Source: Chondrilla cf. caribensis (taxonomy: Eukaryota; Porifera; Demospongiae; Chondrillida; Chondrillidae). From it: DNA of 64,000 bases. The notes beneath the pieces are model-generated. The model worked only from the letters and a program-made list of their open reading frames with translations. It did not search any database and was not told the DNA's origin. Each line of letters begins with the position of its first letter. The stretch's first letter is position 1. The stretch is taken from positions 1,731,320 to 1,795,319 of the forward strand of contig OZ026568.1 in NCBI GenBank assembly GCA_964020155.1, read 5' to 3'. Of this stretch, positions 1 to 64,000 are shown one piece after another. The translations under genes and the position numbers were made by a program.

Positions 1-24
1 TTTGGAAATTATTGAAGCATGTAG

Positions 25-95
25 GACTATTGGTATGTCCTTGCACCTTCTGGTGCGGTGCATTCGAAGACTTTTTGATTGATTGATATACGTAA
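25..95. repeat. SINE/LINE-tail-like sequence ending in TTGA repeats
   Basis: A stretch containing ggactattggtatgtcc is followed by a short run of TTGA units. A related sequence ending in a longer GATT/TTGA run lies near 57140-57220. The shared body plus short-period tail resembles the 3' end of a non-LTR element or SINE. Family not recognised. Confidence 0.3.
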
Positions 96-257
96 CTCTA
101 CGTAAGACGGAACTCTAACTAGTATACCAGTCACTTGGGTGTGTGCCTGGTACAAGCAATCGAGTAATAGATACGATCGAGTACTAACCCCTAACCTTCA
201 AGTCGGCAATCACAAAACGTTTATTGTCAGAAGAATTTATAAAGGTATCGTGTGGCA

Positions 258-2838
258 ATGTCAGATACCAATGGTCCTAGTTCGAAAATTAAACTACCGA
301 AGAAGGAATTAGAATTGAACGACTATGACAGCCCGAAGGGTAACGCCAAAAGTGACGAGAAAACCAAAGAGGGAGGTCGAGTTGGTCAAAAGAACACCAG
401 TCAGGATCAGGAACCTGATCCTCATCCAACATCATGGCGTAGCTGGCGCTTCGCTCGAGTCTCTTATTCAATCATTGTAGTGAATTTACTCCTTATGAAC
501 CTTGGAATCTCACTCACTTACTCTTCCCCCTTAATGGACCAAATGATAAGAGAAGCTAATTTCACTCCTTGGGTAGATGGATTAAGCAATTGCGTCCACC
601 AAAGTTTAATCGGACCGTCTGTCTTGATAGGAAGCACCATAGGAGGACTCTTAAGCTCAATTTTGATCAATTTGTTAGGACTTGTGCTTTCCCTAATTCT
701 TTCGTCAGTTCTTTTCGTGGCAGGTTGGACTATGATCGGAGTTTCCTGGTTCGTCGGATATTCACCAACTTCATTTAGGACACTCATCCTCACTGGGAGA
801 TTTGTTACCGGACTGGCGTTTGGCTTGTTGTCCCCCTCCTGGGCTGTGAGTTATTCAAATATCACCCTAGCTGAACACTGATAGCTATAATGATATGTTG
901 TGGTGTTACAAAAATGAAATTAATTAGATTCATTCATTCATTCCTCTATTGCCTCCCTCCTGGGCTGTGAGTTATTCAAATATGACCCTAGCTGAACACT
1001 GTTGGCCATAACAACATTATGTTTTGTTGTTATGGAAATAAAATTCATTAGATTCATTCATTCATTCCTTTATTGACCCCCTCCTGGGATGTGAGTTATT
1101 CATGACCTTGAACACTGTTAGCTGTAATGATATTATGTTACTTGTTATGAAAAAATAGATACCCACCGAAAACTGATGTATCGAGATCGCCGACAGAGAT
1201 ATTTTTTGCCTTTGCCTTGCTAGGGATGGCTTAGATGACATTTTGTCTCTTGCTTTTAACCTTGTATCCAAGGATTTGGTTCAGTTTGTTTTTTACTACA
1301 GTGTTCTTCTTCAATTTGAATATTGATCTGTCTCCCCCATCCTAAATCACTATATAGTGTATCACGTTTTAAATTTACGCTATTTGAGAGATAATCATAA
1401 TTTCTTAGAAAGCTCAAGGCCACAAGTGATGATGTCTCAAAACTGATTTCAGGTCTAATAACCACATTTGAAAGCAACACAATATTTTAATTATTATGAA
1501 TCTGAAAGCGATTATTTTCCAATTCAAAAAAAAGCAGTAAGTGTGGCTATTGTATGTGGCTTGGTTGCAGAATCAATCTGCAGCTATAGCTAAACAAATT
1601 ACACTTACATTAACATCAATTACCTTTTTGGTTCAATCTTGAAGTCGATAGGTGTTGCTTATTTAATAATTATATCAAATAATCTCCAAGAATTGCATGG
1701 CTTGAGGACTGTAACAACTATATAACAATTTACTACTTTGTTTTTTGCTCATTCCCTGTAGGTTTATATTGGTGAACTCTCCTCAACAAAGTACCGTGCT
1801 ACTCTGATGGCAATAGGTTATGTTGCGTATGCCATTGGAGTGATCATGTCTTATCTTTTTGGTGCTTTCTTCCCATATTGGGTCTGTGCATTTATCTATG
1901 GCGGGATCACTGCAGCTCTTATCCCATTAGTAGTTGGTGTGACTGAACCTCGCAACCGTAATATTGTCAAGAATGCTAAAAAAATGCTGACAAACTTAAA
2001 AATTCAAAAAGATGTACTTGTTCGAGAATTTACGCTTGGTCCTTTTTTCAGAAGAATTCTTATGGTAGAAGCAGTCTTTTTCAGCCATTCCTTCATGGGT
2101 TATGTGGCTCTGATACAATATGTGGGACCCATTCTCAATGTAGCAGGTGCCAGGAATTGGCATATACCACATGGGGTTTTGGTGGCACTGGCTGTTGGTG
2201 GTGGAGACATTATGGGCTCACTGTTGTCAATTCTTGCTTCTCTAAGACTTAACCATGTATTTTCCGCTTTTATAGGAGCCATTGGCGTATGCATTGGACA
2301 CCTAGGTATTGCCACATACTTTGTTATTGTTGATGGTTTGGGTCCCCATGAAGTCTTTCACGGGCAAGGCTACCTCAATGAATCTATTTCAACCATCTGT
2401 TTCTTTGAACCGGCAATCAGAGCTGATATTGGACAAAAGTATAGTCCCCTAGCATTGATATGCATTGCCATTGTCATGGTAATGTACGGTGCATTTTGGA
2501 TGATGCAGCCCTATGTCATATCTGTTGAACTCTTCAACAATGAGACAAGAGAACTTGGAGTGGGCATTGCAATGGCATCAGAGAGTATATTCTACATAGT
2601 TTTGTCTTTTGTGTTTCCCTGGCTAGAGGCCACCATAGGAATAGCACTATTATTCTTCATACTTGCCTTAATTGCTGTATTGACGGTCATCATGATTCCC
2701 ACCCTGGTCCCTGAGACTAAGGGGAAGGTAATGGGTGAACGAGGTGACACGTTCACTCCCAAGCAAAATTGGATAGAACTATTCCAACCAATTAAGGAAA
2801 ATGGCAAACGTGCTATGAAGAAACTACTATCACATTGA
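258..2838 (+). CDS. MFS sugar-porter-type transporter, copy A (two coding exons)
   Basis: Exons 258..845 and 1762..2838 (donor GTGAGT, acceptor ccctgtag) give about 554 residues. The first ATG is at 258; an upstream in-frame GTG is not used. After a charged cytosolic N-terminus of about 70 residues there are about 12 hydrophobic segments, usual for the major facilitator superfamily. The splice joins GRFVTGLAFGLLSPSWA to VYIGELSSTKYRA, the TM4/loop signature of sugar porters (SLC2/Tret1-like). Near the C-terminus VPETKGK matches the family PETKG motif. The usual GRR-type signature of the TM2-TM3 loop is not evident, so the substrate cannot be read. It should act in a membrane as a facilitator or proton-coupled carrier. 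A near-identical tandem copy lies 2.6 kb downstream. Family call is firm; substrate unknown. Confidence 0.85.
831..1150 (+). repeat. Threefold tandem repeat that copies the exon 1 end and its splice donor
   Basis: The segment cctcctgggctgtgagttat at the exon 1/intron boundary recurs near 956 and, as ctcctgggatgtgagttatt, near 1081, spaced about 121 and 124 bases. Each unit carries TTCATTCATTC-type sequence and a GTGAGT donor. The second transporter gene has only two units (near 6031 and 6150). Confidence 0.8.
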
Positions 2839-2998
2839 TATCTTTTTCATTATCACCATTAATTACTGCGCTCACTGCATATGCAATAGATCACATCATT
2901 ATTCCAATGTATGATGTTCTTATTAGACTATAGGTGGTGGTTGAAAGTAGTTTTGATATTATTATAATAATGTATACTTCTTTATTGTGATTATTATA

Positions 2999-3177
2999 CA
3001 GTGGGACCTCTCTATTAAGGACACATTGGGATCTTAATTTTAGTCCTTATTACACAGGTTTCCTCAACTTAGAGGTCATTTGATACACTATAGTACTACA
3101 CTGGAACACATGCAGAATGGTGTCCTTATTATAGAGGTTTCCACATTTCAGAGGTTTGCAATAGAGAGGTTCCAGTG
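2999..3177. mobile_element. TA-flanked MITE (pogo/Tigger-like ends)
   Basis: The left end CAGTGGGACCTCTCTATT and the inverted right end (reverse complement CACTGGAACCTCTCTATTG) bound 179 bp flanked by TA on both sides. No coding capacity. The corresponding region downstream of transporter copy B lacks it. CAGTG..ACCTCTCTA ends with TA duplication are typical of Tc1/mariner/pogo-derived MITEs. Confidence 0.75.
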
Positions 3178-3179
3178 TA

Positions 3180-3790
3180 TAATATTATACTACAAATCCA
3201 CATAAGTCATAAAAAACAATTCAGCATGTTCAGTTTAGCTCATTCATGACACATGACAGAATAAATGTGTCACAACAAACTCACTGACCTGCGAAAGTGA
3301 CATTTGAACATGTGCTCAATGAACAATACAATATCACACTTGTCTATTCCCCATCTCCTTCAGTAGCTGGTCAGGTGCATCTACTAAATATTTTGATTTG
3401 GGGTTATCTTGCTATTGCCTTGCATGTGGAATATAATTATTATGGACACATGATAATATGTGAAGAAATGTTTAAAGTCATGCAGGAGACAAGGAAATGG
3501 TGACTGCATAAATAGTGGCAAAGGCACTAGACCAATGTTCATGGGGTATGCATGGAGACAGGACAAAGCTGATACTTGATCTGCCATTGTATTTTGTTAT
3601 TTCATTGTGACAGAGCAATTTACATTATTCTAGGTAAATTCAATACCAATACCCCCATTCCAAAGAGCCACTTGGATAGATCGAATATGGGTACACAGAA
3701 TACTCATCCTATATTGAAATACTCACAGTACTTAAAATTCATCCATATATAATATTTTATTAATTTCTATTCAAACACACACTTGTGTGA
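3180..3790. pseudogene. Relic matching AGAT intron sequence (9238-10060)
   Basis: Long stretches (attcagcatgttcagtttag, gacatttgaacatgtgctca, tttgatttgggg, gcaggagacaagg, aataccaataccc) occur in the same order here and in the AGAT intron between exons at 8984-9206 and 10434-10571. No AGAT exon survives here. Best read as the remains of a second amidinotransferase copy deleted after duplication of the transporter-amidinotransferase pair. Confidence 0.7.
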
Positions 3791-4138
3791 TCCTAATGTG
3801 TAGGTTCAGCATGATGCAGGACTAGGCTGATCATTAAAGTATTAATTTGCCTCTGATGCATGACCAACAGGATTTTGTTGATAACAATCCAATACAACCT
3901 CTCTGAGCTTTAACACTTGGGACTTGTTGAAATGTTTAGAGTAGTGAGATTTTGTAAAATATTGACAAACAGAAAATTAGTGCATGTCTACATTTGAGCT
4001 TTAATTTATACATTTCACCAATTGAGTCTACATATTATATTGACATTATCAACGTCACTTCATTTCCATAAAGTTGACAGCATGCATGTACACATAATAT
4101 CACTTCTGCTAAAATAACACACATGCATGGATACATAA

Positions 4139-4208
4139 AACAGAGGATGTTTCAATCTGTAGATCTTCTGCAGCTGTATTAAGATCTACGGATTGAAAAC
4201 GTCCTGTG
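4139..4208. repeat. Imperfect hairpin repeat
   Basis: Left arm gatgtttcaatctgtagatc (4146-4165) is the near-complement of gatctacggattgaaaacgt (4183-4202), separated by about 17 bases. Possibly a tiny MITE remnant. Confidence 0.6.
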
Positions 4209-4319
4209 TTTGTATTGAAATATTGGCCGCTGTGATTACGCTCAACAACTCTTCTTACTCATTAATACTGACACAGCAATGATCCCTTTTCATATCATGA
4301 ATAAATAAGCATACATACT

Positions 4320-4750
4320 ATATACACTGGTAAACACAAACACATATTGAACATGCACCTACAGTCATACAACACTGAATATCCCATGGCTATACCCACA
4401 CATGCAAACACATACATGTAATAAAATAATTACGTATACAAAGACAAATACATTCTTTTATATTACATGGTCATATATTATGGACATGACTAAAAACGTA
4501 CACACATGCAAACATATTCAGGTAGTCACATGTAAACACAAGCACCAACAAACTCACACGAATTTATATACTCAGCAAACATATACAATCCTAACCTGCC
4601 ACCCTACAAAACATAAATATCCACTTGCACACTTCTTGGATACATATTATTATACATGCAACCTAACACATACAATCACAACTGTATGCACACACTCACA
4701 TACATGCACATACTATAAACATGTAGCATGCACACAAGCACAAACAGGGA
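4320..4750. repeat. Degenerate ACACATGCA/ACACATA simple repeat
   Basis: Dozens of irregular CA/ACATGC-type units with no fixed period. It explains the open frame on the + strand; His/Thr/Cys-rich translation is not a real protein. Confidence 0.7.
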
Positions 4751-5450
4751 GGGAGAACACAAAACCTTCCAAGAAGTACCTTAAACTCACTAAAGATGAC
4801 TATAACAAAGAATAACAAGTTGGAATGAGATTCAGGGCACATTTGTATACCCAACCTCATGTATTATAAACACCACGTTTTCACACTACAAAGTCACACA
4901 TCATACATAAGAAATCTGAATAAATGCATGTTCATTATATGCACTCACTGTAAGTCACAACCACTGAAGAAGGCAGTATAGTTATAATTAGCTGCCGATA
5001 CATTTTGTTTTATAACTATTGATTTGAATCTTCTGTATTGCTAGTTGAGAATCATCAATTAGCCTACAGGTACATTCTTCCCATCAGCATGACTGTATGA
5101 AGGTATTATAAAGGAGTATTGGGCATGTTGGGTTTCTTGATAAATTGGGTGTCAAATATACTAGGAGTGACTGTATTATCCCAATATTGATGAGTGATGG
5201 GTAAATAACTACTGTACAGTTACAGCTATTATTATAGTATATCATACACTTCAGTTATGTAGCTAATCATGACTTTGGAAACTAATGAATATACGTAGAC
5301 GGAACTCTAACTAGTATACCAGTCACCTGGGTGTGTGCCTGGTACAAGCAATCGAGTAATAGATACGATCGAGTACTAACCCCTAACCTTCAAGTCGGCA
5401 AACACAAAACGTTCAATACGTCAAAGGATTTAACAAGGTATCGTGTGGCA

Positions 5451-7913
5451 ATGTCAGATACCAATGGTCCTAATTCGAATATTATTTTACCGAAGAAGGA
5501 ATTAGAATTGAACGACTATGACAGCCCGAAGGGTAACGCCAAAAGTGACGAGAAAACCAAAGAGGGAGGTCGAGTTGGTCAAAAGAAGAACACCAGTCAT
5601 GATCAGGAACCTGATCCCCGTCCATCATGGCGTAGCTGGCGCTTCGCTCGAGTCTTTTATTCAATCATTGTAGTGAATTTACTCCTTATGAACCTTGGAA
5701 TCTCACTCACTTACTCTTCCCCCTTAATGGACCAAATGATAAGAGAAGCTAACTTCACTCCATGGGTAGATGGATTAGATAATTGTGTCCACCAAAGTTT
5801 AATCGGACCGTCTGTCTTGATAGGAGGCACAATAGGAGGACTCTCAGGCTCAATTTTGATCAATTTGTTAGGACTTGTCCTTTCCCTGGTTCTATCGTTA
5901 GTCCTTTTCGTGGCAGGTTGGACTATGATCGGAGTTTCCTGGTTCGTCGGATATTCACCAACTTCATTTAGGACACTCATCCTCACTGGGAGATTTGTTA
6001 CCGGACTGGCATTTGGCTTGTTGTCCCCCTCCTGGGCTGTGAGTTATTCAAATATCACCCTAGCTGAACACTGATAGCTATAATGATGTGTTGTGGTGTT
6101 ACAAAAATGAAATTAATTAGATTCATTCATTCATTCCTCTATTGCCTCCCTCCTGGGCTGTGAGTTATTCATGACCTTGAACACTGCTAGCTGTAATGAT
6201 ATGTTACTAGTTATGCAAAATAGACGTCCACCAAAACTGATGTATCAAGATCACCAATGGAGACATTTTTGGCTTTTGCCTTGCCAGGGACAGCTTAGAT
6301 GACATGTCGTCTTTTGCTTTTAACCTTGTGTCCGAGGTTTTGGTTCAGTATGTTTTATACTACATCGTTGTTCTTCGATTTGAATATTGATGTGTGTGAT
6401 CCCAAATCAGTATATAGTGTATCACATGTACTTTTAAATTACGCACTATTTGAGAGTTATCATAAATTTGAGAAAAGTCATGCTCAAGGCTACAAGTGAT
6501 GATTCCTCAAATCTCACTTCAGGTCTAATGACCAAGGTTAGAATGAAAGCAACACAATATTTTAATTATTTTAAATCTGAAAGTAATTATTTCCCAATGC
6601 AGAAAAAACAGTAAGTGTGGTACGTGGTTTGGTTGCAAAATCTATCGGCAGTTATAGCTGAGCAAATTACAGTTACATTAACATCAATTACCTCTTTGAT
6701 TCAATTTTTGAGTTGATAGATGTTGCTTATTTAATAAAATTTAATATATAATATAATCTCCAAGAATTGCATGGCTTAATGACCATAACAATTATTATAA
6801 CAATTTGCAACTTTGCTTTCTGCTCATTCCCTGTAGGTTTATGTTGGTGAACTGTCCTCAACAAAGTACCGTGTTACTCTATTGGCAATAGGTTATGTTG
6901 CGTATGCCATTGGAACGACCATGACATATCTTTTTGGTGCTTTCTTCCCATATTGGGTCTGTGCATTTATCTATGGTGGGATTACTGCAGCTCTTATCTC
7001 ATTAGTTATCTGTGTTACTGAACCTCGCAACCGTAATATTGTCAAGAATGCTAAAAAAATGCTGACAAACTTAAAAATTCAAAAAGATGTACTTGTTCGA
7101 GAATTTACGGTTGGTCCTTTTTTCAGAAGAATTCTTATGGTAGAAGCAGTCTTTTTCAGCCATTCCTTCATGGGTTACGTGGCTCTGCTACAATACGTGG
7201 GACCCATTCTCAATGTAGCAGGTGCCAGGAATTGGCATATACCACATGGGGTTTTAGTGGCACTGGCTGTTGGTGGTGGAGATATTATGGGCTCACTGTT
7301 GTCAATTCTTACTTCTCTAAGACTTAAACATGTATTTTCCGCTTTTATAGGAGCCATTGGCGTATGCATTGGACACCTAGGTATTGCTACATACTTTTTT
7401 ATTGTTGATGGTTTCGGTCCCCATGAAGTCTTTCACGAACAAGGCTACGTCAATGAATCCATTTCAAGCATCTGTTTCTTTGAACCGGCAATCAGAGCTG
7501 ATATTGGACTAAAGTATAGTCCCCTAGCATTGATATGCATTGCCATTGTCATAGTAATGTATGGTGCATTTTGGATGAATCAGCCCTACGTCATATCTGT
7601 TGAACTCTTCAACAATGAGACAAGAGAACTTGGAGTGGGCATTGCAATGGCATCAGAGAGTATATTCTACTTACTTTTGTCTTTTTTGTTTCCCTGGCTA
7701 GAGGCCACCATAGGAATAGCACTATTATTCTTTCTACTTGCCTTAATTGCTGCATTGACAGCCATCATGATTCCCACTCTGGTCCCCGAGACTAAGGGGA
7801 AGGTAATGGGTGAACGAGGTGACACGTTCACTCCAAAGCAAAATTGGATAGAATTATTCCAACCAATTAAGGAAATTGGCAAACGTGCTATGAAGAAACT
7901 ACTATCACAGTGA
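5451..7913 (+). CDS. MFS sugar-porter-type transporter, copy B (two coding exons)
   Basis: Exons 5451..6038 and 6837..7913 with the same donor (GTGAGT), acceptor (ccctgtag) and phase as copy A give about 554 residues. The same markers are present: TM4 region GRFVTGLAFGLLSPSWA, then VYVGELSSTKYR across the splice, and VPETKGK near the end. Differences from copy A are scattered substitutions, with one residue gained (an extra Lys) and one lost in the N-terminal tail, and no break; both copies look functional. The gene lies tail-to-tail with the amidinotransferase gene, whose stop codon is 683 bases away. Promoter similarity to copy A starts about 160 bases upstream of the ATG, so regulation was probably duplicated too. 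Substrate unknown. Confidence 0.85.
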
Positions 7914-8595
7914 TATCTTTTTCATTATCACAATTAATTACTGCACTCACTACGTATGCAATAGATCACATTATTATTCCAATGTATGATGTTCTTATTA
8001 GACTAGGTGGTGGTTGAAAGTAGTAACTGTTTTGATATTATTATAATAATGTATATTATACTACTTTATTGTGATTCTATGGGTCACGTACAAACTGTAT
8101 GCATTATCACTGCATGTATTAAAATTATTATGATAGTTATTATTAAGAATTAAAGTGAATTCGCTTAAGTAATTGAAATAATGCATATTATAAACTAGGT
8201 ATATATACATTGCTGGTAAAATGGATGCAAGGACCACTTGGCACTCTGAATTTAAATCTGTCGTTGAGGAATAAAATTTAATTAATTTATAATACTTGAT
8301 AAGCCACTTTTCCATATTACGCGACATAATCAGCTAGATTGTTTACAGCAAAAATTTTGAATGATTCATTTTCAGCACTGCTAAATAAAATAAATAAATC
8401 CCTCAAATACTTCAAATCAGATTAATTTTAAAAATTATACTAAACATAAATGAAATAACATGCTTAATATTTTAATAATTAAATTTAATGTTATTAGTAA
8501 TCAAATTCTTGTACTATCCTTTAAGATTTAATCTAATACCATAATTGCTGTTCTCGAACTGTAGCCTAGTAATGCTTGCAATTATGACCTATATC
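7914..8595. other. Convergent intergenic region; no feature recognised
   Basis: AT-rich 3' region between transporter copy B and the stop codon of the amidinotransferase gene. The first 150 bases resemble the 3' flank of copy A. Reading frames here have no recognisable domain. Confidence 0.5.
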
Positions 8596-11500
8596 CTATA
8601 GGCTAAGCTTTCCATCAAAATGTGCTTCAAGGCTCCCACGGCGACGAATGTCACATGTCATACAGTGAATTCCCCCACCCAGGTGGTTTACATGCCTGAT
8701 ATTGACTGGAATGGGGGTTATGCCAAGGTCCTCAAACATCTTGATGATAGAAGCCTGATCTGCTTGTACAAGAACACGTTTCTCATCCAACATCACCACA
8801 TTCATATTTAGCCAAATATCAGGCACAGGGGCAGGATCTGAAAGCAAGGTTCACAGAATCATTGTCAGAATACCAAATATATATCTAAGGTAATGACAAT
8901 TCTATTTACCTAAGGTAGAACTAGAATTTGTAAACTGACTAAATCACTAAGTGCAGAACAACACATAATTTTGTTATCATTACCTATAACAGGTGGAGCA
9001 AAGACAACTCTCCATCCTGCTTTTTTAATCTTCTCTATCTCATTGCAAGGTCTTGTTGGATTACTGATGACAAGTCCAGGTCCAATGATGTTGAATGTAG
9101 TATCGATATGCAAGGCGTTGTGGTCTTCGAAAGAGAGGGTATGAAGACGAATCCCCTTAGCTGCCAAGTGACGTTTCATCCACTCAATGCCCAAATAGTT
9201 AGTCACCTATAGGGTGGTATATTAATATGCGTGTGAGCAGTATAATATCATACTACAAATCCACATACATAAGTCATTAAAAAAACAATTCAGCATGTTC
9301 AGTTTAGCTCATTCATGACACATGACAGAAAAATTTTGTCATGTGTCACAACAAACTCACTGCAAGACCTGCGACAGTGACATTTGAACATGTGCTCAAT
9401 GAACACTATAATATAGGCAGAGGAATGGTGTGGCAAGTGGGGGGGGGGAGCTAAAGGCCTTGGTGCTGAACTCATGATTGATATTGCAATTGTGTCAATG
9501 CATGCAATACTCTACATAGACATTCTTAGCCCCACCTTTGTGATGAGTGGGGGGGGGGGCATGGGTCCCCTGCCCAGGTTCCGCTGCCTATACTATAATA
9601 TCACACTTGTCTATACACCATCTCCTTCATTAGCTGGTCTGGTGCATCTACTAAATATTTTGATTTGGGGTGGTCTTGCTATTGCCTTGCATGTGGAATA
9701 TATTCCTCACATTATGGACATGTGATATGTGCATGAAGCAAAGTATTCTTAGCCTGGGCCATCTTCTAAGGGTCTGTACTTACAGTCAACTAGTACGTAA
9801 GCAGGTACAGGTCATGCAGGAGACAAGGAAGTGGTTACTATGACATCTAAATAGTGGCAAAGGCACCAGACCATTGGGGCACCATGGGGTATGGAGACAA
9901 GACAAAGCGGATACTTGATCTGCCATTTTATTTTGTTATTTGATTGTGACAGAGCAATTTACATTAATTCAGGTTACCTCAATACCAATACCCTCATTCC
10001 AAAGCGCTCTCTGGAAAGATTGAATATAGGTACACATAATACTCATTCCAATACTCACTATAATGCTTGATAATGGCATGGGACAAGTGGTCATGTGTAA
10101 ACATTACGGAATGAACTATGAAAGGAAATGATTTTTCCATGATACTGCCAATGGGTTTGGGTAGAACATTTCTCACAACATGTCTGTATACTATAAGGCT
10201 GTAGTTATATTCCGGACACATAGGGTATTTAATATATTTCACTGTGGAATTTTATCTTTACACTCCAAATAAGAGGTTGTATTGTCTGTTGTTGAGGTTA
10301 ACACACTGCTATTGACTCTCAATGTCCCCTTGCTCTATCTACTTGATAGAGTATAGTGAAGTATTGGCTACGGCACACAATAGTAAAATATTTTAAAACC
10401 TGCAATGTACACTGAACATACAATCTTACGTACATGACTTCTCCGTACAAAGATATCTCTACCAGCCCGTATGAAGTCAGCAGCCTCAAAACAGATTTCT
10501 TTTTCTGTGGTAATGAACTTCCCTTGTCTTGCTAATTTCTTGCGTTCGTCAATATCATAAATCGGATAATCCTGTAATTATCATAAATAATAATATACGT
10601 ATATATCATAAGTAAAATATGCACAGCTAGTGGATGATTTATAAATGAAAGTGATACAACAATGTTAACACATTATAAACGTCAGGCATCACCTGCAATG
10701 TTTGAACATTGATTGATATTTTCTTACTAGGACACAATGATTATTATTAGTAAGAAAGAAAATAAACAAAATGAATGAATCAATGAATAGGTGTACTGTA
10801 GAGGTCCAAGCCTACATTCATTACCATCATTTTAGGATATAATAAGATTGTTACAGTACTAAGAAAATGGTGAAATACCACTGGACAGTTCTGTGTGAGT
10901 TTGATTTAGTAGCGAAAAATGTGCCAAATGGAGAAGCTCTCGAAGTAGTGTTATTTCTAAACAACTAATAATAAGTAATAAATAAGACATAAACCCTTTG
11001 ATCAGGTAATTTTTGAACAAAATAGCAAAAATTCCTTCAAATAATTTTGCTGCTCCATGGAATGCAACCTACGGTACTAATTACCAAGCGTTAACGAGGT
11101 AATTGTTTCCGTTCGTTAGGGGATTCCGATCGAGGTCACCCACGTTTTAATTGGTCGAAGGTGTCTCAATGAAATTTTTGTAATGAATTTACTCCAATAT
11201 GTCAAATTTGTGTCACGCGCAGCAAACGTCTGCGAGGTCAGAGAGGTGATTGGTGCCACACGTCAAATAGGGGCAACGGTGAGGCATCGGACTGAGGCTA
11301 TCATTCAAGTCTAGCCCACTTACTCGCTATGTCACGACGGCTGAAAGTTTTTCCTTCATCGAGTGCACCTGGATCCGGATTTTGCCTTGAGACAACATTC
11401 TTTGGCTTCGCATCACAAGAAAAATGTCTTTCAATTTTCCTGTGGAACAGATTTTCCGATTAATATTCTGTAAAGTCGGCGATTCGTAGTCTATGTTGGG

Positions 11501-14500
11501 GACATCGAAATGCACAGCCATTGTGTCATCCATGTTGGCAGACATTTAATGGCTATAATTAGTAAAGTGACATTACATTGACGATGTCGATGACATAATC
11601 AATATCCAAGCATTTGCGAGGTTCTGAACTTTGTTCACAACTCGTTATATAAAACTGAACGTTCTACGGGTACGGATCGGGCGTACCCATACCCGTTCTG
11701 TACCCGTACCCGTTCCATACCTGTACCTACTAAACGGGAACGGCCGTTTAGTAGGCAAGTCGCCGAACTTGACGATTGCAAAAAATGTACACCTACGTAG
11801 TGATACCTAGAGTGACACCTACGTATCTCCTTTTCATCATGTTATTAGCGAGTACACAATAACAGCAGCACCAAATAATAAATAAATGTAAATGTAATCG
11901 TACGTAAAAACAATAATGTATGCACAGTGAGACCATTTTTCGGAAAAAAATGTTACATTGTATGGTTGAGATGAGCTTGTGATCAGGGTGTTCTAAAAAA
12001 ATGGCGGAAATATCAATGATGATGTTGATGAAAAGGTGATTGCCACAATTTTCCTTGGTTTTTCACTGGAGCCAATTGCCCAAATCTTGGAGACATGCCT
12101 TCATGCTGTTGATGTAACAAAAATGGAAAATGCAAGAACTGCTCCTGTGCCAAAGCCAGTAGAAAATGTGACGGCTGCTTACCACTGTCTCTCAAAACGT
12201 GTCTAAACACGGAAGACATATCAGACTCACCAGTTTTACCAGTTTTACCAGATTCGCCTGGCCAACCAGTTTCACCTGATTTATCAGACTAACCAGTTTT
12301 ACCAATTACATTAGATTCATCAGATGAGATGCCTAACCAGACTCAAAAACACCAAAGTTTAGCCACAGTCCCTCCCAATACCGTTCTTCCTCCACTACCT
12401 CCGTTTCAATCATCTCATACTCCCAGATTTAGCTGGGGAGACTACTCGGAGGACATCCTATGCCAAGAAATCAACTGTTGTTATGTCTCGATGGTGCACT
12501 GGTCCAAACTCTTGTTTCCAATCCCTCAGGGATCGGAAGGAGCTAAGTTGGTGAAGGAGATGTCAAGGCTACTCCGGCTATATGCTGACAAGTCCTCTCT
12601 TGAGGCAAGTACCATGTGAAGGCTTTGATGATCTTCCCCTCCCTCATGCTAGTAAAGCCTAGTAAGAAGTCAAGGGCCAAAGAGGAGAGAACATATCTAA
12701 AGAGGAGGCTCCAAATGTGGGAGAAAGGAGAAATAAGACAGCTGAGAGAAGAAGCCGAGGCATTACAGCGAAGATTGGCTACCAGAAAGACTGATACTCC
12801 CTCCAACGACCAACCCATCACCAGGCGTTTCGGATACCTACTCAGAAAAGGGAAGGTGAAAGATGCCATGAGATTTCTAAAGAAGGCACTCAGAGGCCTT
12901 TCAGAAGTACAGACTTGCTGGACGGTAAACCAGTCATAGAGATCCTTCAAGAAAACACCCTAATGGAAAAGACTACAACCTAGCGCACTCTCTGAGACCA
13001 CCCGGAGGATGGTGAATTTCATACCATCGTGATTGAAGGAATCAACGCCAGCCTAATTTGTGCCTCTGCATTGAAAGCCAATGGTTCATCGGGACCCTCA
13101 GGACTTGATGCCCGTGAATGGAAACGTCTCTGCACATCTTGCAACCTGCACTCTGATAAACTTTGTGATGCCATAGCAGCTGCTACTAGGCATCCATGTA
13201 CTGAGTATGTGGACCCGGTTTCAGTGGAAAGTTTAATGGCATGCCGACTCATCACACTAAACAAGAATTCTGGGGTACGCCCAATCGGAGTTGCCGTAAC
13301 CCTAAGACGCATCATGGGGAAAGCAATCCTGTCAATCATTGCTGAGGACATCCAGAGAGCAGCCGGATCTGTACAGCTATGCGCTGGCCAAATTGCTGGC
13401 ATAGAAGCAGTTATCCACACCATGTAAACGGTCTTTGAAAACACGGAGACTGAAGCTGCCTTGTGGATGTGGACAGAGTTTCTCTGTAGAGCATGCCCTC
13501 AGCTGCAATCTAGGTGGATTCCCGATATTGCACCACGAGTTGCGAGACCTAACCACAGACCTTCTATCCCAAGTATGTCATAATGTCTCCCACTGAGCCT
13601 CATTTACAACCATTGAGCGGAGAAACACTGCAACACAACACCGCAATTAGAGAAGACAGCGCTGGATTAGACATAAAAGCCAATGGCCTATGGGGAAATA
13701 GATTCCACACCACTTTTCTTGATATCCGGGTCTTCAATTCACATGCACCCAGATACAGATCAACGACACCTTCAAGCCTGTACCAGAGACATGAGCGAGA
13801 GAAGAGGAGAGCATATAGCCACAGAATCTCGGAAATTGAGCATGCCTCCTTCTCCCCCATTGTCTTCTCAGCCACAGGAGGAATGGGCTGTTGTACCAAA
13901 GACTAGCAGCCATGATTGCCGAGAAGAGGAAGCAAGAATACAACCATACTCTGATGTGGATTCGATCCAGATTAAGCTTTGCCCTCCTTAGAGCAGCCAT
14001 CATGTGCTTGAGGGAATCTCGACCTAAGCGACTCTACCAACAAGATTCTCATGATCATGTCGAAGCTATCTTCGCAGAATGCCGAATGGGCAGGGCCACG
14101 GCCAGGCAAGGCCAGGTTTCATCGTGTTATAGTTTGTTAGAAGATGGTTTATTTGAGTTACGTGAAGCAGCGAATTCTCTTTTGTCGACGTTCGGCGACG
14201 AAGGCGATGAAACGACCGCGGTCGAACTCCAACTACTACAGTAACTTAAGAGCGAATTGTGTGACGCATCACTATCCACAATACTCCGAGGAACACTCAT
14301 CACAGGAGAAGAACGTACACGTACATATGTAGAGAGATCGTTTCAAAATAGCACTTTATTATAAAAATTAACGCGTACGTAAGAATATCTATGATAACAC
14401 GAAGTGTTGATTACGGTATAGTGTAAACAAAAGAACAGATACGGGTACTCCTGTACCTGTACCTGTTTCATGAGCGTTATCACACAACGGGTACGCTCGT

Positions 14501-17319
14501 AGAATGTTCAGTTTTATATGATTAGTACCGTAGCTGGATAAAAATTACTTTATTTCAAGCTGCTTATAGCAGGTCCTTATCCCATTTATCTTTAACCTGA
14601 GTGTGAAATGTGGTTTCTTTGATGACTCAGCTATCTCTCAACTTGACTAACACCTGAAACTTCCATCACAGCTTGCATGGCCACAAGGTGTCAAGAATAC
14701 TTTAAGTTGTAAAGCGCCAAGTGCAGAGAAATCTAGTGACAATTTCACTATACTTGACAAGTTTTGAAGTAAATTACTATTATAATCTTGTTACATTCAT
14801 ACCAGTAAAAGTGACTAATTTCTGTGTTGAATTCCTTTAGTGATCAATTTGTAAGGTCTTTATGGTAGAGCATAAATCTCCTGTTATCACCCTGCCTTTC
14901 ATACACAACCTCTACATTAAAGCCATAGTTGTAAACCACACTACCTCCATTGTTGAAATGACTGACAATGTAATGTACAATGAGTAAAACCCTACCATTG
15001 GTTAAAACTAAGCACTTGTTACACCATGATAGGCCAGTGGTAAGTACAGAATGGTTCAATCAACAACAATCAGTAGCCAGCGTGAAACCAATGCAGGCAA
15101 TAAACATACACTTATTGATCATGACTGGAGGTGACAGGGTTCAGATTACCCTCAATCCTGTGGTGACTCAGTAGTTGGACTCATCAGAGGAATTTTGCTC
15201 TGATGACAAGTAGATTGTACATTGATTAAGGTAGGCAATCTATGTACCTCAGACTATGAATACATTGATTTCATTTCAAATCCTATTCATAATTGTGAAG
15301 GGGCCATACCCAAGTTGACCACTTTCTTGTTAAAACTTATCACTATTACATGTAAATGGTTCATTTTTTTAAGATCATGACTAAAATAACTTCATTAACT
15401 AAAATTTAAACCAATTCCAATACTATACTAAGTGTTCATCCAAGCTATCAAAATCAGCATTAGGTCTTACCTGGTCATACAGTTCATCCCCCATAATTGG
15501 TTTAGGTGCTGTTGTGACAATGGCTCCTTTTTTGAAGTATTCTGTCATCAACTTCCTGTATGCTTGATATTCAAAGAACCGTGTTCGCCATCCCATTGGT
15601 GCTTCAATGATTTCATTGCCAATCACTGTCCAAATATCCCTTGGATAGCATGCATACAAACCTAAATAGGAAAAATCTCAGATTATTACATGTGTCCTAC
15701 ATATGTCATATACTTATAATACTACTAATAATAATACATGGTACAAATGGTATAGCGGGAAACTTTGGCGAGGTTTTTAATTTGGTGAATTGGCGATTTT
15801 ACGGAAAATCGCCAAATTTCAAATCCGCCATATTTTATTCTGACGTAATCTGACGATTCTGGAATTTGCCATGCCGCCAAATTTAAAACTTGCCAATTCG
15901 TTCCGGGGACCGATTCGCCAAATTTAATGCTCGCCAAAGTTTCCCGCTATACGGTAATAAATATATTATGTATATATAATATACTTATGTATACACACAT
16001 AAAATGTATGTACCAACACACACATGTACCAAATGCACACACGCATGCACAGACACACATGTACACATATTCCAACATGCAAGGACGCACACATGAACAC
16101 ACACACATGTACACACATTTACTAACATCATTTTCACTAAATGGCTGAAAAATACTTCCAGACTGAGTTACCCCTACATGTACACTATAATCACACTCAA
16201 TGATACACCATCTTATATGACTGTATTGCTCAGTTTCACATAATCCTCGTAATGCATTGTTAGCAGAGGTGAAGTGTGAAATATTTTCATAACAGGCTCA
16301 TACACGGGTAACATTTAGAAAGGTGGGTTCAACAATTTGGGAAGTAAGCAATTCTAGTTTTGGAGCTTCAACACTCCAATGGTATATGGAGGGATGAAGC
16401 TCCAAAACCCTGCAGCTGTACCCAATAATAGGAAAATATTCCAAACTGGAACATTTTAGGACCTGAGAATCTCTATGGGGGCACGTGCAATTTAACATCC
16501 TCTCCCTACCCGTTAGTATGCATTAGCCAAATTCAAGTTATAATTAGCACAATAAATTCAAGTGAAATTACTGCTGTATATACACACATGCACGACACTA
16601 ATTATCTGTACAACTAACCATTTGATCTGAAACTAGGAGTGACAAATTCAATGCTGAAATCTACAGGTTCCGGGCGACGTACAGTTATCCCTTCCTGTTC
16701 CAATATGCGACACACTTCATCCATCTCTTGTCTTGCTTTCATTACAATTTCCTCCGAAAATGATTTCCCTGCATTATACTTGATAACTTCCCCATGTTTG
16801 GAACCATGTACCCAAGCCTGTTGAAAGAGGACAACGAATAACATATAAGAAGCACTATGGTGTGATGATCCCAGCAAATACAGGATTTCAAACTCCAAAG
16901 ACCACCTTTATTAAAAAAATATTGAATATATACAGTAAGTATAATGATAATGTATATGCGTATCATATTCAGAGCAGTATACGTACATATATTTAAAAAG
17001 CACACCTCAACGTCTTTGGTTAGATATTTGGGTATGGTAGCCCCATCTGGTACTCCAACAATTATCTCCTCTAGAGGATCCCACTCATTCCATGAATTCA
17101 CAGGACAGTTGGATGCATTCATACTTTCGGTAAATTTAGGTGCAGTCGTTGAAAGAAAGTTTAATCTGTATGATAATTATTAATTAATTTGAAAATAAGT
17201 AAAAATTATGAGACAAGTAATCTGCATACAGCTGCAACATACTTGGTAGAAGAAGTTCTCCTTAAGGCATTGATCCTAGAGGTACACCTTAATAGACATC
17301 GTATTCCCCAGAAAGACAT
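8596..17319 (-). CDS. GATM: Glycine amidinotransferase, mitochondrial (AGAT), seven exons
   Basis: Minus-strand exons 17243..17319, 17006..17165, 16619..16817, 15471..15661, 10434..10571, 8984..9206 and 8596..8837 all have GT-AG boundaries in consistent phase and total 1230 nt, 409 residues (vertebrate enzyme about 423). The enzyme transfers the amidino group of arginine to glycine, giving guanidinoacetate and ornithine. The N-terminus ([12 protein letters not shown], then Arg/Ser/Thr-rich) looks like a mitochondrial presequence. Markers: [42 protein letters not shown]-free HID motif in [13 protein letters not shown] (His288, Asp290) and [15 protein letters not shown], with catalytic Cys388 in IHC. 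The residue usually Asp (human Asp254) reads Glu238. The 4.9-kb intron 10572-15470 holds mobile elements. Exon 1 is short and was found by eye, so it is the least certain part. Confidence 0.92.
9238..10060. repeat. AGAT intron segment duplicated at 3180-3790
   Basis: This intron is the longer partner of the relic near 3.2-3.8 kb. It carries an additional stretch at about 9415-9595 with two G-runs (gggggggggag and gggggggggg) that the relic lacks, probably a later insertion. Confidence 0.7.
11082..11215. repeat. Dispersed repeat, copy 1 (second copy 33630-33765)
   Basis: The string beginning accaagcgttaacgaggtaa and continuing through gattccgatcgaggtcaccc to gtcaaatttgtgtca is matched with scattered changes near 33630-33765. 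Its first bases also appear inverted at about 43531-43555. Unclassified. Confidence 0.65.
11647..14519 (+). mobile_element. Degenerate reverse-transcriptase element bounded by terminal inverted repeats
   Basis: Left end atataaaactgaacgttct and right end agaatgttcagttttatat are inverted repeats, each with TACCCG/GGGTAC-rich subterminal sequence. Between them, + strand, lie pieces of one protein: a Cys-rich domain, a helical region, part of a reverse transcriptase and a C-terminal nuclease-like domain. It sits in the 4.9-kb AGAT intron, parallel to the + strand and opposite to AGAT. No clear target duplication was found. Confidence 0.7.
12107..14245 (+). pseudogene. Broken polyprotein: CXC-like domain, RT, PD-(D/E)XK-like nuclease
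   Basis: Pieces in several frames give the order: a Cys-rich block at 12107-12217 ([19 protein letters not shown], tesmin/CXC-like); a helical region at about 12430-12940 (VVxHW-like, then [19 protein letters not shown]); RT finger/palm sequence at 13029-13427 ([33 protein letters not shown]); and a C-terminal block at about 13583-14010 with LDI...FLDIRVFN...[13 protein letters not shown]...ATGGM, the D-(x)VRVFN...E-x-K pattern of a PD-(D/E)XK nuclease. Palm motifs B and C are missing: sequence jumps from a degraded motif A (near 13440) to the C-terminal block. Stops and frameshifts occur throughout, including a TGA in the Cys block, so it is dead. The protein family is one I recognise as widespread in invertebrates, but I cannot name its clade. 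Confidence 0.65.
15753..15949. mobile_element. TA-flanked MITE with TAGCGGGAAACTTTGGCGAG ends
   Basis: Left end tagcgggaaactttggcgag and its exact inverted copy ctcgccaaagtttcccgcta bound 197 bp flanked by TA. Inside are further inverted patches (ttggcgatttt / aaaatcgccaa). Non-coding; in the large AGAT intron. Confidence 0.85.
15985..16115. repeat. Degenerate CA/ACATGTAC microsatellite
   Basis: Irregular CACACATGTAC units in the AGAT intron; no coding meaning. Confidence 0.7.
16357..16408. repeat. Short perfect hairpin
   Basis: gttttggagcttca (16357-16370) is the exact complement of tgaagctccaaaac (16395-16408), with a 24-base loop, inside an AGAT intron. Confidence 0.7.
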
Positions 17320-18890
17320 CATTCAGTGATAATCTAATGAAGAATCTGTCAAATATAAAAAACAGACTTAAACTAAACTCAATATTAAAGTATCCATGCA
17401 ATGTCATAGAAGTACGTATCTGTATAGAGTAATGAACAATCAATAATTGGACATTTTCGGACACTTGAATCTCAGAAAGTACTGAAGCTATTGACTTCAA
17501 ATTTATAGGTCTCTGTAAGATAACAAATCGTACGTACTGTGAAGTTTTGTGATACAGATAAATTGGTAGCGTGTTTGAAATGACCCTTGGATGATCCAAT
17601 CAATATTTGAACAAAATCTCCCAACTGTTTGATCAATTTCAATTAAAAAACAATCATACATGCACTCTTTGGCTCCAAAATACGTACCTGAGTGACAGAA
17701 CTATTTTTGGATTACATGCTATAACAATTTATTCCCCTAACACTATGCATCAATTTTTGGCAGTAGGAAAATGAAATTCATCCCAAAATTCTTTCACAAT
17801 ATAGAGAGCCCAACAAAATTTTCACCAGGTTCAGAAGCAACCTTGACCTCTCAGATGTAGAATTTAGTGGGTAATCGATTATTCTTTGATCAAGAGTTAT
17901 ATATACTCTGATAATAAGATTCGGTGGATTTCATGAGACACCGTTCATTTTGATTTATGGTTGAAAAGCCCTGTTTAATGAACGATGCATTGAACAGGGA
18001 AATTCACCAATAATTCAATACTGTTTGATCATTAGTGAAACTGGTACTTTCCTCCTGTATATTTCAAGGTTATATCTGCTAGGAGTAAAGATTCCAGTGG
18101 ACTCACTCTATTATTAAAGAAGTAACTGTTGAATTCTATTTACCTCGAGAAACAACACTCTAGAGAGGTTTTTTCACTTCATCTACATATATTGAAGTAA
18201 AATGGCAGACAAGATTGGCGGAAAGTACAAAGTCCAGTCCAACATTTGAACGGTTACCACATACTCAGCATCAAAGAGCACAAGAAGCAAACAGGTACGT
18301 ATTTCACTGTCATATGCCGTGATGTAATCAACGAGCCAAATAAATTAGGTGACAACTCAATCCAATGCAATGGTTTGTGTGACGGCTGAATTCACCGCTG
18401 CTGTGGCGGCGGACTCTCTCTCACTTATTGTGAAGAGATTAGCAAGAGTGATGAACCCTTCTTCTACCCTAGTGGTTGTGCTGCTTGCAATCAAGGGGAA
18501 ATTATCTCACTGAAATCAGCTTTCGCAAGTCCGACGTCTGAGGTTAGTGTACTCAAGATTTTACCAGCAATTGCCAACACAGACTAATCACACTAGAATT
18601 ATTGCTTCTGTAATTCTGAACTACGTCTCGTTATAAATCATCATCAACTTAATTCGGATCTTTGAACAAAATTACAATTTAACTATCGACGCTGAAACAC
18701 TACAAGACATTATTAACTCAACAGGATTGTTAGATCATGGAGTAAAAACTAACCTTGGTAGGTATCACTACTACACTTTCGAGCTCTCTGTCTGTTCTTC
18801 GGCAGTTAACGTTTTTGTACCATAGTAATGTCACCACCATCCTTTACCGAGTGTTTTGTAGATTAGTGTACCTGGCAGTTGCGGCTTGAG
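17320..18890. other. Upstream region of AGAT; no gene recognised
   Basis: It contains the AGAT promoter, if the exon 1 call is right, and unassigned sequence. A short start-like string at 18202 stops after 15 codons. No domain or repeat was recognised. Confidence 0.5.
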
Positions 18891-19020
18891 AAGGGTAATT
18901 TGGGCTTGACGCTTTATCACGTGTTGCCAGACCCCTTCTAGTCTGGCTAGTCAGACAGTCCCTATAAGAGACGCCGAGGGGCGGAAAAGGGAAGGGACGG
19001 TCTAGCCCAAGTAGCGCGAT
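18890..19020. repeat. Inverted repeat arm, partner at 20780-20875
   Basis: gggacggtctagcccaagta near 18996-19015 is matched in inverted orientation by tacttgggctagactgtcc near 20785. Similarity continues through the adjoining cttttcCGCCCC / CTTTTCTGCCCC and agggac-tgtct blocks. The arms enclose about 1.8 kb of other repeats. Confidence 0.65.
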
Positions 19021-19259
19021 CAGTTCACACTTGCCAATTAACAAACTAGTTCAGACAGTGTCTGCTGGGGCTCGCGAAAGGAAGTTGAAAATGCATAATA
19101 TTATACTGTTAAGTGAATTAATGTTCTCGTATTTATTTAATTAAAAATGGCTTGTACATGAACACATTATTCCACTTTATTTGTCTTGTATTCAGTAACA
19201 GTGGCCCACATGCAACATTTTAATTTCAAAAATCGTGTGAAACAAATAAACCATCAATA

Positions 19260-20075
19260 TTGGGACAGAGGGATTAGCTTGCGGACAGACTTCACTACAG
19301 AGTGGAGAAGTGACGAAGAACCCGGAAAACATCAGACGTTAAAGCTCTACATGCCCACTACTAGTTCAGACAGAGTCTGAAGGGGCTCGCCTAAGCTCGC
19401 CCTGTTAGCAGGAGTCAGCATAGACGGGCAGTAACTGGCAGTGAAAACGTACACACAGGCACTGACTGATGTCTGCAGCATGCTCTATTCAGGTGATTAT
19501 GGAAATGCCAGCATATCCATAAGTGCCTGATAGGGTGGCTAAGTACATGCAGTGCGCTGGGTTCTGCTGCTGTGCAGTAGTTGCAGTAGTAACAACATGT
19601 TTATCCCATGTTGCAACACAGAAATGTCTGTGTTGTATTGAAGGATGATAATGTTTTTATAGATGTAGAACACAGCATCAAATGAGTCAATACGTAAATA
19701 TAAAACCCTACCCCTACCCTGAACCCTACTGGGGATCAAAATTTTCAGCATTTTTTCCTGAAAATCTTGGTCCAGGACCATTTTTCAAACATTGTGAGGA
19801 AATCCGAACAAGTTATCTAACCCCCTGTGAAAGACCAAATTTCGAACAAATTTATATTGCCGAGATAAATTTATATTGACGAATAACGACATTCAGCCTA
19901 TATAAATTCCCAAAATAGTATGTTCGGATTTCCTCAAAGTGATACATATCCACCTCTAACTTTCATATTTCAAAGTAGACATGTAGAGCTATAATTTTGG
20001 ATGATTTCCGGGTTCTTTGTCTTTTCCCAACTCTGTAGTGAGATCCGTCCGAAAGCTCATTCGTTTTCCGGTATG
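19260..20075. repeat. Old foldback element interrupted by another repeat
   Basis: Left part (19270-19355: cttcactacagagtggagaa and cgaagaacccggaaaacatc) reappears inverted at about 19960-20070. The right half carries gaaatccgaacaagttatct and gttcggatttcc arms. The same modules occur in the foldback element at 50438-51053. The centre is interrupted by the repeat copy starting at 19360. Confidence 0.6.
19360..19735 (+). repeat. Unclassified repeat family, copy 1 (truncated)
   Basis: It starts actagttcagacagagtctg, then aggggctcgcctaagctcgc, and runs to a CCCTACCC-type tract near 19705. It matches the starts of the copies at 41460 and 43556 for about 370 bases. A related partial start lies at about 19046. 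A 3'-end-like string (ggctcgcttcactcgcccca) is found at 20091. Confidence 0.7.
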
Positions 20076-20632
20076 ACTAGGGCTCGCTTCACTCGCCCCA
20101 ATAACACGTCGAATAGAGTTCAAACGGTTCACCTCACACCATGCACGTGCTAGGATGACCATATAGATGGGAGGACAGAGGGAAGCTAAGAAATAATGGA
20201 TCTAGTGTCGTGTATGGGCGGTTTGATCGATTATGTAGTCTAATGATTCTTAATTTGTGTCGGTATATAACATTCAATCAACTTGATTGATGTTACCGAT
20301 GCGAAGATGTGACGTCTCTAACCACTCTATAAACGCACAGCAAACTACGTTCGCGAGAGTTTTTCACTCGTTCGTTTATCAGAAATATAAGCGGAGATAT
20401 AGGAGGACTGAATCGAATATGTGGTTGTCCTTAATTCCTTCGTTTAATCCTTCGTTGAACGTTTGACACCGCGGGATGCATTTGAAGATCAGCGACTGGC
20501 CATGCATGTCCTTGCAAAATACTAGTAATAGCGTTTATCTGACTGTCGGATGGGTGAATATTCCCAGCCTAGCTTTAATTTACTACCGACGATATGAGTA
20601 CGTACGTTTGTTGATCCTCCATAAAACCATAG

Positions 20633-20668
20633 ATATTGTATACTCACGGTTACGTGAGTATACAATAT
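20633..20668. repeat. Perfect 16-bp-arm hairpin with 4-base loop
   Basis: atattgtatactcacg and cgtgagtatacaatat are exact complements around gtta. It lies about 650 bases beyond the 3' end of the methyltransferase gene. Function unknown. Confidence 0.75.
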
Positions 20669-20779
20669 GTATGATAAAAACTAAACAATCAACTAATCTG
20701 AATCACTGAATAGCATTGCCAAGATACTTGGCAGTAGCATTTAAAGGGTGGATGGTCATGCGCTCAGGTGTGAACTTTT

Positions 20780-20875
20780 TGCTACTTGGGCTAGACTGTC
20801 CTGTCCCTTTTCTGCCCCACAGCACCTCTTTTAGGGACGGTCTAACTGGATAGACTAGACACCTTCCTGTTTTCA
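20780..20875. repeat. Inverted repeat arm, partner at 18890-19020
   Basis: Diverged inverted copy of the 18.9-19.0 kb sequence, with agggacggtctaactgg corresponding to the agacagtccct block there. Confidence 0.6.
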
Positions 20876-21316
20876 ATTTTATTTGCAGTCTGGAGTTAAC
20901 GGCCATTCACTTCCATTTGCAGCTTTCCGCAGCAAATCCTCAATGCTTTTGCAAGTGCGACCTCCATTGTGGCTTGGTCTAATGCTATTTACAAGAGTAG
21001 AATAGGGTTAACAGGTTATGGAGTAACGGTTGCATAAGATGCAGTTCCGGCATAAATGCCAGGTTATCAGACATTGTAACTATTCATAATTAATTGACAC
21101 AAGCTTACACCATGACATGTGAGACAAGACAATAATAAGATTATTCTAGCTAACAGGTGGCACTCTCTAGTGAACACAAGTTTTAAAATGAAGATGCATG
21201 ACCTCTAGGTTCAAGCACCAGAAAGTAAAAATAATTTTCTTTTTAGCTTTAAATTAAAACTGCAAATGTTTCATTTACCTAAGTGTCCTTGAATCACATA
21301 CGTCGTATTTAGCTGA

Positions 21317-22228
21317 CTACAATGGTTTTTGTGCTATAATGCAGTGATCAAGCTTTGATGACTCGCTTTGCACCTTCTCTAATGGGCTTGGCTCCACGCT
21401 TATATGTTTGTGTTCAACAATATTGAACCCAGCTCTCCCAAACATTTCCAGTGCATCCTTGTCAGATACCCAAAGGGTCATGACTGGTTCTGAATTTGGA
21501 GAGACTTTGTACCAATCCATCTCACCCTCCATAACTCCGGTCAGGAATCCTCCTGGCTTTAGTAATTTGGATAATCTCTTCAATCCGGCTACCATATCGT
21601 CAATGGTGGAGACACAGGAAGTGAAAACGTAACTATGAGAAATGATATCAAAACCGTTTGGTGGAACAAGGCTGGGTGCAATGGGGTCATCGCAGTGGAA
21701 ATCACACTCGGCAATCGCAGCGATCTTAGTGCGTAGATCACTCAAGCGTTTGTTAATCTCTGTTTCATCCCTGTTTCCTTCGAGGTCTTCGATGACGTAC
21801 TTGCAGAAGGTGGTCCAGTCGAACGCACCTGGATCGTTGGCCTTCCACATCTCAACTTGTTTTCTCCAAACCGTAGTGTATTCGGTAAAGACAATTTTGG
21901 ACACAAAGGGACAGGCGGAAAAGAGGGGAGAGATTGATGGTCCTCCTCCAAACTCCAGGAGAGTAGCTGAATGTGGGTCCCAGAATTCGTTGTAATTCTT
22001 ATAGAAGTGGTGAAAAAAGGTGGCCGCTTTCCCAGGAAATTCTCTCCCGATTTCCTCCTGTGGGAGATTGTAGTAAAGATTAAGCCAAGACTTGGCTTCG
22101 GTATCATTACGTTCTTGGTCCAACGTTTCAAATACTTTCTTACTGAAACACTTGACAGGAAATGTTCTCGGGACATTGGTCCGGGAGGTACTCCTTAATA
22201 GACGTCCTATCCGCTGGTAAGACATCAT
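21317..22228 (-). CDS. NNMT/PNMT/TEMT-family SAM-dependent methyltransferase
   Basis: A single uninterrupted exon of about 303 residues. The family (nicotinamide, phenylethanolamine, indolethylamine and thioether methyltransferases) moves a methyl group from S-adenosylmethionine to small amines or sulfides. Visible markers: motif I LLEFGGGPSISPLFSACPF, the family string DPGAFDWTTFCKYVIEDLEGN, ECDFHCDDPIAPSLVP, and LLKPGGFLTGV (post-motif). The ATG at 22228 gives an N-terminus rich in Arg/Ser (YQRIGRLLRSTSRTNVPR) that could target mitochondria. An in-frame ATG at 22357 would add 43 unlike residues. The substrate cannot be read. It lies between the amidinotransferase and ODC genes, divergent from ODC copy 1 with about 370 bases between starts. 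A broken copy lies at 56017-56410. Family firm, substrate open. Confidence 0.85.
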   Translation of the reverse strand: MMSYQRIGRLLRSTSRTNVPRTFPVKCFSKKVFETLDQERNDTEAKSWLNLYYNLPQEEIGREFPGKAATFFHHFYKNYNEFWDPHSATLLEFGGGPSISPLFSACPFVSKIVFTEYTTVWRKQVEMWKANDPGAFDWTTFCKYVIEDLEGNRDETEINKRLSDLRTKIAAIAECDFHCDDPIAPSLVPPNGFDIISHSYVFTSCVSTIDDMVAGLKRLSKLLKPGGFLTGVMEGEMDWYKVSPNSEPVMTLWVSDKDALEMFGRAGFNIVEHKHISVEPSPLEKVQSESSKLDHCIIAQKPL

Positions 22229-22601
22229 AATTATATTGAAGATATCAAAATTGTTCTTTTCAAACCGACACCGATCACGAACGTTAAGATCGATAGTTGC
22301 GGGGTTGTTATGCTCAAGCGAGTTATGATCTGTACGTATACAGCCAACTTGTACCATGTAGTATCTGACACGTAGAGTAGCTAGTAGATAGTCACGATAA
22401 ATAATAGGTCATGCATGGAAATAGAATCAATTTTCCAACAGTTCAATGTGGCTTTATGAGATTGACGAAAATGCTTTTGAAACGTTTCGCGTATGGTATG
22501 TATTCTTGTGATTGACGAATATTATACTTCATTTAAAACGTTTCACGTATGGTATATATTTTTGTGATTCAGGCCTAGGAATACCTCTGAGACGAATCGG
22601 G
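22229..22601. promoter_or_regulatory. Divergent intergenic region between methyltransferase and ODC copy 1
   Basis: 373 bases separate the two chosen start codons, so both promoters must lie here or overlap. Similarity to the upstream region of ODC copy 3 begins at about 22406 (gtcatgcatggaaatagaat). It contains a partial direct duplication (gtatggtatgtattcttgtg near 22490 and gtatggtatatatttttgtg near 22550). Confidence 0.45.
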
Positions 22602-25600
22602 ATGCAAATCAGGTATTGGGACAATAGTACCGGAAACGATCAAGAGCTACTATCTGATCCCAAACTGCTCTCGCTGTCTCAGCGACATATCGACTGCATT
22701 GTAACGCCCAATGGTACGACAATACCTGAGTTTCTAAAGACAATGGTCAAAGGACGGGAAGACCCTTTCTTTGCTGTGGATCTTGGTCGCGTTCTTCGTC
22801 TTCACAAGCAATGGAAAAGGCTACTACCACGAGTCGACGTTTTTTACGGTGAGGCCCAGGATATTGCTAACCTTGCGTGCTAACCATGGAGTTTAGAGAC
22901 ATACCTCTGAGTGTTCACGTCACACACTCCCTTCACTTGCTTCTTGCGTACAGACACAGCCGCACTTTCTCTCCACATAGTACGTACCCTTTCATGTTCC
23001 CAACAGACTGTAAACAATGTTACCCACACCTCAAGTTAGTACTCCCTTTTTTTTCTGATTTATCAAGCAGCCTTTCTGTCAACATCATTTCCATCACTAC
23101 CCCATCGAGCCCGGGTATATTGGTGTAGATGCAACTTGTCCTACCTAATGGCTAGCCATATTATATCTGCCCCAGTACTGCCAGTAGCCAATTATATTAT
23201 ATTATATTATATCCAGTAGCACTGGATATATGTTTACCAAGTCGTCTAATTAAAAACATCAAAATGCACAAACCATTCAGAGAGATGTCCAACCAAATTC
23301 ATAACCTAGACTATATGGCAGACTAGTATATAACATTGGGTGCATGGTTGCGACAGAGTCAAGCGATAGTGGGAGAGGTTAGTGGCAATTTTTTGTATGA
23401 TTGATGCAGTCACTGGTGGAGTTTGTGTTATATAATAACTGATTCTTATACCATATCATTTTTCGAAGCTGTTGTTTTGTGCCTCATAAGACAGTTTGGC
23501 AGGCATGTGGCAAACAATAACTACTAAACTGAATTGAATTCAATTGAATTGAACTTTTGTATCAAGCAGGCTATGCACCTTATAAGTGATAACAGTCCTT
23601 CAACCTACACAAAATTTAACTTTTTTACAACCAATCACACATAACTCAACAGTGAGCAGTAGCCTACAGCTGATGGTCTGGGCCCTGTAAATTCTTAATC
23701 ACATTCTACACAGTCATCTACACATTATTCAATATTAACATGCATATACTCTTCCTAATGAGCAGTTGTAGTGACATTGCATTGGCAACCTTCTATATTA
23801 CAATGAAGTATTATTAGTAGAATATCCTTTGATGATGCATGGCATTTCCGACAACAGTTTCGGAAATTTGTGAAATTATAACTTTTATAGATGCAGTTTG
23901 AGAATTTAGCTTGACACTGTCTGTTATGGGTTTGTATAATAATATGGCTTTAGTGAGGTGTATAATTAGGTGCAGTTATATGATCCTTCTGATTTTGTGC
24001 ATTAACTGTGCATAATATTATACAATATTATTATATTCACAGCTATGAAGTGTGATAACGACCCCGTTTTGCTCTTCCTGCTTTCCCAACTCGGAACTGG
24101 TTTTGATTGTGCCAGTAGAGAAGAAATAAGAACAATTCTTGACCTTGGGGTCCCCCCAGAAAAGATTATTTATGCTAATCCAGTTAAGCAGATCTCCCAT
24201 CTCAAGTAAGACTGTAATGTATCCTACTCATGTTTTGAATATATATAATGATATGCATACATGGTGTTCCATGCAAAGTACTACAATTAGTAGATTCAAT
24301 TAATTATTACACTACAAGTGATTTAGATAATGTGCTGTTATCCTTGAATCATAATGAATATAATATCTGCAATAACTTTTATCAAAATTAATAAATCTAT
24401 TTAATGCTAATACATAATTTTCCTGTCTTCCTACTACTTTTAGGTATGCTAAAAATAATTGTGTGCATAGGTCAACATTTGATAGCATAGATGAACTGAA
24501 AAAGACAGTGGAGATTGATCCCGAGGCAGAACTGGTGCTTCGGATAAAAGCTGATGATGAAGAAGCACTTCTTGTCCTTGGAACCAAGTTTGGAGCTACC
24601 CTACCTGAAGCCTACCATCTTTTGGATGTAGCAAGTGACATGAATGCTAAAGTGATAGGAGTGAGGTCAGTTGTCGTATCTACATGCAATGTTCATAATT
24701 TTATTTTGTTTGGCATGCATAATATGATGCATGCCAGTGTCTTAAGCAATTTCGACTAGCCCCTATATTCTCACGAAAGGACGATCGTGGTTGGCTGTTG
24801 CTCATTGTAAAACCAGTATCCATGATTCCAACCAAAAAAAACAATTAATTAATTGAATAAAAGTTGACATTTCAGTACTATACTTTAACCTTCATCAGAA
24901 CATGCAAACAAACACAGAAAGAGTTACCTAAATAGAAATTGTAGGGGGTGGAGTTTGGAGCTTGCACGTCATGATGGACGTGGTTTCCAGCAATCCGCAA
25001 TGGCTGTCCCCCTAATCTCTGTTAAGAAGTTTGCTAGCTTCTGCAAGTGAAATGTGCATGGTTTCTCTAACAAACAAGGTGAAATTGTGTTTGGCCTGGT
25101 CCAGAATGGATGCGTTGTGCTAGTCTGGGCAATGCTGTTCATTCCAGACATGTTCTGTTATGGCACATCAACTTTTCGGTTTCCCCTCGTTTTCTTGCTG
25201 CTTGGTGTTCTTTTAAGGCGGGTCTCCAGGCTTCTCTTTGTCTCTCCAATGTATGTGAGATCATGCAGTTTCTGTTTCTGTGCTTGTTTGCATGTTCCGA
25301 TGAAGGTTACAGTATATAGCCAAAACATCAACTTCCATTCAATTGGTTTTTGGTTGGAATTATGTATACTGGTTTACAGCCCCTATACTGTTTTCATTTT
25401 GACCAGTATGTTGCGCTCGATTTATGTAGTAATTATTATGAATGAATAAATTTTATAATAAATGTATATAATAATAATCATACATCTAGACATTACAGCA
25501 TGACAAAACAGCCTCGGCATTAAATCTTTGGATGGTGACACTAATTCTTTGGCACGAAGTATAACTGAAAAGATTGGCAGTCTGCATACCTAGACATAAT

Positions 25601-27836
25601 AAGATGGCCTTGCTCCTTCAAAGATGACATGGCCTCATCTCCAAAAACTCCAAGTGTTTCCACACCAATAGGAACGAAATGGTGGGTGTGGGTCAGTTCA
25701 AGGTAAAGATGTTTCTTGTGAGATTCCGCTCAATTGGCAATGGAGCCAGCACCTGAGGCTGCTAGAGATACATATTATGGCGCAAACGAATCCCAGACTG
25801 TTACATCCCATGTCAGAGCTTGACCTCTTTTCCAAGGCACAATTGTAACGCCATTGGCTCATTTGCCGTCAGTAATACAAAGGCCGACAGGCTCTAGGAT
25901 GGAAGGCAATTAAGTTGGCTGCAGCCAGACGTCACTTGATGACATCATTTAAGGCTGCATGACGGGAATGAACTCGTGGCTTTTTGCGGCAGTGAAGCTC
26001 ACGGGTCCCATGTATGTCAACTTGGTTGCCGCAAAGAGTGCATTTGTGTACAGAGCACAATGGCAGATCCAATCGCAATCCAACTCCAATCCTCACAGCT
26101 TCGTCTTCTAAATGGAGACCCAGTGTTGATACTGGTGGTACTGTCAGCCAAGCACCCGTTTATTTTCTCTGCACTGCCAGCAAGCGGCCTCTGACCTGAA
26201 GAGTAGCGAGCTCAAGAAGCCTTGTGAAGGCAGCATTCACATGTGGCATATCCCAGACCCTTTGTTTGGATGAGTCTGACTCTGAGGGGGGTCACTAGTG
26301 TGACCGCAGGACCAATTGGCATGAGCAACAGCCTTAAAGGTGTTGGGAGCATTGGACATAGTACTGGTTAGGATCCTTCTGAAGATACAAGAGCTGCCTG
26401 CAGCAGAAAAGCTCCTGAACCCCAGTTCTCCTGTCTTGATTGGCAGGGATGCTTGAGACCATGCTTCTTCACTCAAATGGATGTTACAAATTGATTGCAA
26501 GAGAGTTCGTTGGAGGCTATTTAAATCAAACAGGATGGAGGATCGGAAGCAAGGGGCCGTACGGAGGTCGTAGAGTATCTTCGGAAGGGATAACGCATTC
26601 CTAAGTAGGCACAATACATCCTGAGAATGTAGGAAAGTCTCTCACCCATCACTTCCAGGGCTCTCAGCTTTGAAGTGAGCACATCACCCAAGGACTGCCT
26701 ACCACCGATTGGAGATCCAAATAGACAGGCATCATTGGAATCCACACACTTGAGATCTGGAGAGACTGCAAGCATGGAGCTCTTAGTAGATGGTTCAGAA
26801 CAGATGACCTCAGATTTTTGATGGTTGAGTACCAAACCAAGAGTATCCGCAGCTTCTTCCAATTTTCGGAGATCTCCTACTACCTCTTCAATGGTGCCCC
26901 CGAGAGTTCCATCATCTAAGTAGAGGACCTTCAGCTCTGCTACCAGGTGGCTGAGGTGGTGGATCAATGGGCCAAGGGGATTTCCCTGCTGAACACCTTC
27001 TGCTGATTCCACTATATTGTTGTTGAAGAACAAATAAGATGGATTTCTATAAGCTGAAAAAACTAAAGGGTAGATTTCAGGAGCGTGTTCAAGGACAGAA
27101 AGAAGCATCTTGTCCCTCCTAATGCTGTTGAAAGCATTGCGAAAGTCAATTTTGAGTATCAGTTGGTTGGATTGCACATTGTGAAGGTAAATACGAGAGA
27201 CATAAACTGTAGCCTCAGGACTGATTGGTGTTTCATAACCCAATTGGAGTGGACTTAGTAAATCACCCATTGCCTCTCAAATAGATTCACTTACACGCTT
27301 GGCTACCAAACGTCTCAAAGTGCAACCCACTGCTATCAGTCTGACTCCTCCATCAGGCTTTGTCAATGCAACCACTAAAGAAAAATGGTCTTGCTTCATC
27401 CAGGACCTCATCTTTGATAACAAAATTTGCAAAACGGCAGAGGGCATCTTGTAGCAGGCTGGCACCAATTAGTCCTGATCTGCTCATGAAGAGGTCTTTA
27501 AGGTACTGGGGCCTTAATCCATCAGGGTCACCTGCAGAACCAGCTGGGAAAGAGCAGATAGTGGCAATAATTTCAGATGGAGATACTATGATTGAATTGA
27601 CTGCAGATTGGATTGGCTCCAGTGGACTTTCAAAAGACGGATGATGGAGTGTGTTTTTTCCTTGAGAAGGTCCAATGTCTGACTTTTCATGGGTGCAAAG
27701 CTATCACTGGAGCTGGCAATTCAAACAGCTCCCCTGAAATCCCCCTCTTCCAACTTGGCAGCCACACGAGCAGCTAAATTTTTGAGAGGATCTGTAACAG
27801 TACTGGGTTTGAACTGTTGGTGGATGTCTGCTTCTA

Positions 27837-27868
<32 letters not shown>

Positions 27869-29696
27869 GTAGCGAATTTGTTATGACACGCAAGGGAACT
27901 CAAACGATCACAACCATTTATTACCAAAGAAATAGCCAAACGCGGCCAGCATTACACTTTACGTCTACACAGGCCTATAAACACACTCAAAATACTAGAT
28001 GATCATGCAAGCAAATGATAAATGCTTAAATAGATGAGGGTGACCTCTCACAGAATGTTCTAGACTACATTAAATCATAAACACTTAGGACACTTAATAG
28101 ATTTTACCACAGATAGGTTTCATACAGACTAAGCCATGCTAAAGGTGAAGTGAATCACACACATTACACCTAGTAATCACTTAAGAAGTTTAGGATGTTG
28201 TCTACTTTGAGAGTTCAACAGACATTACATATATATACTTTTTCCCTCCAACATCAGCAAGGCCTCATCCCAGGCCAGTTCACTGGCTGACCACACTGCT
28301 GCTAAGAATTAAAGCCCTCACACATATTCCAACCAGAGGCTTTTGAATCTACTGGTGTGTTTGGTCAGGTTTCCTCGATTTCTTTCATGAGAACAGAAGA
28401 TTGTGTCATCTCACTAATTACCCTTTGTCCTATTTTGAAACTATGACAAAGAATCAGTGCATGCATGTAAAATTTTAATGCAGTTTCAATAGTTGTTGTG
28501 TATATGTAGTTTGATTTTTCGTATTTTCATTTCTTTTTCTTTCTCCTTTTTTCTCTCATCTAATTCTGTCTATTATTTCTTTTCGTTGTATTTGAATTTA
28601 ATAATAATATATTATAAAAAAGGTGCCCAAGTAATTCAAGTGCGGGGCAGCAGCCCCACGAGTTTTTGAACTCGAATTACTTGTTGCTAATAATTTTTAG
28701 ATTAAATGTGCATGCATTATTTTGTCAGTAGGCTTGCTAATCCCATATAGCTGACTGTTGCTTTCAATTGATAATATTAGATTGTTCACTATATTTGTTT
28801 CCAATTCTACCATATATAGCTTCCATGTTGGCAGTGCATGTCTCAATCCATCTGCCTACAGCAGAGCCATTGAGATGTCACACTGTGTGTTTGAGTATGG
28901 GAAGACTGTTGGATATAATTTCGAGCTTCTGGACATTGGAGGGGGATTCCCTGGACATCGCGAGGGTGACAAACTCTTTGAAGATATGACATGTGCTATC
29001 AATAGCTCATTGCAGAAATACTTCAACGATGACAGGATCACGGTGATTGCTGAACCAGGGACATACATTGCTATGTCTCCTTCAACATTAGCTGTTGATG
29101 TCATTGGCAAACGACTGGTTAAACAGGAAGATTGCTTAGAAGTAAGATTTGCACTCTTTTTTGTCTTTATATTCATATCTGATTCAGTCAGTATATGCCT
29201 AATGTTACAGTACATGTTCATTATTGCAATGCACTGTACTTTTGCCATAGACTTGGATGTATTACATTAATGACGGTGTATATGGATCGTTTGTTCTCTA
29301 CAAGGGATTATATGACTCCACCAGTCCTCCCAAGTTGGTCTTCTCTTCACAAAATGACCATTTCAGAAAATCAACAAAGGCCACTATATGGGGTCAAACC
29401 TGTGATAGTACCGATGAAGTCATTAGTGACATTTCTCTTCCCGAACTGAATATCGGTGACTGGCTGTACTTTGAGAACATGGGTGCTTACACTGGGACAA
29501 TACATTCTCACTTTAATGGATTTCCCAAGCCACAGTCGCTTTACTACATCTCACAGGGTGATGCAGCTGAAATGGTATGCAATTTGCAGCTTATAATATG
29601 TGTTAGTTCTTTATTAATATAGTCTGGCTGACGTTAATGTTCTATTTTGTCCTTCAGTTCAAAGTCCTCAAGTCAGGAACGTTCATGACAGTTTAA
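22602..29696 (+). CDS. ODC1: Ornithine decarboxylase, copy 1 (six coding exons)
   Basis: Exons 22602..22848, 24043..24205, 24444..24665, 28820..29141, 29251..29574 and 29658..29696 join in phase to 438 residues (human about 461). It is a PLP enzyme converting ornithine to putrescine, the entry step of polyamine synthesis. Markers: FYAMKC (PLP lysine, human Lys69) across exons 1-2, [55 protein letters not shown] (human Cys360) and [13 protein letters not shown] has Thr where animal ODC usually has Arg277. The protein ends about 12 residues after the last exon junction, without the C-terminal degradation tail of vertebrate ODC. The chosen ATG is the last one before conserved sequence. Intron 3 (4.1 kb) holds Penelope-like and RT fragments. 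It could instead decarboxylate a related amino acid. Confidence 0.9.
24805..25380 (-). mobile_element. Penelope-like element fragment with GIY-YIG nuclease remnant (ODC copy 1)
   Basis: Minus strand: an LTYIGET string near 25245-25265 starts a GIY-YIG region that runs down to about 24975 (conserved KETMHI-like and W-K-P tail blocks). Inverted arms flank it: aaccttcatcagaacatgca near 24887 and its inverse tgcatgttccgatgaaggtt near 25289. Homologous fragments sit in the same intron of all four ODC copies. Internal changes show it is inactive. Confidence 0.65.
25540..27840 (-). pseudogene. RT element fragment: RT palm with YLDD, Cys motif, PD-(D/E)XK-like end
   Basis: Minus-strand frames read in order: [12 protein letters not shown] (about 27740), [15 protein letters not shown] (about 27530), [21 protein letters not shown] (about 27330), motif [20 protein letters not shown], motif [14 protein letters not shown], motif [11 protein letters not shown] (near 26915), a degraded Cys-rich patch near 26030 and a nuclease-like block (about 25550-25860). 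At least three frame changes break it. It lies in intron 3 of ODC copy 1. The same 3' end point occurs in ODC copy 3 (53815-54690), and copies 2 and 4 lack it. The architecture parallels the element at 12-14 kb but is a different family. Confidence 0.7.
27842..27868. repeat. (TA)n microsatellite
   Basis: An uninterrupted TA run directly upstream of the RT fragment's first recognisable block. Confidence 0.9.
28625..28683. repeat. GC-centred hairpin in ODC intron 3 (copies also 34133-34203, 54695-54760)
   Basis: caagtaattcaagtg and gaactcgaattacttg are inverted around a ggggcagcagcccc centre. It is shared by ODC copies 1, 2 and 3 just before exon 4; copy 2 has an expanded G-run. Copy 4 lost it with a deletion. 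Confidence 0.7.
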
Positions 29697-29924
29697 ATTG
29701 ATGAAATCACCAGGGTTCAATTGGTTGCTGTAGCTTGACTGAATTGAATACAACCTAACTGAAAGTCTGGGTCTAGAATAAAAACTAATTATTGCAGCTA
29801 TCTTTATTATTATAATAATATTAATAAGTTGGGAAAGACTATGCAATATCATATCTGGTACAAGTATGTAATACATTGAAAGTTAAATCAACCATACATG
29901 CATAATATTTAATATCAATAAATA

Positions 29925-30067
29925 CAGTGAAACCTCTCTAATCCAACACTCAATGGGACCTGAGAATATTGTTGGATTAGGAGTTGTTGGATTATGGAGT
30001 ACCTCTTACCATACTTATGTATGGTGACTGTACCTCATATAATGGTCGGATTAGCAAGGTTTCACTG
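29925..30067. mobile_element. TA-flanked MITE downstream of ODC copy 1
   Basis: The left end CAGTGAAACCTCTCTAATCC and the inverted right end (reverse complement CAGTGAAACCTTGCTAATCC) bound 143 bp flanked by TA. The empty TA site is seen after ODC copies 2 and 4. Copy 3 keeps only the left end (about 55995-56016) before a duplication breakpoint. Confidence 0.85.
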
Positions 30068-30200
30068 TACTAATTATAATAGAACAACTTTAAATTATCT
30101 TATTATGACTGTTATAAGGATACATAAGATAATTCCAGACACATACAGAAAACAGTATTGAAGAAGTCGGAAACATCATAGAGGAGGTAAACCGGAAAAA

Positions 30201-30262
30201 TCAAAAACATAACATCTTAATTCTTAATGAGTTTTGTCTGCTGTTTGTTACAATACACAGGT
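30201..30262 (-). pseudogene. MRPL35 3'-end relic after ODC copy 1
   Basis: The string gagttttgtctgctgtttgt tacaatac matches the last codons of MRPL35 at 40366-40430 and 61837-61900 on the minus strand, with the 3' flank (30120-30200) also similar. Homology stops at ggtctc, where a TIR element remnant begins. It shows that MRPL35 originally followed this ODC copy. Confidence 0.7.
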
Positions 30263-30423
30263 CTCTAATTTGTATGTATGATTTTTGAATGCATTGATGT
30301 TTTCATTTAGTTTGAGTTCCTGTGCAGCATACATAGTATAATAGGACTCATTAGCATAAATTTCACCGCATATGTTCTTGTAAGATTGGCCCCACCACTC
30401 GTTTTATGCTTCCTACTCCCCTG
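30263..30423. mobile_element. Right-end remnant of the CAGGGG-type TIR element
   Basis: Matches the right part of the complete element at 56762-57480, ending ttcctactcccctg followed by AACTA. The left part is missing, replaced by the MRPL35 relic. Confidence 0.7.
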
Positions 30424-30429
30424 AACTAA

Positions 30430-30770
30430 TTGCCAAAGTGAAATGTCCTGTGGCAGGGAAGGATCTTTTGTGGCAGCCATAAATCATCCTAGGGGGAGAA
30501 ATACGGCTACAAAGCTAATCCCGGAACAGTCATAGCGACTACAACACATCCTAACGGAAAGGCTGCGGGCGTATATGGAATTAATGCCAAACGTTGCAAA
30601 AGTACACGACTTTGTGCCAGACTTCTTCGGAGTTTCTGTTTCCGTAAACCTTCGTATAATACCGTGGAAGGCATGTACAAGGTAGACCAGAGCCTTGCCC
30701 AAAGGCAGCTTCTCTCACGACGTTTTGAGGCATTCCATACGGGCGGGAACGATTATCGCGACAGGTCATA
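30430..30770 (-). pseudogene. LETM-like membrane protein fragment upstream of ODC copy 2
   Basis: Minus strand: TVLYEGLRKQKL followed by a hydrophobic stretch (IPYTPAAFPLGCVVVAM), homologous to 57482-57810. The pattern of a basic helix, a hydrophobic pair and a PxxxLxxH-like end recalls LETM1-domain proteins such as LETMD1, but the match is short and there are frame differences between copies. Identity uncertain. Confidence 0.3.
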
Positions 30771-31203
30771 CTTGGAAATTGAATCATGGCTTTTCTAACA
30801 GTTCGATATGGTTTTATGAGATTGACGAAAATACTTCATTTAAAACGTTTTGCGTATGGTATGTCTTCTTGTGATTCAGGCCTAGGAATACCTCTGAGAC
30901 GAATCGGGATGCAAATCAGGTATTGGACCAGTAGTGCCGGACACGATCAAGAGCTACTATCTGATCCCAAACTGCTCTCGCTGTCTCAGCGACAAATCGA
31001 CTGCATTGTGACGCCCAATGGTACGACAATAGCTACCTGAGTTTCTAAGGACAACGGTCAAAGGACGGGAAGACCCGTTCTTTGCTGTGGATCTTGGTCG
31101 GGTTCTTCGTCTTCACAAGCAATGGAAAAGGCTACTACCACGAGTCGACGTTTTTTACGGTGAGGCCCAGGATATTGCTAACCTTGCTAACCATAGACAT
31201 ACC

Positions 31204-31288
31204 TTAGGTTAGGTTAGGTTATAGGTATACTTATTTAGACTGGGGAGGCCACTAGCCCAGAGGGCTACTATTAAGGCTCCCAGTAAAC
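31204..31288. repeat. 85-bp insertion starting with TTAGG repeats
   Basis: Compared with ODC copies 1, 3 and 4, intron 1 of copy 2 carries extra sequence beginning ttaggttaggttaggttata and ending cccagtaaacc, flanked by acc. It could be a short retroposed fragment. Unclassified. Confidence 0.55.
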
Positions 31289-32984
31289 CTCTGAGTGTTC
31301 ACGTCACACACTCCCTTCAGTTGCTTCTTACGTACAGACACAGTCGCACTTTCTCTCCACTTAGTAGGTACCCTCTCATGTTCCCAACAGACCGTAAACA
31401 ATGTTACCCGCACCTCAAGTTAGTACTCACTTTTTTCTGATTTATCAAGCAGCCTTCCTGTCAACATCATTTCCATCACTACCCCATCGAGCCCGGGTAT
31501 ATTGGTGTAGATGCAAAATTGCCCTACCTAATGGCTATAGCCATATTATATCTGCCCCAGTACTGTCAGTAGCCAATTATATTATGTTTGCCAAGTCGTC
31601 TAATTAAAAACATCACAATGCATGAACCATTCAGAGATGTGCAACCAAATTCATAATAATATGGCAGACTAGTATATAACATTGGGTGCATGATGTGACA
31701 GTGTCAAGAGGTAGTGGGAGAGGTTGATGGCAATTTATTGTATGATTGATGCAGTCACTGGTGGAGTCTGTGTTATATTGTATGGAACAGAGGTTTTGGG
31801 GCTGCCACCATAAGTTGGAGATCCAGCTATGAGCACTACATGTTTTCTTTGGTATGGGTCTATGTCTCTCAAAGGTACATTATTGATCGAAGCTGATTCT
31901 TATACCATATCATCTAGTATAATATTATGTTTCTTTTTCGATACTGTTGTTTTGTGCCTCATAGGGCAGTTTGGTAGGCATGTGGCAAACAATAACTGAA
32001 CTGAATTGAATTCAATTGAATTGAACTTTTGTACCAGGCAGGCTGTGCACCTTATAAGTGATAACAGTCCTTCAACCTACACAAAATTTAACTTTTTTAC
32101 AACCAATCACACATAACTCAACAGTGAGCAGTAGTCTACAGCTGATATTGACAACCTTCTATTGCAATGAAGTATTATTAGTAGAATATCCTTTGATAAT
32201 GCATGGCATTTCTGACAACAGTTTCGGAAAATTGTGAAATTATAACTGTAGATGCAGTTTGAGAATTCAGCTTGACACTATCTGTTATGGGTTTGTATAT
32301 ATGGTTTAGTCAGGTGTATAATTAGGTGCAGTTATATCCTTCTGATTTTGTGCTTTAAATGTGAATAATATTATATAATATTATTGTGTTCACAGCTATG
32401 AAGTGTGATAACGACCCTGTTTTGCTCTTCCTGCTTTCCCAACTCGGAGTTGGTTTTGATTGTGCCAGTAAAGAAGAAATAAGAACAATTCTTGACCTTG
32501 GGGTCCTTCCAGAAAAGATAATTTATGCTAATCCAGTTAAGCAGATCTCCCATCTCAAGTAAGACTGTAATGTATCCTACTCGTGTTATAATGTTATTTA
32601 ATGTTAATACAAAAGTTTACTGTCTTCCTATTTTTTTAGGTACGCTAAAAATAATTGTGTGCATAGGTCAACATTTGATAGCATAGATGAACTGAAAAAG
32701 ACAGTGGAGATTGATCCCAAAGCAGAACTGGTGCTTCGGATTAGAGCAGATGATGAAGAAGCACTTCTTGTCCTTGGGACCAAGTTTGGGGCTACCCTAC
32801 CTGAAGCCTACCATCTCTTGGATGTAGCAAGTGACATGAATGCTAAAGTGATAGGAGTGAGGTCAGTTGTCGTATCTACATGCTATGTTCATATTTTCAT
32901 TTTGTTTGGCATGCATATGATGCATGCCAGTGTTTCAAGCCATTTCGACTAGCCCCTATATTCTCGCGAAAGGACGATCATGGT

Positions 32985-33620
32985 TGGCTTTTGCAAATTG
33001 TAAAACCAGTATCCATGATTCCAACCAAAACAATTAATTATTGAATAAAAGTTGATGTTTCAGCTACTATACTGTAACCTTCATCAGAATACAAACAAAC
33101 ACATGCAGAAACAGTTATTTAAATAGAAGTTTGTAGGGGGCAGAGTTTGGAGCTTGCGCATAGGAAGACGTCATGATGAATGTTGCTTTAATAGTGGTTT
33201 CCAACAATCCTCAATGGCGGTCCCCCGGATCTCTGTTAAGAAGTTTGCTAGCTTCTGCAAGTGAAATGTGCATGGTTTCTTTAACAAGCAAGGTGGAATT
33301 GTGTTTGGCCTGGTCCAGGATGGATGTGTTGTCCCAGGTGGGGCAATGGTGTTCATTCCAGGCATGTTCTGCTATGGCAGATCGACTTTTCCCCCTCATT
33401 TTGTTGCTGCTTGGTGCTCTTTAAGGCGAGTCTCCAGGCTTTTCCTTGTCTCTCCAATGTATGTGAGATCACCGTTTCTGTTTCTGTGTTTGTTTGCATG
33501 TTCTGATGAAGGTTACAGCATAGTAGCCAAAACATCACCTTTCATTCAATTGTTTCTTGGTTGGAATTATGGATACAGGTTTACAGCCCCTATATTGTTT
33601 TCATTTTGACCAGTATGTAT
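32985..33620 (-). mobile_element. Penelope-like element fragment with GIY-YIG remnant (ODC copy 2)
   Basis: The best-preserved copy. Minus strand: LTYIGETRKSLETRLKEHQ near 33415-33475, then AIAEHAWNEHH, WDNTSILDQ, LVKETMHI and LLNRDPG down to about 33215. This matches the GIY-YIG C-terminal domain of Penelope-like retroelements. Inverted arms flank it (33057-33110 and 33480-33540). The minus-strand arm at 33057-33087 contains CTGATGA...GAAAC. Confidence 0.75.
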
Positions 33621-33629
33621 ATTATTACC

Positions 33630-33765
33630 GAGCGTTAGCGAGGTAAATGTTTCCATTCATTAGGGGAGTCCGATCGAGGTCGCCCACGTCTTAATTGGTC
33701 AAAGGTGTCTCCATGAAATTTTTGTGATGAATTTAGTCCAATATGTCAAATTTGTGTCAGATTAG
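33630..33765. repeat. Dispersed repeat, copy 2 (first copy 11082-11215)
   Basis: Starts accgagcgttagcgaggtaa and continues with gagtccgatcgaggtcgccc to gtcaaatttgtgtca. It sits in intron 3 of ODC copy 2 only, so it postdates the ODC duplications or was lost elsewhere. Confidence 0.65.
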
Positions 33766-34556
33766 CAAGGCCTCACCCTAGGCCAGTTCACTGGCTGACC
33801 ACAAGGCTGCTAAGAATTAAAGCCCTTTACAGCTTGCTATCTACCTCACACATATTCCAACCAGACACTATTGAATCTACTGGTGTGTTTGATCAGGATG
33901 TCCTCGATTTCTTTCATGAGCTAACCAGAAGATTGTGCCGTCCTATTTTGAAACTCTGACAAAGAATCAGTGCATGCATGTAAAATTTTAATGCAGTTTC
34001 AATAACAGTAGTTTGATTTTCCTTAATTTCCTTTCTTTTTCTTCCTCTTTTTTTCTCTTATCTAATTCTGTCCGTTATTTATTCTTATTGTATTTTGAAT
34101 TTAATAAGAAATATATTATAAAAAGGCGTCCAATTATTTCAAGTGCGGGGGGGGGAGGGGGGGGCAGCAGCCCCACGATTTTTTGAACTTGAATTACTTG
34201 TTGCTAATAATTTTTAGATACTTTATGTGCAATGCATTATTTTGTCAGTACGCTTGCTAATCCCATATATAGCTGACTGTTGCTTTGATAATTATTAGAT
34301 TGTTCACTCCATTGTTTCCATTTCTACCATAGCTTCCATGTTGGCAGTGCATGTCTCAATCCGTCTGCCTACAGCAGAGCCATTGAGATGTCACACTGTG
34401 TGTTTGAGTATGGGAAGAATGTTGGATATAATTTCAAGCTCCTGGACATTGGAGGGGGATTCCCTGGACATCGAGAGGGTGACAAACTCTTTGAAGATAT
34501 GTCATGTGCTATCAATAGCTCATTGCAGAAATACTTCAATGATGACAGGATCACGG

Positions 34557-34718
34557 TGTAACGGGTCGCCGAAAATCGTCTCACTTTCTTCAACAAATCT
34601 CTTCAGAATTATTAAACTTCGAATACAGGAAATCAAAAGACTGATACATTAATAACGGATATACTTAATAACCTATGACACAACTCAAACACATATGGCA
34701 AACATGTAGTCCTTGACA
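34557..34718 (-). repeat. 3' LTR of the Gmr1-like element (element is on minus strand)
   Basis: 162 bp, TG...CA ends on both strands, identical by eye to 39147-39308. Confidence 0.93.
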
Positions 34719-34733
34719 CCCCTCCCTCCTTCT
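34719..34733 (-). promoter_or_regulatory. Polypurine tract of the LTR element
   Basis: Minus strand reads agaaggagggagggg immediately before the 3' LTR, the usual place for plus-strand priming. Confidence 0.8.
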
Positions 34734-34737
34734 CCAG

Positions 34738-37700
34738 TCAAACCGTGTTTGACTCATGGGATTCCATACGCGATAATGCATCAGCGTTGCCATTAGATTG
34801 GCCTGCACGATGAATAACTTGGAACTGGAAGGGTTGTAGCGCCAGACTCCATCTCGATAGGCGGTAGTTGGAATCCTTCAACTGATTAAGCCATTCCAAC
34901 GCACGGTGATCTGTTTGCACTGAAAATACTCGACCCAGCAAGTAGACCCTGAAAGCCTGCATCCCAAGCTTGATGGCAAGGCATTCTTTCTCAATGGTGG
35001 AGTATTTTTGTTCCCGAGGTAGCAACTTCTTACTGAAATATGCAATGGGATGCTCTTCATCCTGTTCAGTCTGGCTCAAAACAGCAGCTACCCCTCTATC
35101 AGATGCATCTGTTTGTAGTATAAAGGGTAGGTCGAAGTTGGGACTCCGGAGTACAGGTGCCGTACAAAGGGCGTCCTTCAACTTTTGGAAAGCCACTTGA
35201 CATTCCTCTGTCCAGGTGATGAGGTTAGGCGATGACTTCCTGGTCAAGTCTGTAAGGGGTGCTGCAGTCGTGGCATAGCCACGAATAAACTTCCGATAAT
35301 AACCCGTAATACCGAGAAATGTACGTACCTCCTTTTTGGTCCTCGGAACCTGAAATGTACGGACAGCTCTGATTTTGTCATGCTCTGGCCGCACTACCCC
35401 ACTGCCGACAATGTGGCCTAGATAGCGGCACTCTGCCATGCCAAACTGGCACTTCTTCAACTTTGATGTCAGTCCCGCTGATTTTAAGCGCTCCAATATG
35501 TTCCTCAAATGCTTGAGGTGTTCCTCCCATGTATCGCTGAACACCACCAAATCATCCAGGTATGCTGCCGAGAATTGTAGTCTACTCAAAATTTGATCCA
35601 TCATTCTTTGAAATGTAGCTGGGGCTCCACTAAGGCCAAAAGGCATAACCGTGAACTGAAAAAGGCCCATTGGGGTAGTAAAGGCTGTCTTGTGGCGATC
35701 TGCTGCAGACATTGGCACCTGCCAATACCCACGTGTAAGGTCCAAGGCTGATATGTACTTAGCTTCTCCAATCCGATCTATGATGTCGTCAATTCGAGGC
35801 ATCGGGTAGGCATCATGTTTGGAGACTGAATTCAGCCTGCGGTAGTCCACACATAGCCTAATAGAGCCATCTTTCTTTCTGACTGGTACAATAGGCGATG
35901 CCCAACAGCTAGTGGAGGGTTCGATCATTCCTGCCTGTAGCATGTCCTGAATTTCCTTGTAGACAGCATCTTTGTATGCATGTGGAAGCCTGTATGGTGG
36001 TAGCCTCGCTGGTGTTGCTGGACCAGTGTCAATTGCATGTTCAACAATTGTGGTTTTACCTGGTTTGTTCTTCATTACTTCCCGATATTCGTACAATAGC
36101 TTTTCAAGTTCTTGTCGTTGCTTCATATTTAATTGGCTCCCCATAGTTGGCTTATCCTCCGTCAGTGTATCGTTTTCATTCCACACTGGCATGTCTTCTT
36201 CGTTGTCAACATCTGGGCTATCTTCCATGGCCAAGCAAGCATCCATGGTTGGTGTATGCCATTTCTTCAGCATGTTCACATGGAAAATCCGGTGCTTCTT
36301 TCGTCGATCATGCATTTCCACGAGATAGTTGACATTTCCCACTCTGTCCTTCACCTTGTACGGTCCCTGCCACTGCGCTAGAAGCTTGTTCGTGGATGTT
36401 GGTAACAACACTAGCACTTGATCACCTTGCTGAAACTCCCGGTGGCGTGCAGATTTGTCATACCAACGCTTTTGTCGCTGCTGTGATCCCTTTAAATTAT
36501 CTTGCACAATGGCCTGCATCTTTGACAGTTTCTCTCGCATATCCAGAATGTGGGATACAACACTCTCATCTGCACGTTCACTTGCCACCCATGACTCCTT
36601 CAGTATGTCCAACGGTCCACGAACACATCTGCCGTACAAAAGCTCAAAGGGGGAAAACCCTGTGGAGTCTTGAGGTACCTCACGGTAGGCAAATAATAGA
36701 TATGGTACTAACCTATCCCAATCCTTCCCCTCGTCTACAGCTGCCTTCCTCAACATCGCTTTAAGAGTCTGATTGAATCGTTCAACGAGACCATCCGTCT
36801 GGGGGTGGTATGGACTGGTTCGTATAGGATGTACATGTAGCAGCTTGTACAACTCCTGGAGTAGTCTTGAGGTGAAGTTACTCCCTTGATCGGTCAGGAT
36901 TTCCTGGGGAATGCCTATTCTCGAGAATAGCAGTACCAATTCTTCTGCGATGGTCTCTGCCTCTATGCTTCGTAGGGGAACCGCTTCCGGGTACCTAGTG
37001 GCGTAATCACACACGACTAGGATATACCGATTACCCTTCCTGCTCTTTGGAAGTGGCCCAACGATATCCATAGCAATACGTTGGAAAGGTACTGACATTA
37101 TCGGTAAGGAGATTAACGGAGCCCTAGCTTCTTTTCGGCCACTGGCTTTCTGGCAATTTGGACAGCTTCTGCAGTAATCCCTAACATCTCGAAAGAGTGT
37201 AGGCCAATAAAATCTATTCAAGATCCTCTTCGCTGTCTTATTCTTTCCTAAATGGCCTGCTAGTGGTACTTCATGTGCGAGACGTAGGATATCCTGTCGA
37301 CGGGATAACGGTACCACTACTTGCTCAAATTGGTCCAACTTGCCTGATTTCCGAAGCAGTAGACCATCCTTAATGAAAAATCCTGGACCTACTGCACTAT
37401 TTGGCTTCCCGCAGGCTGCTTCCCATGCTTGTTTCAGGGACTCATCATCCTCCTGCATCTTTTTCAAATCACTGGCATCTAGGTCTAGGGTATGTCGTGG
37501 GTGCTCCCTCGCTTGAGCAAATCTCAGTCTGGCTGCCCTCTTCTGGCGTCTACTGAGCTGAGTTTTGGAACGACCTGCAGGGGAGAACAACTCATCAGAA
37601 AACTCACAGAAAGCGAACTCTTGCTCGTCGCTATCTTCCGCAACGATGTCCGGCTCTGAGTCCACTTCCTCCAGAGTCTTGTTTGGCTCTTCCAGAGAAT

Positions 37701-39087
37701 GGGGTCTTACTCCACACTCACGTTCACACTCTTGCGATCGGATTTCCTCCTTTTGCAATTGCAATGCCTTTGAACGGGTGACTACTACCATAGCCACTTG
37801 AGGCTCCTGTGCCCTAGGTAATTTACCAAGCAAAACTGGCAATTCTGGAGCATCGGTTCCCAATAATACGTCTACCGGCAAGGTATCCGATACAGCCACT
37901 TCCATATCCAGGCGGTGGCCGTTAACCTCCATTCCAATCTTAGCAAGTGGGTAGAGGACCATATCTCCATGCGCACACCGAATCGTTACTGCTTCACCTT
38001 CCAGCAGCTTCTCTGGAGGGACAAGTTCTCGTCGCACCATTGTCCTTGAACACCCTGTGTCGAGCAGGACCTTGCTGACCTGTTGCCCTTCCACCGTCCC
38101 GGCCTGCATTAACCCACTCTCCTTGTTATCTGGTTTGCTGGCACAGAACATTGCATTATTTGGGCACATGGAGGACACGTGCCCCTTGTGGTGGCAGTTG
38201 TAGCACGTGACCTCTTTTCCACGTGTACCCTGGGGTCCCTTACTGGCCTTTTGATCCCTTGCCTGACGTTGGGGACAATCTCTGGCTAGATGTCCTGGTT
38301 GCTGGCACACAAAGCACTTCCTCTCTCCTGACGCTTCCTTGTTGGGTTTTGTATTTCCACTGTCACTATGGTCCTTCTTTACCTGAGTAGGTGCCCTCGA
38401 GAGAAGATAGTCATCCGCCAGGTCGGCTGCCCCTTGAAGTGAATCCGGTTTGCGATCTCGAAGCCATACCGCCAAGTTGTTGGGAAGGGACTGGTAAAAC
38501 TGCTCCAAAACAATGAGGTCCTCGACTGACATCTGCTGGCTTTTGATCCATCGCTGGAAACGGTCCTTCAAGCGATCCATAAATTCTCGGTGCGTTTCGT
38601 TATCGCGCTTCCGGTCGGCGCGGAACTTCCGGCGATGAGTTTCCTCGTTGATCTCGTAACGTTTCAAGATGGCGATTTTCACGTTATCGAAATCCTTCGT
38701 ATCCTCGAATGGCAGGGCGATGTATGCATCCCTAGCTTTTCCCGTGAGAAGAGCTGCCAATTGGGTCGACCACGTCTCGTTAGGCCATTCTTGCTGGCGG
38801 GCCACACGCTCGAAGACTGCTAGGAACTGTTCTATATCGTCGGATGGCTGAAGCTTTTGTAATAAGGGTGGCGGGACCTTAGTTTTCCGGTCGGCGTTTA
38901 CAAGGGGACGTCCTAACAGGGATGTGACTTCTGCTTTATGCGCTTCAAAGTTCTGTTTCTGCTGCTCTAACATGCCCATGAGTATGGCTTGTTGCGCCTC
39001 CGATTGCTTCTGTTGCTGGCGAAGTAATTCCACTAGAGTCGAAGCCAACTCGCCGTTGCTGGGTGACGAAGAACGAGAATCCGACAT
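34738..39087 (-). CDS. Gag-Pol polyprotein, order Gag-PR-IN-RT-RNaseH
   Basis: One open frame of about 1449 residues from the ATG at 39087; the frame extends 12 codons further without an ATG. Domains: coiled Gln-rich start; capsid-like region with a SCAN-like stretch at about 150-230 (VLEQFYQSLPNNLAVWLRDR); two CCHC knuckles at about 258-308; aspartic protease DTG near 343; integrase HHCC zinc domain about 611-646; integrase core (AMDIVGP, LTDQGSNF, LVERFN, D-D-E near 674/733/769) and a GPY-type module near 910; reverse transcriptase about 1050-1230 with YLDD near 1177; RNase H (QTDASDRGVAAVLSQ, TDHRALEWL) near 1327-1400. Integrase before RT is the Ty1/copia order, yet the domains are Ty3/gypsy-like, as in the Gmr1 group. 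Gag and Pol share one frame, so no frameshift is needed. It looks intact and may be active. Confidence 0.95.
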   Translation of the reverse strand: MSDSRSSSPSNGELASTLVELLRQQQKQSEAQQAILMGMLEQQKQNFEAHKAEVTSLLGRPLVNADRKTKVPPPLLQKLQPSDDIEQFLAVFERVARQQEWPNETWSTQLAALLTGKARDAYIALPFEDTKDFDNVKIAILKRYEINEETHRRKFRADRKRDNETHREFMDRLKDRFQRWIKSQQMSVEDLIVLEQFYQSLPNNLAVWLRDRKPDSLQGAADLADDYLLSRAPTQVKKDHSDSGNTKPNKEASGERKCFVCQQPGHLARDCPQRQARDQKASKGPQGTRGKEVTCYNCHHKGHVSSMCPNNAMFCASKPDNKESGLMQAGTVEGQQVSKVLLDTGCSRTMVRRELVPPEKLLEGEAVTIRCAHGDMVLYPLAKIGMEVNGHRLDMEVAVSDTLPVDVLLGTDAPELPVLLGKLPRAQEPQVAMVVVTRSKALQLQKEEIRSQECERECGVRPHSLEEPNKTLEEVDSEPDIVAEDSDEQEFAFCEFSDELFSPAGRSKTQLSRRQKRAARLRFAQAREHPRHTLDLDASDLKKMQEDDESLKQAWEAACGKPNSAVGPGFFIKDGLLLRKSGKLDQFEQVVVPLSRRQDILRLAHEVPLAGHLGKNKTAKRILNRFYWPTLFRDVRDYCRSCPNCQKASGRKEARAPLISLPIMSVPFQRIAMDIVGPLPKSRKGNRYILVVCDYATRYPEAVPLRSIEAETIAEELVLLFSRIGIPQEILTDQGSNFTSRLLQELYKLLHVHPIRTSPYHPQTDGLVERFNQTLKAMLRKAAVDEGKDWDRLVPYLLFAYREVPQDSTGFSPFELLYGRCVRGPLDILKESWVASERADESVVSHILDMREKLSKMQAIVQDNLKGSQQRQKRWYDKSARHREFQQGDQVLVLLPTSTNKLLAQWQGPYKVKDRVGNVNYLVEMHDRRKKHRIFHVNMLKKWHTPTMDACLAMEDSPDVDNEEDMPVWNENDTLTEDKPTMGSQLNMKQRQELEKLLYEYREVMKNKPGKTTIVEHAIDTGPATPARLPPYRLPHAYKDAVYKEIQDMLQAGMIEPSTSCWASPIVPVRKKDGSIRLCVDYRRLNSVSKHDAYPMPRIDDIIDRIGEAKYISALDLTRGYWQVPMSAADRHKTAFTTPMGLFQFTVMPFGLSGAPATFQRMMDQILSRLQFSAAYLDDLVVFSDTWEEHLKHLRNILERLKSAGLTSKLKKCQFGMAECRYLGHIVGSGVVRPEHDKIRAVRTFQVPRTKKEVRTFLGITGYYRKFIRGYATTAAPLTDLTRKSSPNLITWTEECQVAFQKLKDALCTAPVLRSPNFDLPFILQTDASDRGVAAVLSQTEQDEEHPIAYFSKKLLPREQKYSTIEKECLAIKLGMQAFRVYLLGRVFSVQTDHRALEWLNQLKDSNYRLSRWSLALQPFQFQVIHRAGQSNGNADALSRMESHESNTV

Positions 39088-39126
39088 CTCCTTAAATTTC
39101 AACCAAAACGAAGTAACGAACAAATA

Positions 39127-39144
39127 ATCCCACCGCTTTCACCA
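39127..39144 (-). promoter_or_regulatory. Primer-binding site, probably tRNA-Leu
   Basis: Two bases inside the 5' LTR the minus strand reads tggtgaaagcggtgggat. Its complement resembles the ...TCCCACCGCT..CACCA 3' end of animal tRNA-Leu(UAG), with two mismatches to the vertebrate sequence as I recall it. Confidence 0.6.
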
Positions 39145-39146
39145 AA

Positions 39147-39308
39147 TGTAACGGGTCGCCGAAAATCGTCTCACTTTCTTCAACAAATCTCTTCAGAATT
39201 ATTAAACTTCGAATACAGGAAATCAAAAGACTGATACATTAATAACGGATATACTTAATAACCTATGACACAACTCAAACACATATGGCAAACATGTAGT
39301 CCTTGACA
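39147..39308 (-). repeat. 5' LTR of the Gmr1-like element (element is on minus strand)
   Basis: 162 bp, matches 34557-34718 without visible difference, followed by the second CACGG. Confidence 0.93.
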
Positions 39309-40365
39309 CACGGTGATTGCTGAACCAGGGACATACTTTGCTAGGTCTCCTTCAACATTAGCAGTTGATGTCATTGGCAAACGACTGGTTAAACAGGAAG
39401 ACTGCTCAGAAATAAGATTTGCACTCTTTTTGTCTTTATCATCATATCTGATTCAGTCCGTATATGCCTATAATGTTACAGTACATGTTCATTATTGCAA
39501 TGCACTGTACTTTTGCCATAGACTTGGATGTATTACATTAATGACAGTGTATATGGATCATTTGTTCACTACAAGGGATTTAACGACTCCACAAGTCGTC
39601 CCAGTTTACTCTTCTCTTCACAAAACGACAATTTCAGAAAATCAACAAAGGCAATTATATGGGGTCAAACTTGTGATAGTGCCGATGAAGTCATTAGTGA
39701 CATTTCTCTTCCCGAACTGAATATTGGTGACTGGCTGTACTTTGAGAACATGGGTGCTTACACTGGAGTAGTACATTCTCCCTTCAACGGATTCCCCAAG
39801 CCACAGTCACTCTACTACATCTCAGAGAGTGATGCAGCTGAAATGGTATGCAATTTGCGGGTTATAATGTGTTAGTTCTTTATTAATGATATAGTCTGGC
39901 TGACGTTATGTTCTATTTTGTCCTTCAGTTTAAAGTCCTGAAGTCAGGAATGTTCATAACAGTTTAAATTGATGAAATCACCAGGATTCAATTGGTTGAT
40001 GTAGCTTGACTGATTATGAATTGAATACAACCTAACTGAAAGTCTAGATCTGGGTCTAGAATAAAAACGGATTATTGCAGCTATATATAGCTATCTTTAT
40101 TATTATAATAATATTCATAATTTCCAAGTTGAGAAAGAGTATGCAATATCATATATGGTGCAAGCATGCAATACATTGAAAATTACATCAACCATGCATG
40201 CATATTTAATATGAATAAATACTAATAAAATTAAAGCAGCTTTGAATTTCCTTATCATGACTGTTATAAGGGTAGTACTACATAAGATACTGATTCCAGA
40301 CACATACAGAAGACAGTTTTGAAGAAAAACGGAAACATCAAATATAGAGGAGATAAACCAAAAGA

Positions 40366-40787
40366 TCACAAACATAACATCTTCTTAATGAGTTTTGTCT
40401 GCTGCTTGTTACAATACGCGGGTCTCTTTATCGCCCTCCTTGCTCGTTTGTTCTTGCGCTTTTGGCGTCGATTCCGACCTGCCTTCCAGTATTTTACTTT
40501 ACCTGAACCTGTGATCTTGAAACGCTTCAATACTGCTTTCACTGACTTCTTTTTACCTTTTCTTCGGCTGCAGACTACCAAAGTTCGTTTTAGGACCTGT
40601 GTTGGAAATAATCGGTAGTCGTCCATAAACAAGTTTTCGGTGTCCCCTTCGCATAAGAAGTCAAACTCCTCCACGACCTTAAAGTTATATGTTTCCGAGT
40701 ACGTATAGATTGTAAACAGCGAGGCTGAAGTAATGAGTTTTTAAAACCAAATCTTGAACTCGCGTTTTGAAGCAACCTGAACGCCAT
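40366..40787 (-). pseudogene. Mitochondrial ribosomal protein bL35m, frameshifted copy
   Basis: It corresponds to the intact gene at 61837-62259 but is 422 bases long instead of 423. One base is missing near 40605-40615 (ggaaataatcgg against ggacaagactcgg), so the N-terminal half (MAFRLLQNASSRFGFKN) and the conserved half (KKKSVKAVLKRFKITGSGKV) are in different frames. Outside the indel the copies are nearly identical, so the break is young. It lies after broken ODC copy 2 and head-to-head with a CHMP7 stub. Confidence 0.8.
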
Positions 40788-40806
40788 TTTGCCAACATAA
40801 ATTAAA

Positions 40807-40905
40807 ATGGCTGCTCCTACAGACTCCCTACGGACATGTACAGATTGGTCCAAACCGACGGAATGGTCAGATACAGAAAGAATGCATTTTCTCATGGGCC
40901 CTGAC
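40807..40905 (+). pseudogene. CHMP7 5'-end stub
   Basis: About 33 codons starting MAAPTDSLRTCTDWSKPTEW, nearly identical to the start of the gene at 62279, until homology ends near 40900. This is the edge of the duplicated block. Confidence 0.8.
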
Positions 40906-41459
40906 CTCTTTTCATATGAGAACCAGTCGTCTCTATAACGAGGAAAAAGTCCCATAAGTGAGCAATTGAAACCCGTAGATTTGCCATCTTTTCGATTACG
41001 TAGACTGCACGTCATGTACAAATGTCTGCCGAGATGGACGTCACCATGGCTGACCAATTCGAGCTCCCTAACGACGAATTGACGTACCCCCTTTCGGCGC
41101 GATGAGGAATCGAAATTCAGTACGTAAAAACTTTGACAGCCTTCCCGTTGATCGTTTTAAGCTTACCGACGGCGCCCGACCCGGAACACCCAGGCCCTCA
41201 GGCAAAGAAAAGTGAGTGTCATTATTGTCCGTCTCTCGGCAACTGCTGCTGATCTTGACGAAAGTCTTCCACCTCCGTGTGTGACGCGTCCGTGCCCCCT
41301 TCCGACGGGAGGTACGGATCGAGACCAGCCGGTTGTAAACTCGTGGAATTTGCGCACAAAGAATTTAAAGTGCAAATGGGCCATAATTCTGCGAGTGTCA
41401 CGACGAAAAGCAATTAGATGCGTGGGCGACCAACTTTCGACTCGCTATGGACCGGAAAC
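40906..41459. other. Unassigned region between CHMP7 stub and repeat copy 2
   Basis: Several short frames on both strands, none with a recognisable domain. A 27-codon frame near 41020 (MSAEMDVTMADQFELP) resembles the start of a frame at 11545 on the minus strand ([16 protein letters not shown]); meaning unknown. Confidence 0.4.
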
Positions 41460-42649
41460 AACTAGTTCAGACAGAGTCTGAAGGGGCTCGCCTAAGCTCG
41501 CCCTGTTAGCAGGGGTCAGCATAGATGCGCAGTAGCTGGCATTGAAAACGCACACATAGGCACTGACTGATGTCTGCAGCATGCATGCTCTATTCAGGCG
41601 ATTATGGAAATGCCAGCATATCCGTAAGTGCCTGGTAGGGTGGCTAAGTACATGCAGTGTGCTGGGTTCTGCTGCTGTGCAGTAGTTGCAGTAGTGACAA
41701 CATGTTTATTCCATGTTGCAGCACAGAGATGTCTGTGTTGTATTGAAGGATGATAATGATTTTATAGATGTATTACACAGCATCAAAATGAGTCAATGCG
41801 TAAATATAAAACCCTAACCCTACCCTAACCCTATCCTAACTCTACCTTAACTTACTCCCTACTCCAAAAGTACTACACTGTATAGGAAGAAATACCAAAT
41901 GTTGATAAATGTGTACATCAAAATGCATTGATGTCATCTCATTGTGTTAGACAGCTACAGCTTGCCCCATTCAGGTGCATATGTCAGCATGTGCACATAG
42001 GGTCTGTCCCATTTAGCAGCAGATGTGCCCAAGTAGGAGTACAGGAACAATAGCAGTTGATGTATGCGTGTCGACAACGTTACTTTGCGTTTCTATGTGT
42101 GAGACCATATGACATTAACATGTAATTCGAGATTCCTTGTTCCACAAGAGAATCATTCAGACACAAAAGGTTCAAAAGCATTGATATGTGGTCTAAAGAA
42201 CCACCTAACAGTTTTAGAATGGTCAAAACAACGAGAGATCGATGTTTTAACACGTAAGATATAACGCCCGACTCGCCGAAGAAGGACCCTAGTCCCCCGG
42301 TCGTTTCCTGCCGTTTAGAAGATGTCCCGAGTGTCCCCGCATCTTTCTACTTCCAGAAGAATGTTTCTTGTGTTTGTCGAACGATTCGAAGGAGATCAAT
42401 TCGGCCAATACCAGAATTGGCAGTCGATCAAAATGGCACGGCGTCCCAGAGAAAGAAACGTCAACGTGTGTGAAAATTCGCCTCGATCTTGTCGAAAAGG
42501 GCATCCACGTCTTTCTCCAGACGTACCGGACGTCATGAAAAGAGTTTCCGTCCTTCAGAGGGTCGTACGATCGCGCCAGACGTCGAAAATGTTGGCTAAA
42601 TTGTTGGCCTAAATACGTAATACAAACATATATATATACATACATATAT

Positions 42650-43455
42650 ATACAGGATGGTTGCCAATTAGGTGGGAAATTCAGTTACGGGCCTTCAGAT
42701 TGTGGATGAAGATTGAAAGAATGGGAGATAACAGACTGATAAAGAAAATAGTTAGATCGACTTGGGAAGATAGTGATTGGGGAATAGGGATTAGGAAATT
42801 TGCATTATGGTTTGGGGTAGAAGAGCATGAGATAAGAGCAAAGTTATTCGAGGGATTGAATAATTATCAAGTTGATTCAATAGTAAGATCTAGTATTTGG
42901 AGAGCTGTTAGAGGTGAATGGGGTGAAGCAGTTAAAAACAAAAGTAAATTAGAATGGTGGGGGAGGGAGTTGACAGAGAGCGGAGATAGACTTGGGGAAG
43001 GCAGGGGAGGGATTGTATACATAGAGGATAGATCCTGTAGGAGATTAGGGGCTGAATTAAGGGCAGGGTGTTGTAAATTGGAAGTGGAGATGGGTAGATG
43101 GAGAGGAAATAAGAGGGATGATAGAATTTGCAAATTATGTGTAGAGGGAATTGAAGACGAAAAGCACTTTTTAACAATATGCACAAAGCTTGATTTGCAT
43201 AGGGTTTGGATGAGAGAGGAAGAGAATCTTGAAAACTTGAATGAGGATGAAAAGAGTGACATGATTTTGAAGAGTTTGGAAATGCCCAAGATTGCCAGAT
43301 TTGTTCTAAATATGTGGAAATCTAGAAAGGAGCTATTAAAATTTAGTAAATAGGTACTAAATAACTTTTGGAATTTTTTATTTAGTGCTATTTTGGGCAA
43401 CTGTCCTACAATGCACTTTAATAACAATAATAATAATAATAATAATAATATATAT
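42650..43455 (+). mobile_element. 5'-truncated non-LTR retrotransposon (LINE) insertion
   Basis: The insertion interrupts repeat copy 2 within a TA/ACATA-rich stretch; copy 3 shows the uninterrupted site at about 44700-44740. It ends in an (AAT)n then (TA)n tail, as expected for a LINE 3' end, and contains one open frame at the 5' side. Confidence 0.75.
42661..43353 (+). CDS. C-terminal part of a LINE ORF2-type protein
   Basis: About 230 residues, open to the truncated 5' border. The C-terminal part has RICKLCVEGIEDEKHFLTIC, the Cys-x2-Cys...His-x4-Cys zinc-like motif found after the RT domain of many LINE ORF2 proteins; upstream, CCKLEVEMGRWRGNKRDDR fits the same region. The start shown is simply the first in-frame codon after the truncation; no RT palm remains. 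No stop or shift is visible, so the insertion is fairly young. It cannot function alone. Confidence 0.65.
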   Translation: MPIRWEIQLRAFRLWMKIERMGDNRLIKKIVRSTWEDSDWGIGIRKFALWFGVEEHEIRAKLFEGLNNYQVDSIVRSSIWRAVRGEWGEAVKNKSKLEWWGRELTESGDRLGEGRGGIVYIEDRSCRRLGAELRAGCCKLEVEMGRWRGNKRDDRICKLCVEGIEDEKHFLTICTKLDLHRVWMREEENLENLNEDEKSDMILKSLEMPKIARFVLNMWKSRKELLKFSK

Positions 43456-43555
43456 ATATATTTCCACACCGGAAGCGTAGGCGGGCAGGCGGCCGACTCG
43501 CAAGTGTGGGGCTCGCTTAGGCTCGCCCCAATTAACCTCGCTAATGCTCGGTAAT

Positions 43556-44769
43556 AACTAGTTCAGACAGAGTCTGAAGGGGCTCGCCTAAGCTCGCCCT
43601 GTTAGCAGGGGTCAGTATAGATGCACAGTAGCTGGCATTGAAGATGTACACACAGACACTGACTGATGTCTGTAGTATGCATGCTCTATATTCAGGCGAT
43701 TATGGAAATGCCAGCATGTCCATAAGTGCCTGATAGGGTGGCTACATGCACATACAGTGTACTGGGTTCTGCTGCTGTGTAATAGTTGCAGTAGTAACAA
43801 GTTAACATGTTTATTCCATGTCACAGTGCAGCACAGAAATGTCTGTGTTGTATTGAAGGATGATAATGATTCTATAGATGTATTACACATCATCAAAATG
43901 AGTCAATACGTAAATATAAAACCCTAACCCTACCCTAACCCTAATCCTACCCTAACTCTACCTTAACTTACTCCCTACTCCAAACGTATTATAGGAAGAA
44001 ATACCAAATGTTGATAAGTGTGTACATCAAAATGCAATGATGTCATCCCATTGTGCTAGACAGCTACAGCTTGCCCCATTCAGGTGCATACATCAGCATC
44101 TGCACATAGTGTCTGTCCCATTTAGCAGCAGATGTGCGCAAGTTGAAGTACAGGGACAATAGCAGTTGATGTATGCGTTTCGACAACGTTACTTTAATTT
44201 GCGTTTCTATGTGTGAGACCATAGGGCCTTAACATGTATTTCGAGATTTCTTGTTCCACAAGAGTATCATTCAGACACTATAGGTTGAAAAGCATGAATA
44301 TGTGGTCTAACGAACCACGTAACAGTTTAGAATGGTCAAAACAATGATAAATAGATGTTTTAACACGTAAGATATAACGCCCTGGTCTCCCCGTCGTTTC
44401 CTGCCTTTCAGAAGATGTCCCGAGTGTCCCCGCGCCTTTCTAGTTCTAGAAGAATGTTTCTGGTGTCTGTTGAACGGTTCGACGGGGATCAATCTCGCCA
44501 GTACCTGAATTGGCAGTCGATCAAAATGGCACGGCGTCCCAGAGAAAGAAACCCCAATGTGTTTGAAAATTCGCCTCGATCGTCTCGAAAAGGGCATCCT
44601 CGTCTTTCTCCGGACGTTCCGGACGTCTCCAAAAGAGGTTCCGTCCTCGAAAGAATCGCACGATCGCGCCAGACGTCGAAAACGTTGTCAAATTGTTGGC
44701 CTAAATATACAATACAAACATATATATAGATATATCTATTTACACACCGGAGGCGTAGGCGGGCAGGCG
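43556..44769 (+). repeat. Unclassified repeat family, copy 3, left part (right part 49810-49858)
   Basis: Same start and body as copy 2, including the CCCTAA tract near 43918-43970. It is cut at ggcaggcg by the MULE at 44770-49809; the missing 3' end (gccgactcgcaagtgtgggg and gctcgcttaggctcgcccca) resumes after the MULE up to about 49858. Confidence 0.8.
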
Positions 44770-44877
44770 GGTCGGGTATATTTTTCGGACCGCATCGGAC
44801 CGACCGGACTGGTCCGGTCAGTTGATATTGCGGTATAATTTTCTGACCAATCAATTGATAGTAAACAAAGCCTTAAG

Positions 44878-45085
44878 TTTGGGGGAGAAGACCACAGAAA
44901 GAACAGACCAGCCGCAATATGTTCAGGGAAAGATGGGCGTGGTGGGTAGAGGACAGCAAAAAGAACAAACCAGCCATAATATGCTCAGGGAAAAAAAAAC
45001 AGACGTTTTTGGTTAAAGAAGACCACAGAAAGAACAAACCAGCCGTATTCTGTTCGGGGAAAAGACGGGCGTAGTGGGCAAGGGA
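44878..45085. repeat. Three imperfect subterminal repeats of the MULE
   Basis: Units of about 65 bases contain agaagaccacagaaagaaca or agcaaaaagaacaa, then accagcc...t-ttc-gggaaa and gggcgtggtggg/gggcgtagtggg. Such subterminal repeats could serve transposase binding, as in other MULEs. Confidence 0.65.
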
Positions 45086-45151
45086 CAGAACGATAGCCAG
45101 TGTATGCAATGCTATACATAAAGTTAGTGATAATGATGATATTATGTATGG

Positions 45152-45211
45152 GATATGTCCCTGCCAAGAGGGATATAACCGGTCGCATACCCCCCTTGGC
45201 AGGGACATATC
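45152..45211. repeat. Perfect 17-bp-arm hairpin inside the MULE
   Basis: gatatgtccctgccaag (45152-45168) is the exact complement of cttggcagggacatatc (45195-45211). It lies about 340 bases beyond the stop of the transposase gene and might act in transcript ending or transposition. Confidence 0.75.
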
Positions 45212-45546
45212 TGACTTATTTACCACATTTAGGCGATTCTGATCTATCATTACAATAATATTATGTCCCTGAATACCCTAGTAGACTTTATGTATCTTCC
45301 TGACAAACCAGTGAAGTATAACATTGTATAGGATCACCTTTTGTGTTACCCTTTCTGTATATGTATGTATGCATATTATGTGTATGTACGTATATATCTA
45401 AATTAATTCGATTCAATTCAACAAGAAATTTAGTATAACTTTTCTACTTCATGGTAATACAATAATAGAAGTTGCTATGACAATTGTTAATTGTAATAAC
45501 TATACATAAAGAATAGAATATTAAAAGAAAGTGTAACTGCATGAAT

Positions 45547-48500
45547 TTAATTACAACTGTTACAAGTCCATTTCAAATCTTCCACAGCAAAGTAGCTATC
45601 ATCTGCATGACAACACTCTTTGTGGTACCATCTATTGCAGCGTTCACACTGTATCATCAACCCTTCTTCAATGCCACGGCACTTACAATAGATGTCAATA
45701 TGGAGGACTGTGTGATAGCGGTACTTCCTCCTTGTTTGCTTAGCCGTGAAGGATTTCATGACCCCAGCCTCCATACTATCTTTGAGACACCCTCTCAGAT
45801 CAGATTGCATGTACGTCTTGTCGAATGGATCCTCATTATTACATAAACTTTGGGCCATAGCAATAGCGAACAGTCCACAGTCTCTTGAACCTGATTGCTT
45901 TTGTACATTCACATACCTGCATTGTACATGGGTAGAGTAAATGTGGACAAAGTAAAGTTTGCAAGCTATTTATTGAAGGCTTAATTATTGTGTAAATGTG
46001 TAGTTCATACGTACCTGACTTTAATGTGGTCCTCCTTGCTCTTTACCATGGTGGCTATTTGCCTTTGTATGCAGGCAGAAATAACTTGTGGAGAGGGGGC
46101 AGCTGTATCAAAGATCTCTACAACATTGTCATCAGACATCTTGTTGGATACACAGATCCAGTGAGATCGTGTCCTATCGAACATAATCTGGACGAACTCC
46201 TTTGGTAGGTCATCCCACCTATTCATTCCCTCTAATACTACCGGATCCCTCAGTCCTCTCTGTTGTGGGAACATCCTCTTCAAGATTATCTGGGCTCCTC
46301 TGATTATGCTATCATCCAGTAGCCTGCCCTTTAGAATGTTTTCCTTGTCTTTCTGTTTGAGGTTCAGGTCCTTAATCCAGACATCCTTATCACTACTTCC
46401 TGAGAATGCTATATAATGCCACAACATACACCATATTAAGGCAGGGAAATATATATATAATAGCTTTGTGTTGACTTACAAAGTTGGTGTAAATTTGTTA
46501 AATCGATTCATCCGTCCATCTTCCTTGTTGGAAGTGAATCGTCGCTCCCTTCTAGTACCACTAGGTCTTCATCCATTTCAGCATTGTTACAAACTGTGTC
46601 TGTTAAGTACAATGTAACTTCAATAAATGTCAATGTAAATTCATCTTTGTATACACATATATAGGACTGGTATGTATAATGTACTTACTATTGTCATCTT
46701 TATTCTTTTCAACATTGCTGTCAATCCGCGTCTGGTTAACTCGTGCATCTGGTGCTGGCTCTACTTCGTCTTCAGTCAAGGGTCCCTTTCTTCCTTTTTT
46801 TCTGTTGGTTCTAGGCCTTGTGTTTCTTCTCAGTTGCGTCATTGTTATTTTCTTCTGTTTCTTCCCCAAATCCATTCCCATGTACAGCTTTGCTGATAAA
46901 ATGTGATAACACTCCGACTTTGCTGGGCAAGTATAAGATTGTTTTGGGAAGAGCTTGACCGCATGAACATCACAAGTGCCTTGCACCGTGAATACTTTCA
47001 TTTCAGGTTGGTAGATGCATTTTTTGTTGTCCACAATCATCTGTGCTCTTGCCACTTGACTGCCTGGGAGGATCATTGGCATAGTACCCTTTGAACCTTC
47101 TTGATCTGCTGTATCCTGTTTATCCTTTTCATTCTCATCAACTTCACCTTCCATGTCATCTTCCACTTCATCTGCACCTATCCGTTCATTACCATTCATC
47201 CTTGCTATGTTGGCCTCTCCGTCAGTTTGCTTTCTCGCTAGCACCATCTTTTCTACAATCTCAGCAGGAGGATAGCAATCTTCCAAGTATCTTCTGCATC
47301 TATGGACATTCCCTGAAACCTCTTGTCAAGGGTGTACTGTCCGAGTCCAGCAAGCCCCCTTTGTACTTCATTCTTGAAGTAGCATTGGAGGAAGTACAGA
47401 GCCAGAGAAAGTGAGTCAGCTGACTTTTCTTTTCTCATTGTAATTTGTTTCATTAAGGTATTAAAACCCTCACTTTGGTTAGTGGTCACACCACTGTAGC
47501 CATTAAAAATACCATGGGGCTCAATGATCCACCTCCCACTAGTTGAAACCACTTCATGCTCAATACTACTGTGATAGTAGTCACAAAATGGCTGGCTCCA
47601 TCTTCCACTCAGGGTTGAATATAGCTTTCTGTATTCCTCTTCTGATGTTGACATGAGCAGCTGTTTTATGTCTTGTGTGTAAACACTGCACTCCCCAGTC
47701 GTTGCTCCATGTTTCTTCAGCCAGTAACGTGCTGAGGATAGTAGGTGGTTCCAGCATCTTAGAGATTTCACATGTGGTAGGCATTTGTTTATTGCCCTAA
47801 TTATATTCTCCTCTCCGTCTGTCACCAAGGGTTGGCTTTAACCTCTGGAACCTCCCTACATATGAAGGTCATGAGTATCTCATGTGCAAACTGGGTCCGC
47901 TTCTCATGCAGCAGAAAAGCAGCAGGGATAACTGGGGCTTCCTCAAATAAGGTGTGTCTGAAAAGGATCGGAGATACATAGAAGTCCCCTAGATTATATG
48001 TAGTGTCGTATGAGAGGAGCTGTGGCTTGGTACCAGTAATACTCAGGACAGCTCTCATTTCCTGTAAGATTGCCCTGTGAGCAAGCACCACTCCAAGCTC
48101 TGGTACCAGAAACAAATGATGCACAAAATCTTTTATGTCATGCGCCAGTTCCACCAGATTGAAAAGATCATCCTGTGTGTACCGTTGCACTCTTCGCACA
48201 GCAGATTGTGCATTCTTTACTTGTCGCAGATTTCTTGGTTTCAGTGTAGCCTCAAGTGCAGCTGGCACCATGCCACTGGCTATCTTCCCCTTGTAGTGAA
48301 TTGCTGGGTCAGTAGTTCCCTGTCCTGCTTCTTGGATCACACTGGGTGCAGTTCTTATATGTGGTCTTCCCTTCTTACTGTTCCCATGGGGAAATAAAGT
48401 GCCACTACTGGGTGGTGATCCTGTAATATGATGGAAATTATATAGATGTATGTATGTAGGTCTCTGCACTTATAAAATATATTACATAATGGTATATGTG

Positions 48501-49489
48501 TGCATTCTAAATGTGTGGCATGCTGCATATACTCTACAATTATTAGTTACTGCATTACCTAAGTATTGGATCAATGTTCCTTGTGTTCCCTTCAGGTCTC
48601 CACAAAGATGGTATGTCACCTTCTTGAACTCCTTGCTCTTTACTGGTGCATTGGGTCCCTCAACAAGTAGAAGGTAGTATGTTTTCACTACTACAGGATC
48701 TGTGGTTGGAAGAACCTTGCGTCCATTTTGGTACCATCGGTAACCATCAGCCTTCCAATCATCTGTGAGCATATCAGATTAGATGTTAGTCATGTATTAA
48801 CCATTATATTAACCAAGCCGCTTTGAATAATCAGACTATCAGTCATTTTTTTAATATGAAACTAGAGAGTAGTCTGAGTTTTGTAATTTTTTTCTTTGAA
48901 GTTGGATGGAGAAATTGAGTGATTTTTTTCGTTGAGGGAGAAGCACTATATATATTCATAAGAGTATGCATGAACACCACACAACATTGTGTGAAATATA
49001 TTATGATATACGTATATCTTGTACACTGTGACAAGAATTAATACTAAGTCTTAACAACAGCAGTGTTTTACTTAATATTATTGTTTCCTATACCTCATAC
49101 CTATTATACCATGATACTGTGTACAGATACACCTATGGGCTTAGTATGATATTATACGTACGTAGTATAACGTAAGTATACGTATATACGCATATAATAT
49201 CGAATTTTGTAGAAAATATTCATATTATAATTATTAACCAGTCATCGCCAAAGTGTTCATATGCATTATACGTACCTTCCTTCCCGGGGTTATAATAAAG
49301 GAAAAGGTTTCCACCTTGAGGATTAATTGGCGGTAGAGAAATGATGCATTCTTCATCCCTAGTTTGCAGATAATCGCGAGCAACAGAAGGAGATATTTCA
49401 GCGGCATTCTTGAGAAAAGGAGTCAAACAACCTTTACTATCCATCAAATCACGAAGGCGAGGCGAATGAGCTTCAATTCTCACCTGCAT
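45547..49489 (-). CDS. MULE transposase with SWIM zinc finger, Ulp1 protease and PHD finger
   Basis: Minus-strand exons: 49276..49489, 48559..48762, about 46689..48420, a small exon near 46480-46648, about 46015..46412, and 45547..45916. Order of domains: N-terminal module (DDWKADGYRWYQNGRK), MULE transposase (LLSYDTTYNLGDFYVSP, VTDGEENIIRAINKCLP, RCWNHLLSSARYWL), SWIM zinc finger (CDVHAVKLF...CPAKSECYH), Ulp1/SENP-type cysteine protease (HWICVSNK, VEIFDT, QKQSGSRDCGLFAIA: His-Asp-Gln-Cys set complete across exons) and a C-terminal PHD finger (CKCRG...CERCNRWYHKEC...CNSC). Two apparent single-base frameshifts (near 47826 and 47286) and an uncertain small exon make it near-intact rather than certainly active. 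Transposase moves the element; the protease and PHD parts may handle SUMO-like tags and chromatin. Confidence 0.85.
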
Positions 49490-50001
49490 AGTTTTATAGC
49501 CTATTTTACCTTGTCACTTGTGGTAGCTACTAGTTAACACATACGAGTGTGAAAGAAGATACACTTAGCCAGTATTTTGGTGATCGTCAGCGGCACTCGA
49601 AAAGTTCACATGGTCTGCAATCAGCAGACAGCCATTCATTCATTTATCGATTTAATCGAAGCGAGAATATGACTTTTTGCATGCATTTTTATGGTCCGAA
49701 TTTTATACCGTCAGTCAGACATTTATACCGATTTCGCAATAATTCGGACCATCGTATTCAAATGTATTGGTCGGTCCGGTCCGATGCGGTCCGAAAAATA
49801 TACCCGACCGGCAGGCGGCCGACTCGCAAGTGTGGGGCTCGCTTAGGCTCGCCCCAATAAGTCATGCATGGAAATAGAATCAATTTTCCAATAGTTAGAT
49901 GTGGCTTTATGAGATTGACGAAAATGCTTCGTTTAAAATGTTTCGCGTATGGTATGTATTCTTGTGATTCAGGCCTAGGAATACCTCTGAGACGAATCGG
50001 G

Positions 50002-53000
50002 ATGCAAATCAGGTATTGGGACAACAGTACCGGACACGATCAAGAGCTACTATCTGATCCCAAACTGCTCTCGCTGTCTCAGCGACAAATCGACTGCATT
50101 GTAACACCCAATGGTACGACAATATCTGAGTTTCTAAGGACAATGGTCAAAGGACGGGAAGACTCTTTCTTTGCTGTGGATCTTGGTCGCGTTCTTCGTC
50201 TTCACAAGCAATGGAAAAGGTTACTACCACGAGTCGACGTTTTTTACGGTGAGGCCCAGAATATTGCTAACCTTGCTAACCATGGGGTTTAGAGAGATAC
50301 CTCTGAGTGTTCACGTCACACACTCCCTTCACTTGCTTCTTGCGTACAGACACAACCGCACTTTCTCTCCACTTAGTAGGTACCCGCTCACGATCCCAAC
50401 AGACCGTAAACAATGATACCCACGCCTCAAGTTAGTAGAGTAAAGAATCAATGATCGAACGCCACCTATATTCGGACATATAAAATTGGCTATTTCTCGA
50501 AAACTATAGAATCTACTGACTCCCAATAAACTTTGTTTTATAGGCCATTACATGTAGTCGCTCTCTACTCAGTGTGATCCTCGTAGCTTATCGCATGGCT
50601 CTGCTAGAATCGATCGAAAAAATCGATATTCGGACAAAGGAACGAGCTTTCGGACGGACCTCACTACAGAGTGGAGAAACGACGAAGAACCCAGAAAACA
50701 TCAGAAATTATAGCTCTACATGTCTACTTTGAAATATGAAAGTTAGAGGTGGATATGTATCACTTTGAGGAAATCCGAACAAGTTATCTAACCTTCTGTG
50801 AAAGACCAAATTTCGGACGAATTTATACTATTTTGGGAATTTATATAGGCTGAATGGCGTTATTCGTCAATATAAATTCCTCTCTGCAATATAAATTTGT
50901 TCGAAATTTGGTCTTTCACAGGGGGTTAGATATCTTGTTCGGATTCCCTATAAAACAAAGTCTATTGGGAGTCGGTAGGTTTCATAGTTTTCGAGAAATA
51001 GCCAATTTTAGGTGTCCGAAAATGGGTGGCGTCCGATCGTTGATTATTTACTCTAGTCACTTTTTTCTGATTTATCAAGCAGCCTTTCTGTCAACCTCAT
51101 TTCCATCACTACCCCATCGAGCCCGGGTATATTGGTGTAGATGCAAAATTGCCCTACCTAATGGCTAGCCATATTATATCTGCCCCAGTACTGCCAGTAG
51201 CCAATTCTACTATATGTTTGCCAAGTCGACTCTAATTAAAAACATCGAAATGCACAAACCATTCAGAGATGAGCAACCAAATTCATAACCTAGACTATAT
51301 GATAGACTAGTATATAACATTGGGTGCATGATGCAACAGTGTCAAGAGCTAGTGGGAGAGGTTGATAGCAATCTTTTGTATGATTGATGCACTGGTGGAG
51401 TCTGTGTCATATAATAGCTGATTCTTATAACATGTTATTTTATATACCTTCCAATTATTATTTAACAGTACTGGATTTTGTGTGATTTGTTATGCATCTC
51501 TATCAGCTGCTTCATTAATTTACAGTAAACACGCACAACTCCAGGTAGGGTCACCAAATTAATGGACCCTACCCAGGTAGAGTCAACTATTTAGTGACCC
51601 TTACATGCCCACTTAACAAACAATTGAGCATAATTTGTAACATTTCAGGACATTGTGCAGACATATATGCATGAGTCTGTGTTGACTGTAAAGTGGTCAA
51701 TTGTTGATATGTCCATAATAAGATATCTGCTGGAATTCAGACAAATTATGTGTCAACATGTTATTGGATTCCTCATTTTGAGCCAGTTTAGGCCAATAAC
51801 TAGATTCATCACTTGAGAATTGACAAAAACAAGCAATGTTTACTGTTTCCATCTGATAATGTCATAACACAGCTGCAAATCTGTATAACAGTTAAATAAT
51901 TATTGGACAGCATATAAAATAACCTGTTTTATACAATATCATCTAGTATAATATTATGTTTCTTTTTCGATACTGTTGTTTTGTGCCTCATAAGACAGTT
52001 TGGCAGGCAAACAATAACTGAACTGAATTGAATTTAATTGAATTGAACTTTTGTACCAGGCAGGCTGTACACCTTATAAGTGATGACAGTCCTTCAACAT
52101 ACACAAAATTAACTTTTTTTACCACCAATCACACATAACTCAACTTACAGTGAGCAGTAGTCTACAGCTGATTGTCTGGGCCCTGTAAATTCTCATTCAC
52201 ATTCGACTCAGTCATCTACACATTATTCACTATTGACATGCATATACTCTTCCTAATGAGCAGTTGTAGTGAAATTACATTGGCAACCTTCTATATTGCA
52301 ATGAAGTATTATATATAGTAGAATATTCTTTGATAATGCATGGCATTTCCAACAACAGTTTCGGAAATTTGTGAAATTATAACTTATATAGATGCAGTTT
52401 GAGAATTCAGCTTGACACTGTCTGTTATGGATTTGTATATATGGTTTTAGCCAGGTGTATAATTAGGTGCAGTTATATCCTTCTGATTTTGTGCTTTAAC
52501 TATGCATAATATTATGCAATATTATTATATTCACAGCTATGAAGTGTGCTAACGACCCAGTTTTGCTCTTCCTGCTTTCCCAACTCGGAGCTGGTTTTGA
52601 TTGTGCCAGTAAAGAAGAAATAAGAACAATTCTTGACCTTGGGGTCTCCCCAGAAAAGATTATTTATGCTAATCCAGTTAAGCAGATCTCCCATCTCAAG
52701 TAAGACTGTAATGTATCCTACTCATGTTTTGAATATATATATATAATGATATGCATACATGGTGTTCCATGCAAAGTACTATAATTAGTAGATTCAATTA
52801 ATTATTACACTACGAGTGATTTAGATAATGTGCTATTATTCTTGAATCATAATGAATATAATATCTGCAATAACTTTTATCTAATTTAATAAATCTATTT
52901 AATGCTAATATATAATTTTCCTGTCTTCCTACTTCTTTTAGGTACGCTAAAAATAATTGTGTGCATAGGTCAACATTCGATAGCAAAGAAGAACTGAAAA

Positions 53001-55763
53001 AGACAGTTGAGATTGATCCCAAAGCAGAACTTGTGCTTCGGATTAAAGCAGATGATGAAGATGCACTTCTTGTCCTTGGGACCAAGTTTGGGGCTACCCT
53101 ACCTGAAGCCTACCATCTCTTGGATGTAGCAAGTGACATGAATGCTAAAGTGATAGGAGTGAGGTCAGTTGTTGTATCTACATGCAATGTTCAAAAATTG
53201 ATGTTTCAGCTACTATAATGTAACCTTCATCAGAACATGCAAACAAACACAGAAAGAGTTACTTAAATAGAAATTGTAGTTTGGAGCTTGCAGGTCATGA
53301 TGGATGTTGCTTTAATAGTGGTTTCCAGCAATCCGCAATGGCTGTCCCCCTAATCTCTGTTAAAAAGTTTGTTAGCTTCTGCAAGTGAAATGTGCATGGT
53401 TTCTCTAACAAACAAGGTGAAATTGTCGCCTGGTTCACGATGGATGCATGTGTTGTCCCATTCCAGACATGTTCTGCTATGGCAGATCGACTTTTCGGTT
53501 TCCCCTCGTTTTCTTGCTGCATGCTTGGTGTTCTTTAAGGCGAGTCTCTAGGCTTCTCTTTGTCTCTCCAATGTATGTGAGATCACAGTTTCTGTTTCTG
53601 TGCTTGTTTGCATGTTCTGATGAAGGTTACAGTATATAGCCAAAACATCAACTTTCATTCAATTGGTTTTTAGTTGGAATTATGGATACTGGTTTACAGC
53701 CCCTATATTGTTTTCATTTTGACCAGTATGTTACGCTCGATTTATGTAGTAATTATTATGAATAAAAAAAATTTATAATAAATGCATATATATATATATA
53801 TATATTAGCATTATAGCATGACAAAACAGCCTCGGCATTAAATCTTTGGATGATGACACTGATTCTTTGGCATGAAATAAAACTGAAAAGATTGGCAGTC
53901 TGCAGACCTAGATGTAATAAGATGGCCTAGCTCCTTCAAAAATGACATGGCCTCATCTCCAAAAACTCCAAGTGTTTCCACATCAATAGGAACGAAATGG
54001 TGGGTGTGGGTCAGTTCAAGGTAAAGATGTTTCTTGTGATATTCCGCTCAATTGGCAATTGAGCCAGCATCTGAGGCTGCTAGAGATACATATGATGGCG
54101 TAAACGAATCCCAGACTGTTACATCCCATGTCAGAGCTTGACCTCTTTTCCAAGGCACTATTGTAACGCCTTCGGCTCGTTTGCCATCAGTACAACAAAG
54201 GCCGACAGGCTCTAGGATGGAAGGCAAGTCGGCTGCAGCCATACGTCACTTGATGACATCATTTGAGGCTGCATGACAGGAATGAACTCGTGGCTTTTTG
54301 CGGCAGTGAAGACTGTGGGTCCCATGTATGTCACCTTGGTTGCCGCAAAGAGTGCATTTGTGTACAGAGCACAATGGCAGATCCAATTGCAATCCAACTC
54401 CAATCCTCACAGCTTCGTCTTCTAAACGGAGACCCAGTGATGATACTGGTGGTGCTGTCAGCCAAGCACCCATTTCCTTTCTCTGCACTGCCAGCAAGCG
54501 GCCTCTGACCTGAGGAGTAGCACCCTCAAAAAGCCTTGTGAAGGCAGCATTCACATGTCCAATACCCCAGGCCTTTTGTTTGGATGAGTCTGACTCTGAG
54601 GGGGGTCACTGGTCAGACTGCAGGACCAAATGGCACGAGCATCAGCCTTGAAGGTGTTGGGAGCACTGGACATGGTACCGGCTAGGATAGGCACCCAAGT
54701 AATTCAAGTGCGGGGGGCAGCAGCCCCACGAGTTTTTGAACTGGAATTACTTGTTGCTATATAATGTTTAGATTTTTTATGTGCAATGCATTATTTTGTC
54801 AGCAGGCTTGCTAATACCATATAGCTGACTGTTGCTTTGATAATATTAGATTGTTCACTATAATTGTTTCCATTTCTACCATAGCTTCCATGTTGGCAGT
54901 GCATGTCTCAATCCATCTGCCTACAGCAGAGCCATTGAGATGTCACACTGTGTGTTTGAGTATGGGAAGACTGTTGGATATAATTTCGAGCTCCTGGACA
55001 TTGGAGGCGGATTCCCTGGACATCGAGGGGGTGACAAACTCTTTGAAGATATGTCATGTGCTATCAATAGCTCATTGCAGAAATACTTCAATGATGACAG
55101 GATCACAGTGATTGCTGAACCAGGGACATACATTGCTAGGTCTCTTTCAACATTAGCTGTTCATGTTATAGGCAAACGACTAGTTAAACAGGAAGATTGC
55201 TCTGAAGTAAGATTTGCACTCTTTTTGTCTTTATCGTCATATCAGATTCAGTCAGTATATGCCTAATGTTTCAGTACATGTTCATTATTGCAATGCACTG
55301 TACTTTTGCCATAGACTTGGATGTACTACATTAATGACGGTGTATATGGATCGTTTGTTCTCTACAAGGGATTATACGACTCCACCAGTCCTCCCAAGTT
55401 GGTCTTCCCTTCACAAAATGACCATAATTTCAGAAAATCAACAAAGGCAATTATATGGGGTCAAACTTGTGATAGTACCGATGAAGTCATTAGTGACATT
55501 TCTCTTCCCGAACTGAATATCGGTGACTGGCTGTACTTTGAGAACATGGGTGCTTACACTGGTACAACACATTCTCACTTTAATGGATTCCCCAAGCCAC
55601 AGTCACTGTACTACATCTCACAGGGTGATGCAGCTGAAATGGTATGCAATTTGCAGCTTATAATACGTGTTAGTTCTTTATTAATATAGTCTGGCTGACG
55701 TTAATGTTCTATTTTGTCCTTCAGTTCAAAGTCCTCAAGTCAGGAATGTTCATGACAGTTTAA
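50002..55763 (+). CDS. ODC1: Ornithine decarboxylase, copy 3 (six coding exons)
   Basis: Exons 50002..50248, 52537..52699, 52942..53163, 54885..55206, 55315..55641 and 55725..55763 join in phase to 439 residues, one more than copy 1 because of an in-frame codon in exon 5 (QNDHNFRKST). Same marker set: [58 protein letters not shown], ending MTV. No lesion seen. It belongs with copy 1: [12 protein letters not shown] and [10 protein letters not shown], the same RT fragment in intron 3 and the same MITE end downstream. The open frame continues upstream of the chosen ATG to another ATG at 49864, so a longer N-terminus is possible. Its upstream edge abuts the 3' end of repeat copy 3, so its promoter setting differs from copy 1 beyond about 140 bases. 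Confidence 0.9.
50438..51053. mobile_element. TA-flanked foldback element in ODC copy 3 intron 1
   Basis: Arms of about 100 bases (gagtaaagaatcaatgatcg... at the left, ...cgatcgttgattatttactc at the right) are inverted and flanked by TA; copies 1 and 2 show the empty site (gttagtactc). Inside, a second inverted pair (ccgaacaagttatctaac / gttagatatcttgttcgg) adds a nested palindrome. Related to the sequence at 19260-20075. Confidence 0.8.
51430..51928. mobile_element. TIR insertion with TTATA duplication in ODC copy 3 intron 1
   Basis: Left acatgttattttatatacc and right gcatataaaataacctgtt are inverted; TTATA precedes (51425-51429) and follows (51929-51933). ODC copy 2 shows the unoccupied sequence (gattcttataccatatcatc). 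No coding frame. 499 bp. Confidence 0.75.
53195..53730 (-). mobile_element. Penelope-like element fragment (ODC copy 3)
   Basis: Same element as in copies 1, 2 and 4; minus strand carries LVRETMHI- and W-K-P-like remains. The flank between exon 3 and the element is shorter than in copies 1 and 2, so it is a deletion derivative. The 53205-53235 arm (minus) keeps CTGATGA...GAAAC. Confidence 0.65.
53815..54690 (-). pseudogene. RT element C-terminal fragment (ODC copy 3)
   Basis: Minus strand: [39 protein letters not shown], a CTLCGNQGDIHGTHSLHC zinc-like motif, then [21 protein letters not shown] (nuclease-like D...W-D pattern) and a [19 protein letters not shown] tail. Homologous to 25540-26400 in copy 1; the RT palm is missing here after a deletion at 54690. 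Confidence 0.7.
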
Positions 55764-56016
55764 ACTGATGAAATCATTAGGATTCAATTGGTTGCTGTAG
55801 CTTGACTGAATTTAATACAACCTAACTGAAAGTCTGGATCTAGAATTAAAACTAATATTATTGCAGCTATCTTTATTATTATATATAATAATATTAATAA
55901 GTTGGGGAAGACTATGCAATATCATATATGGTACAAGTATGCAATACATTGAAAATTAAATCAACCATACATGCATATTTAATATCAATAAATACAGTGA
56001 AACCTCTCTAATCCAA
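55764..56016. other. ODC copy 3 3' flank ending in a MITE stub
   Basis: Same 3' sequence as copy 1 up to the first 22 bases of the MITE (cagtgaaacctctctaatcc), where the sequence switches to methyltransferase-like DNA. This is a rearrangement junction. Confidence 0.7.
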
Positions 56017-56410
56017 GTAAAGACAATTTTGGACACAAAGGGACAGGCAGAGAAGAGGGGAGAGATTGATGGTCTTCCTTCAAACTCCAGGAGAGTAGCT
56101 GGATGTGGGTCCCAGAACTCGTTGTTATTCTTATAGAAGTGGTGAAAAAAGGTAGCCGCTTTCCCAGGAAATTCTCTCCCTATAGCTATTTCCTCGGTTG
56201 TGCCTGAAATGCGGACCATCCACGCGGACTGCAAACCTGTACTTTAGTATGGCGACACCAATTAGCGCCCATAAGTTTTCAGGAAATTCTGTTCCGATTT
56301 TCTCCTGTGGGAGATGCCAGTAGTAAAAATTAAGCCAAGACTTGGCTTCGGCATCATTATGTCCTTGGTCCAACGTTTCAAATACTTTCTTACTGAAACA
56401 CTTGACAGGA
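56017..56410 (-). pseudogene. Broken fragment of the NNMT-like methyltransferase
   Basis: It matches residues around FPVKCFSKKVFETLDQ through GREFPGKAATFFHHFYK and LLEF-G-PSISPLFSACPF of the gene at 21317, then stops. About 100 bases (near 56182-56280) are inserted between two copies of aggaaattct. The SAM motif reads LLEFEGRPSI, and the C-terminal half is absent. Minus strand, between ODC copies 3 and 4. So the methyltransferase was part of the duplicated block. Confidence 0.8.
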
Positions 56411-56761
56411 TGATTTTGTGTAATATCCAAGTATACGATATAAGCTATTTGTAACTTTGAGTAATCATTTTTTATACTTCTTTAATATAATTATGTCAGA
56501 CTCACATATTCAGTTTAATTTGTAACTAGAACTAAAATACATGCTATTACTCCAAGATGAAATCATTATGACTACTCCATTCATTATATGCATGTGAATC
56601 ACAAATTTTCCTGCCTGCTTTCTTCCTCGTCTTTATAGTCTCGTTAGACTAAATGTTTCTATGTACTATAGGATGGATATTTCAGGAAAACATTATAATT
56701 AATTTTAACATTTGGACCATTTATAAGTTACACCTGATCTTCAAAATACTATATTTAACTA
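56411..56761. other. Unassigned AT-rich spacer
   Basis: No gene or repeat recognised between the methyltransferase fragment and the TIR element. Confidence 0.5.
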
Positions 56762-57480
56762 CAGGGGCGTAGGAACAAGTGAGGCTGGTGGGGTTTTGGC
56801 CCCACCACTTTTGGGATTAGCTATCCTTGAAGAAAGCTTGAAGTTTGCCTATTGTTAACGACAGAACATGCTACAATTTTATTCATTTAAATTTCGATCA
56901 TTATCAAAAGTTGAAATGCTATGACTGAATATATTTCAATTACAATTACTCTCGCACAAATCCTCTGCCCAATTTCTTCTCGTTACCGGCATGACGGCCA
57001 TTTTGCACCGATTGCGCAATACTCGCGAAGGAATGTACACTGTATGACAGCCAGATTTGGTGTGTAACTCATTATTTTGTAATTGTGATGGACTAGTGTA
57101 CTAGATACTCCATAGTTAATTCTGTTGTTGTGTATTGATGTATAGTGCTACATAGGACCAATGGTATGTCCTAGCACCACTCAAATAATTATTGATTGAT
57201 TGATTGATTGATCGATATGACATTGTACATCTAGGTCTAGGACGCTTTGTGAACGAAGTCAATTCTGTAATGGCTAATTTGTATGTATGATTTTTGAATG
57301 CATTGATGTTTTGATTTAGTTTGAGTTCCTGTGCAGCACTGCTAAATTGACACGAAATGTACATAAACTAAGCATAATACGAGTGAATACATAGTATAAT
57401 AGGACTCATTAGCATAATTTCACCGCATATATTCTTGTAAGATTGGCCCCACCACTCGTTTTATGCTTCCTACTCCCCTG
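56762..57480. mobile_element. 719-bp TIR element, CAGGGG ends (hAT-like or similar)
   Basis: Starts caggggcgtaggaacaagtg, ends cttcctactcccctg, with gtggggttttggcccc-type repeats just inside; flanked by AACTA on both sides. Non-coding. Its right part alone remains at 30263-30423 upstream of ODC copy 2. Confidence 0.75.
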
Positions 57481-57481
57481 A

Positions 57482-57810
57482 ACTACGTAATTGCCAAAGT
57501 GAAATGTCCTGTGGCAGGGAAGGATCTTTTGTGGCAGCCATAAATATCCTAGGGGAAGAAATACGGCTACAATAACTGATCCCGGAACAGGCATTGCGAC
57601 TACAACACATCCTAACAGAAATGCTGCGGGAATTGAATATGGAATTAATACCAAACGTTGCAAAAGTACACGACGTCGTGAGAGTTTCTGTTTCCGTAAA
57701 CCTTCGTAAAATACCGTGGAAGTCATGTACAAGGTAGACCAGAGCCTTGCCCAAAGGCCGCTTCTCTCACGACGTTTTGAGGCATTCCATAAGGGCGGGA
57801 ACGATTGTCG
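57482..57810 (-). pseudogene. LETM-like membrane protein fragment upstream of ODC copy 4
   Basis: Minus strand: STLYMTSTVFYEGLRKQKL, RRRVLLQRLVLIPYSIPAAF, a second hydrophobic stretch, then LWLPQKILPCHRTFHFGN. The arrangement resembles the start of the LETM1-like domain in LETMD1 proteins (hydrophobic helix then PRQLLxRH-like). It may also be an unrelated first exon transcribed away from ODC. Low certainty. Confidence 0.35.
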
Positions 57811-57956
57811 CGTGACAGGTCATACTTGGAAATAGAATCATGGCTTTTCCAACAGTTAGATGTGGTTTTATGACATTGACGAAAATACTTCATTTAAATA
57901 GTTTCGCGTATGGTATGTATTCTTGTGATTCAGGAATATCTCTGAGACGAATCGGG

Positions 57957-60900
57957 ATGCAAATCAGGTATTGGGACAACAGTACCGGACACGATCAAGA
58001 GCTACTATCTGATCCCAAACTGCTCTCGCTGCCTCAGCGACAAATCGACTGCATTGTAACGCCCAATGGTACGACAATATCAGAGTTTCTAAAGACAATG
58101 GTCAAAGGACGGGAAGACCCATTCTTTGCTGTGGATCTTGGTCGCGTTCTTCGTCTTCACAAGCAATGGAAAAGGTTACTACCACGAGTCGACGTTTTTT
58201 ACGGTGAGGCCCAGGATATTGCTATAGTCTTGCTAACCATGGAGGTTAGAGAGATACCTCTGAGTGTTCACGTCACACACTCCCTTCACTTGCTTCTTGC
58301 GTACAGACACAGCCGCACTTTCTCTCCACATAGTACGTACCCTCTCATATTCCCAACAGACCGTAAACAATGTTACCCACACCTCAAGTTAGTACTCACT
58401 TTTTTTCTGATTTATCGTTGAAAGCAGCCTTTCTGTCAACATCATTTCCATCACTACTCCATCGAGCCCGGGTATATTGATGTAGATGTAATATTGTCCT
58501 ACTTAATGGCTATAGCCATATTATATCTGCCCCAGTACTGCCAGTAGCCAATTAGATTATGTTTGCCAAGTCATCTAATTAAAAACGTCAAAATGCGCAA
58601 ACCATTCAGAGATGAGCAACCAAATTCATAACCTAGACTATATGGCAGACTAGTATATAACATTGGGTGCATGGTTGTGACAGTGTTAAGAGATAGTGGG
58701 AAAGGTTAATGGCAATTTTTTGTATGATTGATGCAGTTACTGGTGGAGTCTGTGTTATATTGTATAGAACAGAGGTTTTGGGGCTGCCACCATAAGTTGG
58801 AGGGGCGAGTCAGATCCAGCTATGAACACTTTCTTTGGTATGGGTCTATGTCTCTCAAAGGTCCATTATTGATCAAAGCTGATTCTTATACCATATCATC
58901 TAGTATAATATTATGTTTCTTTTTCGAAGCTGTTGTTTTGTGCCTCATAAGACAGTTTGGCAGGCAAACAATAACTGAACTGAATTGTATTGAACTTTTG
59001 TACCAGGCAGGCTGCGCACCTTAAAAGCGATAACAGTCCTTCAACCTATATACACAAAATTGACTTTTTACCACCACATAACTCAACAGTGAGCAGTAGT
59101 CTACAGCTGATGGTCTGGGCCCTGTAAATTCTTATTAATCACATTCTACGCAGTCATCTACACATTATTCAATAATGACATGCATTTTATACTCTTCCTA
59201 ATGAGCAGTTGTAGTGATATTGACAACCTTCTATTGCAATGAAGTATTATTAGTAGAATATCCTTTGATAATGCATGGCATTTCTGACAACAGTTTCGGA
59301 AATTTGTGAAATTAGAACTTATATAGATCTAGATGCTGTTTGAGAATTCAGCTTGACACTGTCTGTTATGGGTTTGTATATATGGTTTTAGCCAGGTGTA
59401 TAATTATAGGTTCAGCTATATCCTTCTGATTCTGTGATTTAACTGTGCATAATATTATAATTATTATATTCACAGCTATGAAGTGTGATAACGACCCCAT
59501 TTTGCTTTTCCTGCTATCCCAACTCGGAGCTGGTTTTGATTGTGCCAGTAAAAAAGAAATAAGAACAATTCTTGACCTTGGGGTCCCCCCAGAAAAGATA
59601 ATTTATGCTAATCCAGTTAAGCAGATCTCCCATCTCAAGTAAGACTGTAATGTATCCTACTCGTGTTATAATGTTATTTAATGTTAATACAAAAGTTTAC
59701 TGTCTTCCTATTTCTTTCAGGTATGCTAAAAATAATTGTGTGCATAGGTCAACATTTGATAGCGAAGAAGAACTGAAAAAGACAGTTGAGATTGATCCCG
59801 AGGCAGAACTTGTGCTTCGGATAAAAGCTGATGATGAAGAAGCACTTCTTGTCCTTGGGACCAAATTTGGGGCTACCCTACCTGAAGCCTACCATCTCTT
59901 GGATGTAGCAAGGGACATGAATGCTAAAGTGATAGGAGTGAGGTCAGTTGTTGTATCTACATGCAATGTTCATATTTTCATTTTGTTTGGCATGCATATG
60001 CATGTCAGTGTTTCAAACCATTTCGACTAGCCCCTATATTTTTGCGAAAGGACGATCGTGGTTGGCTGTTGCTCATTGTAAAACCAGTATCCATGATTCC
60101 AACCAAAACAATTAATTATTGAATAAAAGTTGATGTTTTAGCTACTATGCTGTAACCTTCATCAGAACATGCAAACAAACACATGCAGAAACAGTTATTT
60201 AAATAGAAGTTTGTAGGGGGCAGAGTTTGGAGCTTGCGCATAGGAAGACGTCATGATGAATGTTGCTTTAATAGTGGTTTCCAGCAATCCGCGATGGCTG
60301 TCCCCTGGTCTCTGTTAAGAAGTTTGCTAGCTTCTGCAAGAGAAATGTGCATGGTTTCTTTAACAAATAAGGTGGAATTGTGTTTGGCCTGGTCCAGGAT
60401 GGATGTGTTGCTAAATAATTTTATAGATATATAGATATTTACTGTGCAATGCATTATTTTGTCAGTAGGCTTGCTAATCCCATATAGCTGACTGTTGCTT
60501 TGATAATATTAGATTGTTCACTATAATTGTTTCCATTTCTACCATAGCTTCCATGTTGGCAGTGCATGTCTCAATCCGTCTGCCTACAGCAGAGCCATTG
60601 AGATGTCACACTGTGTGTTTGAGTATGGGAAGACTGTTGGATATAATTTCAAGCTCCTGGACATTGGAGGGGGATTCCCTGGACATCGAGGGGGTGACAA
60701 ACTCTTTGAAGATATGTCATGTGCTATCAATAGCTCATTGCAGAAATACTTCAACGATGACAGGATCACAGTGATTGCTGAACCAGGGACATACATTGCT
60801 AGGTCTCTTTCAACATTAGCTGTTCATGTTATAGGCAAACGACTAGTTAAACAGGAAGATTGCTCAGAAGTAAGATTTGCACTCTTTTTGTCTTTATCGT

Positions 60901-61424
60901 CATATCAGATTCAGTCACTATATGCCTAATGTTTCAGTATATGTTCATTATTGCAATGCACTGTACTTTTGCCATAGACTTGGATGTATTACATTAATGA
61001 CAGTGTATATGGATCGTTTGTTCACTACAAGGGATTTAACGACTCCACAAGTCGTCCCAGTTTACTCTTCTCTTCACAAAATGACCATTTCAGAAAATCA
61101 ACAAAGGCAATTATATGGGGTCAAACTTGTGATAGTGCCGATGAAGTCATTAGTGACATTTCTCTTCCCGAACTGAATATCGGTGACTGGCTGTACTTTG
61201 AGAACATGGGTGCTTACACTGGAGTAGCACATTCCCCCTTCAACGGATTCCCCAAGCCACAGTCACTCTACTACATCTCAGAGAGTGATGCAGCTGGAAT
61301 GGTATGCAATTTGCGGGTTATAATGTGTTAGTTCTTTATTAATGATATAGTCTGGCTGACGTTAATGTTCTATTTTGTCCTTCAGTTCAAAGTCCTCAAG
61401 TCAGGAATGTTCATAACAGTTTAA
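57957..61424 (+). CDS. ODC1: Ornithine decarboxylase, copy 4 (six coding exons)
   Basis: Exons 57957..58203, 59476..59638, 59721..59942, 60548..60869, 60978..61301 and 61386..61424 give 438 residues with all GT-AG junctions kept. Markers as in copy 1: [57 protein letters not shown], end ITV. It reads GFNDSTSRPSL where copies 1 and 3 read [11 protein letters not shown], so the residue before the substrate-binding Asp (human Tyr331/Asp332 region) is Asn; the exon 5 end reads DAAGM. It is the most compact copy (3.5 kb), lacking the RT fragment. The open frame extends upstream to an ATG at 57840. It is followed by MRPL35 and CHMP7, as in the block after copy 2. Confidence 0.9.
60075..60412 (-). 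mobile_element. Penelope-like element fragment, truncated (ODC copy 4)
   Basis: Keeps one inverted arm (60130-60180) and the last part of the nuclease region (minus strand: [20 protein letters not shown]), then ends at a deletion near 60412. The arm's GAAAC has become AAAAC. Confidence 0.65.
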
Positions 61425-61836
61425 ATTGATGAAATCACCAGGGTTTATTTGGTTGCTGTAGCTTAACTGAATTGAATACAACCAATAACTGAAAGTCTAG
61501 ATCTGGGTCTAGAATAAAAACTAATTCTTGCATATTATATATTATATAATATAGCTATCTTTATTATTATAATAATCTATTCATAATTCCAAGTTGAGAA
61601 AGACTATAATATTATATGCAATATCATATATGGTGCAACCATGCAATACATTGAAAATTACATCAACCATGCATGCATATTTAATATTAATACTAATAAA
61701 ATTAAAGCAGCTTTGAATTTCCTTATCATGACTGTTATAAGGGTAGTACTACATAAGATACTGATTCCAGACACATACAGAAGACAGTTTTGAAGAAAAA
61801 CGGAAACATCAAATATAGAGGAGATAAACCAAAAGA

Positions 61837-62259
61837 TCACAAACATAACATCTTCTTAATGAGTTTTGTCTGCTGCTTGTTACAATACGCGGGTCTCTTT
61901 ATCGCCCTCCTTGCTCGTTTGTTCTTGCGCTTTTGGCGTCGATTCCGACCTGCCTTCCAGTATTTTACTTTACCTGAACCTGTGACCTTGAAACGCTTCA
62001 ATACTGCTTTCACTGACTTCTTTTTACCTTTTCTTCGGCTGCAGACTACCAAAGTTCGTTTTAGGATCTGTGTTGGACAAGACTCGGTAGTCGTCCATAA
62101 ACAAGTTTTCGGTGTCCCATTCGCATAAGAAGTCAAACTCCTCCACGACCTTAAAGTTATATGTTTCCGAGTACGTATAGATTGTAAACAGCGAGGCTGA
62201 AGTAATGAGTTTTTAAAACCAAATTTTGAACTCACGTTTTGAAGCAACCTGAACGCCAT
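61837..62259 (-). CDS. MRPL35: Mitochondrial ribosomal protein bL35m
   Basis: Single exon, 140 residues from the ATG at 62259. The first 50 residues (MAFRLLQNVSSKFGFKN, then SIRTRKHITLRSWRSL) are basic and acid-free, as in a mitochondrial presequence. The C-terminal part has the bL35 core: RRKGKKKSVKAVLKRFKVTG, SGKVKYWKAGRNRRQKRKNK and RRAIKRPAYCNKQQTKLIKK. It is a small rRNA-binding protein of the large mitoribosomal subunit. The start codon is only 19 bases from the CHMP7 start on the other strand. A second, frameshifted copy lies at 40366-40787 and a tiny relic at 30201-30262. The intact frame here suggests this is the working gene. Confidence 0.87.
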   Translation of the reverse strand: MAFRLLQNVSSKFGFKNSLLQPRCLQSIRTRKHITLRSWRSLTSYANGTPKTCLWTTTESCPTQILKRTLVVCSRRKGKKKSVKAVLKRFKVTGSGKVKYWKAGRNRRQKRKNKRARRAIKRPAYCNKQQTKLIKKMLCL

Positions 62260-62278
62260 TTTGCCAGCAAAAATTAAA
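62260..62278. promoter_or_regulatory. 19-bp gap between divergent MRPL35 and CHMP7 start codons
   Basis: The two ATGs face away from each other with only tttgccagcaaaaattaaa between. The 5' leaders must overlap each other's coding sequence or be leaderless. The same spacing (19 bp) is kept in the older copy at 40788-40806. Confidence 0.6.
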
Positions 62279-62867
62279 ATGGCTGCTCCTACAGAATCCC
62301 TACGGACATGTACAGATTGGTCCAAACCGACGGAATGGTCAGATACAGAAAGGATGCATTATCTTATGGCCCCATTCCCTCCGGACAAAACATCTGTGCC
62401 GGAAGAAGATTCTAAATTTGTATTTTGGTCGAACATAATCATTAAAAGTACCACACAACTAAATAGGATATCATTCAGTATCAGTGAACTGGAGGACAGA
62501 TTCGTGTGGAATTCACTACGACCGAAATCACTCCATCCAGTTTTATCTACTATGGAAAGAAAGGGATCCATAGTCCGAGTCGATTCGTACATTAAGCAAA
62601 TTGAACAGAAGAATGGGCTGATGTCTTGGAGTTTATCTCTTGTTTCACAGTCGTTGTCGTGGACGTGGAGGTATGTTACTGGTTCTCACCAAAGTTCCAA
62701 GCCATATCAGGGCAAGTATGTAATGGTTGACAGACTACAGGTGAGTTAACAGCAGGGAGCTTTGGTTATATAAATATACTGTAATATATTGTACCATGAT
62801 GCGATGGTGTTTCTTTGATTAGGGCCAAGTGTATAATTCACTAATACACCTCATTAATATTTACAAG
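62279..62867 (+). CDS. CHMP7: CHMP7 (ESCRT-III-related), 5' exons only
   Basis: Exon 1 62279..62740 (154 codons, donor CAG/GTGAGT) and a possible exon 2 62823..62867. The start MAAPTESLRTCTDW, then DTERMHYLMAPF, FWSNIIIK, ISFSISELEDRFVWNSLRPK and MSWSLSLVSQSLSWTWRYV follow the N-terminal winged-helix region of CHMP7, which recruits ESCRT-III to the inner nuclear membrane for nuclear envelope sealing. Beyond exon 2 the frame stays open to 63182 (RSSLCAHISLN), possibly coding or read-through. The Snf7-like core is not found before the window end, so the gene is either continued outside or truncated. Divergent from MRPL35. Exon 1 call is good, exon 2 weak. Confidence 0.75.
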
Positions 62868-63533
62868 GTGTATAAGTTCCCTGTAACAAGTAGATCAAGT
62901 TTATGTGCTCACATTAGCTTGAACATGGAAACATGCCATCGAATTCGAACATATCAATATCAAATTAAACTCTTTCCTCAAACCAAGCCATCAACAAAAC
63001 TAAATTTCGATCACATTGATAGATCGAGGACGGCTAGAATTTCACTGGAAAGAGACAATCGCATTGCACTCCTACTAGAAACAGTCGGGTTATGCAGTGT
63101 TCCCCCAGAAATAAAGAGGGGGGGGGAGGAGGTCACTATGAATGTTTTGATGTATAATTACCAATATTGCTTTAACACTTAACACAATATTATTAATCTT
63201 ATTCTAACAAAGAATGTTGTCACAGAGCAGAGAATGGGGGGAGAGCGCCCTGGTACCCCCCTTTGGGGGAAATCCTGGGTTATGTATTTACTGAATTGAG
63301 ACATTTGGGTCATGTATGTAGTAGATAGAGACCGACAGCTTACTTTAAGATTTTGTATCTTGTACCAAACAGCTTGGCTCTCGAAATAATTCGGCCATTT
63401 GTATAGGTAAGAATCTGAAGTACATAAAATGTGAGAGAAAGAACAAGTTGAATGAAGAGAGGCAGCCAAAGCAAGTAACCTACATCCGAAGGCACAGCCT
63501 GTGAATGTCTTGCATCATGGTACAAGATATTTA
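62868..63533. other. Unassigned; possible CHMP7 intron or continued coding
   Basis: An open frame runs to 63182 in phase with exon 2. After that no domain is seen. A GGGGGGG run lies near 63119. Confidence 0.4.
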
Positions 63534-63619
63534 TACAATGGGAACGGAAGTTTAGTGATTAACACCTTCGGGCTCCACCCTCAGGTGTTTTAATCGCTGA
63601 ATCTTCCGTTCCCATTGTA
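63534..63619. mobile_element. 86-bp hairpin MITE
   Basis: tacaatgggaacggaag and cttccgttcccattgta-type ends are inverted; inner arms (agtgattaacacc / ggtgttttaatcgct) pair too. Nearly the whole unit folds on itself. Confidence 0.75.
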
Positions 63620-63624
63620 TAACA

Positions 63625-63840
63625 GTTATGCAATGGAAGATTCAGCAAATTGTGGCAGATTAATGTTATAGGGTAAACCTATAATGTTAATCCGCCACAA
63701 TTCGTTTTCAAAGAATATGGTGGATTAACGAGTTTGGCGGATTAACTGGATATTCATTGGTACTTGTACATTATAGTGATACTGGGAAATTGTGGTGGAT
63801 TAAAACGTTTGGCGAATTAACAAAAATTCACTGTACATGT
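63625..63840. repeat. Repeats of GGCGGATTAA / TTAATCCGCC type
   Basis: Several units of tggtggattaa / ttaatccgcc in both orientations, ending ttcactgtac. It resembles a degraded MITE with CAGTG-type end. Another partly inverted unit (agcaccggcac ... gtgcttaataagg) starts near 63920 and runs off the window. Confidence 0.45.
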
Positions 63841-64000
63841 ATACAATTAAACATAAATATTATAAATATAATAATATAAATCAGTCAATAAATATACTGT
63901 ATACCGTAAACGCTGGTTGTTAAGCACCGGCACTTATAGTTGTGGCAGCAAGGAAATAGGTGCTTAATAAGGAGCATGCGCTTAACAACGGTGCCAAATA

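Follow-up and report, generated by a model that had tools for sequence, protein, structure and literature searches.

The closest described system is oro, a sponge gene bundle of oroidin producers that pairs an AGAT-type lysine amidinotransferase (OroA) with an ODC-family homoarginine decarboxylase (OroE) (PMC12833800). According to the parts of that account used here, OroA accepted lysine and not glycine in assays, and OroE decarboxylated homoarginine but neither ornithine nor arginine. The further genes that these parts name encode a CoA ligase, an acyltransferase, two P450s and an ERFAD-type FMO brominase, and the bundle reportedly extends over a large region and is interspersed with unrelated genes. 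Genes of animal alkaloid pathways were, by the same account, essentially unknown before. In the literature library that we searched, no other paper on linked arginine-chemistry genes in animals was found.

Here we describe a locus of the sponge Chondrilla cf. caribensis. The window is the whole stretch of 64,000 nucleotides that was analysed (C23:1731320-1795319, in a genome of 137 Mb and 37 contigs). Like oro, as far as the account describes it, the window brings together an AGAT-type and an ODC-family gene in a single chromosomal region, is made up of animal-type genes and contains intervening genes. It differs from oro as described there by an extra NNMT-family methyltransferase, MFS transporters and an expanded ODC array. 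Moreover, the activities of OroA and OroE were assayed, whereas those of the window enzymes are predicted. From left to right, the window contains two MFS transporters, AGAT, the methyltransferase, ODC-A, the broken ODC-B, a copy of MRPL35, transposon-like frames, ODC-C and ODC-D, and a second MRPL35:

258..2838 (coding stretches 258-878 and 1762-2838; exon ends provisional), + strand: MFS/SLC2-type transporter 1, with PF00083 in both stretches
5451..7913 (coding stretches 5451-6074 and 6837-7913; exon ends provisional), + strand: MFS/SLC2-type transporter 2, a tandem duplicate of copy 1
8596..17165 (exons 17006-17165, 16619-16817, 15471-15661, 10434-10571, 8984-9206, 8596-8837), - strand: AGAT-family amidinotransferase with six exons
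21317..22228, - strand: NNMT/PNMT/TEMT-family N-methyltransferase (PF01234), single exon, basic N-terminus
22602..29696 (exons 22602-22848, 24043-24205, 24444-24665, 28820-29141, 29251-29574, 29658-29696), + strand: ODC-A, open frame
30909..39967 (approximate), + strand: ODC-B, broken; its frame is interrupted in exon 1, and exon 4 contains an LTR element
40366..41156, - strand: MRPL35 copy inside the array, placed by PF01632 (40366-40740) and self-alignment, apparently split over two frames
50002..55763 (exons 50002-50248, 52537-52699, 52942-53163, 54885-55206, 55315-55641, 55725-55763), + strand: ODC-C, open frame
55992..56427, - strand: methyltransferase relic on the upstream side of ODC-D, in head-to-head orientation to it (tblastn in two pieces at 71-81% identity; DNA 94.6% identical over 167 bp)
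57957..61424 (exons 57957-58203, 59476-59638, 59721-59942, 60548-60869, 60978-61301, 61386-61424), + strand: ODC-D, open frame
61837..62358, - strand: MRPL35, edge copy (PF01632)

The original prediction had listed two MFS transporters, AGAT, an NNMT/PNMT-type methyltransferase and three open ODC copies. Profile matches, PDB alignments and spliced frames bore out this list and added a fourth, broken ODC, and the predicted end of the cluster at 61424 is the stop codon of the ODC-D model. The two genes that had been named as unrelated neighbours fared less well. MRPL35 is not confined to the far edge, as had been stated, since one of its two copies (both with PF01632) lies within the ODC array, and CHMP7 could not be confirmed, as neither Pfam nor NCBIfam gave a match to the stretch 62243-62749 at E 0.001. 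Self-alignment of the window showed that 39309-40901 and 60767-62373 share 94% DNA identity; hence, the inner MRPL35 copy was duplicated along with the 3' end of an ODC gene. Mobile elements aside, no unrelated genes were seen from the first transporter to ODC-B among open frames of at least 80 aa inspected by eye, where shorter exons may escape. No Rfam family was found in the window at gathering score. The genes have an animal look, with many introns and with a tyrosine kinase and a fragment of a secretin-type GPCR nearby. A search with a silicatein-like pattern gave no match. Upstream of the window, C23 also carries an MFS fragment at 1702k and a second AGAT at 1707-1711k.

Self-alignment of the two transporter genes (99-2992 versus 5292-8076) gave a DNA identity of 89-95%. 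Transporter 1 belongs to the Pfam family Sugar_tr (PF00083), and the PDB matches of transporter 2 to GLUT7, GlcP and GLUT5 were weak (26-33 bits). The dN/dS ratios between the copies were 0.32 and 0.40 for the two coding stretches (p < 0.01, binomial test against neutrality), and the pair is therefore under purifying selection.

The window AGAT aligned with L-arginine:glycine amidinotransferase (1jdx) at 485 bits, over query residues 10-378 with 369 aligned residues. A search for an additional 5' exon beyond the six found none. In this alignment it has a full AGAT-type domain that retains Cys407, His303, Asp254 and Asp170, which we take to be the catalytic residues. Compared with 1jdx/1jdw and the paralog on C9, it carries the substitutions P301A, M302L, S359N, F405I and W408M (numbering counted from the alignment). 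As a result, its acceptor loop (the 300-loop) reads NALHID instead of NPMHID and the motif at the catalytic Cys reads HCMTC instead of HCWTC, so that it lacks both hallmarks of a glycine-specific AGAT. The vertebrate AGAT of the creatine pathway (GATM) is of the same family and shares the catalytic Cys, His and Asp, but the window AGAT differs from it in the acceptor loop and at W408.

The genome contains six AGAT genes in about five places (34 exon matches), and the ADI family PF02274, used as an AGAT probe, gave a single weak match, on C18. We compared the motifs of the window copy with those of four of the five other genes (one further gene on C1 was left out). The 300-loop was NPMHID in three of these four (C9, C20 and C23:1710k), as in 1jdx, and SAMHID in the gene at C1:1262k. 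The catalytic-Cys motif was HCWTC in the genes on C9, C1 and C23:1710k and HCYTC in the gene on C20. By these motifs the window AGAT is the most altered of the copies compared, yet not the sole altered one. Among the database matches listed (best 120 of 228), five of the six AGAT exons spanning the loop read NPMHID, and the sixth, from a close relative, read NALHID; a seventh match to the loop pattern (P0059) was excluded as non-AGAT. No GAMT match was found in the genome in a weak test with an approximate query sequence and no positive control.

The methyltransferase scored 95.3 bits against PF01234 (NNMT_PNMT_TEMT), above the curated cut-off of 25 for this family, and its best PDB match was indolethylamine N-methyltransferase (2a14, 80 bits). 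It has PF01234 in common with the NNMT/PNMT/INMT family, but adds a basic N-terminus and has an acceptor segment unlike that of NNMT. Its ATG and the ATG of the ODC-A model lie head to head, 373 bp apart. Because a relic of the methyltransferase lies head to head with ODC-D too, this unit of NNMT and ODC looks older than the array. We also considered a match to GntF_guanitoxin as a pointer to guanidine methylation and rejected it. The score (44.5-44.7 bits) was below the cut-off of 60 and four of the six NNMT paralogs tested scored higher, so that the match indicates no guanidine substrate. A pattern search of GTDB contigs gave 48 matches, but no relative of the window methyltransferase was encoded by any of them.

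When spliced, ODC-A, ODC-C and ODC-D gave complete open frames of 438-439 aa. ODC-A scored 375 bits against ornithine decarboxylase 2oo0, 374 against human ODC (1d7k) and 280 against antizyme inhibitor 1. The dN/dS ratio was 0.21 for A versus C and 0.33 for both A versus D and C versus D, at dS values of 0.09-0.12 (p about 1e-4 or less, binomial test against neutrality). Hence, the open ODC copies are under purifying selection.

For the comparison of ODC motifs we used the six copies on C23 (the four window copies and those at C23:1418k and C23:1424k) and the ODC on C14; two family members on C21 were left out. The residue numbers Lys69, Cys360, Asp361, Arg277 and Asp332 of ODC presumably apply to the window copies. 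These copies keep the catalytic residues Lys69 (AMKC), Cys360 and Asp361, as well as Tyr389. All six copies on C23, in contrast to the C14 ODC, carry R277T (EPGTY), and the alignment places two inserted residues in them just ahead of the specificity helix (the stretch with LYD332); none of them combines Arg277 with a canonical Asp332 helix. The C14 ODC is canonical in both respects (EPGRF and VYDHA). FND replaces LYD in ODC-B and ODC-D. The copies at C23:1418k and C23:1424k read YYA and FYP, respectively, with one residue missing at or just after D332, which both have lost; the former also carries D361C. Eukaryotic ODCs are thus of the same family and share the catalytic Lys69 and Cys360, but the C23 copies differ from them by R277T, the pre-helix insertion and, in B and D, FND. 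Among the database matches listed, an uninterrupted EPGTY occurred in seven proteins (P0022-P0025, P0027, P0031, P0035), two of which come from this genome, and Arg at the same position in 59. Other non-Arg readings at this position seemed, by eye, to be mostly frames running beyond an exon end.

Members of this decarboxylase family that use different substrates differ in the 3-10 specificity helix and in the Cys loop, as far as described in PMC7857480. In human ODC, R277 forms an ion pair with D332 and matters for PLP binding, and the R277S variant has limited activity, according to the part of PMC4139326 used here. Reduced catalysis by the R277T copies is possible, because human R277S is limited in this way. 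Judging from these positions, ODC of the R277T type may have an altered specificity or a reduced activity.

The changes in AGAT and ODC would both fit altered substrates. They speak against the simple chain of the original prediction, in which AGAT makes ornithine and guanidinoacetate and ODC uses the ornithine. Because they fall at active-site positions, they favour a specialised, oro-style pathway. The broader claim of a gene cluster is partly supported, by the altered enzymes and by linkage in a close relative (see below). Since the genes are real, mostly intact, linked in that relative and, for AGAT and ODC, altered, a specialised guanidine or polyamine pathway is our leading explanation. 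We tentatively interpret the window as an oro-like bundle of duplicated and repurposed animal primary-metabolism genes whose product would be a small guanidine or polyamine, and give this a little less than an even chance.

For the substrates, the order of the steps, the target of methylation, the transport and the joint product, we infer the following route. The altered AGAT would move the amidino group of arginine onto an amine other than glycine, with lysine or a diamine as the likeliest acceptor, as in OroA; its products could be, for example, homoarginine and released ornithine. The altered ODC copies would then decarboxylate the amidinated amino acid, as OroE does to give homoagmatine, or would act on some other large basic amino acid. 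An amine of the product may be N-methylated by the NNMT-family enzyme, and the transporters may move the substrate or the product. It is a narrower and rather unlikely proposal that the window is a second animal bundle for guanidine or polyamine alkaloids, distinct from oro, with a re-targeted AGAT and a re-targeted ODC array acting one after the other, together with dedicated transporters and an N-methyltransferase transcribed divergently from ODC-A.

Linkage in other assemblies was inferred from the equal size of the longest contig recorded for clusters of database proteins. As a control from the same genome, transporter 2 and the ODC copies at C23:1424k and C23:1418k, each 100% identical, all carried the size 1,723,288. 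A contig of 637,579 bp in a relative linked MFS (92-93% identity), an AGAT exon (97.5%, with NALHID) and an ODC exon (92-95%). A contig of 1,347,422 bp in a relative linked the methyltransferase (93%) with an ODC exon of the window type (86-91%) and with two further ODC exons that come closest to the C23:1424k type (79-81%). Because the latter two are only 79-81% identical, a different species is likelier than a haplotype. These contig sizes indicate that MFS, AGAT and ODC are linked, and that NNMT and ODC are linked, in a close relative, on two contigs that perhaps do not belong to one assembly. Linkage in a relative, which had been proposed as a check, was thus found for both sets as far as the comparison went, in a relative of about 3-20% protein divergence depending on the locus. 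Because this relative is close, the linkage argues only weakly for functional clustering. For a third assembly with an 89% MFS relative (contig of 2,157,995), no ODC or AGAT partner was found among the best 120 of 228 matches.

The main rival is a chance neighbourhood, in which families that often duplicate came to lie side by side while each serves its own pathway. Several families of the window are multi-copy with arrays elsewhere (seven NNMT genes on C6, six MFS genes on C16 and two on C15, and the six AGAT genes), so that local duplication is common in this genome. Furthermore, the stretch is flanked by genes of other kinds, with a tyrosine kinase and a fragment of a secretin-type GPCR upstream and UNC-93-like frames downstream, and a close relative would be expected to share synteny even if selection played no part. 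The linked set is not alone in being altered, which counts against the bundle: the AGAT genes at C1:1262k (SAMHID) and on C20 (HCYTC) and the R277T pair of ODC genes at C23:1418-1426k are altered as well.

Elsewhere in the genome, none of the other families of the window was found within C23:780-810k around the nearest NNMT paralog (77%, C23:796k), within C23:1400-1440k around the ODC pair that lies 300 kb from the window, or within C14 95-115k around the C14 ODC. A looser association occurs on C1, with MFS at 1188k, AGAT at 1238-1262k and P450 exons at 850-1157k.

We simulated the random placement of 4 AGAT, 4 ODC-family, 8 NNMT and 9 MFS clusters in 137 Mb, using our own cluster counts, which are partly lower bounds. 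AGAT and ODC fell within 10 kb of each other in 0.2% of the trials, AGAT and MFS in 0.5%, and NNMT and ODC in 0.5%. These figures overstate the surprise, because the families were chosen after they had been seen. The pair of AGAT and ODC was likewise picked post hoc, yet it is also linked in the published oro bundle (PMC12833800, as far as described). The rarity of this pairing, its recurrence in oro and the fact that the window AGAT and all window ODC copies are of the altered kind argue against chance. Even so, a chance neighbourhood remains a serious contender, with a probability only slightly below that of the bundle.

It is improbable that the C23 ODC copies resemble antizyme inhibitor and regulate polyamine metabolism, with the array as a regulatory expansion instead of a set of decarboxylases. 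Antizyme inhibitor is not known to have Arg277, and the loss of D332 at C23:1418k and C23:1424k and the D361C at C23:1418k would suit such a role. In addition, the dimer-interface residues at which the part of PMC4139326 used here compares ODC with antizyme inhibitor include Arg277 and Asp332, and both are changed in some of the copies. The window copies, however, retain Lys69, Cys360-Asp361 and Tyr389, and ODC-A scores almost 100 bits lower against antizyme inhibitor 1 than against ODC.

It is more improbable still that we are looking at oro itself, or at a direct ortholog for pyrrole-imidazole alkaloids, and oro membership is not claimed. In favour of it are the shared pair of AGAT-type and ODC-family genes and the P450 exons that lie about 140 kb downstream (C23:1932-1947k; 92 of 165 candidates scored), a distance that the large, interspersed oro region described in PMC12833800 could accommodate. 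Against it, no match was found to AMP-binding (CoA ligase) on C23 1.4-2.0 Mb among 14 of 48 candidates scored or to Pyr_redox_3 (FMO) on C23 among 15 of 30, both exon by exon, and NNMT and MFS are not among the oro genes named in the part of that account used here.

What is new for the repurposed bundle that we favour is the active-site changes in AGAT and ODC, the purifying selection, the linkage in a relative and the parallel with oro. If the interpretation is true, the window would be a source of candidate enzymes that make products resembling homoarginine or homoagmatine. A second bundle of AGAT and ODC-family genes would then suggest that guanidine chemistry in animals has a recurring signature that can be searched for, namely amidino transfer and subsequent decarboxylation.

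Features of the window and of the same genome assembly (C23 is the contig carrying the window, C1 another contig):
C23:1701836-1711170 (L030, L031), MFS-type transporter fragment and adjoining second amidinotransferase (AGAT) gene
C23:1417600-1426600 (L038, L039), two ODC-family genes on opposite strands
C23:1803625-1813038 (L033, L034), downstream of the window, two tandem UNC-93-like transporter genes, recognised by eye
C1:745k-1262k, N-methyltransferase (NNMT)-family gene, P450 exons, MFS gene and two AGAT genes
Window 34551-39316, LTR retroelement within exon 4 of the broken decarboxylase copy ODC-B
Window 12000-14250, non-LTR-element-like frames in an AGAT intron
Window 26237-27700, non-LTR-element-like frames in an intron of the decarboxylase copy ODC-A, with a PF00078 match
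Window 45500-48500, minus strand, open frames assigned by eye

Together, the transporter fragment and the adjoining AGAT gene make up a second MFS-AGAT neighbourhood, which lies upstream of the window at a distance of 20-30 kb. This AGAT has LDGG at the site where the other copies read in this genome have LGGG. In the downstream flank, one of the three frames tested matched UNC-93, with a score below the cut-off.

The retroelement in ODC-B is bounded by two identical 163-bp end repeats, flanked on both sides by CACGG, and looks like a recent insertion. Its single open frame of 1466 amino acids places the integrase upstream of the reverse transcriptase, an order known from Gmr1-type elements. 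No Pfam match was found for the single frame tested in the AGAT intron, nor for the single frame tested at 45500-48500. By eye, the frames of the latter region look like a Ulp1-type protease carrying a PHD finger, and a transposase-like protein.

Both genes of the ODC-family pair lack D332, and one additionally carries D361C. Judged from these residues, they may be pseudo-enzymes or have a third specificity.

The C1 stretch holds, besides the NNMT-family gene, numerous P450 exons at 850-1157k. A distant MFS gene lies at 1188k and the two AGAT genes at 1238-1262k, and the whole stretch is possibly another bundle.
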